Origin: a virus | Direction: 5' to 3' (one strand) | DNA: 38,724 nucleotides | IMG/VR virus record: IMGVR_UViG_3300050132_000108 | Coordinates: 1 to 38,724 of that record | Part shown: positions 1-38,724 of the stretch, piece after piece | Layout: each line of letters starts with the position of its first letter | Numbering within the stretch: the first letter of the stretch is position 1 | Program-made: the position numbers and the translations under genes | Notes under the pieces: model-generated | Seen by the model: the letters and a program-made list of their open reading frames with translations, nothing else | Database searches by the model: none | What the model was told of the DNA's origin: nothing

Positions 1-99
1 TTGATGTTTTAGCTCACCAAAGGCTCCCCATGGGGGCATAAAAGGGATATTTACTGTGTGTATTCCTTTAGGAAATTTAACTTCTATCTTCTTTTCCAT
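1..99 (-). CDS. Hypothetical protein, N-terminal fragment
   Basis: An ATG at 99 opens 33 codons that run off the left edge of the window, so the C-terminus is missing. The visible residues begin MEKKIEVKFPKG and include a Pro/Trp-rich stretch (PFMPPWGAFGEL). I do not recognise the family. It lies just downstream of the ssDNA-binding-like gene on the same strand, so it is probably a further early gene of that transcription unit. No Shine-Dalgarno is visible before the start (ACACTATATG). Confidence 0.55.
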   Translation of the reverse strand, partial: MEKKIEVKFPKGIHTVNIPFMPPWGAFGELKHQ

Positions 100-138
100 A
101 TAGTGTTAGTTACTTGGTGGTTTGTTCATACTCTCAAT

Positions 139-181
139 GCGGCATACATCTATCCATAACCGAAAGTGCGATATATGCCGC
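139..181. repeat. Inverted repeat downstream of ssb-like gene
   Basis: GCGGCATA at 139-146 and TATGCCGC at 174-181 form a perfect 8-bp stem with a 27-nt loop, 7 bp after the stop of the minus-strand gene 188-703. There is no T-tract on either side, so it is a poor intrinsic terminator. It may instead protect or process the 3' end of the mRNA. Confidence 0.5.
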
Positions 182-187
182 GTGAGA

Positions 188-703
188 TTACGACTCGATA
201 TTGAGTGCTTTCGCTACGTCAAACGTAGGGAGAGCTGCGTCTACAAGCTTCTGCACGTCTGCCTTCAGCGGCTTCGCAGGGCTTGGCTTCACCGAGTAGC
301 TCACACGCCCACCATTATCCTCGCGGGTAATAGTTAGGTCGTAGGTGTTTACGGGTGAACCCCAGTCATCGTCAGAAGCGAAGTTGTTGATAGCCTTTTG
401 AATAGTCTTCTGGTTAATCTGCATGAGCATAGGCTTCTCATCACGATAGCTCCATACCATGAAGGCCCAGAAAGAGTTAATCTTTGGCTTCCCGTACTTC
501 TGGTCGATATCTACTTCGTCTTCCTCAATGGTAGCGTTTATGCCACCACGACGGAACGGTTTGTTATCTTTCCAGCCTTCCATTCCCACGACTGCAGGTG
601 TAAGGATTCTGAACTTATTATCCCCGTCCTCTAGCTTATAAAAGTCTGATCCTGCTTCCTTGAATTCATAATCCTTAGGAAGAAACTCTGTTGTTTGCGA
701 CAT
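188..703 (-). CDS. Phage single-stranded DNA-binding-like protein
   Basis: A 171-aa protein that likely coats ssDNA during replication or recombination. An N-terminal segment around residues 22-50 (YKLEDGDNKFRIL, then a GW..NKPFRR stretch) and a central FWAFMVW..RDEKPMLMQINQKTIQ segment resemble the OB-fold SSB-like proteins of many tailed phages. A WGSP...YDLTITRE motif follows at about 115-127. This is family resemblance judged by eye. It is the promoter-distal gene of the minus-strand replication block but has its own promoter (-10 at 921-926) and an unusually long, structured leader of about 200 nt. The start at 703 gives a full-length domain; no Shine-Dalgarno precedes it. Confidence 0.65.
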   Translation of the reverse strand: MSQTTEFLPKDYEFKEAGSDFYKLEDGDNKFRILTPAVVGMEGWKDNKPFRRGGINATIEEDEVDIDQKYGKPKINSFWAFMVWSYRDEKPMLMQINQKTIQKAINNFASDDDWGSPVNTYDLTITREDNGGRVSYSVKPSPAKPLKADVQKLVDAALPTFDVAKALNIES

Positions 704-740
704 ATGTTTGGTGTTACTTATTTCATCAGCGGTAATTGTG

Positions 741-849
741 CTGAGAGCAGCGGGTTACGTCGATACGATTAACCAGTACGATACGCAGGGTAGCCTATTA
801 TCCGGTTTAATATATCCCCGCTGCTCTCAGAACACTTATGTCCTGAGAG
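741..849 (-). promoter_or_regulatory. Structured 5' leader of ssb-like gene with competing hairpins
   Basis: On the plus strand CTGAGAGCAGCGGG (741-754) is perfectly complementary to CCCGCTGCTCTCAG (817-830), a 14-bp stem enclosing 62 nt. The second arm can also pair through CTCTCAG (824-830) with CTGAGAG at 843-849, a short 7-bp hairpin. The two pairings exclude each other. In the minus-strand transcript this lies between the promoter at about 921 and the ATG at 703. The form suits an attenuator, a protein-binding leader or a replication structure. Which of these applies is unknown. Confidence 0.55.
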
Positions 850-916
850 AAGATTTCAGTCTAGGATAGACCCAGCAACCTCTGTAGGAAACCAACTCGT
901 CCTCACTGTTATCTGT

Positions 917-934
917 GTATAGTATATTCTATGT
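917..934. promoter_or_regulatory. Operator-like palindrome copy 1 (ssb promoter)
   Basis: GTATAGTATATTCTATGT matches the perfect 18-bp palindrome at 4786-4803 at 15 of 18 positions. It covers the -10 of the ssb-like gene promoter, where a repressor would block polymerase. Confidence 0.6.
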
Positions 935-949
935 AATGGAAGAGTGCAA
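921..949 (-). promoter_or_regulatory. Promoter of ssb-like gene
   Basis: On the minus strand: -35 TTGCAC (949-944), 17-bp spacer, -10 TATACT (926-921). The same hexamers and spacing occur at the promoter upstream of 4763. Transcription would start near 914, giving a leader of roughly 210 nt. Confidence 0.7.
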
Positions 950-956
950 ATGGATA

Positions 957-1553
957 CTATGTGGATAACTTTTTGATGTATGCTTCCATCTCTATTCGTG
1001 TTGTCTTAATCTCCACTGCAAGCTCAAGTACTTGGCGTAGGGTGCGGCGGGTGTTGAAGTGATGGATCACCGCCGGCGTTGTGAAGCCATAGGTGAAGTC
1101 GGGGCGTACGCAGGTAGGCACCCACTCCAAGAACATGGTTATATCCTCAGGCTTTACCTTGTCACGCAGATAGTGCATCAGCGCATAATATGTAAGCTGA
1201 CCGTGAGCATCCACGCGCTTCTGGTCCCATTTTTTTACACCTGTCTTGAACTCACCGAGTATGAGCTCTTCCTGGTGCCATGTGTCGAGATACCCGACAA
1301 GCTCAAGCGAGTCTAGTTGCGCGGTCATGGGGTGCTCAACTATGGGGAGTGTGGTTACAGGTGCCATGGGTGTACCCCACTCAATACTGTCTGCGAACTT
1401 CTTGCCGAACTCTAACGCTGGAGTAGAGGGGGTAGAGTTGCCGAGAATGTAGCGGTCATACCATGCGTGCTTGTCGTATTGCCAGGAGCTGTGCTGTGAC
1501 CAGCTATAGGGTCTTCGTTGCCAGGAAGCGATTTGGGTGGGGGTGTGGGTCAT
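957..1553 (-). CDS. PD-(D/E)XK nuclease (RecB/Cas4-like exonuclease)
   Basis: A 198-aa protein with the signature of the PD-(D/E)XK superfamily as found in RecB/Cas4-like phage nucleases: D90 in GYLD, E101-x-K103 in GEFKTG, and Q119 in the AHGQLTYYAL helix, preceded by a FGKKFAD segment near residue 49. It likely cuts or resects DNA during replication, recombination or host DNA breakdown. No Cas4-type cysteine cluster is seen. Its start overlaps the stop of the upstream YozE-like gene by 4 nt, which implies translational coupling. Its last codons abut a DnaA box (960-968) that belongs to the next promoter. Confidence 0.8.
   Translation of the reverse strand: MTHTPTQIASWQRRPYSWSQHSSWQYDKHAWYDRYILGNSTPSTPALEFGKKFADSIEWGTPMAPVTTLPIVEHPMTAQLDSLELVGYLDTWHQEELILGEFKTGVKKWDQKRVDAHGQLTYYALMHYLRDKVKPEDITMFLEWVPTCVRPDFTYGFTTPAVIHHFNTRRTLRQVLELAVEIKTTRIEMEAYIKKLST
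960..968 (-). promoter_or_regulatory. DnaA-box-like site upstream of ssb promoter
   Basis: A perfect TTATCCACA on the minus strand, 10 bp upstream of the -35 and 33 bp upstream of the -10 of the ssb-like gene. Orientation and distance equal those of the site at 3987 relative to the primase -10. This placement suggests an activator or coupling to host DnaA rather than chance. Confidence 0.6.
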
Positions 1554-1756
1554 AGAGACTTTTGATATTTATTCCAAGCACGTTTGAATGTTTTGCGAGC
1601 ATCGGTGCATGCACCATGGATTGCCATATGCCCTGTGATCGTCTCGTAGTCTTCCATATCCTCAAGACAAGGGTCAGTGAGTATGTCATGTGCTAATTCT
1701 CCAAACGCAGTGTTCTTGCGTTCGTGTTGCTGTAGAAATTCTTTAAAAGTCTTCAT
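1550..1756 (-). CDS. YozE-like SAM-fold protein
   Basis: A 68-aa protein starting MKTFKEFLQQH. The pattern F.EF....., FGELAHDI, DYETITGHM and TFKRAWNKY follows the small YozE_SAM_like proteins of Firmicutes, including the closing aromatic 'AW..Y' helix. The function of that family is not established. An ATG 24 nt further upstream is possible but lies inside the helicase gene. The ATG at 1756 follows the helicase stop (1761) directly and matches the family length. It overlaps the nuclease start by 4 nt. Similarity is judged by eye. Confidence 0.65.
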   Translation of the reverse strand: MKTFKEFLQQHERKNTAFGELAHDILTDPCLEDMEDYETITGHMAIHGACTDARKTFKRAWNKYQKSL

Positions 1757-1760
1757 ATTT

Positions 1761-3008
1761 TTAATAGTTAAGTGGGTCACCGAAATCGTCTACTTCTTCA
1801 TATGGCTCTTCGACTATAAGAGCGCCGTCTTGCCGTTCTGTGCCAGAAAGGCGCAGAATGATCTCACGCATGTTCTCGTCTTCCATCTGCCACAAGTCTG
1901 CATTAGTGCCGTCAACCTTGAGTCGGCGGCACACCCGTAGTGCAGCAAGCTCTTGCAAATAAGACGAGGCACTGTTAGTAGGAAGCCCGAGAGTCATTCC
2001 GATAGCTGCTGAATTACAACCGGCAGGATATTCAGCTAATGCTTGAAGCGTCTTACGGCGTTCGTCATTAGCAAGAGAGAATGCGCACCACTCCAGCCCT
2101 CGCAGGTTCTTTTCTGTCAGTTCAGCTTTCCCCGTCTCGTTTTCATTCATAATGCACATGCCTAAGGCAAGCCCACGAAGTTGTAACGCCGTACGCATTG
2201 GCATCTCCGGCTCAGGAATGCGGTCTACTTCCCGAGTTCTTTCATTCACATGTACGCTGGTGCGTATGACGGATGCTAACTTTGCCATTTCTTTTATTTT
2301 ATGATTATCTTCCTCTGAAAATACCGGCTCTGCAACATGTGACTGAATTACACTTGATAAATATTCTCCGTATATTTCTCCAATATGCTCATCAAGTGCT
2401 TGCCCGTACAGGGTACGTCCTAGTGATTTGTCTACTGCCTTATCAATATCATAGGGCTTCATGCGGTAATACATAAACCTCTCCCCCATGTCTGCAATCT
2501 CTTCAAAATGCCGGTACAGTGATGCGGTAGAAGCACCAATAATACCAAGCTTACCCTTCCAGGTTATAGGTTCCTGGTTTCCTGTAAGTTTAGTGAGATG
2601 GCCATCGTAAATATGGCGTAGTTGTCCCAGTATCTCATGCAGTGTCTGTGTCTCTTTAGAGAAGAGGGCTGTTAAGTCAGGAAATAATAGAATGCCATAG
2701 TCACCTATACGTTTCAATAATGACGGTTCAAATTCAGACGCTTTCTTAGTGAGAGAGCCTGAAAGGAATGTGTTAGGAGTTATGTCTGTTATCTCATGTA
2801 TTATTTGTTTTCCTGCGGGTTGGGCATATTCAAGGGGTGCTATGTACTGTGTCTTACCTGATGAGGGTGCACCAATGATCACTAACCATACGGGTTGACC
2901 TAACTGCATAATGTTAGTTATTGCCGCTGCCATAATCACATCAAGAATATCCTCATCCTCCATGTATAAATGCTCACGCATTTTTTTCTTTAGGGTGGAG
3001 AGTTTCAT
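1761..3008 (-). CDS. AAA+ ATPase, probable replicative helicase
   Basis: A 415-aa P-loop ATPase with Walker A GAPSSGKT (residues 46-53), Walker B GILLFPDL (about 105-112), a sensor-1-like GIIGAST (155-161) and a candidate arginine finger in GERF (R177). The C-terminal 110 residues look like a winged helix ('AAIGMTLGLPTNSASSYLQEL'), as in helicases that grip DNA. It overlaps the primase stop by 4 nt, so primase and helicase are probably made in fixed ratio and work together at the fork. It is not a classic DnaB/RecA-type helicase: the Walker B is embedded in an AAA+-like order. A helicase-loader role is an alternative. Confidence 0.7.
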   Translation of the reverse strand: MKLSTLKKKMREHLYMEDEDILDVIMAAAITNIMQLGQPVWLVIIGAPSSGKTQYIAPLEYAQPAGKQIIHEITDITPNTFLSGSLTKKASEFEPSLLKRIGDYGILLFPDLTALFSKETQTLHEILGQLRHIYDGHLTKLTGNQEPITWKGKLGIIGASTASLYRHFEEIADMGERFMYYRMKPYDIDKAVDKSLGRTLYGQALDEHIGEIYGEYLSSVIQSHVAEPVFSEEDNHKIKEMAKLASVIRTSVHVNERTREVDRIPEPEMPMRTALQLRGLALGMCIMNENETGKAELTEKNLRGLEWCAFSLANDERRKTLQALAEYPAGCNSAAIGMTLGLPTNSASSYLQELAALRVCRRLKVDGTNADLWQMEDENMREIILRLSGTERQDGALIVEEPYEEVDDFGDPLNY

Positions 3009-3940
3009 AGGCGATTAAGGTCTTCTACCGCAGTACGAAAGCCTACCTGATTAAGATTTTGGTATATGGCAATTGAGTCATACGCCTTTCCGCAACCGCC
3101 AAAGCAATACGTTGAATTGGTTTTTGGATAATAATGCAATGATGGGGTGCTTTCGTTATGGAAGGGACATAATGCTTTTTTCTCTCTATTAAATTTAATA
3201 AGGTTAGAAACCGGATACTCTTTAGCATTTAATACCGCATCGTCATGGATAATTTTTTTACCTGTATAGGATACTTGTTGCGCTTGTTCATGGTTCTTTT
3301 TTATCCATGCTTTATGGAAACGAGTCGGCAGCCATGATGCTGAGCGCTTGTTCATATCTTCTACGATAGAGGTCTCATCTGGATAGCTGAGGGCGGTTTC
3401 CATGAGTGCGGTGAAGTTGCCACCTTTGCAAACGAAATCCGTAATATCTTTAACTTCAAGCTTTTCCGGTACAAAAATGAATCTAGCAGTCGGTAGATAT
3501 GAGTGTATTTTTACCATGCCTTCCGCGCCAGCATCATCATTGTCTAGACATACATATACTTGTTTACCTTCAAAATAGGGTATCCATTCTTCTTGAAACG
3601 ATAGAGCTCCACCAGTAGAGGTAACCGCTGCAATATTCATACTCCAAAGTACGAGTGTATCAAGTTCTCCTTCTGTTATTACGATTGTTTCGTGGTTGTC
3701 TTTTATATGGTCGAGTCCATAGAGTGTTACCTTACCGCCTTTTTCATAGAGATACTTTGGCTTTCGTTCGTCTGAGGGATCACGTCGGTACTTATTAAAA
3801 GAAAACATACCGTCGGGTGTGTGCACCGGGATCACTAGACAGTTCTCAAGGCCAAGTGCATCTCCCGTATGAATATGAAAAGACTCAATAATGTCCGCAG
3901 ACACATTCCTTCTCATGAGCCAATCCATATTCGTATTCAT
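3005..3940 (-). CDS. DnaG-type primase with TOPRIM first and zinc finger last
   Basis: A 311-aa primase that would lay RNA primers for replication. The TOPRIM domain is at about residues 83-165: E90 in ITEGELD and the DxD-like D133/D135 in VCLDNDDAGAEG. A CHC2-type zinc finger sits at the C-terminus (about 238-311), with C258, H261, C279 and C283 in CPFHNESTPSL and YCFGGCG. DnaG has the zinc finger at the N-terminus, so the order here is permuted. The second Cys pair is spaced C-x3-C rather than C-x2-C. I chose the ATG at 3940 over a longer frame from 4069 because a -10 (TATAGT) lies 7 nt upstream and the extra 43 residues show no domain. Confidence 0.85.
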   Translation of the reverse strand: MNTNMDWLMRRNVSADIIESFHIHTGDALGLENCLVIPVHTPDGMFSFNKYRRDPSDERKPKYLYEKGGKVTLYGLDHIKDNHETIVITEGELDTLVLWSMNIAAVTSTGGALSFQEEWIPYFEGKQVYVCLDNDDAGAEGMVKIHSYLPTARFIFVPEKLEVKDITDFVCKGGNFTALMETALSYPDETSIVEDMNKRSASWLPTRFHKAWIKKNHEQAQQVSYTGKKIIHDDAVLNAKEYPVSNLIKFNREKKALCPFHNESTPSLHYYPKTNSTYCFGGCGKAYDSIAIYQNLNQVGFRTAVEDLNRL

Positions 3941-3947
3941 ACTTAGG

Positions 3948-3953
3948 ACTATA
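3948..3953 (-). promoter_or_regulatory. Extended -10 promoter of primase, leaderless
   Basis: Minus strand TGC-TATAGT, an extended -10, ends 7 nt before the primase ATG at 3940. Transcription from the usual position would begin at or beside the start codon. No convincing -35 is seen; a DnaA-like box lies 33 bp upstream. Confidence 0.65.
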
Positions 3954-3986
3954 GCATGACTTCGACAGAGCATATCCCGTGCTGGG

Positions 3987-3995
3987 TGTGGATAA
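3987..3995 (-). promoter_or_regulatory. DnaA-box-like site upstream of primase
   Basis: A perfect TTATCCACA on the minus strand, 33 bp upstream of the primase -10. Spacing and orientation are identical to the site at 960-968. It also borders the structured, AT-rich segment proposed here as a replication origin. Confidence 0.65.
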
Positions 3996-4032
3996 GTTAC
4001 ATTTCCAATAGTTGACAAATTACCTGCCAAGG

Positions 4033-4130
4033 GGTAGGCTAGGGGGAACCCCCGCAGGGGAGCTTCCACCCTCGCCTACCTTGATAAAGTGTGTTATAAT
4101 AAAAACAAAAACGGCTTAGATAAGCCATAT
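4033..4130. other. Structured GC stems plus AT-rich tract, candidate replication origin
   Basis: GGTAGGC (4033-4039) pairs perfectly with GCCTACC (4074-4080). Between them are GGGG/CCCC (4042-4045 with 4050-4053) and possibly a second hairpin around 4056-4072, giving a cruciform or three-way junction. Then come an AT-rich tract holding TATAAT with an upstream TG (4095-4100) and a small hairpin, GGCTTA/TAAGCC (4113-4126). No gene accounts for this stretch. It sits beside a perfect DnaA box and the primase gene, as origins often do. A structured regulatory RNA is the main alternative. Confidence 0.4.
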
Positions 4131-4169
4131 TTTCTAAAAATAAAAACCGCCTCAAATCGAGACGGTTTT
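4131..4169 (-). terminator. Intrinsic terminator after 4179-4763 gene
   Basis: Read on the minus strand, AAACCGTCTC (4168-4159) pairs with GAGGCGGTTT (4153-4144) with one mismatch and a 5-nt loop, followed by a T-rich tail (TTTTTATTTTTAG). It lies 10 bp past the gene's stop and separates this gene from the primase unit. Confidence 0.85.
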
Positions 4170-4178
4170 CATCTTTTA

Positions 4179-4763
4179 TTATCGGTAATTTACCACAGTC
4201 TGCACCTCTTCAAGGTGCGCGCCTGGTACCTGCGTTCCAGCTTTGAGTGCCGCGATAACCATATTCTCAACTACAATCATGTACTCACGTGGTATAAGAC
4301 TCTCATCGTCTATCACAAGCTTAGGTCTTGTTCGAAACTTTACCGTTCCTGCGTCAGTGCTCACTGCTTCCTCTGGCTTTTCAATCTCTTGCAACTTCTT
4401 TATAGCTGTCTCAGTTGAGAAGTTACCTTTACCCTCCTTGGTGCGTGCTGCTATCTTTTCAGCCTCAGCCTCAGCTATACGGGACTGTTCAGTCTGATAG
4501 GTGGAAATCTTTGAGCGCAGAGTCGCGATAGCACCATCGAGGATAGTCTCAAATGGCTTCCAGCGTCCACGCTCTGCCTTGAGAGCTTCGTTCAGGGGCT
4601 TTGTGACCTTTTCCTTCTCTTCGGTAATTTCGTCGTTTTTCTTGTTAAGAGTTGAAAGAAGCTCAACTGCGTCTTTCATAGAGCGCGAATCATCAATAAT
4701 AATTGCTTCAGCTTTCTTGGTGATTGGGTTGATTTGCTTCTCGTAGATGGTTAGGTCAGTCAT
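4179..4763 (-). CDS. Phage coiled-coil early protein, unknown function
   Basis: A 194-aa protein with a long charged helix at about residues 28-105 (NKKNDEITEEKEKVTKPLNEALKAE, split by short breaks) and a C-terminal segment of about 60 residues (TVKFRTRPKLVIDD, LIPREYM, GTQVPGA). Proteins of this build are common in tailed phages next to SSB, recombinase or nuclease genes and are usually unnamed; I give no function. It is expressed alone: its own promoter with operator lies upstream, and a terminator follows at once. Confidence 0.75.
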   Translation of the reverse strand: MTDLTIYEKQINPITKKAEAIIIDDSRSMKDAVELLSTLNKKNDEITEEKEKVTKPLNEALKAERGRWKPFETILDGAIATLRSKISTYQTEQSRIAEAEAEKIAARTKEGKGNFSTETAIKKLQEIEKPEEAVSTDAGTVKFRTRPKLVIDDESLIPREYMIVVENMVIAALKAGTQVPGAHLEEVQTVVNYR

Positions 4764-4785
4764 GGTTATTTAATTAGGTTTACTC

Positions 4786-4818
4786 ACATAGTATATACTA
4801 TGTAAATGAGATGTGCAA
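4786..4818 (-). promoter_or_regulatory. Promoter and perfect 18-bp palindromic operator
   Basis: ACATAGTATATACTATGT (4786-4803) is a perfect palindrome. Within it lies the minus-strand -10 TATACT (4795-4790), with -35 TTGCAC at 4818-4813 and a 17-bp spacer. It serves the gene 4179-4763 with a leader of about 20 nt. Near copies at 917-934 and 37223-37240 sit on the -10 of two other minus-strand promoters, so one regulator could control all three. Confidence 0.75.
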
Positions 4819-4819
4819 G

Positions 4820-4828
4820 TTATCCACA
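4820..4828 (+). promoter_or_regulatory. DnaA-box-like site in divergent promoter region
   Basis: A perfect TTATCCACA on the plus strand. It is 1 bp from the -35 of the minus promoter and 29 bp upstream of the plus-strand -10 at 4858. It is the third perfect copy in the window. Confidence 0.65.
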
Positions 4829-4833
4829 CATTA

Positions 4834-4863
4834 TAGACAATAAGGTATATACTGTGCTATAGT
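4834..4863 (+). promoter_or_regulatory. Plus-strand promoter, extended -10, leaderless gene
   Basis: -35 TAGACA (4834-4839), 18-bp spacer, extended -10 TGC-TATAGT (4855-4863). The ATG at 4870 lies 6 nt after the -10. A diverged palindrome-like sequence (GGTATATACTGTG, from 4845) overlaps the spacer. It probably starts the long plus-strand unit. Confidence 0.65.
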
Positions 4864-4869
4864 CGTACT

Positions 4870-5049
4870 ATGCAACGAGGAACAACACACAAACCCGAGT
4901 CTCTTATAGCTATTCGTGCCAAGGCAAAGAACCGTTGGGCGAAGATATCAGAGAAAGAACGAAGCACAATAATGAAGCAAAGAGCAGCTATTAGAATTAA
5001 GAATAAAAAAGTATTAAATACTCTTACGTTTGTTTCATATTTCCAATAG
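4870..5049 (+). CDS. Small basic protein, possible -1 frameshift donor
   Basis: A 59-aa Arg/Lys-rich helical protein (MQRGTTHKPESLIAIRAKAK...). The first 45 residues loosely recall the NUMOD-type DNA-binding helices attached to HNH enzymes, but this is weak. The last 15 residues (VLNTLTFVSYFQ) look unlike a natural ending. Six A's at 5005-5010, in frame as AAA AAA, would allow a -1 slip into an open frame encoding a clear membrane segment. The mRNA is predicted to be leaderless. Confidence 0.5.
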   Translation: MQRGTTHKPESLIAIRAKAKNRWAKISEKERSTIMKQRAAIRIKNKKVLNTLTFVSYFQ

Positions 5050-5144
5050 CTCCATTTGTACTGATTGGTCTGATAATAAAGAACGCTTTCTGGTGTATTT
5101 GGAGAGATTTAATTGACGAGGCAAGCATATTCCGTTGGAGATGA
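5010..5144 (+). other. Open frame encoding membrane segment, reachable by -1 frameshift
   Basis: In the -1 frame relative to 4870, codons 5010-5141 encode SIKYSYVCFIFPIAP followed by FVLIGLIIKNAFW and a charged tail, ending at TGA 5142-5144. There is no ATG, GTG or TTG start at its head, so it would be made by slippage on the A6 run, from a non-canonical start, or not at all. Its stop overlaps an ATG at 5141. Confidence 0.35.
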
Positions 5145-5236
5145 TGTCAGAGAACTACAGTAGATATGGAAGAATGGCTAGAAGATATAATCTACCGCGC
5201 CAATTTGGAGTATCATATCTACCAACAACACCATGA
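5141..5236 (+). CDS. Possible 31-aa basic peptide
   Basis: ATG ATG TCA... encodes 31 residues (MMSENYSRYGRMARRYNLPR and 11 more). Its start overlaps the preceding TGA as ATGA. It overlaps the gene at 5166 in another frame. Only one of the two may be translated. I have no family for it. Confidence 0.25.
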   Translation: MMSENYSRYGRMARRYNLPRQFGVSYLPTTP

Positions 5237-5336
5237 CTGGATAGAAGCGTGGGAATGGCTTAAGGACTTTTCCACACATGGCGGGAAATTAGAAGAAGAT
5301 TATACTATTGACACTAACCAACAAAACAATGGATAA
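5166..5336 (+). CDS. Small acidic hypothetical protein
   Basis: A 56-aa acidic protein rich in Trp and His (MEEWLEDIIYRANLEYHIY..., DWIEAWEWLKDF). It is unrecognised. Its final codons overlap the ATG of the next gene by 8 nt (ATGGATAA), the tight packing typical of real phage genes. Confidence 0.5.
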   Translation: MEEWLEDIIYRANLEYHIYQQHHDWIEAWEWLKDFSTHGGKLEEDYTIDTNQQNNG

Positions 5337-5550
5337 AACAATCGAAGACTTCATAGAGACAGACCCAAAGACTCTAGAGTTCAAGGAACGCGCTCTCAAG
5401 TTCGAGGAAGAAATCAAGCCTATTTCAGAGAAGTGGGGCGTTGCACCATGGGCAGGACTACAGAGCAGCAATGAAATAATTGCTGCCGTTCCACAACTCA
5501 AAGACCTTTTTGAGAAGTCTGAACCAGAAAATGGACTACCCGCTGCTTAA
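5329..5550 (+). CDS. Small acidic hypothetical protein
   Basis: A 73-aa acidic, probably helical protein (MDKTIEDFIETDPKTLEFKE...). A TTG at 5308 is an alternative start, but the ATG at 5329 overlaps the preceding stop as in neighbouring genes. No family is recognised. Confidence 0.6.
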   Translation: MDKTIEDFIETDPKTLEFKERALKFEEEIKPISEKWGVAPWAGLQSSNEIIAAVPQLKDLFEKSEPENGLPAA

Positions 5551-5860
5551 ACAACTCTACGCGGCTGGTTTTGAAGTACCTGACGAGCCACAAGGAGTCT
5601 GTAAGGACATCGAAGGAGACTACATCTATTACCCAACCACAGAGGAAATCATAGAAGCCTGTGGTCAGCACTTCACAGAAGTCAGAGACTTAGAGAACAT
5701 CCAGCTCCGCATGGCTCATCCAAAGGAAGTTCCCGCAGACATGAAGTACGAAGCAGTATCAAGTAACGGACGCAGACTCAAGTACGGACATGGGAGAACC
5801 ATTGAAATCGCAGCAGCCCACTTATTCTTAGCAATACAAGACCCTCTATTCGGACTATGA
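5531..5860 (+). CDS. Hypothetical phage protein
   Basis: A 109-aa protein (MDYPLLKQLYAAGFEVP...). The sequence FEVPDEPQG...YYPTTEEIIEACG and a C-terminal 'AAHLFLAIQ' helix resemble small proteins found in many phages that seem to carry an item number or activity level; none has a known function. The start at 5531 overlaps the previous gene by 20 nt. A longer frame from 5480 is less likely because it would overlap by 71 nt. Confidence 0.6.
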   Translation: MDYPLLKQLYAAGFEVPDEPQGVCKDIEGDYIYYPTTEEIIEACGQHFTEVRDLENIQLRMAHPKEVPADMKYEAVSSNGRRLKYGHGRTIEIAAAHLFLAIQDPLFGL

Positions 5861-6120
5861 TATATCTTTTATTCTTTTGGATTGTCTGCCTTACGTTCGT
5901 AGTGATAATCCTCTACCTAGAGTCTCGTGTGAAGAAAGAAGAAGGAAGTATGTATTATTTTGACGAGGAGTATCTTGATAAGACAGCACCAAATCCTCTA
6001 CACGCCACTGTTAGTACAACAAACACCGCTCCTCAATTCGTAGAATTCCTAGGAGCAGATAGAGTAAATGATATTTTATCCGAGAAAGTTGACCCTAAAA
6101 TAGACGATATACTAATATGA
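5857..6120 (+). CDS. Single-pass membrane protein
   Basis: An 87-aa protein with an N-terminal transmembrane helix (residues 2-21, IYLLFFWIVCLTFVVIILYL), then a charged, soluble tail. Its ATG overlaps the previous stop (ATGA), and its own stop overlaps the GroEL start the same way. Coupling to the chaperonin gene is clear, but no function is known. Confidence 0.65.
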   Translation: MIYLLFFWIVCLTFVVIILYLESRVKKEEGSMYYFDEEYLDKTAPNPLHATVSTTNTAPQFVEFLGADRVNDILSEKVDPKIDDILI

Positions 6121-7637
6121 GCAAGGTAGTACATAGCAAAGAGTTCGCGTTGCAGGAGATGCGTAAGGGCATAGATATTGTTGCTGAGGCGGTAGGAAAT
6201 ACTATTGGCCCAAAAGGCACCAACGTGTTCCTCGATGACCCTACAAGTCCTAAGTTCACCAATGACGGCGCAAGTATCGCCCACGTAATCCAGCTAGAAG
6301 ATAAGCTACAGAACGCAGGAGCATGGGTAGCGCGTAATGCCTGTGCTCAGACTAATGATGACGCAGGAGACGGAACCACGACCACAGTGGTAGTCCTTAA
6401 AGCAACTATCGATGAATGTCTCGCTCGCCCAGAGAACAAGACCCAGGTCATGCACTCACTCCTTGAAGCAAAGGACAAAGCAATCACTCTCCTCAAGAAA
6501 AGCGCAAAGCCAATCACCCAAAAGGAAGTAATAAACGTAGCCCGTATATCGGCTGAGAACGAGGCTCTAGCGCAGCTGGTAACCGAAGTAGTAGGTAAGG
6601 TCGGAGCGAAGGCAGTAATCACCATAGAAGACCGCAAAGACGGATTTGAGAGCGACTATAAGATAGTCCAGGGCTACGAAGCACACGTAGGCTTCATTTC
6701 ACCCTATTTCCGCAATGACCCAGAGAAGGCGAGAGCCGTATATGAGAATATCCCTGTACTCTGTACCGCTAAGAAACTCTCAAACATCCAAGACTTAAAG
6801 TTCTTTGAACAACTTGCCAAGGAGAAGGTCAATCGCCTCGTAATCGTGGCGGAAGACATGGAGGAATCAGTCAAAGGAATGTTCGTAGCTACCCAGCTTG
6901 CAGGCTCTATGAGTCTCCTAGTAATTAAGGCACAAGGCCCACTGCTCGAAGATATTGCTAACTCAGTAGGTGCTACACTTATTGGAGACGCAACAGGAGT
7001 AACCTTTGAGAACTTCGACGTCAAGAAGCACTTAGGACTAGCCCAGCGTGTAGTATGTGAGGAGAAGCGCACCGTATTTACATCAAATGCGAAGTCCGCA
7101 AAGCTACACGCGGAACGTCTCGAAGCGTGGGCAGAGAACAACCCAAATGGTCTTGAACAAAGGAAGTTACGTGAGCGTGCTGCAAAGCTCAAAGGCGGCG
7201 TGGCAGTTATTAGAATAGGCGCACATACCGATGCAGAAAGAAACTATCTCAAAGACAAAGCAGAAGACACTGTTCACTCAGTACAGAGTGCTCTCGCCGA
7301 AGGTGTCGTGGAAGGAGGTGGAATCTCTCTATACCGCCTGTCAGAGTCCATCAAAGGTAATTCTGTGGGAGAAGAAATCTTGCGTAGGTCTCTCACTGCT
7401 CCACTTAGACAAATCGTTCTCAATAGCGGAAAAGACTATGCAGAGGTTATTAAAAACCTTCCAGACGGACAAGGATATAACGCCAAGACAGATAAATACG
7501 AAGACTTCTTTAAAACAGGGGTATTAGACCCATTGAAAGTAGAGCGATGTGTACTGGAGAATGCCATCACAACAGCCGCACACTTCATAACTTCACATAG
7601 TGCGATTGTCGATTACACAGAACCTAAAACTAACTAA
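6117..7637 (+). CDS. groEL: Phage-encoded GroEL chaperonin (Hsp60)
   Basis: A 506-aa chaperonin that folds proteins in an ATP-driven double ring. The nucleotide pocket is intact: TIGPKGTNV (29-37), D85-GTTTT (85-90) and the catalytic Asp at D384 in KAEDTVHSV; EGVVEGGG (395-402) is also conserved. The apical domain keeps SPYFRNDP but has lost several residues where bacterial GroEL has PGFGDRR (here KAQGPLLEDIA, 271-281). The C-terminal GGM tail is absent (ends YTEPKTN), and the protein is about 40 residues shorter than E. coli GroEL. A GroES gene follows. It probably folds phage capsid or tail proteins. Confidence 0.95.
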   Translation: MSKVVHSKEFALQEMRKGIDIVAEAVGNTIGPKGTNVFLDDPTSPKFTNDGASIAHVIQLEDKLQNAGAWVARNACAQTNDDAGDGTTTTVVVLKATIDECLARPENKTQVMHSLLEAKDKAITLLKKSAKPITQKEVINVARISAENEALAQLVTEVVGKVGAKAVITIEDRKDGFESDYKIVQGYEAHVGFISPYFRNDPEKARAVYENIPVLCTAKKLSNIQDLKFFEQLAKEKVNRLVIVAEDMEESVKGMFVATQLAGSMSLLVIKAQGPLLEDIANSVGATLIGDATGVTFENFDVKKHLGLAQRVVCEEKRTVFTSNAKSAKLHAERLEAWAENNPNGLEQRKLRERAAKLKGGVAVIRIGAHTDAERNYLKDKAEDTVHSVQSALAEGVVEGGGISLYRLSESIKGNSVGEEILRRSLTAPLRQIVLNSGKDYAEVIKNLPDGQGYNAKTDKYEDFFKTGVLDPLKVERCVLENAITTAAHFITSHSAIVDYTEPKTN

Positions 7638-7643
7638 ACAACC

Positions 7644-7817
7644 ATGACACTACTTACTTTGCTCGTCGCGCTTATCATAATCGCTCTTGCCTACTGGGTC
7701 ATTACCACCCTTCCACACTGTAGTTCTTGTGGTATTCGTAGTCGTTTGGCTCCTAGGTCTCATCGCACCGGGCTCAGTAGGTTCATTCCCACTACGATAA
7801 TTTCGCAGCGAAAATGA
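7644..7817 (+). pseudogene. Two-TM membrane protein split by a frame change
   Basis: From ATG 7644 the first 24 codons give a clear TM helix (TLLTLLVALIIIALAYWVI). Frame 0 then turns into a Cys/Arg/Ser-rich tail ending at TGA 7815-7817, overlapping the groES ATG. In the +1 frame, from about 7712, a second TM helix appears (HTVVLVVFVVVWLLGLIAPG), ending at TAA 7798-7800. Joined, they form a normal small two-TM protein of the kind common in phages. Either a mutation or error broke the gene, or expression needs a +1 shift. Confidence 0.55.
7801..7813. repeat. 13-bp palindrome TTTCGCAGCGAAA
   Basis: A perfect copy that ends directly before the groES ATG. It is one of three perfect copies (others at 13437 and 24755). 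Confidence 0.7.
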
Positions 7818-8080
7818 AGAAACCAACAATCCAACCAGTGGGAGACATAATCCTCATGAAGATAGAACAAGCAAACCTCGGTGCGCTTGATACTTCCTCA
7901 ATGAAGACAGGCGTAGAGTGGGCAACCATCGTAGCTCTTGGCCCCGAAGTACAAGGAAGCTATAAGGTAGGCGATAAAATCTTTGTGAAAGCATGGGGAG
8001 TTGATTCAATCTTTTATGAGAACGAAGACTACCACTTCACCTCAGAAGCGCGTAAAGCTATTTGTGCAATCATTAAGTAA
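7814..8080 (+). CDS. groES: Phage-encoded GroES co-chaperonin
   Basis: An 88-aa protein with the GroES fold signature: IQPVGDIILMKIEQ at the N-terminus, ATIVALGPEV...YKVGDKIFVKAWGV in the middle and AICAIIK at the end. It caps the GroEL ring. The mobile loop (about residues 19-33, ANLGALDTSSMKTG) lacks the usual Ile-Val-Leu contact triplet and has LGAL instead, which suggests co-adaptation with the phage GroEL. The roof loop is short. The start is set by ATG 7814 beside the palindrome. Confidence 0.9.
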   Translation: MKKPTIQPVGDIILMKIEQANLGALDTSSMKTGVEWATIVALGPEVQGSYKVGDKIFVKAWGVDSIFYENEDYHFTSEARKAICAIIK

Positions 8081-8081
8081 C

Positions 8082-8309
8082 ATGTGTGATAACTTCGCTA
8101 GTTGTCATAACCCAACAGTCCTCAACGAGGATAACAATGCTATCTACGCATATTGCAAAGACTGCGGAGCACAAGAGAGAATAGGCAAAGATAAGAGCGG
8201 AGAACCAGAACACAGAGCTTACTCCGAATTCTTCAAGCGTGATGTACTACAACCACCAGCACCGTTGTATTATCGCTATGCAGGAGCTAAAGAAATGCGT
8301 ATAGTCTGA
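8082..8309 (+). CDS. Small zinc-ribbon-like protein
   Basis: A 75-aa protein (MCDNFASCHNPTVL...) with Cys at 2 and 8 and a CKDCGAQ knuckle that could bind zinc. The ATG at 8082 follows the groES stop by 1 nt; a longer frame from 8001 would lie inside groES. Function is unknown. It precedes the terminase genes by 4 nt. Confidence 0.6.
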   Translation: MCDNFASCHNPTVLNEDNNAIYAYCKDCGAQERIGKDKSGEPEHRAYSEFFKRDVLQPPAPLYYRYAGAKEMRIV

Positions 8310-8313
8310 ACAA

Positions 8314-8697
8314 ATGGCAACTACACGACAAAAGAAAGTAGCTAAGTTAGTGGTAGATAATCTAACGCTGGACAAACCTCTAACAGGTGGTCAAATACTG
8401 GAAAAGACTGGATACGCACCTGGAGTAGTAAAGAACCCTAGAGACATACTAGACTCACAAGGAGTAAAGGAAGAGTTAAAGAACTATGGTTTCGACCCAG
8501 AGAAAGCAAAAGAAGTAGTAGCAGAGATACTTATTGCAGGAGAAAACGACAGCGTAAAGCTCAAAGCAGCAGACATGATATTCAAAGTACACAGCACGTA
8601 TGCACCTGAGAAGAGTATCAACCTCAATGTAAATGTCGAACCAAGTGATAGAATAAGAGAACTAGCTAACAGGCTCAAACAGTTACCTCCTCTATGA
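8314..8697 (+). CDS. terS: Terminase small subunit
   Basis: A 127-aa DNA-recognition subunit of the packaging motor. The N-terminal KVAKLVVDN...[13 protein letters not shown] helix-turn-helix and the [10 protein letters not shown]...[19 protein letters not shown] segment match the TerS family found beside GpA-type TerL genes. Position before TerL supports it. Its stop overlaps the HNH start (ATGA). Confidence 0.8.
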
Positions 8698-9236
8698 AGA
8701 AACGTACAGCTTGGAATAAAGGATTGAAATCTTCGCCTGAGACGAGAGAAAAACTTCGTATAGCCCATCTCGGTATAAAACAGACAGAAGAGTCTAACCG
8801 CAAGCGAAGGGAGGCTATTTCTGGTAAGAAACATACATCACACGCCATTGAGAATATGAGAGTCGCACAGAGCAATAGAAGTGAGGAGTGGAGAACAAAT
8901 ATAGCCAAAGGCAAAGTAGGAGAAAAGAATCCATTTCATGGAAAGAGAGGAGCGGAAACACCCAACTGGAAAGGTGGCATAACACCAGTTAATAAAGCTA
9001 TACGCAACTCAAGAGAATACGCATTGTGGCGTACCGCAGTCTTTGAGAGAGATAACTATACGTGTGTGTGGGGAGGAAAGGAGCATGGAACTAAACTACA
9101 TGCTGACCACATAAAGCCTTTTGCGTTATACCCAGAATTACGTTTTGCAATAGATAATGGACGGACTTTATGTGTTCCGTGCCATAGAACAACTGAAACT
9201 TATGGAGGCAGAGTACACCGAACAAGAGATACTTGA
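8694..9236 (+). CDS. HNH homing endonuclease with NUMOD3 repeats
   Basis: A 180-aa free-standing endonuclease between the terminase subunits. Residues 5-65 hold NUMOD3-type DNA-binding helices ([32 protein letters not shown]). The HNH core is at about 120-165: [11 protein letters not shown] and the closing C..CH. The first zinc knuckle reads CVWG where CxxC is usual, so one metal ligand is lost and activity may be reduced. It spreads by cutting phages that lack it. Its 3' end overlaps TerL by 35 nt. Confidence 0.85.
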
Positions 9237-10758
9237 AGCAACTGAGCTTGTCCCAACACTATGGATATTGCAAAACAATATCTGTAATGAGAATGGCACC
9301 CCAATAGAGTTTCACAACCACAGATTCATGTGGGATGTATACAATGACTTGAGTCAGTTCCAGGTACTATTGAAACCTCCTCAGATAGGCGCGACAGTAA
9401 TGAATACTATCAAGTGTTTCTTCATAGCTAAGAAGCTGGGTAAGCAGATAATCTATACACTGCCCACGCAAGGAGATATACAGGCTATGGTAGGTGGTTC
9501 TATCAACCGTATTATCGCTCAAAACCCTATCCTTTCTGAATGGGTTAAAGAACATGACACCATCGAACAAAAGACGGTAGGTACTTCAATGATTTTCTAT
9601 AGAGGAACATTCACTGCCAAGCAGGCTATGATGATTCCAAGTAATTTAAACGTGCATGACGAGACAGACAGCTCTAACCAGTCAGTGATTGAGAACTACG
9701 AAACACGTCTCCAGGCAGACCCAGACGGTATGCGTTGGTATTTCAGCCACCCCAGTTTGCCAGATTACGGAGTAGACAAGTATTGGCAGATTTCAGACCA
9801 AAAGCATTGGTTCATTACCTGCCCTCATTGTGAAGTAGCACAGTATCTCTCATGGCCTGACTCCATAGACTCTGTGCGTAGGTGCTATCAGTGCAAAGAG
9901 TGCAAAGGAGAGCTATCAGACGATGACAGGCGCAACGGTCAATGGTACGCAAAGCAGAAAGACAAGCTATTCAGCGGATATTGGATAAGCCAGCTCATGT
10001 GCCCGTGGATAACCGCTGACAAGATACTCAACGATTTCGCAGAGAAAACACCAGAATACTTTTATAACTATGTCTTAGGACTCCCGTACGCAGGAGGAGA
10101 CGCAAAGCTCACCGAGAACCATCTATTCCAAAACTTAAGCCATGACCTGCAAGTAGCTGATACGAGCGAACGCATAGTAATCGGCATAGATACAGGCGCA
10201 AAGCTTGACTACGTGCTTGGTAATGAACGCCTAGGACTCTTCCACCATGGAGACAGCACAGACTATAAAGAACTCAACAACTTCATGACCCGCTGGCCGA
10301 ACGCTATAGCCATAATCGACGCAGGAGGAGACTTCATAGGTGCACAGAAGTTTGCAGAACAGTGGCAAGGGCGTGTATTTAAGGCATACGCAGGTGAGGA
10401 TAGGAAGAACAACCAGCTATTTAGGTGGGGAGAGCGTAATGACCAAGGTCAAGTAATATATGACCTCAATAGAACGTGGCAACTACTTGTGGACGAGTTT
10501 AGAGATAAGCGATTGCCACTCCAAGGTGAAGAGAATGACTGGTGGGAGTACTGGCTTGACTGGAAGAACATGTCTCGTATCAAGGTATACGACCCCATAA
10601 CTAACGCATTCAAAGGCATTAAATGGGTCAGGAATGGCAGGAACCACAGAGCAAGTGCAACACTCTTCTGGCGCATAGGCATGGATAGATTCAGTGGAGG
10701 CTCAGTATCGTTCGTTGGAGGAGATGATGATAAGCCCCGTACTGGCATAGATATGTAG
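9202..10758 (+). CDS. terL: Terminase large subunit, GpA-like
   Basis: The 518-aa motor that cuts and pumps DNA into the head. The ATPase has a deviant Walker A (K58-PPQIGATVM) in which the lysine is shifted to the front, as in lambda gpA, and a Walker B in NLNVHDETD (148-155, D152/E153). A zinc-binding insert (CPHC...CYQCKEC) typical of GpA terminases follows. The nuclease half has IGIDTGAK and IIDAGGDF acidic strands. The ATG at 9202 is preferred; one at 9157 would lie deeper in the HNH gene. The HNH insertion may have rebuilt this N-terminus. Confidence 0.9.
10035..10047. repeat. 13-bp motif copy TTTCGCAGAGAAA (in terL)
   Basis: One mismatch from the perfect palindrome. It lies in coding sequence (reads F-A-E-K), so it could be coincidence. 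Confidence 0.4.
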
Positions 10759-10804
10759 TTGCTACCACTGGCTAGCGTGTTGTGAATGAATAGACTGGGA
10801 ACAT

Positions 10805-11005
10805 ATGGCAAACAAAGCAATGTGGGATTTTATGGACAAGGCAGAAGGTCGTACAGACTCTTCATACTCTAATATGAAGCAAGAAAGGAAGCGTCAGGGT
10901 TACGATAAGTCTTCTTCTAAAAAGATGTCGATGGCAAAGAAGATGAGCACTAACGGCATGAAAGCCTCAACAGACGGCAAACCAAGTAAGGGAGTTAATA
11001 ACTAA
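10805..11005 (+). CDS. Small basic hypothetical protein
   Basis: A 66-aa Lys/Ser/Met-rich protein (MANKAMWDFMDKAEGRTDSS...), probably disordered, ending KPSKGVNN. It sits between TerL and the portal, where small head-completion or DNA-binding proteins often lie. No family is recognised. The start context is ACATATGGC with no Shine-Dalgarno. Confidence 0.6.
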   Translation: MANKAMWDFMDKAEGRTDSSYSNMKQERKRQGYDKSSSKKMSMAKKMSTNGMKASTDGKPSKGVNN

Positions 11006-11008
11006 CAT

Positions 11009-11176
11009 ATGGCATATAACAAACTAGATGGTGATAGTGACGCAGCTGAGGCTCATGCAAAGGCTCGCGGTAAGAAGAAAGACATTGCCAAGAAAATAAA
11101 GAGTAAGTGCGAAGTCTGTGGGAAAGGACATACAAATCACGCTTCTTACGTATATAAAACGGGGAGTCTGTCATAA
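11009..11176 (+). CDS. Small zinc-knuckle protein
   Basis: A 55-aa basic protein (MAYNKLDGDSDAAEAHAKAR...) whose second half holds CEVCGKGHTNH, a C-x2-C-x4-H-x3-H-like pattern suited to zinc. It starts 3 nt after the previous stop and ends 2 nt before the portal gene. The start context (ACATATGGC) is the same as the preceding gene. Function is unknown. Confidence 0.6.
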   Translation: MAYNKLDGDSDAAEAHAKARGKKKDIAKKIKSKCEVCGKGHTNHASYVYKTGSLS

Positions 11177-11178
11177 CC

Positions 11179-13062
11179 ATGGCTGAAGCCAGCGCATACA
11201 ATCAAGGTATATTCCAAGCCGTAAAAGGCGCAATGGGACTATTCAAAGACTACAATAAGATTGGAGATGTTGGCCCTGGTGGTCCTTCTAACGGCACACC
11301 AGGCGCAGAGGAGCCACGTAGTGAGTATCAGTCTAAGTTCACCAAGACCCAGGCAGAGAACTTCCGTAAGGAATGGAAGAATCGCTACTCTATCTATGCG
11401 TCAGAGCTAGAACCTTTACAGAAGATAGCTACAGACTATTGGCTTGGTAAGCAGAAGAAAGACCCGTTAGAGACTGTAGACGGCCATGACACTGTTGATA
11501 ACCTCATATTTGAGGCTGTTGAGACGTTCCTACCTATTGCTAACAAGGCTAATCCTGACCCTATTGCTACCGCAGGAGACTTGCCTGAAGGCGTTGCCCT
11601 CGCTAAGAACATAAAGAATGCACTCGTAGACTGGGCAGATACCCAGGACTTGCGTATGAAGCTCAAAGGCATGACTCGTAACTGGGTACTCAATCAGCTT
11701 GGTATCCTCAAGATGAGCTATAACGTCTTCAAAGATGAGATTGAGTGTGAAGTACGTCCCGTGAAGCAGATGAAGTTCGACCCAGACGGTCACTGGGATG
11801 AGTCAGGACTATTCACAGGAGATTGGATTGGCGACCCTAAGAAGATGAGTGCAGGAACTCTTATGGATATGTTCCCAGACCACAAGGACACCGTTCAGAA
11901 GCTCGCAAAGGGCAACATGAGCAAGAAGCTCACCATGGAAGAGTGGTGGTACAAAGGCACAGACATCTTTTATTACATTGAGGAGACATGCGTAGGAACC
12001 TTTAAGAACCCTAACTGGAACTATGACGGAGAGAACAAGGTACTAGACCCTGAAACACAGGAGGAGATTGTCGTGCCTATCATTGGCAAGAACCACCGAT
12101 TTGGCCGCAACGCACCCCAGTTCCCCTACATCGGACTCTCAGTGTTCTCAACAGGTGAGAAGCCCCATGATGACACCTCTCTTATCCTTCAGAATATTCC
12201 ACTCCAAGACCTCCACAACAAGCGTCTACGTCAGATTGATAAGAACGCAGACTCACAGAACAGTGGAGCACTAGCCTCGGGCACAAGCTTTACCAAGGAA
12301 CAGGCCGCAGAAGCAGCTACCTACCTTCGTAAGGGCAAGGTTGTATGGGTGCCTAATGGGGACGTGAACACTGCATGGAAGCGCGATGCAGCACCTGCTC
12401 TCCCAGGAGACATCTTCCAGCAACAGCAACAGAGCGAGACACGTCTACAGAACATCTTTGGCACCGCAGGCAGTAGCGCACAGGGCATACAGCAAGAAGA
12501 TTCAGTACGAGGCAAGATTATGGTGCAACAGTCAGATAGCTCACGTATTGGCGGAGGTGTAACAGAATACATCGAAAAACGTGCAGATACGGTCTACAAC
12601 TTCGTGGTGCAGTTCATGTATGTCTACTACGACGACCCCCACATGGTGTCAGCTATGGGTGAGAATGGTGCCGCTGAGGTTATTGCTATACGTAACAGCG
12701 ACTTTACACAGCCTATAAAGGTAACAGTGAAGGACGGTTCACTTATACCTAAAGACCCCCTTACTGAGCGTAATGAGGCTATGGACTTGTGGCAGGCTAA
12801 CGCTATCGGTCTTCCCGAGCTTTACATACGCCTAGACTTCCCAGACCCAATGGCTTCTGCAAAGCAGACACTCCTATGGCAGCAGGTAGCACAAGGACTT
12901 CTTCCACCACAGCTCTTGTTCCCAGACTTCCCGTCTCCTCAAGTACAGGCTCCTATCGGAGTAGGTGGACCGCCTGTAAGCGAGAACATGAATGCTGAAC
13001 CACCAGTAGACCCCGCAGCAATGCAGGGACAAGACTTATTAAAATCAGTACCAATTGGATAA
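11179..13062 (+). CDS. Portal protein
   Basis: A 627-aa protein forming the ring at the head vertex through which DNA passes. Evidence is its position after TerL, its size, and portal-like features: a helical N-terminal wing (EYQSKFTKTQAENFRKEWKN), a long crown/stem region with IPLQDLHNKRLRQIDKNAD, and a Gln-rich helix (IFQQQQQSETRLQNIFG). The C-terminal 50 residues are Pro-rich and probably flexible. Its length fits podovirus-type portals. Confidence 0.8.
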   Translation: MAEASAYNQGIFQAVKGAMGLFKDYNKIGDVGPGGPSNGTPGAEEPRSEYQSKFTKTQAENFRKEWKNRYSIYASELEPLQKIATDYWLGKQKKDPLETVDGHDTVDNLIFEAVETFLPIANKANPDPIATAGDLPEGVALAKNIKNALVDWADTQDLRMKLKGMTRNWVLNQLGILKMSYNVFKDEIECEVRPVKQMKFDPDGHWDESGLFTGDWIGDPKKMSAGTLMDMFPDHKDTVQKLAKGNMSKKLTMEEWWYKGTDIFYYIEETCVGTFKNPNWNYDGENKVLDPETQEEIVVPIIGKNHRFGRNAPQFPYIGLSVFSTGEKPHDDTSLILQNIPLQDLHNKRLRQIDKNADSQNSGALASGTSFTKEQAAEAATYLRKGKVVWVPNGDVNTAWKRDAAPALPGDIFQQQQQSETRLQNIFGTAGSSAQGIQQEDSVRGKIMVQQSDSSRIGGGVTEYIEKRADTVYNFVVQFMYVYYDDPHMVSAMGENGAAEVIAIRNSDFTQPIKVTVKDGSLIPKDPLTERNEAMDLWQANAIGLPELYIRLDFPDPMASAKQTLLWQQVAQGLLPPQLLFPDFPSPQVQAPIGVGGPPVSENMNAEPPVDPAAMQGQDLLKSVPIG

Positions 13063-13064
13063 AT

Positions 13065-13358
13065 ATGGACGCTCACGACAAGAAGATAGACCTAGCAAAG
13101 CATATGAAGATGAGTAACCAGAGTACTCATTTGAGTAATAAACTACACGCGTTGTCTAATAGCGACGCAGGAAAACTGGGTGGTGCTTCTGACAGGTTGC
13201 GTGGGACAGAGCATTTCAAGAAATTGAAGCACGAGACACACGCCGCTTTCCAGGCCGAACGTAAATACAATCAAAGCGCAGAGGCAAAAGAACACCAGAA
13301 ACATTTGAAGACCCTAAGTTATAAAGAACGGCAAGAACTACGCAGAAAGCATAGATAG
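13065..13358 (+). CDS. Basic helical hypothetical protein
   Basis: A 97-aa, very basic His/Lys/Ala-rich helical protein (MDAHDKKIDLAKHMKMSNQS..., ERQELRRKHR) starting 2 nt after the portal stop. It could bind DNA or be a minor head protein. No family is recognised. Confidence 0.6.
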   Translation: MDAHDKKIDLAKHMKMSNQSTHLSNKLHALSNSDAGKLGGASDRLRGTEHFKKLKHETHAAFQAERKYNQSAEAKEHQKHLKTLSYKERQELRRKHR

Positions 13359-13401
13359 TCCTACCACTACGAGAAGTTCATTAAACATTTAGGATACGGT
13401 T

Positions 13402-13602
13402 ATGGCATCTCCCGCACTTGTTTCAAAGATTAAGAGTTTCGCAGCGAAAATTGGTGGCTCTACCAGCTACGACATGACCAAAGACCCTACCAGTGCTGTA
13501 AGCATGATGCAGCGCAAACAGAAGAGTACCCCAGTACCTACTTCACAGAACGCACGTATGGGCAGCAAGCAACAGACGTTCGGTGTTCCAGGAGCTAAGT
13601 AG
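13402..13602 (+). CDS. Small basic hypothetical protein
   Basis: A 66-aa protein (MASPALVSKIKSFAAKIGGS...) with a short amphipathic N-terminus and a Gln/Ser-rich tail. A possible -10 (TAGGAT, 13390-13395) lies 6 nt before the ATG, matching other leaderless starts here. It contains a perfect copy of the 13-bp palindrome. The 97 bp after it (13603-13699) hold no gene I can see. Confidence 0.5.
   Translation: MASPALVSKIKSFAAKIGGSTSYDMTKDPTSAVSMMQRKQKSTPVPTSQNARMGSKQQTFGVPGAK
13437..13449. repeat. 13-bp palindrome TTTCGCAGCGAAA
   Basis: A perfect copy within the 66-aa gene, reading F-A-A-K. Confidence 0.6.
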
Positions 13603-13699
13603 CTCACACAGGTTCCGCTAAGGCGTGGTTCTCCTGTCCCAAAAGCCAGACCTCGTACCAGCTTAACTTTTCTAGGGGTTAGTAAACTCCCGTACCGAT

Positions 13700-14494
13700 A
13701 TGGAAACAGTCAACATCCAGCCGCAAGGCTTTCAGAAGGCAAGAGACGCAATCGCAAGTACAGACCTCGATAAACCAATAGACCACGTAGTAGCCCCAGA
13801 GGCACCTGAACCGGCAGAAGCCCCTACAGCTGAACCGGAAGTCGAGACCGCTCCCGAAACCCCCGAGGAAGAGGAAGCGCGAGTACCAAAGAGCCGTTTT
13901 CTTACCATGCACTCAAGGGCAATAGAAGCTGAAAAGCTCCTAGCGCAAGAGAGAGCAGAACGTGCCCAGCAGACCTTTGAGCCCCCACAGACCCCTGTAG
14001 CAACCGAACTCCCTGACTATTGGGTAGAGATGTTTGGAGACTCAGAAGCGTCTATGAAGGCATTTGAGGCCGAGCAAGCACGACTAAGCACCATTGAAGA
14101 GAAAGCAGCTGAACGAGCGTTTGAACGCCTAAGCAACCGCGAGAAAGAAGAAGAGGCTCGCACCAATGACATTGTTGAATCCTTTGACAACGCTTTTGAA
14201 GAACTTGGAATCATCCAAGACCACGAGTTCACAGACGACGAGCAAGTAGCAATACTAGACATCGTCGAACAGTACTCACCAAAAGACAAAGACGGCATGT
14301 TACTTCGTGAGCATCTTCTCCCGCTAGACAAAGCCTACGAGATTTATTCCGTACGCTCTGAGGCAAAGACCTCAGCGACACGTCAAGCACGCGGTGCAGT
14401 TGCAGCCCTCACCGGAGCACGCTCCGAAGGCGCAGCAGGCAGTTCATCATCCGCAGCATGGCAGCCAGGACAATGGCGCAACAAGGTTCCTTAA
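13700..14494 (+). CDS. Scaffolding protein
   Basis: A 264-aa acidic protein directly before the major capsid gene, as scaffolds usually are. Residues 30-60 are Pro/Glu/Ala-rich and disordered (PEAPEPAEAPTAEPEVE), the middle is charged coiled coil (EAEKLLAQERAERAQ, 80-145), and the C-terminus is small and basic (WQPGQWRNKVP), the part that would bind the capsid shell. Scaffolds guide procapsid assembly and then leave. Confidence 0.75.
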   Translation: METVNIQPQGFQKARDAIASTDLDKPIDHVVAPEAPEPAEAPTAEPEVETAPETPEEEEARVPKSRFLTMHSRAIEAEKLLAQERAERAQQTFEPPQTPVATELPDYWVEMFGDSEASMKAFEAEQARLSTIEEKAAERAFERLSNREKEEEARTNDIVESFDNAFEELGIIQDHEFTDDEQVAILDIVEQYSPKDKDGMLLREHLLPLDKAYEIYSVRSEAKTSATRQARGAVAALTGARSEGAAGSSSSAAWQPGQWRNKVP

Positions 14495-14504
14495 TTATCA
14501 TTAG

Positions 14505-14510
14505 TATTAT
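14505..14510 (+). promoter_or_regulatory. Possible -10 of major capsid gene
   Basis: TATTAT ends 6 nt before the capsid ATG at 14517, the same spacing as at the firmer leaderless starts in this window. No good -35 is visible. Confidence 0.35.
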
Positions 14511-14516
14511 CCCTAT

Positions 14517-15551
14517 ATGGCATTCTCAGCACAGGTTGATGTCTTGACAATGGAAGATATCGTGCCACAAGTTGTGGACACGGTACTCCGCTCGAACGCT
14601 CTCACTACGCGTCTCATGCTCAAGGACACAAAGAAGTTCAATGCAGCGACTCAGGATTTCCCTTTTAAATTTCAAACGGGCACCGCAACACAGTCGTTCA
14701 TTGGCTTCCAGACGCTCCCTACGTCTCTTACGACCACTCGTCAGCTTCTCAAGTTCAACCCTGCTTTCAACGCAGCAAACGTTGCACTTGCGACTACTGA
14801 CGTAGCGGCAAACAACACCCTCCGCAAGGTTCTTGACCTTACAGAGGTTGAAATGATTTCCCGTGCTCAGGACTTGGCAGACGCTATCGGAACACAGTTC
14901 TATGGCTCTCAGGCTGTTTCTACAGACTTCCTCGGTCTTGGTAACATCGTAAGCACAACTGGTACTATCGGTGGAGCTTCACGTGCTATCTACACAACCC
15001 TTCAGTCAACCGTTACAGCTTCTTCAGGACTACTCTCACTTTTCAAGATGCGTACGTTGTTCAACAACATCGCTGACGGTGAAGTGCAGCCTACTGAAGG
15101 ATTCACTCCGTACGAAGTATGGGCACTCTATGAGGCTCTTCTTCAGCCACAGGAGCGTATCGCAAAGGAAGCGCAGATTAACCCTTCCCCTAACTTTAAG
15201 GGATACACAGGTTATCGTTCTCTCATGTTCGCAGGTCTTCCAATCACTCCAGACCGTAAGTGTACGTCTGGCTCGTTGTACTTCCTCAACATGGACTTCC
15301 TCAACTTCTACACACTCAACATGATGGGTTCACTCGATAAGAGCGGCTATTCAAATGAGAAGGTACAGGTTGGTAGCAAGCTCTTCGTAGGAGACCAGTA
15401 CACAGCAGATGAGAACTTCGGTTTCTTCTGGACAGGCTTCATCCACGCTACAAACGCGATGGCTTGGAACTCGTTCGTGACTGTTGCGGGTAACCTCGTA
15501 TCAGCTAACCCACGCAGGCAAGGTGTTCTGACAGGAATTACGGGTATCTAA
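14517..15551 (+). CDS. Major capsid protein (HK97-fold)
   Basis: A 344-aa protein after the scaffold gene. It opens with a helix (VDVLTMEDIVPQVVDTVLRS), has an extended strand region (FPFKFQTGTATQSFIGFQTL) and later an A-domain-like section (YRSLMFAGLPITPDRKC, GSLYFLNMDFLNFYTLN). These fit HK97-fold coat proteins of P22- or phi29-like podoviruses in order and length. There is no N-terminal delta domain or protease, consistent with a separate scaffold. It is probably a main client of the phage GroEL/ES. Confidence 0.85.
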   Translation: MAFSAQVDVLTMEDIVPQVVDTVLRSNALTTRLMLKDTKKFNAATQDFPFKFQTGTATQSFIGFQTLPTSLTTTRQLLKFNPAFNAANVALATTDVAANNTLRKVLDLTEVEMISRAQDLADAIGTQFYGSQAVSTDFLGLGNIVSTTGTIGGASRAIYTTLQSTVTASSGLLSLFKMRTLFNNIADGEVQPTEGFTPYEVWALYEALLQPQERIAKEAQINPSPNFKGYTGYRSLMFAGLPITPDRKCTSGSLYFLNMDFLNFYTLNMMGSLDKSGYSNEKVQVGSKLFVGDQYTADENFGFFWTGFIHATNAMAWNSFVTVAGNLVSANPRRQGVLTGITGI

Positions 15552-15576
15552 GGTTATTAGCCTAACGTAACTTATT

Positions 15577-16317
15577 ATGGCTACTACACCTTATCTAGAA
15601 ATGAACGAACCAGCAGTACAGGCTAACGGCCTCAACACTGCAAAGAACGTTGATTTCAGTGCGGCTACTTCGGTAGCACTTCCTTCGGGAACAACCATTG
15701 GAGGCTCATCAGTTGTAGCTTTGGCTTCAATCTCAGGTTCAATCACCACCGGCGCAGCACTCTCTGTCACTACGACTGGTGTATACACTGGCGCAGGTAT
15801 CTTGCAGCTCATCGCGAACTCTGCGACTACAGGAACTGTAGCGTCTATCTCAGGCACCGGTATTACTTCAGGTAAGCATTTGCTTATCACTGGTACTGCC
15901 GCAACGCTCACGACAGGCCGCTACATCTCAGTCAACGACACTACGACTGGTGAAGTATTCGGAGTAGGTACGAACGGACACATCATTTCGACAGCGTCCG
16001 CTTCGGTACCTACTATCGTCGTAACGACACAGGCAGGTATCACAGCCGCAGCTATTACAGCTGGTGGTTCTGATACTGCTGGTGTTATCACGACAACCGG
16101 TACTTCAACAGGTGCTACTCAGCTCACGGTAACGTTCGGTAAGACGTACACGACAGCCCCTAAGGCGGTCATCCTCACTCCTGCAAATGCAGCAGCGGGT
16201 ATGCCGAATACGGGTTACATCGTAGACCTCATTACCGCTACGACCTTCCGTATCACGGTAGCAGCTGGTGGAACCTACGCGGCAACGCCTAGTTTCATGT
16301 ATCTAGTTGTCGCCTAA
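15577..16317 (+). CDS. Head decoration or fibre-like structural protein
   Basis: A 246-aa Thr/Ala/Gly/Ser-rich beta protein. Residues 55-160 form short repeats (TGVYTGAG, ISGTGITSGK, LTTGRYISVNDTTTGEVFGV) like triple-stranded beta fibres, and the C-terminal 80 residues look like a compact cap (TYTTAPKAVILTPANAA...FMYLVVA). A location right after the capsid gene favours a decoration protein or head fibre. Confidence 0.6.
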   Translation: MATTPYLEMNEPAVQANGLNTAKNVDFSAATSVALPSGTTIGGSSVVALASISGSITTGAALSVTTTGVYTGAGILQLIANSATTGTVASISGTGITSGKHLLITGTAATLTTGRYISVNDTTTGEVFGVGTNGHIISTASASVPTIVVTTQAGITAAAITAGGSDTAGVITTTGTSTGATQLTVTFGKTYTTAPKAVILTPANAAAGMPNTGYIVDLITATTFRITVAAGGTYAATPSFMYLVVA

Positions 16318-16318
16318 T

Positions 16319-16579
16319 ATGTCGTACATCACCAAACAGACTCTTGAGTTCTCAGACGGAACATCACTAGTCTCTGATTACACATTCGTATCAACCCCAA
16401 CTAACACAGAATCCATGGACGAAATAGTAGAAACACCCGTAGAGGAAACTCCTGTAGAAGTAGTCCCTGAAGCTCCTGAAGAGGTCGTAGAGACCCCTGA
16501 AGTAGTGGAAGAGGCTCCTGTCGAGGAAGTTTCAGTAGAGGCCCCTGTGGCACCGGTAGAGGAGACTCCAACCGTATAA
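16319..16579 (+). CDS. Acidic Pro/Val/Glu-repeat protein
   Basis: An 86-aa protein (MSYITKQTLEFSDG...). The second half is an imperfect repeat of VEETPVE/APEEVVETPE units, certainly disordered. The start at ATG 16319 overlaps no other gene; a TTG at 16307 is less likely. It may be a flexible anchor or minor head protein between two structural genes. Confidence 0.6.
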   Translation: MSYITKQTLEFSDGTSLVSDYTFVSTPTNTESMDEIVETPVEETPVEVVPEAPEEVVETPEVVEEAPVEEVSVEAPVAPVEETPTV

Positions 16580-16603
16580 ATTATTAACTAAGTACACATT
16601 ATT

Positions 16604-17317
16604 ATGTCTACTCTTCGCTCAGACCTTCTCATCAACCCACAGGAGTTGTTTGACCTTACCATCAGTACAAAGGGTACTGACCTCGGGGCACTCGCTACTA
16701 CAGGTGATGGGCGTTACTTCCGCTATGCTCAGGCAGGCGCAGTAGCACTTGTTCCAGGTACTCTCCAGCAAGCTGTTGTTGAAGTCACTGGTAACGAAAA
16801 CCTCACGGCAGTCGCTGCCGCTGTAGGTGCAACACAGCTCGTATCGACTTCAACTGTCACGGTTACTGCAAACCAGTACCAGGGTGGTTGGGCAATGATT
16901 ACGGTTACTCCTGGTCAGGGATACCAGTATCAGATTGGCAGCCATGCAGCATTCACAAGTGCCGCACCGACATTCACTCTTACTGACCCTATCCAGGTTG
17001 CGCTTACGACAGGTTCACGTATCGACCTCGTATCGAATCCTTATGCAGGTGCAATTATCAACCCTTCAACTGCGACTAGCTTGCCATCAGGCGTTGCTAT
17101 TGCAGCTACCCCAATCAGCTACTACGGCTGGTTGCAGGTTCGTGGGGTTGCCAATGTGCTTGCAGATGGTACGGTTGTAGTAGGTACGTCAGTCTGTGCT
17201 TCTAACGGTACCGCAGGTGCTGTAGAAGCTACCGCAGGTGTTCAGGCACTTGTCGGTACAGCGGTTACAGGTATTGCTACCACCGAGTACGGTGCTATCA
17301 ACCTCACAATCGGTTAG
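16604..17317 (+). CDS. Structural (decoration-like) protein
   Basis: A 237-aa beta-rich protein (MSTLRSDLLINPQELFDLTI...). Residues 30-140 carry long Thr/Ala/Val strands (VTVTANQYQGGWAMITVTPG, YQYQIGSHAAFTSAAPTFTL) and a C-terminal 70-residue domain resembling a capsid decoration or spike module (GVQALVGTAVTGIATTEYGAI). Similar proteins often follow coat genes in phages. The exact role is not determined. Confidence 0.6.
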   Translation: MSTLRSDLLINPQELFDLTISTKGTDLGALATTGDGRYFRYAQAGAVALVPGTLQQAVVEVTGNENLTAVAAAVGATQLVSTSTVTVTANQYQGGWAMITVTPGQGYQYQIGSHAAFTSAAPTFTLTDPIQVALTTGSRIDLVSNPYAGAIINPSTATSLPSGVAIAATPISYYGWLQVRGVANVLADGTVVVGTSVCASNGTAGAVEATAGVQALVGTAVTGIATTEYGAINLTIG

Positions 17318-17328
17318 TTTCTTCTCCC

Positions 17329-17341
17329 TTTCTCTGCGAAA
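17329..17341. repeat. 13-bp motif copy TTTCTCTGCGAAA (reverse orientation)
   Basis: The reverse complement of TTTCGCAGAGAAA, in the gap between the decoration-like gene and the HNH pseudogene. Confidence 0.55.
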
Positions 17342-17374
17342 GCAGGGATGGGATAGAGGAAATTAGTCCTCATA

Positions 17375-17383
17375 TGGTATAAT
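17375..17383 (+). promoter_or_regulatory. Extended -10 promoter of HNH pseudogene
   Basis: TGG-TATAAT, a consensus -10 with the extended TGn, ends 6 nt before a GTG start at 17390. It suggests the homing gene arrived with its own leaderless promoter. Confidence 0.6.
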
Positions 17384-17389
17384 TGACAT

Positions 17390-17977
17390 GTGAATAATTG
17401 GAGAATTAAAGATTTAACAGGTCAGAAATTCAATCGGTGGACAGTGTTGTCTACTGATTATGTTAAGAACAACTTTGGGTATATTTTGTGGAACTGTGTA
17501 TGCGAGTGTGGAACTCTACACACTGTATCTACATAAAATCTCCGTAGTGGCAGTTCTATGAGCTGTGGTTGCCAACGTGTAGATACTGCTAAATTAGGGT
17601 TATCAAGACTTGGAAAGAAAGGACAGAAAATGAGTCCTGAAACTGTTGAGAAGATGCGAACGCGTCTATTGAAACAATGGGAACAAAAGAGAATAGAAAC
17701 AGGTATTGATTTCTCATATGAGAGGAATAGTTATAAAAATAGGTCATGGGCTAAGGCGGTCAAGAACAGAGATGATTGGAAGTGTAAAATAGCCAATGAT
17801 AACTGTTCTGGGACGCTTGAGGCGCACCACATTCTAGGTTGGAAAGACTACCCAGAATTGCGTTATAAACTAAATAATGGCATTTCGCTTTGCGCATTTC
17901 ATCACCCCAATAAAAGAGATGATGAGGTACGTTTGTCGCCCTACTTTCAGTCTCTGATAGTTGACAAAGCACAATAA
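17390..17977 (+). pseudogene. HNH endonuclease interrupted by a stop codon
   Basis: From GTG 17390 the frame encodes a zinc-ribbon N-terminal domain (DLTGQKFNRWTVLS... CVCECGT ...SMSCGC) found in homing endonucleases. TAA at 17534-17536 replaces a residue between TVST and NLRSG, where a Lys or Asn is usual. The same frame then continues to 17977 with linker helices and an HNH core (EAHHILGWKDYPEL, NNGISLC, FHHPNK). One base change (AAA to TAA would do it) has killed the gene or split it. Restart at ATG 17558 would give only the C-terminal 139 residues. Confidence 0.8.
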
Positions 17978-17980
17978 CTG

Positions 17981-18502
17981 ATGTCTAGTTATCTTAGGTT
18001 CGACGGTGTATACGACCCTCGCAGGAACTTCGCAATCACTAACTGGAGTGATGAAGACTATGTAACGTCTTGGACAAGTGAAACGACCAACGCACAAGGC
18101 TTGGTAAACGGTGTAGATATTGAATATGTAGTGAAGGCAGGAGAAGTTAAGACTTTCCCTATGTACTTGGCCTACCACATCACTATGGGCCTTGTAGACC
18201 GTGAGATGTATAAGATTGCTGCGGCACTCCCTGCTGATACTAAGGAACGTGAACGTGCTGAAATGGCCGTAGCTAACAAAGACACCCGCAAGCCATTTGA
18301 AGACAAGACCTTGAAAGAGGTTATTGCAGGAGAGGAAGCACCAGAAGTTACTGCTATGCGTAAGAAGCTTCGTGCAGAACTTCGTGCAGAAGGTAAGATT
18401 TACGGCCCCATGTCTTCTGAGATGAATCAGAACCCTGACGGTACTCCCCAGGCACCTGCTGAAGAATTCCCAGACGTACCGCAGAAGAACAAAGTCGGCT
18501 AA
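17981..18502 (+). CDS. Hypothetical phage protein, structural region
   Basis: A 173-aa protein (MSSYLRFDGVYDPRRNFAIT...). A beta-like N-terminal half ending KAGEVKTFPMYLAYHITMG and a helical, charged C-terminal half (PEVTAMRKKLRAELRAEGKI) with a Pro-rich end. Related small proteins occur beside capsid genes in other phages; their role is not known. It begins 3 nt after the HNH pseudogene stop. Confidence 0.55.
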   Translation: MSSYLRFDGVYDPRRNFAITNWSDEDYVTSWTSETTNAQGLVNGVDIEYVVKAGEVKTFPMYLAYHITMGLVDREMYKIAAALPADTKERERAEMAVANKDTRKPFEDKTLKEVIAGEEAPEVTAMRKKLRAELRAEGKIYGPMSSEMNQNPDGTPQAPAEEFPDVPQKNKVG

Positions 18503-18522
18503 CCGCGTTCTGTTAAAGCATA

Positions 18523-19254
18523 ATGAAACTTCTCTCCCCGCAAGAAACCCGAACGAAGAGAGAAACCTTCAACACTACGCTTTCCTCACGTAGTGCAGAC
18601 TTGGACGAGGCAATAGTAGCCAAAAGAAAAGAACTGCTCACGCTTGATGAGCAGTTCTTGCGTGCCATTGAAGACAATCGACTCATACGACTCAAGGAGG
18701 ACGCAGAATGGGAACAACGTAATCACACCCTTCGTTCAGAGACTGAGGAGCTTGAGAACAGGAAGAGACTTGCGTTGCTACCACTGGAAGAACGAGAGCA
18801 AAAGATACAGGATGATGAGGAAGCTCTTTTACAGCGTGAGAAGAAAGTAACGAAACAGGAGAAAGAAGTCGTTGACACCCAGGAACTCTTGGAAATGAGA
18901 CTCGACACAGCCTCAGAACACATGGATTCGGCCTCTAAATGGCACCAGGAGCTTACTAAACGGCAGGAAGGTATAAAGAGGCAGGAAGCAGTTACAAAGA
19001 CCCGTACAGACGAGTTTAATGCTGTCCTTACGAAGACTCTTTTGGACTTCGAGAAGCAACGGAATGAACTTGCTGCAAAGAAGCTAGAGAACGAAGGTAA
19101 AGACATCGTTTTCGCAGAGAAAGAAGCTCGAATCCTGGCTAAAGAGAAAGACCTTGTTTCCCGTGAAACCCTGCTTAAAGACCGTTACGAAACACTTGCT
19201 CGCGCTATAGAAGAACACAAACGCAAAAACAACATCCCCAAAACCTACAAATAA
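18523..19254 (+). CDS. Long coiled-coil protein
   Basis: A 243-aa, almost wholly helical, charged protein (MKLLSPQETRTKRETF..., EREQKIQDDEEALLQREKKVTKQ split by breaks) with heptad-like Leu spacing at about residues 20-230. It shares build with the coiled-coil protein at 19587, with a 109-aa beta protein between them. A tape-like, scaffold or fibre-shaft role is possible, but none is shown. Confidence 0.65.
   Translation: MKLLSPQETRTKRETFNTTLSSRSADLDEAIVAKRKELLTLDEQFLRAIEDNRLIRLKEDAEWEQRNHTLRSETEELENRKRLALLPLEEREQKIQDDEEALLQREKKVTKQEKEVVDTQELLEMRLDTASEHMDSASKWHQELTKRQEGIKRQEAVTKTRTDEFNAVLTKTLLDFEKQRNELAAKKLENEGKDIVFAEKEARILAKEKDLVSRETLLKDRYETLARAIEEHKRKNNIPKTYK
19110..19122. repeat. 13-bp motif copy TTTCGCAGAGAAA (in coiled-coil gene)
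   Basis: Identical to the copies at 10035 and 27830. It is coding here (F-A-E-K). Confidence 0.4.
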
Positions 19255-19255
19255 T

Positions 19256-19585
19256 ATGGCAGACGTACGAAGTATCATTTATCAAGCCTCAGTCGCTACT
19301 AGTGCGGCTATTCAATCAGCTGCAACGGCTCTTGCTGCCAATAACGTAGGAGGTGCTGTGGGTACTGGTCGTGGAGCTTTTATGATTCAGAATCTGGGTA
19401 CTAATGCGCTATTCGTAAAACTTGGTGCAGGAGCGACCACAAGCGACTTTAGTGTTGTACTCAAAGGTAGCACTGTAAACGATGATGGTACTGGTGGTTC
19501 ATTTGCCATGGAAATGGGTACTGTCTACACGGGAATTGTAACCGTTGCAGGTACTAGCCCACGGTATGTAACGGTAGAAATCTAA
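19256..19585 (+). CDS. Small beta-rich structural protein
   Basis: A 109-aa Gly/Ala/Thr-rich protein (MADVRSIIYQASVATSAAIQ...). The sequence FMIQNLGTNALFVKLGAG and the end TSPRYVTVEI resemble small virion proteins that form beta sandwiches. It starts 1 nt after the coiled-coil gene's stop. The exact role is not known. Confidence 0.55.
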   Translation: MADVRSIIYQASVATSAAIQSAATALAANNVGGAVGTGRGAFMIQNLGTNALFVKLGAGATTSDFSVVLKGSTVNDDGTGGSFAMEMGTVYTGIVTVAGTSPRYVTVEI

Positions 19586-19586
19586 T

Positions 19587-20075
19587 ATGATTGAAACTAC
19601 TAATGCAAATGTACAGTTTACGCCTGAACAAGCTCTCCAGCTTGTTGAATGGCAGAAGCGTCTCTCTACTGTCCAAGATGAGATAAAGAAACACGAAGAT
19701 GTACTCGCAACCCTCAAAGGGAGCATTGTAATTGCTGAAAAGCATAGTGCTTACTTGGAAGACCGTAATAAAGATATTGAGAGCCAGGTAGCTGCTCATC
19801 TTACTAAGAAAGAAAGTCTTGCGGTTGAATCTGATACCCATATGAAGCTTTCTGCACAACATGCCGAAGAATCTAATCGGCGTGAAGCAGAAGTATCAAA
19901 GAAAGAGCACGCAATAATCCAGCGTGAGAATGAATTGTCTGCAAACGAGCAGAGACTAGAGATGCAACGTAAGACATTATCAGAGAATGTAACGGCACTT
20001 TCGCAGGAGAAAGCACTTGTCGAAAAGGCTAAAGAGTCTTTCAAACAAGCTCTTGAAAGTGTCGTATGGAAATAA
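19587..20075 (+). CDS. Second coiled-coil protein
   Basis: A 162-aa charged helical protein with heptads through residues 15-155 (LVEWQKRLSTVQDEIKKHED, EVSKKEHAIIQRENELSANE). Its build is like 18523-19254, and a distant duplication is possible. The stop overlaps the next gene's ATG by 10 nt. Confidence 0.65.
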   Translation: MIETTNANVQFTPEQALQLVEWQKRLSTVQDEIKKHEDVLATLKGSIVIAEKHSAYLEDRNKDIESQVAAHLTKKESLAVESDTHMKLSAQHAEESNRREAEVSKKEHAIIQRENELSANEQRLEMQRKTLSENVTALSQEKALVEKAKESFKQALESVVWK

Positions 20076-20311
20076 GCCAGCCTAGCTCAGGTGGAGGCGG
20101 AGGAAGTGGCAAGACACTCACAATAGAGACACCCGTAGGAACTGTAGACGGCTCAAACACTGTCTTTACAGTACTTCATGTGCCGGTATGGATAGCTGTA
20201 GATGGCATGGATAAGTTCGTAACACTTAACTATACCTATGCGGCAGGAACCATAACAATTACAGACGGTGCGCCACCAGTATTCTCAATTTATTCATTCT
20301 ATAACGCTTAA
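20066..20311 (+). CDS. Small Gly-linker beta protein, fibre-associated
   Basis: An 81-aa protein: a flexible head (SSGGGGGSG), then TPVGTVDGSNTVFTV...YAAGTITITDGAPP, a module seen in phage fibre and baseplate proteins. It probably joins virion parts. It lies directly upstream of the S74 fibre gene. Confidence 0.55.
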   Translation: MEISQPSSGGGGGSGKTLTIETPVGTVDGSNTVFTVLHVPVWIAVDGMDKFVTLNYTYAAGTITITDGAPPVFSIYSFYNA

Positions 20312-20312
20312 C

Positions 20313-22313
20313 ATGAAAAAATACCTCCCTATCGCAGTAGCAGTCGGACTCCTCACCTATGGCATCGCAAATGCTGCTACTACCGTGCCGTGGGCGCGTA
20401 GTGGTACAAGCGAGTACCCTATTTATATAAATGACAACATTGGCATTGGCTCTTCGTCACCTTCACAGAAACTTACCGTCGTGGGAAATCTCTATGCAAG
20501 TAGCACGTATGGTCACTTCGGTAATGTAGATTGCAAAGGCTCACTTGCTGCTTTGAATATCCAGGGACTAGAAGTGTGTGGCTCCGACAACACCACCAAT
20601 GGTATTGAAAGCGGTGTCTCGAACAATAATTCTGGTACTAGTGCCTTTGCCGAACTCTTTGTTCAGAACAACCTTGCAGATAACACCGCGACCCACTATT
20701 CAACACTCACCTACAATTCAAGTAACTACTCTGATACTACGTTTGGCACTGCGATAGCAGTCCCGAACTTGCTGGAGCTAAAGAATACCGACGGCCCCAT
20801 GAGTTTCATAAACTCTACAAGTACCGCAGGACAAGGATACTTTAGTTGGGTAAACGGTGGTTCTGCACTCTCAAACGAGAAAATGCGTCTCACGGATACA
20901 GGCAGATTGGGTATCGGCACATCGTCCCCAAGTGCAAAGCTTGAGGTTGCAGGAACTATCGCGGCTGGAGATGGTTCAAAGACTGCGCCTGCTTTTACCT
21001 TCGCATCACAGTCTAATAAAGGTCTTTGGACTACGGGCGCTGACGCAATCTCACTCGGCGTTGCTGGTACGGCCCAGCTTCGTATTCGCCCTGATCAATT
21101 CGGTTTCAGGAGTACAACAATCGCTGGTTGGGCTTCAGGTGATACTGACCTTACCACCATAGATACGGGTTTGTCACGACTTTCAGCAGGTGTTGTCCAA
21201 GTGAGTACTTCCAATGGTGCAAATGCAAATGGAACTTTGTTAGCTGCAAATATTGGCATCGGTTCTACCACCCCTTTCTCCACTCTTAGCGTCAGCGGCA
21301 CCGGTACCACAAACCCATTCACTATTGCTTCTTCTAGTGGGCTTGCGATGCTTACCATGTCGAGTGGTGGTGTTTTAACCAACACAGGTACATTTAGTTC
21401 AGCGGGTATTCGTAGTACCGGAATAAGTGTATCTGGGACTAACAGTGGCGCATTCCTTGCACTCCCTTCAGTAACACAAAACCTATTCACAGGAGCACTA
21501 GCACCAAACGCAGCTGGTCAAAATCTACAATTCATAACCTCGGGTAGTCTTGTGCAATCACAAGTGTCAGCTCAGACAGGAAACTGGTCAATTGGTTCAA
21601 CCACTACTTCGGCGGTATTCCACATCCAAGCTCCCCCAACCAGTGGTAACGTGTCAGGTCTTGGCTCAAAGGCAGACCTCTTTGATGTTTCAAGCACGAC
21701 TTCGGCAACTTACGCAATATCAAGTCTATTCGTGATAAAGAGTACGGGAGCTGTTGGAGTAAACTCTTCAACCCCCTCCGGTACAGCTCTCACGACGAAC
21801 GGTACAAACTACATGGCAGGACTTACGGCTTCAGCAGGGCTTCAGACAGGTATTCTTTGTCTCTCAGCACAGAATGAAGTTATTAATGAATCAGTAGCCT
21901 GTGTGGCCTCTGCAAAGCGATACAAGGAGAATATCAAGCCCCTCGCCGCAGGCTTGGATGAACTCATGAAGTTGCGCCCTGTAGCCTTCACCTGGAAGAA
22001 AGACTACCTCGGGAACAACGTGAATGACCCGAACCAGAATGGTGTGCAGTACTCACTCATTGCTGACGAGGTACAGAAGATAGACCCACACCTCGTATCA
22101 CTCACCACAGGCACAAGTACGTTTGAAGGCAAGACCTACGCCCCAGGTTCTATCAACGGACTCGCTGATATGAACCACTGGGTGGCTCTCTTGGTGAACT
22201 CAATCCAATCAATCGTTCACCGCCAGGACGCTACGGATGCTCGTATTGCAGCCCAGCAGAAGCAGATTGATGCGCTCCTGGCTCAGGTGAAAGCACTCTC
22301 TAAGAAGAAGTAA
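20313..22313 (+). CDS. S74-tipped fibre with signal peptide
   Basis: A 666-aa protein. Residues 1-21 are a clear signal peptide (MKKYLPIAVAVGLLTYGIANA). The body has repeats such as NIGIGSSSPSQKL and LGIGTSSPSAKL, then Ser/Thr-rich beta shaft. Residues about 533-666 are a peptidase S74 intramolecular chaperone: SAKRYKENIKPLAAGLDELM, then VQYSLIADEVQ, ending in a trimer helix. S74 trimerises a fibre and cuts itself off. The repeats and signal peptide are typical of cell-surface proteins of Patescibacteria, so the gene was probably taken from such a host. ATG 20313 is chosen because it begins the signal peptide. Confidence 0.8.
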   Translation: MKKYLPIAVAVGLLTYGIANAATTVPWARSGTSEYPIYINDNIGIGSSSPSQKLTVVGNLYASSTYGHFGNVDCKGSLAALNIQGLEVCGSDNTTNGIESGVSNNNSGTSAFAELFVQNNLADNTATHYSTLTYNSSNYSDTTFGTAIAVPNLLELKNTDGPMSFINSTSTAGQGYFSWVNGGSALSNEKMRLTDTGRLGIGTSSPSAKLEVAGTIAAGDGSKTAPAFTFASQSNKGLWTTGADAISLGVAGTAQLRIRPDQFGFRSTTIAGWASGDTDLTTIDTGLSRLSAGVVQVSTSNGANANGTLLAANIGIGSTTPFSTLSVSGTGTTNPFTIASSSGLAMLTMSSGGVLTNTGTFSSAGIRSTGISVSGTNSGAFLALPSVTQNLFTGALAPNAAGQNLQFITSGSLVQSQVSAQTGNWSIGSTTTSAVFHIQAPPTSGNVSGLGSKADLFDVSSTTSATYAISSLFVIKSTGAVGVNSSTPSGTALTTNGTNYMAGLTASAGLQTGILCLSAQNEVINESVACVASAKRYKENIKPLAAGLDELMKLRPVAFTWKKDYLGNNVNDPNQNGVQYSLIADEVQKIDPHLVSLTTGTSTFEGKTYAPGSINGLADMNHWVALLVNSIQSIVHRQDATDARIAAQQKQIDALLAQVKALSKKK

Positions 22314-22314
22314 T

Positions 22315-22611
22315 ATGACTACTCTCGATTTAACAGTAATCCGAGACGGCAACAGAAAGACTATTTGGTGGGGAGTGTCTTCAGTTGATGGAACGACTTT
22401 AGTACCTATTCAAATCAACTCTACGAATGGAGGGGCTAAATGGGAAGTGGGAGTATCTGTAATGCCGGTTGTGTCAGCACTTCCTACCACCTTACCGCGT
22501 GATGGAAATAGGATACCGTGCTTAGGAGGACAAAGTAACGATTCTAATAACGTGATTATTCCTGTTTCAGTAAATCCTTCGACTGGAGCGGTACAAGTCC
22601 AAACTACCTAA
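22315..22611 (+). CDS. Small protein of two RDGNR modules
   Basis: A 98-aa protein made of two copies of a short module: RDGNRKTIWWGVSSVDGTTL and RDGNRIPCLGGQSNDSNNVI, each followed by a P-x-x-x-N-x strand. A third copy opens the next gene. It probably builds a beta-stacked base for the fibre array. It follows the S74 fibre by 1 nt. Confidence 0.55.
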   Translation: MTTLDLTVIRDGNRKTIWWGVSSVDGTTLVPIQINSTNGGAKWEVGVSVMPVVSALPTTLPRDGNRIPCLGGQSNDSNNVIIPVSVNPSTGAVQVQTT

Positions 22612-22614
22612 ATC

Positions 22615-23655
22615 ATGGAACTCATCAGAGACAGGAACCGAATAACAGTAGCAGGAGGTCAGTCTAGTACTGACGCTACTGCCGTACTTCCTTTTAAGAT
22701 AGACCCCGTAACAGGTCGTCTTTTGACTGATACAGCTGCTGGTTCAGGCACCGTTACTAGCGTCTCTGTAGTGTCCGCTAATGGTCTTGCCGGTACAGTT
22801 GCGACTGCTACCACCACACCCGCTATAACGCTCTCTACGACCATTACAGGCGTTCTGAAGGGCAATGGCACAGCAATCTCAGCAGCATTAGCAGGTACAG
22901 ATTATCAATCTCCAATAACTCTTACGACCACAGGGACATCAGGAGCCGCTACCTTTGCAGCAAATACGTTAAACATTCCTCAGTACGCAGGTACTACATA
23001 TTCTGCTGGCACTGGTCTCACACTTACAACTACTACATTTTCAGTAAATACAAGTCAGAACATTGCAACACTTTCAAACCTCACTAGTAATGGTTTAGTA
23101 ACCACATCAGGAGGAGTAGGAACGCTTGGTGTAACGGTACCAGGCACAGGAGTGCTCACCGCTCTAGCCGTAAACGTGGGGTCTGCGGGGGCATTCGTGA
23201 CATTCAATGGTGCGCTCGGTACTCCTTCTTCAGGTACCCTTACAAACGCTACAGGTCTTCCAGCAGCGTCAGTTGTTGCGGGCACATTCGGTACTGGTTC
23301 ATATACGATAGACACAAGACTCACCGTTCCTCAAGTAATAACTACCGCGAATGCCATCACTGCGTCCGGCAACGCAGCTACAGTCCCCGTTACTTCACGA
23401 TACAACATCGTAACTAACAACTCTGCCGCGACTCTTACTATTACGCTTACGACAGCAAGCGCGGTAAATATGCAGACTGTGGTAGTACAGATATTAGATT
23501 TCAGTGCTGTGGCTCAGACTTTGACTCTGGTGAATACAGAGAACAGTACTGTTACACCTCCTGCGACCACGAATGGAAGTACTACACTTCCACTCACTCT
23601 TGGATTCATGTTCAATTCTGCCACCACAAAGTGGCGACTGATAGCTGTTGCATAG
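22615..23655 (+). CDS. Tail fibre protein
   Basis: A 346-aa protein. Residues 1-38 are the RDxNR module (RDRNRITVAGGQSSTDATAV); then GSGTVTSVSVVSANGLAG and ITGVLKGNGTAISAA, repeats very common in phage fibres; then Thr/Ala-rich shaft and a C-terminal cap (TKWRLIAVA). It is likely a receptor-contact fibre joined to the virion by its N-terminal module. Confidence 0.7.
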   Translation: MELIRDRNRITVAGGQSSTDATAVLPFKIDPVTGRLLTDTAAGSGTVTSVSVVSANGLAGTVATATTTPAITLSTTITGVLKGNGTAISAALAGTDYQSPITLTTTGTSGAATFAANTLNIPQYAGTTYSAGTGLTLTTTTFSVNTSQNIATLSNLTSNGLVTTSGGVGTLGVTVPGTGVLTALAVNVGSAGAFVTFNGALGTPSSGTLTNATGLPAASVVAGTFGTGSYTIDTRLTVPQVITTANAITASGNAATVPVTSRYNIVTNNSAATLTITLTTASAVNMQTVVVQILDFSAVAQTLTLVNTENSTVTPPATTNGSTTLPLTLGFMFNSATTKWRLIAVA

Positions 23656-23656
23656 T

Positions 23657-24316
23657 ATGGCAACATCTACCTTTAACTCACAGACAGGTTCAGGAGGCAC
23701 CACGATGGATGGTGAGATGGACAATGGATATGCCACCACATGGTCTGGTGTGCGTTCTACCGTACAAGGTGATGGTGTAGGCAGTCTCTGGAATCCAACG
23801 AATACTTATATCCGTATTCGTGCTCTACACAATGGTAGCGGATACTACGGTTGTCGTGGAGGAATGACGTTTGATACGTCTGCTCTGACATCGGGTGCAG
23901 TAATATCTTCTGCGGTTCTTAGTGTCTATGGAACATCTATAAACTTTGTAAGTAATGACTCAACTTCATTGGAAGTTGTATCATTTAACCCCGCAACCAA
24001 GGGAACATTTATAGACTCAGACTGGACTACTGCGGTATATACAGCTCTCGCAACAGGTATCAACTTTGCAAGCTTAAACCAAGCTGGATACAACGATTTC
24101 ACTTTGAATGCCACAGGTATCTCGAATATCAACAAAACAGGTATCTCATCGTTTATGGTCATGACGGGACTAGACCTCAATAATACTTCTCCTGGTTCTA
24201 TAACTCACGACAATGTTTTTCAATTCAACTCCGTAGATAATGGAACAAATGTTCCTAAACTCGTAGTTACGTACACAGTCCCTGTGATAAACGGAAATTT
24301 CTTAGCCTTCATGTAA
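23657..24316 (+). CDS. DNRLRE-like beta-sandwich appendage protein
   Basis: A 219-aa protein with the outline of DNRLRE/lectin-like domains: YIRIRALHNGSGYYGCRGGM, FDTSALTSGAVISSAVLSVY and the closing strand VPKLVVTYT. Such folds bind sugars or sit on cell surfaces. In the fibre block it could contact the host envelope. ATG 23657 avoids overlap with the fibre stop; a TTG at 23648 is possible. Confidence 0.55.
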   Translation: MATSTFNSQTGSGGTTMDGEMDNGYATTWSGVRSTVQGDGVGSLWNPTNTYIRIRALHNGSGYYGCRGGMTFDTSALTSGAVISSAVLSVYGTSINFVSNDSTSLEVVSFNPATKGTFIDSDWTTAVYTALATGINFASLNQAGYNDFTLNATGISNINKTGISSFMVMTGLDLNNTSPGSITHDNVFQFNSVDNGTNVPKLVVTYTVPVINGNFLAFM

Positions 24317-24373
24317 CTCCTAACACTACTTTCATGGATAAAAAGGTAGTATATCTAGATGATAATTGAAATT

Positions 24374-24724
24374 ATGGGTGAACAAGAATACTCAAAGAGA
24401 GAACTCGACGCTAAGTTCCAACACACTCACGAACATATGCAGGAAGGATTCAAAGATATCATCAAGAGCATTGAGAGTCTCCGTGTTGACCATTTGAATC
24501 CTATTTTAGTACAGACAAAACTCACCAATGGCCGTGTGAATGGCCTTGAAACTAGAGAATCAGAGCGTAGGGGAGCAGCTAAGTGGATAGTGATTATGGG
24601 TACATTTGTAGGTTCAATACTTGTTAGTTATCTCGCGTGGCTTGGGTTGCAGGTGGTAAGTATTCATTCAACTGTCCAGCAGGCTGTTACTGACGCTCTT
24701 ATTCCCTACGCTAATACTAAATAG
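24374..24724 (+). CDS. Coiled coil plus C-terminal TM protein, holin-like
   Basis: A 116-aa protein: charged helix (EYSKRELDAKFQHTHEHMQ), linker, then a TM helix (WIVIMGTFVGSILVSYLAWLG) and a short tail. The outline resembles XhlA-type or other small phage membrane proteins that help lysis or DNA entry. An ATG at 24359 is also possible. I prefer 24374 because a -10-like GATAAT (24361-24366) lies 7 nt upstream, as at other leaderless starts. Confidence 0.55.
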   Translation: MGEQEYSKRELDAKFQHTHEHMQEGFKDIIKSIESLRVDHLNPILVQTKLTNGRVNGLETRESERRGAAKWIVIMGTFVGSILVSYLAWLGLQVVSIHSTVQQAVTDALIPYANTK

Positions 24725-24726
24725 AT

Positions 24727-24888
24727 ATGGAACTCAATCTTAAAAAGCCTACGCTTTCGCTGCGAAAACCAACGCTCAATCTAACTAAGGCTCCTGCGGT
24801 AAGCCCCTTTAAAATAGAAAATGGTCAGGAGGTTCGTAAGAATCTTGCCACTAGCAAGAAGCAAGCCCTAGCAAGTAAGATGGTGTAA
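24727..24888 (+). CDS. Small basic hypothetical protein
   Basis: A 53-aa basic protein with an internal repeat, KKPTLSLRKPTLNLTKAP. It is unrecognised. Its stop shares one base with the next ATG (TAATG), a sign of a real coupled gene. It contains a perfect 13-bp palindrome. Confidence 0.5.
   Translation: MELNLKKPTLSLRKPTLNLTKAPAVSPFKIENGQEVRKNLATSKKQALASKMV
24755..24767. repeat. 13-bp palindrome TTTCGCTGCGAAA
   Basis: A perfect copy with central T, the same site read from the other strand. Confidence 0.6.
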
Positions 24889-27122
24889 TGTCATACAGAT
24901 TTGAGGGTGGAGATATCGTAATTGATGGGGTAGAGTCGGGTATCGCTGATACTCCTTTTGCTACAAACCTACAAACAGCCGTAGGTACGATACAGAGAAG
25001 TGGCCTCGGAGATATGAGGAACATGAACATCATCTCCATTCCTGGGGAAGCTTCAGTGAACTTCAAGAGTCAACCAATCCAACAGACTGCTATTTCAAGC
25101 GTAGCCTACACGGTAGACACTAACGGGCTTTTCACTTCCGCTGGAGCCGTTCCGAAGGTAGGAACACGTATAACCCTCAACACACTTACAGGAGGTACTT
25201 CCTCGCTTACGGGTATCAACATGGCAGGGAACAATGCAGCTATCCTTTCCATGGAAACGAACACTAACGCCAACGCTCGTGTCATTGCTTCAAACAACGG
25301 CCTTGCAGGAGTAAGTGCAATTGTAAACATCGGCTTTCTATCGAACCCTAGCAACGGAGACTGGATATTCCTCAACATAAACAACGCAAATGTAATCTTT
25401 AAGTTCGTATCAGTCATTGGAGCAACAGCAGGGAACGTGCTTATTGGAGCAAATACCGCAGCAACCATCGTCAACCTTTTAGGTCTTCTTAATGCACCAG
25501 GCACAACAAACGCTACACAGGTAGCCCTCTCAGCAGCAAACCAGACTATTGTTGGTTACTACACAAACACCTCAACAACGGTAAGCGTGGGTCTATTTTC
25601 AGGAGGTAAGTACACGGTAACAGCTACAACTGGGCAGACCTTTACGCTCACGACTAATGTACCTAACGCAGCAGGGCAAGCAGTAACTTATTTGACGGCA
25701 ATGGTAGTCCCCACAAGTGGTTCAGGAACCTTCTCAACGACAGGACAGCAGATGGCTCTCTTGACACAGATAGTGCCTAACTCCAGTAACACTGCGTATT
25801 ACGGCATAGATACCAACGGTGCTGTGTGGGTATATCCGCGTCTCTATTCAAGTACCTGGATGTACCTGGGGAACACGGTGACAGCGGCAAGCACTCCTGA
25901 TTTCAATACTGGTATAGCTGTGTGGAATAACTACATAATTGCCTTCTACGATGGGCCTTCTGGGTACCAGTCGTATACATGCTCTATAAGCCTCGTTACG
26001 CCCACCTGGACGGCGTTTAAGGCCCTTCTAGGGCGTGCTGTGCCTCATCGTACCTTCCAGGACATAAACGCTACTCTCTACTGGTGTGATGGAAGTTCTG
26101 TAGGCTCACTCATCCAACTCACGACCTTCGACCCCACAAGCTCCTCTACCTACGTGTGGACACAAGACGCGCTCCCTATATTACCTACCGGAGAAGTTCT
26201 CCAATGTATTGAACAGCTAGGCAACAACCTTCTTCTTGGAGGTTCGTACAACGCTATCTATTCTTGGAACAAGACTGCAAATGACGCAAACCCTATCTTC
26301 ATCCCAGAGAACAACGTACATAGAATGGTGACGGTGAACTCAAACACGTACTTCTTTGCAGGGAACCGTGGCCGTATTTATGTAACGAACGGTGCAAACG
26401 CACAGCTCTACAAGAAGGTTCCTGACCACCTATCAAACACCATAGAGCCTACCTTCCTGTGGGGAGGCGCAACGTACAACAAAAACCAGCTTTATTTCTC
26501 CGTGTCAGCCTTTACCAGTAACGTAAGTACTGAAACCGCTATTCCTAACTATGGAGGTATTTGGGCAATAGATACGAACACTGACGCTATGCGTCTTACT
26601 AATAAACTCTCGTATGATACCTACGGAGGCTACACCGCTGAAATGTGTGGAATGATAGCAAATACAACCTCTACCAGCGGGCTTAACGTGCAGAACTTCG
26701 GTCTCGTATGCGGCTGGGAGGATTCTACAGAGACAGCTTCCCCTACCTACGGCTCTGACGTTCTTCCGGTCAATTCGTTCACTGCAATAGCAAATACTCC
26801 CTACACCAACTACGAGTCATACATCGACTCCGACATGATTCCTGTGGGTACCTACTTGAATCCTACGACTGACGCAAACGTAGAGTTCAAACTTACTGTC
26901 CCTATGGTTGCGGGAGAAGGAGTAAAACTTGCATACCGCCAAGACCTATCACAGAGTTTTACTGATATAACCAACGGGGAGTTCACTACTGCAGGTACGT
27001 TCTCAGGAGTAACCAAGGTAAACTTCCAAAAGTCCCAGTGGCTTCAGATTCGCTGTTACACTAAGTCAACAGCAACGACACCATCATTTACAAGACTCAA
27101 GGAACTAAGAATACGTCAATAA
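24888..27122 (+). CDS. Tail nozzle / tubular-protein-B-like
   Basis: A 744-aa protein with the outline of podovirus nozzle proteins (T7 gp12-like): a beta propeller at about residues 290-560 (YYGIDTNGAVWVYPRL, TLYWCDGSSVGSLIQL, NNLLLGGSYNAIYSW, YFFAGNRGRIYVTN) and a C-terminal sandwich (VEFKLTVPMVAGEGVKL...KELRIRQ). Residues 80-280 are a long Ala/Thr insertion not needed in relatives. It would close the tail and let DNA through. Confidence 0.65.
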   Translation: MSYRFEGGDIVIDGVESGIADTPFATNLQTAVGTIQRSGLGDMRNMNIISIPGEASVNFKSQPIQQTAISSVAYTVDTNGLFTSAGAVPKVGTRITLNTLTGGTSSLTGINMAGNNAAILSMETNTNANARVIASNNGLAGVSAIVNIGFLSNPSNGDWIFLNINNANVIFKFVSVIGATAGNVLIGANTAATIVNLLGLLNAPGTTNATQVALSAANQTIVGYYTNTSTTVSVGLFSGGKYTVTATTGQTFTLTTNVPNAAGQAVTYLTAMVVPTSGSGTFSTTGQQMALLTQIVPNSSNTAYYGIDTNGAVWVYPRLYSSTWMYLGNTVTAASTPDFNTGIAVWNNYIIAFYDGPSGYQSYTCSISLVTPTWTAFKALLGRAVPHRTFQDINATLYWCDGSSVGSLIQLTTFDPTSSSTYVWTQDALPILPTGEVLQCIEQLGNNLLLGGSYNAIYSWNKTANDANPIFIPENNVHRMVTVNSNTYFFAGNRGRIYVTNGANAQLYKKVPDHLSNTIEPTFLWGGATYNKNQLYFSVSAFTSNVSTETAIPNYGGIWAIDTNTDAMRLTNKLSYDTYGGYTAEMCGMIANTTSTSGLNVQNFGLVCGWEDSTETASPTYGSDVLPVNSFTAIANTPYTNYESYIDSDMIPVGTYLNPTTDANVEFKLTVPMVAGEGVKLAYRQDLSQSFTDITNGEFTTAGTFSGVTKVNFQKSQWLQIRCYTKSTATTPSFTRLKELRIRQ

Positions 27123-27125
27123 CCT

Positions 27126-27815
27126 ATGGACAATCCACTCTCAAAAATCAGCGGGCTCATTCCCATCATCGAAAAGATAGCAGCTGATAAGGCTACGGAG
27201 ATGTTTAATAAACTCTCGAATCAAGCGCAATATACGGTGCCACAGGTACCAGACCACCACCATAATAATAGTGATTCAAGTATTCTGGGAGGAGAAGCAG
27301 TAGACCAATTTCAAATACTTCCTGCGATTACAGGAGGAGTGGCCAATTCCTTGGTACTTAATCGTCAAACCATAAACTCGGCTGTCGTTACAGGTTTAAG
27401 TACCACAATCTACGAAGCCCCTTTTCCTGTCATATATGGTTCGGGAACAACAACAGCGATTACTATGACTGGCACACCAGGAATTAGTGCAGTTTCAGCT
27501 ACCCTCACAGGTGCATGGGGAGGGGCAAGCGGTAGTTTTGCTACACAGTTTGCAAGCGGAGAAGTACGTAATGTCACCTATTCAAATGGTTCAACAGCTC
27601 TCTCATGGACTCCTGGACTACTTATAAGTTCTGGCAGTACTGGAGCAACTCTTACCGGAGGAGCGCGATTTAATGGAGGAGATGCTCCATACGGAACAAT
27701 AATAATCTTCAGAAATGATGACAATGGTGTTCATCAGATTTGGTTCAAAAGCCAAGTCGGCGCAGTGAATGCTACATGGTTCGGAATAGATGCAGTAGCA
27801 GGTAGCCTCTACTAG
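27126..27815 (+). CDS. Tail appendage protein with His cluster
   Basis: A 229-aa protein: N-terminal helix (LIPIIEKIAADKATEMFNKL), then PDHHHNNSDS, a His-rich linker often seen before fibre beta modules, then Ser/Gly beta sheet (TLTGAWGGASGSFATQF) and a C-terminal NDDNGVHQIWFK section. It is likely a short fibre or baseplate part. It lies between nozzle and adaptor genes. Confidence 0.55.
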   Translation: MDNPLSKISGLIPIIEKIAADKATEMFNKLSNQAQYTVPQVPDHHHNNSDSSILGGEAVDQFQILPAITGGVANSLVLNRQTINSAVVTGLSTTIYEAPFPVIYGSGTTTAITMTGTPGISAVSATLTGAWGGASGSFATQFASGEVRNVTYSNGSTALSWTPGLLISSGSTGATLTGGARFNGGDAPYGTIIIFRNDDNGVHQIWFKSQVGAVNATWFGIDAVAGSLY

Positions 27816-27829
27816 CTACCACTACCGAA

Positions 27830-27842
27830 TTTCGCAGAGAAA
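27830..27842. repeat. 13-bp motif copy TTTCGCAGAGAAA (intergenic)
   Basis: Intergenic, 15 bp before the adaptor ATG. It is followed by ATCTAA, as is the copy at 34688. Confidence 0.55.
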
Positions 27843-27857
27843 TCTAAGATATACGCA

Positions 27858-28754
27858 ATGCGCACCACGACGAGCTATACATCAGATTTCACGAACTTGT
27901 CAAACAATACAAGTACGGATAACTCCACGCTTGGTCTTAAACTCGTAAATGATGCTATACGTTACCTCGTAGGAGTGTTCTTCTTCAACGAACGCACCTA
28001 CACTGACGTAACGGTAGCAGGGCAGCAGGGCTACACCCTCCCGTACAATATCAAGCAGATGATTAACGTAACCGTACAAATCGGTGGTGTACTCTATCAG
28101 CCTCGTGAAGTAGCTACCCGCCAGCAGTTTGACGCACTGAATGTCATTGCTTTCTCAAACGACTACCCGCAGTACTACTACATCTACAACAACCAACTTC
28201 TCCTCTGGCCGACTCCTGCAAGCTCTGCCAACACAATCACGGAACACTTCAAGATTCGTCTCCGTGACCTTTCAGCAGCAGACGTAACAACAGGTACAGT
28301 ATCTGTAACAACCAACACCCCTACCATGACAGGCTCTGGTACTTCGTGGACTACCAACATGGCTGATAGGTGGATACAGATACCACTCACAACTTCCAAT
28401 ACGACCTCAGGAGACGACCAATGGTATCAGATACTTTCTGTACAAAGCGCAACATATCTCACCCTTAAGAATAGCTACCAGGGCGGTACGGTAACAGGAG
28501 GTACTTACACCATCGGTGAGAGCCCTATTCTTCCCGAGGACTACCAAGACCTACCACTCTACCGCGCACTCTATGTCTATTACACTGCAATCAACCCAAG
28601 CGCAGAACGAGCTAAGTACTTCAAAGCTCTCTACGACGAAGGATACCTACGACTTGAAGCAGAGTTCGGTTCAAAGACTTCTGGTGTGGGACTTCTTACT
28701 GAGGAACTACCAGTGTGGAATCCAAACTTGTTCCAGAACAACGTCGGAATGTAA
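27858..28754 (+). CDS. Head-tail adaptor (gp11-like)
   Basis: A 298-aa protein. It opens with a helix (LGLKLVNDAIRYLVGVF), then YTLPYNIKQMINVTVQIGG, PQYYYIYNNQLLLWPTP and PILPEDYQDLPLYRALYVYY, a pattern shared by podovirus adaptor/tubular A proteins that seat on the portal. Its distance from the portal gene is unusual. A weak -10 (TAAGAT, 27845-27850) lies 7 nt before the ATG. Confidence 0.7.
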   Translation: MRTTTSYTSDFTNLSNNTSTDNSTLGLKLVNDAIRYLVGVFFFNERTYTDVTVAGQQGYTLPYNIKQMINVTVQIGGVLYQPREVATRQQFDALNVIAFSNDYPQYYYIYNNQLLLWPTPASSANTITEHFKIRLRDLSAADVTTGTVSVTTNTPTMTGSGTSWTTNMADRWIQIPLTTSNTTSGDDQWYQILSVQSATYLTLKNSYQGGTVTGGTYTIGESPILPEDYQDLPLYRALYVYYTAINPSAERAKYFKALYDEGYLRLEAEFGSKTSGVGLLTEELPVWNPNLFQNNVGM

Positions 28755-28755
28755 A

Positions 28756-29247
28756 CTACTTATGAACTCTATTCTTCTTACGAAATGCAACATAATGTTT
28801 CTGACACATGCCCCGACTGACGGCTCTTGCACCACATATGCAAGAAAGATATATAGTCTGATGGTGTTTAGAATGCTCACTTTGGCTAAGAACTTCCAAG
28901 TTTTCTGGTCTGTTATCCAACTTGTCCTCGTTGATATGATGGGCTATTTCTACACCTCTTCCCATTTTCAATGGACGACCAATCTTCTCCATGAGAACTT
29001 TACGATGCTCAGCAACATAACCGTTCTTGTTCGCAAGTGGATGGCTTGGCTCAAGAATATATCGGTATCCATTCCTATAAAATTCGCCACCCTTCCAATG
29101 CTTACTGGCATTACCGGAAACAAACTGTTTTTGCCATTCTCGACGACACTCTATAGAACAAGTCTTTCCTCTTCCTTGATTAAGTTTCCAAGTCATTACT
29201 TCAAAAGAAGTATCACAAACCTTACAAATTACTTTGGAGTATCTCAT
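28756..29247 (-). CDS. HNH homing endonuclease, antisense
   Basis: A 163-aa protein on the opposite strand to its neighbours. Residues 8-36 form a zinc ribbon (CKVCDTSF...CSIEC), 50-70 hold the WKGGEFYRNGYRYIL motif, 78-130 the HNH core (YVAEHRKVLMEKIGRPL, EIAHHINEDKLDNRPENLEV). A further CxC/CxxxH cluster ends it (CICGARAVSRGMCQKH). It has its own strong promoter, so it is an autonomous insert between the adaptor and internal-protein genes. Confidence 0.9.
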   Translation of the reverse strand: MRYSKVICKVCDTSFEVMTWKLNQGRGKTCSIECRREWQKQFVSGNASKHWKGGEFYRNGYRYILEPSHPLANKNGYVAEHRKVLMEKIGRPLKMGRGVEIAHHINEDKLDNRPENLEVLSQSEHSKHHQTIYLSCICGARAVSRGMCQKHYVAFRKKNRVHK

Positions 29248-29255
29248 ATCCCAAT

Positions 29256-29284
29256 ATTGTACTCGGGTATATATACTTTTGCAA
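29256..29284 (-). promoter_or_regulatory. Promoter of antisense HNH gene
   Basis: Minus strand: -35 TTGCAA (29284-29279), 17-bp spacer, -10 TACAAT (29261-29256), then 8 nt to the ATG at 29247. The mRNA would have a leader of 0-2 nt. Confidence 0.7.
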
Positions 29285-29296
29285 TAACAAGCTAAT

Positions 29297-30883
29297 ATGG
29301 CGAATCCCTACAGCACACTCGGTACTAATCCTTATAACTCGCTTCCTGCGAGTCCGTATAACGCTACACAGACCTCTACGCCCCCTGTACCAGCCTCTAT
29401 GGGCACTAGAGCTGTATCGCCCACTACAACCGTTACAAAGCCTCCTACGACCCTTCCAAAGGCTCAGGCGGTCACTCCACCAGCAAGTGCGGGGACATAC
29501 AAAGGTGTGAATATAACTCATGGCTCAGATGCAGATGTTGCTGCTCAAATCGCTAAGATAAATGCTAATCAGCCAGATCAGGCTCCTGCACAGACACCCT
29601 CATACCCAGGACTTATTGGTGCTCAAATACAAGCTAAAGACCAAGCTGCGGCTCCCGCAGCTCCGCCAGCACCTCCTACCTATTCAGGTCTTATCGGAAG
29701 TGCCGCAGGACAAGCAGGGAACGTACAGACCCAGGCAGGGAACGTAAACAACACCGCTACTCAAATCGGAGCTAATGGTCAAATGTCTCCTCAGGAACTT
29801 GCTAAGATTCAGCTTCTTGGAGGTCTCACAGAATCCCAGGCACAGGACAGCGCAAACATTGAAACTCACCCAGGTGTAGGAGGTTTTGCTATGGGTAGGG
29901 ATGCTATCAACCTTGCCAACCATGAGGCTATTCGCTCTTCTCTTGGTCAGCAGATTCAAGGCTATGCTGCTTCACGCACAGCTAATGCTAATGCTCTCAA
30001 TCAACAGGCTACGCAGCAAAATAATGCAGGTACTCTCATGGGCAATGCAGGTAATCTCTATCAGAATGCTGCTACGTCTGCGGCTCCTAGTACTGCGACA
30101 CCAGGCCAGGCAGTCTTTAATCCTCTTACAGGCACTTATTCGAGTGCTTCTTCGGGTGGTGGAACCCCTACTACAGCTCCTTCAGGTATCGACCAGAACT
30201 CATGGAATCAGTACATACAGGCATATGCAAGTGGAAATATCGCTTCCATTCCAAGTGCAATAACAGGCAACGCAAATCTCGCTGGACAACTCCAGGCAGC
30301 TGTTCAAGCCCAGAATCCTAATTACGACTATGCTACTGCTACAGGAGCAGCGGGGGCACGTAACTCTAATGCTGGTCTAGCGGGGACAACCTCACCAGAG
30401 GCATACAAAGCTATCTACACAAAAGCTCTTTCTGATTACGCTGATTTGCAACAGAGTATTCAAAATGTGGATGGTTTTGGTACATTGCTCACAAGCAACA
30501 TGTCAGCTGGTGGTATCAATCCTACCGATGTTAAGTATGCTAACCAGACACTCGCACAGATTCGTGGGCAACTTTCTAGTTCAGCTCAGGGTCAATACGA
30601 TAGTACACTGGCTGCTCTACGTTCAAAGATTTCAGGAATGCTCGCAGTGGGAGGAAGCGAGACACCAACAGCAATAACCGCAGATGCACAAAAGATTCTT
30701 GATGGTTCGCTGCCGCTTAGTTCATTGAATGCTGTACTTAGTCGTATCCAGACGGAAGGAAACACATTACTTACGAATCAAGGAACCAAAGTAAACGCTG
30801 CAAAGACAGGCACTCTTGGCGGTAACGGAGGTGGAGGCGGCTCAACAGCACCGATAACATGGAACAGTATAATCAGCCACTAA
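29297..30883 (+). CDS. Internal virion / ejection protein candidate
   Basis: A 528-aa Ala/Gln/Pro/Gly-rich protein. It has a disordered N-terminus (residues 1-150, many P and T), then helical segments (QAQDSANIETHPG, HEAIRSSLGQQIQGYAASR) and a Gly-rich end. Such composition and its position before the 661-aa ejection protein fit podovirus internal proteins. No enzyme motif is seen. Confidence 0.5.
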   Translation: MANPYSTLGTNPYNSLPASPYNATQTSTPPVPASMGTRAVSPTTTVTKPPTTLPKAQAVTPPASAGTYKGVNITHGSDADVAAQIAKINANQPDQAPAQTPSYPGLIGAQIQAKDQAAAPAAPPAPPTYSGLIGSAAGQAGNVQTQAGNVNNTATQIGANGQMSPQELAKIQLLGGLTESQAQDSANIETHPGVGGFAMGRDAINLANHEAIRSSLGQQIQGYAASRTANANALNQQATQQNNAGTLMGNAGNLYQNAATSAAPSTATPGQAVFNPLTGTYSSASSGGGTPTTAPSGIDQNSWNQYIQAYASGNIASIPSAITGNANLAGQLQAAVQAQNPNYDYATATGAAGARNSNAGLAGTTSPEAYKAIYTKALSDYADLQQSIQNVDGFGTLLTSNMSAGGINPTDVKYANQTLAQIRGQLSSSAQGQYDSTLAALRSKISGMLAVGGSETPTAITADAQKILDGSLPLSSLNAVLSRIQTEGNTLLTNQGTKVNAAKTGTLGGNGGGGGSTAPITWNSIISH

Positions 30884-30884
30884 T

Positions 30885-32870
30885 ATGGCAGCACTAACGC
30901 TTTCAAATGGAACGCAGGTAGACCCCGCAACTCTAGATAATACTCCACCTGACGCAGGAGTATTCAAGGTAATGCAGACAATTAAGAAGCTTGAAGGAGG
31001 AGATTATAATAATCGGTCTGGTGACTCCGGTTCTTCAGCGGGAGCTTTTCAGTGGAATAATGACAATAAACCTCTAAAGCCAGGTGAGCTTCCTAGCCAC
31101 TGGAAGAATGCGGCAGCCCAGTACCTGAAAGACCCGAATGCTCCTATGACTCCTGAGAATCAGAACTTCGTAGCTTACCAACAGATGAAAGCCTACAAAG
31201 ACCAAGGCAAGAGTCCTGAGGAAATAGACGCATTATGGAACGGAGCCAGTAAAGACGCTTCTGGTAAATACGTACATAACTCTGCTGAACGGGCTCAAAA
31301 GTTCCGTGATGCAATCATGGGAGGCCAATCAGACCCACAAAGCAATCAAAGCGGATATGTAGACCCAACCAAACCACAACAGCCAGATACTAATACAGGC
31401 TATGGATACGTTACTCCGCCGCCTACACCACCACCTGCTGCACCCGCAGATATAGCACAACCAGAACCTGATAGGGGCATACTTGGTAATCTCGCGCATG
31501 GTGTGAGTAGTGGCCTTTCAACTCTTGAGAAGCCATTTCTTGGTATTGCTGCGCTTCCTCTACAAGCTGGAGTGGCAGGATACAACGCCCTCACAGGTAG
31601 TCATGTAGCCGACCCATTTGCTAATGGAGTTCCTGCCGGACTACCAGGAGCACCCACAAACACAGATGTGACTCCTCTTTCTCTAGAGAAAAAAGCTGGA
31701 GATATTGCACAAGTAGGTAGTTATATGGTTCCAGGTGCAGAAGGTCTAGGAGCTGTCGCTGGTGGTGTTGGCACAGGCATTTTACAAGGAGCAGGTTCTG
31801 CCATGTCTGAAGGCAAAGGACTTGCTGATGTCGGTGCACAAGCAGGGCTTGGTGCGCTCACAGGTGGTGCTCTTGTTGGAGGTTCTAAACTTCTTGGTGC
31901 AGGACTCCGTGGTGCTGGTGACGCACTATCGGGAGCAGGTATGAGCAAAGCCGTACAAGGCATAAAAGACGCATATACCTCAGCTCTCAATCTTACCGCA
32001 GCAGAACGTGGATTTGAGAATCGTAGTGGCAAAGATATAGCTCAAGTCCTTATGGATAATAAGGTGTCTCTTTCTCGCAACAGCGACGGCACATTAAATA
32101 CAACTGAGGCGATACCTAAACTACGTGCGGTACTAGACCCTCTCAATCAAGAGGCTGACCAGCTATTGAATCACCCACAGGGTATCGTAGGGAATGTCTC
32201 GCTCAATGACGTAGCTAAGAATGTCTTTTCAAAGATAGATGGTATGTCTATTCCTGAAGCTGACAAAGCTGGTGCAAAGAAACTGGCAATGTCATACATC
32301 AAAGCAGAAGCTAAGAATGGAACAGAACTCACTCCAGCACAGGCAGATAAGATTAAACAGAACTTCTGGGGAGCCACGTTCGATAGGAACCGCACGTCAC
32401 TTCAAAACGACATACCTTATCTTATTGGTAAGGAGATGCAATCTCAGACTGAGAAAGCTGTAGCTGGTACTGATACTGAAACAAGTCTTCACGAACTCAA
32501 CGCAAAACGAGGCGGCCTTATAGACGCTATTAAGCGACTAGGAAAACTAGACGGGGTACGAAAAGTAAAAGGAGGAACTATGGGAAAGCTTACAGGAGGT
32601 CTTGTAGGTTCTGTTGCAGGAGCTGCTTCTGGTATGGGTACACTAGGTGCGCTAGCAGGAGACTACTTCGGTGGCAAAGCTGCTGATTTCTTGAACAACC
32701 CTGCTACTAAGATAGGGACTGCTCAGGCTAAGGCCAAAGTAATGGGGACTCTACCAAAACTCGCCGGAGGAGCGGGACGGCAAGTCGGCAAAGGGGTCAG
32801 TGCTGTCGGGCGCGGAGTAAGTAAGGGAGCGAGGGCGGTAGGGCTTGCTGGGAACGTCGCCTCCCAGTGA
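30885..32870 (+). CDS. Ejection protein with lysozyme-like N-terminus
   Basis: A 661-aa protein. Residues 25-140 look like a lytic transglycosylase/lysozyme domain (IKKLEGGDYNNRSGDSGSSA with likely catalytic E37, GAFQWNN). A Pro-rich linker (about 175-200) follows, then long Gly/Ala hydrophobic stretches at 280-350 and 560-600 (GALTGGALVGGSKLLGAGL; GGLVGSVAGAASGMGTLGAL) that could span a membrane. It would open the cell wall and form a DNA channel on infection. Confidence 0.65.
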   Translation: MAALTLSNGTQVDPATLDNTPPDAGVFKVMQTIKKLEGGDYNNRSGDSGSSAGAFQWNNDNKPLKPGELPSHWKNAAAQYLKDPNAPMTPENQNFVAYQQMKAYKDQGKSPEEIDALWNGASKDASGKYVHNSAERAQKFRDAIMGGQSDPQSNQSGYVDPTKPQQPDTNTGYGYVTPPPTPPPAAPADIAQPEPDRGILGNLAHGVSSGLSTLEKPFLGIAALPLQAGVAGYNALTGSHVADPFANGVPAGLPGAPTNTDVTPLSLEKKAGDIAQVGSYMVPGAEGLGAVAGGVGTGILQGAGSAMSEGKGLADVGAQAGLGALTGGALVGGSKLLGAGLRGAGDALSGAGMSKAVQGIKDAYTSALNLTAAERGFENRSGKDIAQVLMDNKVSLSRNSDGTLNTTEAIPKLRAVLDPLNQEADQLLNHPQGIVGNVSLNDVAKNVFSKIDGMSIPEADKAGAKKLAMSYIKAEAKNGTELTPAQADKIKQNFWGATFDRNRTSLQNDIPYLIGKEMQSQTEKAVAGTDTETSLHELNAKRGGLIDAIKRLGKLDGVRKVKGGTMGKLTGGLVGSVAGAASGMGTLGALAGDYFGGKAADFLNNPATKIGTAQAKAKVMGTLPKLAGGAGRQVGKGVSAVGRGVSKGARAVGLAGNVASQ

Positions 32871-32930
32871 TTTAAGCCACGCAAAGAAATAGATAAGTCC
32901 TATAAGGGGAATAAGTCCGAGTAGTATCAT
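32751..32930 (-). CDS. Possible antisense membrane peptide
   Basis: ATG at 32930 opens 59 codons on the minus strand: a TM helix (MILLGLIPLIGLIYFFAWLK) then a basic/Ser-rich soluble tail. The TM part lies in an otherwise empty gap, but the last 120 bp run antisense to the ejection protein gene, where the tail may be a shadow. An AGGG lies 8 nt before the ATG. No clear promoter is seen. Confidence 0.4.
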   Translation of the reverse strand: MILLGLIPLIGLIYFFAWLKSLGGDVPSKPYRPRSLTYSAPDSTDPFADLPSRSSGEFW

Positions 32931-32957
32931 ACCGGCACCCTATCACAATCCCCAGTG

Positions 32958-33011
32958 TTGACAACACGTTATCCCCTGTTTTATGAAGATTTGACAAGGT
33001 GCTACTATACG
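32958..33011 (+). promoter_or_regulatory. Promoter region of HTH/lysis unit
   Basis: TTGACA (32958-32963) with an 18-bp spacer to TATGAA (32982-32987) gives one promoter with a leader of about 20 nt. A second candidate -10, TATACG (33006-33011), ends 5 nt before the ATG at 33017 and has TTATCCCCT (32969-32977), a DnaA-box variant, 28 bp upstream. The choice between them is open. Confidence 0.45.
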
Positions 33012-33016
33012 TGTTG

Positions 33017-33349
33017 ATGGCTACGTTTATATACCATTTTAGGACTGACCTCTCTAAACTGTATGAAATGCTTGCACTCCGTGAAATGGGTTGGTCGTAC
33101 ACTGCCCTCGCAGAACGCTACAACTGCCCCAAACTCACCATACGCTACCTTTCTAGGAAGTATGGCCTTGGTCACGAGATAGTAACTGTAACGGTTGACC
33201 GACAACGATACCTTCGTGCCACCACCCAGCCTTCCCCAGACGTTACAATAGGGCAGACAGAAGAGAAGATTTGTGAGGGTAAAACCTACGCACAATATCT
33301 CAAAGAAGAGGCAGAACGGAAGTATCGAAGATTAAACCCAAACCTATGA
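33017..33349 (+). CDS. Helix-turn-helix protein, possible regulator
   Basis: A 110-aa protein. Residues 10-50 read LSKLYEMLALREMGWSYTAL, AERYNCPKLTIRYLSRKYGL, a classic HTH of the sigma/resolvase type. The C-terminal tail (KTYAQYLKEEAERKYRRLN) is charged. It could be the late-gene or operator regulator of this phage. A longer frame from 32999 would begin upstream of the -10. It overlaps the lysis peptidase start by 4 nt. Confidence 0.6.
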   Translation: MATFIYHFRTDLSKLYEMLALREMGWSYTALAERYNCPKLTIRYLSRKYGLGHEIVTVTVDRQRYLRATTQPSPDVTIGQTEEKICEGKTYAQYLKEEAERKYRRLNPNL

Positions 33350-34398
33350 ATAACAACGACCCGATTTCAATTCTCGGAATCCACCCATCGGGGGCAATTC
33401 CAAATACTCCTGACTCTCGTGACTATCCCGCTGTCTCACCAGAGATAGGCATGGCTCCTGTTCCTTTTGACTGGAATGTAGGCTATGAAGTTGAAAAAGA
33501 TACGGGTATCCGTGTAACCCGCAAAGACCAAGCACAGAGTGGTTCGTGTGGAGGACAAAGTATCTCAGAAGCAGCGCAGTCTCTCAGTGTTAAGTTTCTC
33601 GGCGAAAATAGCGAGAAGAGTGCAAAGGCTTACTACTCCCAGGTATACATCCCAGGTGGTGGTTCAAGCTCCCGTGCTCTAGCTGAAATCCTCATTAAGC
33701 AAGGCTTCTTCAAAGAAGAGTTGGTGCGTAGTTACCCCCAGGACGGTAGCGGCACAACAGAAGCCTTCATGGAGAGGCCCCAGGACATCACACAAGGCGC
33801 TAGGAGCGATGCAGCACCCTCTGCTGGTCTCTTTGCCTATGTGTACCCACAAGTGACCATAGACGCCATTGGACAGGCTGTACGCGACCACCAAGGAGTG
33901 TTCATCGGGATACATGGCTACAACAACGGCACCTGGCTTTCAAGTAATCCTAGTACCAAGGAAGTAGGTAGCCCCTGGGCACACTTCATGGTGGTTATCG
34001 GGGCAAAGCTAATTAACGGCAAAAAGAACCTCATTTGCCTGCAAAGCTGGGGACCAGACGCACCAGACGCTACACAAATTCAGTACATTAGCGAAGACCA
34101 CTTCACCGCAGGGCATATCTGGGACGCTATCGCCTTTGTGTATGCTCCTATGCCGCCACACCCAAAGCATGTGTTCAATGTAACCATGGTGTATGGGCAG
34201 ACAAGTGATGAGGTACGCGCTATGCAGGCCTTGTTTGCCAATGACGGGGTGTTCAACCTAAATCCAACGGGATTCTATGGCCCTGCAACGGCTCTAGCTG
34301 TCCTCAAGTTCCGCACAAAGCATGGGATAGACAGTTCCACTGACAAATACGGACACTCAGTAGGGCCGTCCACACGTAAGGTTATGAACACCTTGTGA
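33346..34398 (+). CDS. Papain-like peptidase fused to peptidoglycan-binding domain (candidate endolysin)
   Basis: A 350-aa protein. Residues 55-270 are a C1A-type cysteine peptidase: Q62 and C68 in DQAQSGSCGGQS (the oxyanion Gln six before Cys, as in papain), H213 in WAHFMVVIGA, and QSWGPD at 233-238 where papains have NSWG. Residues 282-350 are a PG_binding_1 domain (SDEVRAMQALFANDGVF, GFYGPATALAVLKFR). It lies directly before a holin-like gene. It would cut peptide links of the wall or surface proteins. No signal peptide is seen, so release would need the holin. Confidence 0.75.
   Translation: MNNNDPISILGIHPSGAIPNTPDSRDYPAVSPEIGMAPVPFDWNVGYEVEKDTGIRVTRKDQAQSGSCGGQSISEAAQSLSVKFLGENSEKSAKAYYSQVYIPGGGSSSRALAEILIKQGFFKEELVRSYPQDGSGTTEAFMERPQDITQGARSDAAPSAGLFAYVYPQVTIDAIGQAVRDHQGVFIGIHGYNNGTWLSSNPSTKEVGSPWAHFMVVIGAKLINGKKNLICLQSWGPDAPDATQIQYISEDHFTAGHIWDAIAFVYAPMPPHPKHVFNVTMVYGQTSDEVRAMQALFANDGVFNLNPTGFYGPATALAVLKFRTKHGIDSSTDKYGHSVGPSTRKVMNTL
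33595..33607. repeat. Diverged 13-bp motif TTTCTCGGCGAAA
   Basis: Two mismatches from the palindrome, in coding sequence. A weak member. Confidence 0.25.
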
Positions 34399-34413
34399 TT
34401 AATCGTTAATAGT

Positions 34414-34419
34414 TATACT
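34414..34419 (+). promoter_or_regulatory. -10 of holin-like gene, leaderless
   Basis: TATACT ends 6 nt before the ATG at 34426. A TTGTGA at 34393 is only 15 bp upstream, so the -35 is uncertain. Confidence 0.5.
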
Positions 34420-34425
34420 TAACTC

Positions 34426-34611
34426 ATGAAATCTATATTTCAATCAAAGACAGTTTGGCTCGCAATTGGACAGTTCGTTGTTGGCTTCCTCGCACTCTTT
34501 ACCGCGTCGTTTGGTGCATACATCCCTGCATCAGCACTCGGTTTGATTGTGATGGTTAAGTCAGTTATCGACATCTATATGCGCTCTATTACTACCCAAC
34601 CAGTCGGGTAG
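34426..34611 (+). CDS. Holin-like membrane protein
   Basis: A 61-aa protein with a basic N-terminus (MKSIFQSKTVW) and two hydrophobic helices (LAIGQFVVGFLALFTASFGA; PASALGLIVMVKSVIDIYM), the size and shape of small phage holins. Its position between peptidase and lysozyme supports that it opens the membrane at lysis. Confidence 0.65.
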   Translation: MKSIFQSKTVWLAIGQFVVGFLALFTASFGAYIPASALGLIVMVKSVIDIYMRSITTQPVG

Positions 34612-34686
34612 TACTTACTGAAACGGCATACCAAGTACACGTAGTGTCGCTACGCTGGAAAGGTTGAGAACTCGGTACGACGTGCG

Positions 34687-35172
34687 ATTTCGCAGATAAA
34701 ATCTAAAACACTTTCAGCAGTTGTAATACTAGGACTTATCTTTTATTGGCTGATGCCGCTAATGGCAAACGCTATGACGATAGATAGTCAGAAGATATAC
34801 ACAACTTCTCCCGTAGAAAGTGTTGCACTCGTACCTACTAACGCTATAGTTAGCGTGTCAGAGCCAGCGAAAGCCCGTTCTGATGTTATAACGGCCGTAG
34901 GGATAGCCACTTCTAGCGAGGTGGCTTCTCTGATTTTAGAGACCTTTCCAGAAGCCCCCAGAATGCTCCAGGTGGCCATTGCAGAGTCAGACTTAGTAAC
35001 TACCGCAAAGAACCCCAAAAGCTCTGCCACGGGTATTTTTCAGGTTTTAAACGGTACACGAGACGCGTATCACTGTGGCGACCAAACGATAGCTGAAGAA
35101 AGTATCAAATGTGCTCGTAAAATATATGACGCCGAAGGCTATAAGCCATGGCGAAGTTCAGGTAATTGGTAG
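34687..35172 (+). CDS. Lysozyme-like (SLT-type) lysis enzyme with signal anchor
   Basis: The C-terminal 70 residues hold a lysozyme/transglycosylase core: QVAIAESDLVTTAKNPKSS with likely catalytic Glu in AESD, ATGIFQVLNGT, and CARKIYDAEGYKPW. The first ATG in frame is 34753, but the frame upstream encodes a perfect signal segment (KSKTLSAVVILGLIFYWL then MPLMANA). No ATG, GTG or TTG exists there; the best head is ATT at 34687 (161 aa). Either a rare start is used or the anchor is lost (139 aa from 34753). The enzyme would cut wall glycan after export. Confidence 0.65.
   Translation: MSQIKSKTLSAVVILGLIFYWLMPLMANAMTIDSQKIYTTSPVESVALVPTNAIVSVSEPAKARSDVITAVGIATSSEVASLILETFPEAPRMLQVAIAESDLVTTAKNPKSSATGIFQVLNGTRDAYHCGDQTIAEESIKCARKIYDAEGYKPWRSSGNW
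34688..34700. repeat. Diverged 13-bp motif TTTCGCAGATAAA
   Basis: Two mismatches from the palindrome, at the head of the lysozyme frame. It is followed by ATCTAAA like the 27830 copy. Confidence 0.4.
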
Positions 35173-35229
35173 TCGTACCACTTGGGGACAGTAAATGAAG
35201 AGTATTTTGAATGAGGAAGGAGAAGTACA

Positions 35230-35316
35230 ATGCTCATTGTCTACGTCAGTCTCGCCACGTTCGCCATCTGGTATGCCCGAGGGTTTTGGAAAGCCCTCCC
35301 CTCTAACCACATTTAG
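35230..35316 (+). CDS. Micro membrane peptide, 28 aa
   Basis: MLIVYVSLATFAIWYARGFW plus 8 residues: one TM helix. A strong Shine-Dalgarno (AAGGAG) lies 7 nt before the ATG, unlike most genes here. It lies in the lysis region, so it may be a lysis accessory or spanin-like peptide. Confidence 0.5.
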   Translation: MLIVYVSLATFAIWYARGFWKALPSNHI

Positions 35317-35326
35317 GGGATATACT

Positions 35327-35488
35327 ATGTCATGCCTCGGCTGTACCTATTATTGGCAGAACAAACTTTCTTGTACCAACAAATGCCCTCGAAAGGAACC
35401 TGCTCGTGCGATACTTTCTCTCAACACTCGCCGGCGCCGTGCTCGCAACCGCGTTCTGGTACCTGTACGAAGCGAATTACCCACCTGA
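35327..35488 (+). CDS. Small Cys-rich basic protein
   Basis: A 53-aa protein beginning MSCLGCTYYWQNKLSCTNKC, two paired cysteines that could bind zinc, then an Arg-rich tail. An AGGGGA lies 6 nt before the ATG. A longer frame from 35195 exists but shows no conserved start. It overlaps the next micro-gene in another frame. Confidence 0.4.
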   Translation: MSCLGCTYYWQNKLSCTNKCPRKEPARAILSLNTRRRRARNRVLVPVRSELPT

Positions 35489-35507
35489 TGATTATTTTCG
35501 TCGGTAA
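35406..35507 (+). CDS. Micro membrane peptide, 33 aa, nested
   Basis: GTG at 35406 opens MRYFLSTLAGAVLATAFWYL and 13 more residues: one TM helix with a Pro/Asp-rich tail. AAAGGA lies 8 nt before the start. It is embedded out of frame in the 35327 gene, as spanin subunits often are (Rz/Rz1). Confidence 0.45.
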   Translation: MRYFLSTLAGAVLATAFWYLYEANYPPDDYFRR

Positions 35508-35542
35508 TGGCAAAAGGCCGGAAAGGATGGTGAGAATTATCT

Positions 35543-35579
35543 CCGCACACTAAACATACCTGGTGTGCGGTTCTTTTTC
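35543..35579 (+). terminator. Intrinsic terminator closing the late operon
   Basis: CCGCACAC (35543-35550) pairs with GTGTGCGG (35563-35570), an 8-bp perfect stem with a 12-nt loop, then TTCTTTTTC. It ends the plus-strand unit where the minus-strand genes converge. Confidence 0.85.
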
Positions 35580-35618
35580 TTCAAATGGAACCAGACTCTG
35601 CGGAGAGTACGAGTGGTC

Positions 35619-35801
35619 TTATCTCGCGTTTCTTGTGGCACCAGGTTTCGCCATATTCTTTAGCCAGTCTCTCCAAGAGACAAGCTCACGTTCATAATCT
35701 TGCGCTGCGCCTTCTTTACCTGAGTCAAAACCTAGGTTGTAGGCTGCTTTTTCGTTAGAGTTTTGCTTTATTACCATGCGTAGCGGGTCGTAAGTTTTCA
35801 T
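35619..35801 (-). CDS. Small hypothetical protein
   Basis: A 60-aa protein (MKTYDPLRMVIKQNSNEKAA...) with a helical GFDSGKEGAAQDYERELVSW part. It is unrecognised and is the last gene of the minus-strand early unit. Confidence 0.5.
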   Translation of the reverse strand: MKTYDPLRMVIKQNSNEKAAYNLGFDSGKEGAAQDYERELVSWRDWLKNMAKPGATRNAR

Positions 35802-35809
35802 ACATCTAT

Positions 35810-36118
35810 TTACTTATCGAGTAATGCTTTCAAGCGTGTGTCTGCTTGTTTCATGAGGCTTTCACGATAGTAGCTTTTCTGCGCCTCATTATTTGTGGTT
35901 ACTATCTCTCGTGGCCAATCCCACAACACTTCGTTCTTTAGAACCTTCCTCGCCTCTTCTATAGCTGCCGTGAAGACGTGGGCGACTAGTTCATCACTTT
36001 GAACCAATCTTGCTTGGCAACCTGAACAACGTTCATAGCCGCTTCCAGGGCACGGGTGTCGGAAGATATATTGCTCACGAGCCTCTTCCTGTAAGTTCTG
36101 TAGGGGATTGTTGGTCAT
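35810..36118 (-). CDS. Hypothetical protein with CxxC
   Basis: A 102-aa protein with HPCPGSGYERCSGCQARL, a zinc-ribbon-like cluster near residue 21, then a charged helix. It overlaps the upstream gene's stop by 4 nt. Small phage early proteins of this shape occur widely; function is unknown. Confidence 0.55.
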   Translation of the reverse strand: MTNNPLQNLQEEAREQYIFRHPCPGSGYERCSGCQARLVQSDELVAHVFTAAIEEARKVLKNEVLWDWPREIVTTNNEAQKSYYRESLMKQADTRLKALLDK

Positions 36119-36507
36119 ATCTCATCTACATTACGTAGTGCGTTAGAGATTCCTGACTTCCAAGCTTCTAACTCTTCGACTCGTGCGCTGATTTCGGAAA
36201 TTTGAGAAGACAAAGTACTAAGATTCAGAGTGCTATTCTCAGGTTCTGAAGTCTGAGTACTTGCGCAGCGGAGCGACGGACGGCGGCCGCCCCACGCGTC
36301 GCCGAGCCAGAGCCAGAGCAGCCCGACCTGACCGCCGCGCTCGATGAGACACGGCACGAGCAGGTTGCCACTGCGGTTCCGAACGACAGTCCCCCATCCG
36401 TAGATATACTTTCCTTTCCATCCTTCTGGCAGTAGTTCAGGGTGCTTTTCAAGATACTGGAGTGTAGCAAGATTTGCTGACTGCTCGTTGCTCAACCGCT
36501 CGCGCAT
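36115..36507 (-). CDS. Hypothetical protein with a GC-rich middle
   Basis: A 130-aa protein: N-terminal helix (QSANLATLQYLEKHPELLPEG), a Trp/Gly-rich beta part (RNRSGNLLVPCLIERGGQVG, LLWLWLGDAWGGRRPS) and a coiled coil at the C-terminus (SSQISEISARVEELEAWKSG). The bases for the middle (36261-36360) are 75% G+C, far above the surroundings, so this part was probably acquired from a GC-rich source. Confidence 0.55.
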   Translation of the reverse strand: MRERLSNEQSANLATLQYLEKHPELLPEGWKGKYIYGWGTVVRNRSGNLLVPCLIERGGQVGLLWLWLGDAWGGRRPSLRCASTQTSEPENSTLNLSTLSSQISEISARVEELEAWKSGISNALRNVDEI

Positions 36508-36531
36508 GACGGTACCCGAGAGGTACGAAGT

Positions 36532-36648
36532 CTATTGTTCTTTTTCAAGATGAAGTGAGAGGGTAGACGGGTCAAATGAGGTGATACCGTTGTCGTATTC
36601 GATTGTTGCCCATTCAGGGAGGATTGGTTTTTTGAGTTTTGTTTTCAT
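36532..36648 (-). CDS. Small hypothetical protein, 38 aa
   Basis: MKTKLKKPILPEWATIEYDN plus 18 residues. The start context TAGACTTATGA is shared with the next upstream gene, and both proteins begin M-x-x-K-L-x-K-P. It starts 4 nt after that gene's stop. Function is unknown. Confidence 0.5.
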   Translation of the reverse strand: MKTKLKKPILPEWATIEYDNGITSFDPSTLSLHLEKEQ

Positions 36649-36652
36649 AAGT

Positions 36653-36832
36653 CTATTCAGGATTATGTTGGGTGAGTGGCTCAAAAGATACTGTATGTCC
36701 TGTTGGGAACACTACTTTAATTGCCGCTCCGTCATTTCTAATGTAGAGAGACGTTCCGAATGTAACTACATCTTTTGGAAGCTTTACTATTTCGTAGTCT
36801 TCAAATCCAGGTTTTGCCAGCTTCTTTCTCAT
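36653..36832 (-). CDS. Small beta-rich hypothetical protein, 59 aa
   Basis: MRKKLAKPGFEDYEIVKLPK then a likely beta hairpin (TSLYIRNDGAAIKVVFPTGH). It shares its start context with 36532-36648. It is unrecognised. Confidence 0.55.
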   Translation of the reverse strand: MRKKLAKPGFEDYEIVKLPKDVVTFGTSLYIRNDGAAIKVVFPTGHTVSFEPLTQHNPE

Positions 36833-36850
36833 AAGTCTAGGTACGGAAGG

Positions 36851-36928
36851 TTAGTCTTCAATGCCATCTGCGTGAGTAAAATCATCTGGTTCTTCAAGCA
36901 TTTCACGGTCTAGATCAAGGTCGTCCAT
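36851..36928 (-). CDS. Acidic micro-protein, 25 aa
   Basis: MDDLDLDREMLEEPDDFTHA plus 5 residues, very acidic. It starts 1 nt after the upstream membrane protein's stop. Such acidic peptides can mimic DNA or inhibit host proteins, but there is no direct evidence. Confidence 0.4.
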   Translation of the reverse strand: MDDLDLDREMLEEPDDFTHADGIED

Positions 36929-36929
36929 A

Positions 36930-37199
36930 TTAGTTGCAGATAGTGAGTAATGTTTGCTTGGCAGACGTGCCGTTCAAAGCTGGATCAGTGAGATGAGAGC
37001 ACATCTCTGTCTTGTTTGAGTATTCTTCTGCGTGAGCTTTTGGAGTAAGCAGAGGCTCTACCACGAAGTGAAGGATAGTCCCGAGTAGGACTCCCATAAG
37101 AACTATCCAAAAGAGTACATCTGACTTCTCTTTTTTCTGTCTGCGCAAAGGAGCTTCAATCTCGTTTATAAAGGAACTTGGAAAGTTGTAGTTAGGCAT
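36930..37199 (-). CDS. Single-pass membrane protein
   Basis: An 89-aa protein with a basic N-terminus (LRRQKKEKS), one TM helix (DVLFWIVLMGVLLGTILHFV) and an outside tail with two Cys. A frame from 37226 exists, but its ATG would touch the -10 (TATACT ATG) and lie before the transcription start. The ATG at 37199 leaves a normal leader of about 20 nt, like that of 4763. First gene of the minus-strand unit. Confidence 0.6.
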   Translation of the reverse strand: MPNYNFPSSFINEIEAPLRRQKKEKSDVLFWIVLMGVLLGTILHFVVEPLLTPKAHAEEYSNKTEMCSHLTDPALNGTSAKQTLLTICN

Positions 37200-37222
37200 A
37201 TGTTTGTGGGTTACGTTTACTT

Positions 37223-37255
37223 TCATAGTATATATTCTGTTATTATTCTTGTATA
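37223..37255 (-). promoter_or_regulatory. Promoter and operator copy 3
   Basis: Minus strand: -35 TATACA (37255-37250), 17-bp spacer, -10 TATACT (37232-37227), inside TCATAGTATATATTCTGT, which matches the 18-bp palindrome at 15 of 18. After the -10 the leader reads ATGAAAGTAAAC-TAA-like, almost the same as after the 4790 promoter. Confidence 0.65.
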
Positions 37256-37260
37256 GTCCC

Positions 37261-37289
37261 TATACAGATAGGTGGGGATAACTTACAAT
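37261..37289 (+). promoter_or_regulatory. Promoter of exonuclease gene, leaderless
   Basis: -35 TATACA (37261-37266), 17-bp spacer, -10 TACAAT (37284-37289), then 7 nt to ATG 37297. Confidence 0.5.
37273..37281 (-). promoter_or_regulatory. DnaA-box variant near divergent promoters
   Basis: TTATCCCCA on the minus strand (one mismatch from TTATCCACA), 40 bp upstream of the minus -10 at 37227-37232. Confidence 0.4.
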
Positions 37290-37296
37290 ATACTAT

Positions 37297-37785
37297 ATGA
37301 ACATCTTTCTTGATACTGAAACAAACAGCCTGGCGCAACCTTATTTAGTAGAGCTGGCTTGTAACGAGTTTACTATACGATGCCGTCCTCAAGCTCCTAT
37401 AGATAATGGCGCAATGGCGGTGAATCATATTACCAATGAGGAAGTTGCGGACTTGCCGCTTTTTCGAGAGCATCCACTATATAGGGCAATTAAGGCAATG
37501 TTAGAAGATCCCGCAAACACGGTCATAGCCCACAATGTGGCTTTTGATTTACGTGTGCTTGAGAATGAAGATATACTTCCATATAACTTTATTTGCACCA
37601 AAGAGCTTGCGAAGAAGAAATGGCCTGACGCATCGTCGCACAGTCTACAGAACTTGCGCTACTGGCTAAAGCTCGACGGTGGGGACGCACACACCGCAGG
37701 TGGCGATGTAAAGACTCTAAAGGCACTCTGGGAGGCTCTACACACTGATGGTGCTGATGGCACGAGCACGAGTACTGGTAAGTGA
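37297..37785 (+). CDS. DnaQ-like 3'-5' exonuclease (DEDDh)
   Basis: A 162-aa nuclease with all DEDDh residues: D6 and E8 in FLDTETN, D84 in HNVAFDLRVL, H132 and D137 in DAHTAGGDVKTL. It likely proofreads or trims 3' ends in replication. It is the only plus-strand gene in this region. Its last 48 bp overlap the end of the convergent nuclease gene. Confidence 0.9.
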   Translation: MNIFLDTETNSLAQPYLVELACNEFTIRCRPQAPIDNGAMAVNHITNEEVADLPLFREHPLYRAIKAMLEDPANTVIAHNVAFDLRVLENEDILPYNFICTKELAKKKWPDASSHSLQNLRYWLKLDGGDAHTAGGDVKTLKALWEALHTDGADGTSTSTGK

Positions 37786-38133
37786 ACGTCGCGTGCTCCG
37801 TTCACGTTCTAATAAGAACGCAGCCATGTCTATGAAGTGAAATGAGTCAGAGTATTTTATGACTACGAACGCCGGCTCATTGCGCAGGTATATATAGTCC
37901 GACTCACCGCCTACACCCTGCACGCGAACGAGTACGCCCTTATCACTCTTGACAGCCATACCGAACGCAACCTGCTCCGGTGCCACTTCGGAAAACAGTA
38001 TACTGTCAGTCTTAGTCTGTTTCGTCTCAATAGCGCAGGTAATAATAGGATTCGCAGCAAGCCACTTGCGTAGTTTTAGGCCAAACTCTGCCTCTCGTGT
38101 TTTGTACTGCTTAGGTAAATCAGGTAACTGCAT
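37738..38133 (-). CDS. Phage nuclease / resolvase-like protein
   Basis: A 131-aa protein. The motif CAIETKQTKTDSILFSEV, with E-x-K, and VGGESDYIYLRNEPAFVVIKY match a common phage nuclease family often called Holliday-junction-resolvase-like. ATG 38133 (MQLPDLPKQYKTRE) overlaps the helicase stop, the usual coupling here. The last 20 residues (Ser/Thr/Arg-rich) overlap the exonuclease gene and look like a run-on. Confidence 0.7.
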   Translation of the reverse strand: MQLPDLPKQYKTREAEFGLKLRKWLAANPIITCAIETKQTKTDSILFSEVAPEQVAFGMAVKSDKGVLVRVQGVGGESDYIYLRNEPAFVVIKYSDSFHFIDMAAFLLERERSTRRSLTSTRARAISTISV

Positions 38134-38724
38134 GAGGATTAAAGTTTTCCGCACGCTGATAAGACTCTAGTATCTTTTTATCCCATCTGCCTCCGAGCAG
38201 ATAGATTATCTCTATGTCACGCAGGTGTGTTGGGTGCCGCTGTCTGCCATGAATCTGTACGTTGTTCACATAGCTCCAATCCATAGATGCAAACACCATA
38301 GTACCAAACATGTACCCGTCCCAGCCTTCACAGAGCGCGCTTTGCACAAGTAGATAGCACTCGTCTGCCTCTTGTGCCGCTTGTATGGTCGCCGCTTGGT
38401 CTTTCGTTCTGCCATCAAGAATGAATACCGGCTTATACTCCTTGAGCTGCTTTGCGAGGATATCGAGCTGTTCGGTGTATTTACATACGACTATCACTTT
38501 GCGGTATTCCAGCTCTAGTATCTCTTTGTGCTTGTTCACCTGCTCTGCGCGGTGCTCATGCGCCCAGGTAACAATTTCATCAGTTGGTTTCTTGTACGGC
38601 TTCTGCTTAATGATAACGGTGCGGCTTGTTGCTGGCGGCAATGTATCCACCACGTCTTTTAGCGAAACGGTATCGGTGTACTCCTTGACATACGGTTGCA
38701 TACGAGTACGCCAGTCATGCTTGG
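38120..38724 (-). CDS. SF2 helicase, C-terminal part
   Basis: The frame continues off the right edge, so the N-terminal ATPase half is outside. Visible are the second RecA-like domain: VIVVCKYTEQLDILAKQLKE (motif IV area), VQSALCEGWDGYMF (motif V) and NVQIHGRQRHPTHLR (motif VI, Q-x-x-G-R-x-x-R-like). SNF2/DEAD-type phage helicases look like this. It acts in early DNA metabolism. Confidence 0.8.
   Translation of the reverse strand, partial: KHDWRTRMQPYVKEYTDTVSLKDVVDTLPPATSRTVIIKQKPYKKPTDEIVTWAHEHRAEQVNKHKEILELEYRKVIVVCKYTEQLDILAKQLKEYKPVFILDGRTKDQAATIQAAQEADECYLLVQSALCEGWDGYMFGTMVFASMDWSYVNNVQIHGRQRHPTHLRDIEIIYLLGGRWDKKILESYQRAENFNPHAVT

Follow-up and report, generated by a model that had tools for sequence, protein, structure and literature searches.

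A 13-bp palindrome, best written TTTCKCNGMGAAA, is dispersed through the plus-strand late region of a 38,724-nt virus sequence, the whole of IMG/VR virus record IMGVR_UViG_3300050132_000108 (the window), and one of its copies lies between the -35-like box and the -10 hexamer of a predicted promoter. From its sequence, symmetry and placement we conclude, with a probability of roughly 0.55, that the word is an operator in this phage lineage, recognised by a regulator that is specific for the sequence and probably a dimer, with both promoter and non-promoter sites.

A symmetric 13-bp word recurs through the late region

Re-checking the nine coordinates and mismatch counts of a preliminary description of this DNA showed all of them to be exact and all nine copies to lie in the plus-strand late region: three are perfect (7801, 13437, 24755), four carry one mismatch (10035, 17329, 19110, 27830) and two carry two (33595, 34688). 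Perfect copies are expected ~0.001 times per window under Markov orders 0-4, which agrees with the earlier estimate of near 0.001. The claim of repetition beyond chance is borne out by this estimate and by a scan, made without prior choice of motif, of every palindrome with 6-bp arms (gaps of 0-10, up to one mismatch) against 300 dinucleotide shuffles, in which the TTTCGC family scores 8, the best shuffle 6 and 299 of the 300 shuffles 5 or less. When up to three mismatches are allowed, the count is weakly above expectation (13 versus 8.5 by chance), so the signal resides in the near-perfect copies.

One and the same symmetric substitution recurs in all six imperfect copies, as C9>A or as its mirror G5>T. 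This makes the word TTTCKCNGMGAAA, in which one perfect half-site, TTTCGC, stands opposite a second TTTCGC or the variant TTTCTC. Copies 10035, 19110, 27830 and 34688 have the variant as their right half, 17329 and 33595 as their left half. Written in this way, the word is found 8 times in the window versus 3 times in 402 kb of related phages, with 0.013 expected. Five copies are inside ORFs (10035, 13437, 19110, 24755, 33595), while the four assigned earlier to gaps or gene starts were found in gaps (7801, 17329, 27830, 34688; Table 1). Five of the nine lie at most 450 bp downstream of a promoter of the box-A class described below, compared with 0.9 at random (P 0.001), a post hoc test in which the 450-bp length was chosen after the data were seen and the promoter list takes in weak ones.

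A hairpin follows gene 16604-17317 in the window (17317-17400) and in every inspected relative, its position conserved and its sequence entirely different, so copy 17329 may be a hairpin look-alike unrelated to the palindrome family. In several of these phages, among them the window (TATGGTATAATTG), the hairpin is closely followed by a promoter-like -10.

Table 1. Palindrome copies, promoter parts and a regulator-like gene in the window
Feature	Positions	Strand	Context
Perfect copy TTTCGCAGCGAAA	7801..7813	+	abuts groES-like ATG (7814)
Copy TTTCGCAGAGAAA	10035..10047	+	inside terminase large subunit, reads D-F-A-E-K
Second promoter box A TACCACTGGC	10763..10772	+	-10 TAGACT at 10791; ATG 10805; spacer without palindrome
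Third promoter box A TACCACTACG	13362..13371	+	-10 TAGGAT at 13390; ATG 13402; spacer without palindrome
Perfect copy	13437..13449	+	inside ORF 13402-13602, reads S-F-A-A-K; 75 bp downstream of box A 13362
Copy TTTCTCTGCGAAA	17329..17341	+	part of terminator-like hairpin TCTCTGC-GAAA-GCAGGGA after gene 16604-17317
Copy TTTCGCAGAGAAA	19110..19122	+	inside ORF 18523-19254, reads V-F-A-E-K
Perfect copy, central T	24755..24767	+	inside 53-aa ORF 24727-24888 (reality uncertain), reads L-S-L-R-K
Box A (-35-like) TACCACTACC	27817..27826	+	immediately past upstream stop codon
Proposed operator TTTCGCAGAGAAA	27830..27842	+	promoter spacer of tail-region gene 27858-28754
-10 hexamer TAAGAT	27845..27850	+	+28 from box; ATG at 27858
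116-aa helix-turn-helix protein	32999..33349	+	matches phrog_3910 (transcriptional regulator, E 9e-4); modelled helices at 34-41 and 45-54
Copy TTTCTCGGCGAAA	33595..33607	+	inside ORF 33346-34398
Two-mismatch copy	34688..34700	+	weak box TACGACG at 34676, palindrome +12, TAAAAC +28; a weak, post hoc match to the layout at 27830

Box A stands at a fixed distance from a -10 hexamer

For comparison, about twenty related contigs were fetched, of which 402 kb were searched for TTTCKCNGMGAAA. The relatives compared do not exceed about 80% identity to the window, and a search for the nearest phage records by DNA found none. The gaps of close relatives conserve a box, TRCCACTA[CG]C (box A), which often begins at or just past the upstream stop codon, and the full arrangement reads TRCCACTA[CG]C, N18, TAnnnT and an ATG ~7 nt later. 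Among 18 sites chosen by the box and its distance to the start codon, and not by the -10, TAnnnT is found at exactly +28 from the box in 15 and at +29 in two more, with a maximum of 5 in shuffles. The contigs include near-duplicates (G003/G004, G001/G007 and G005/G008), so that the raw counts slightly exceed the tally of independent promoters; G003, G007 and G008 were excluded from the 18-site test. Half of the box-to-ORF-start pairs in the related-phage set (19 of 38, range 20-74 nt) fall at 40-43 nt, and twelve control words gave 0-2 pairs at 38-46 nt from an ORF start.

At two sites the ATG has moved, to 55 nt from the box (G001 4754) and to 54 nt (G006 10673), and TAnnnT is still at +28. 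The constraint therefore runs from box to hexamer, as in a promoter, and we rejected box A as a translation signal on the same two sites. Judged by this geometry, box A is a real promoter element, a phage-specific -35 in front of a -10. The -10 hexamer stands at a fixed distance from an upstream element, as in sigma-70-type promoters, and that element is TRCCACTA[CG]C instead of a TTGACA-like -35. The ATG ~7 nt after the -10 predicts leaderless mRNAs; on inspection, the window genes are without Shine-Dalgarno sequences.

Clear promoters of the window begin at 10763, 13362 and 27817, and the box at 27817 is kept at the equivalent gap in G002, G004 and G020. Further sites (oriented coordinates) are present at G002 21737 and 30868, G004 4315, 6659 and 15713, G001 4754 and 6898, and G020 20624 and 35110. 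One box-A promoter of G002 is located on the opposite strand, 42 nt ahead of an ORF on that strand. In the distant relatives MG269973 (a TM7 phage) and MW202566, inspection found TRCCACT words without such a promoter pattern, and TTTCGC was not found. A box-A look-alike is also seen in the coiled-coil gene 18523-19254 (window 18779; oriented G002 26585, G004 11248, G020 26993). The window look-alike and the box that follows the terminase at 10763 share one 13-mer, TTGCTACCACTGG; the look-alike may be plain coding sequence (L-V-P-L-E-E) and is not relied on here. The repeated palindromes CTAGTGSCACTAG of G002 and GTAGTACCACTAC of G004 were considered as those phages' own versions of the motif and rejected. 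They represent the -35 box, often plus a TAG stop, and are therefore not homologous to TTTCGC.

One palindrome copy occupies a promoter spacer

The sequence at 27817-27858 consists of TACCACTACC, gaa, TTTCGCAGAGAAA, tc, TAAGAT and ATG in this order. The palindrome spans +13..+25 from the -35 box and ends 2 nt ahead of the -10, and no other window promoter has a good palindrome in its spacer. A related 10.9-kb fragment (G001) contains equivalent palindromes, TTCGCGGCGAA and TTCGCACGCGAA, at +13/+14 in both promoters that the contig shows; these promoters read TACCACTACCG-TAC-TTTCGCGGCGAAT and TACCACTACCG-TAT-TCGCACGCGAAT, the palindromes again ending just ahead of the -10. Searching 2.9 million viral contigs for the composite of box and palindrome returned family matches only in G001 and G007, plus three unrelated contigs that are chance matches. 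A scan of viral contigs for CTAGTACCACTACC gave mostly chance matches. Upstream of copy 7801, a box-A-like TCCCACTAC at 7787 is followed by GATAA and then TTTCGCAGCGAAA, without a clear -10.

A symmetric site at a fixed position in a promoter spacer is operator-like, since a protein bound there would compete with RNA polymerase. Of the three functions proposed in the preliminary description, a late-gene protein site is thus the one that fares best, given the 27830 copy in a promoter spacer and the arrangement that G001 repeats twice; that a protein binds and regulates there is what we infer. Points against an operator are the five copies in genes, of which three share the FA(A/E)K reading frame, the missing -10 at 7801 and the weak box at 34688. 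The three occurrences of TTTCKCNGMGAAA in 402 kb indicate that the motif is not family-wide, and it is absent from most relatives having the same promoters.

Alternative explanations

The copies could be a codon coincidence, in which helical FA(A/E)K peptides happen to be written in preferred codons and the copies in gaps match by chance, without relation to them. Copies 10035, 13437 and 19110 do encode FA(A/E)K in a common frame, and the predicted proteins contain three FA[AE]K tetrapeptides, each of them written with the palindrome codons. A synonymous-codon null, in which codons were redrawn and intergenic copies held fixed, nevertheless predicts 0.013 perfect and 0.22 near-perfect (at most one mismatch) coding copies, compared with 2 and 4 observed, and the similarity among 7801, 27830 and 34688, all in gaps, extends beyond the palindrome into the flanks. 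In relatives, the terminase site is written TTT GCT GAA AAG or TTC GCG GAG AAA, or reads FKEK, FMEK or FVEK. This variation in codons and residues argues that the coding copies are not inherited protein motifs, and we consider coincidence unlikely. The preliminary description had also asked whether relatives keep just the copies that encode FA(E/A)K in conserved proteins; they do not, as their terminase FAEK is in other codons and the G001 palindromes are in promoters. An RNA hairpin in the mRNA leader, acting as a translation or RNA-stability element, is improbable. The palindromes could fold, and both the G001 6911 and 17329 hairpins are foldable, but the stem has 5 bp with a 3-nt loop (about -1.5 kcal/mol for 7801), the common C9>A form breaks it, and promoter geometry places the 27830 copy upstream of the predicted transcription start. 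The 7801 fold also lacks the marks of an intrinsic terminator, a stable stem rich in G+C with a T run behind it, and no palindrome copy was found among terminator-like sites.

A site for a host protein (a nucleoid or segregation protein, or a stress regulator), carried or exploited by the phage, would fit the fairly even spacing of the copies (CV 0.51, P 0.03) and the failure to find a phage repressor. Restriction of the word to the late region, its fixed position within a phage-specific promoter and its absence from relatives presumed to have similar hosts make this rather doubtful. The two remaining proposals of the preliminary description, a recombination linker between modules and a packaging signal, we hold to be very improbable. 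Four copies do lie in gaps, but most (five) are within genes, and the gene order flanking the 27830 gap is conserved in G002, G004 and G020. A packaging signal is at odds with copies spread over 27 kb and with the absence of the word from relatives at 57-75% portal identity that have the same packaging genes.

Virus and host

The window encodes a terminase, a P22-like portal, a major capsid protein, GroEL- and GroES-like chaperonins and an HNH endonuclease. The only matches of the major capsid protein that bear a name include TM7 phage DolZOral124_53_65 (29% identity), where a chaperonin gene is found too. Because of this capsid match and the chaperonin gene common to both, a Saccharibacteria/CPR-type host, an ultra-small bacterium, is likely, as judged from these genes; searching 84,980 genomes with the terminase and major capsid protein gave no host link. 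The GroEL and GroES homologues (6117-8080) are divergent, and the annotation of TM7 phage MG269973 likewise lists a chaperonin Cpn60. Between groEL and groES, at 7638-7800, two halves of a small two-helix membrane protein are found in different frames (TLLVALIIIALAYWVITTLP and FHTVVLVVFVVVWLLGLIAPGSVGSFPLR), which suggests a frameshift or sequencing error. In the relative G020 (L048; 40,370 bp), a sequence close to one end recurs close to the other (oriented 74 and 40321); the contig, although classed linear, is for this reason probably a complete genome.

Proposed function and comparison with known systems

If the palindrome is an operator, binding of its protein at 27830, within the spacer, would keep RNA polymerase off the promoter or gate it. 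The in-gene copies would be secondary downstream sites acting by roadblock or looping, and those downstream of promoters might halt elongation or slow it down, the role that stoperators have in cluster A mycobacteriophages. The window yielded no HTH_3 repressor, and neither it nor seven relatives (8 records, possibly incomplete) yielded an integrase, so nothing points to a repressor of lysogeny; a regulator that times lytic growth, or a host protein, is equally likely. Within the window, the helix-turn-helix protein at 32999-33349 is the one candidate recognised as a DNA-binding regulator, and a weak candidate for the trans-acting factor. Homologues are present in G002, G004 and G020, phages without TTTCGC, and the protein therefore fits box A better than the palindrome.

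Gene control in Patescibacteria/CPR phages is almost undescribed, and a literature search for promoters in these phages returned nothing on point. A promoter with a box, exact spacing and a predicted leaderless start, together with a proposed lineage-specific operator inside it, provides concrete bait sequences for the regulator. More tentatively, these CPR-type phages may possess their own leaderless late promoter class, to which some lineages, this one among them, could have added a spacer operator and in-gene copies, giving a network that resembles stoperators and acts on initiation as well as on elongation.

In T4 middle promoters, a MotA box replaces the -35 element ahead of a normal -10. 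Box A, and not the palindrome, is comparable to this, being phage-specific and in the -35 place; it differs from the MotA box in sequence and position, and its activator is putative. Lambda-type operators are symmetric sites between -35 and -10 with one consensus and one variant half-site. The 27830 copy shares this symmetry, the spacer location and the pairing of consensus with variant half-site, whereas no CI/Cro-like protein was found in the window and most copies are outside promoters.

Cluster K mycobacteriophages contain start-associated sequences, 13-bp non-palindromic repeats 3-7 bp before start codons, some with nearby inverted repeats, for which a translational role was proposed (PMC3203893). 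In the window, by contrast, genes are without Shine-Dalgarno sequences, the element fits promoter geometry and only copy 7801 abuts a start codon, the others being inside genes or at least 15 nt from one. The stoperators and operators of cluster A mycobacteriophages (L5, Bxb1) are dispersed 13-bp sites, few of them in promoters and most not; they are asymmetric and their sequence differs between related phages (PMC6550527). Unlike these asymmetric, single-orientation sites, the window site is palindromic with the variant half on either side. It has about 8 copies, partly within genes, in a phage in which neither an immunity repressor nor an integrase was recognised. Like stoperators, it is a dispersed, phage-specific 13-bp site far above chance whose sequence differs among related phages, and a few copies, by their sequence position, would fall within promoters (27830 and the two G001 promoters), most others lying elsewhere. 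Should the in-gene copies bind as well, they would represent a second, independently arisen case of dispersed elongation-blocking sites, outside the actinobacteriophages.
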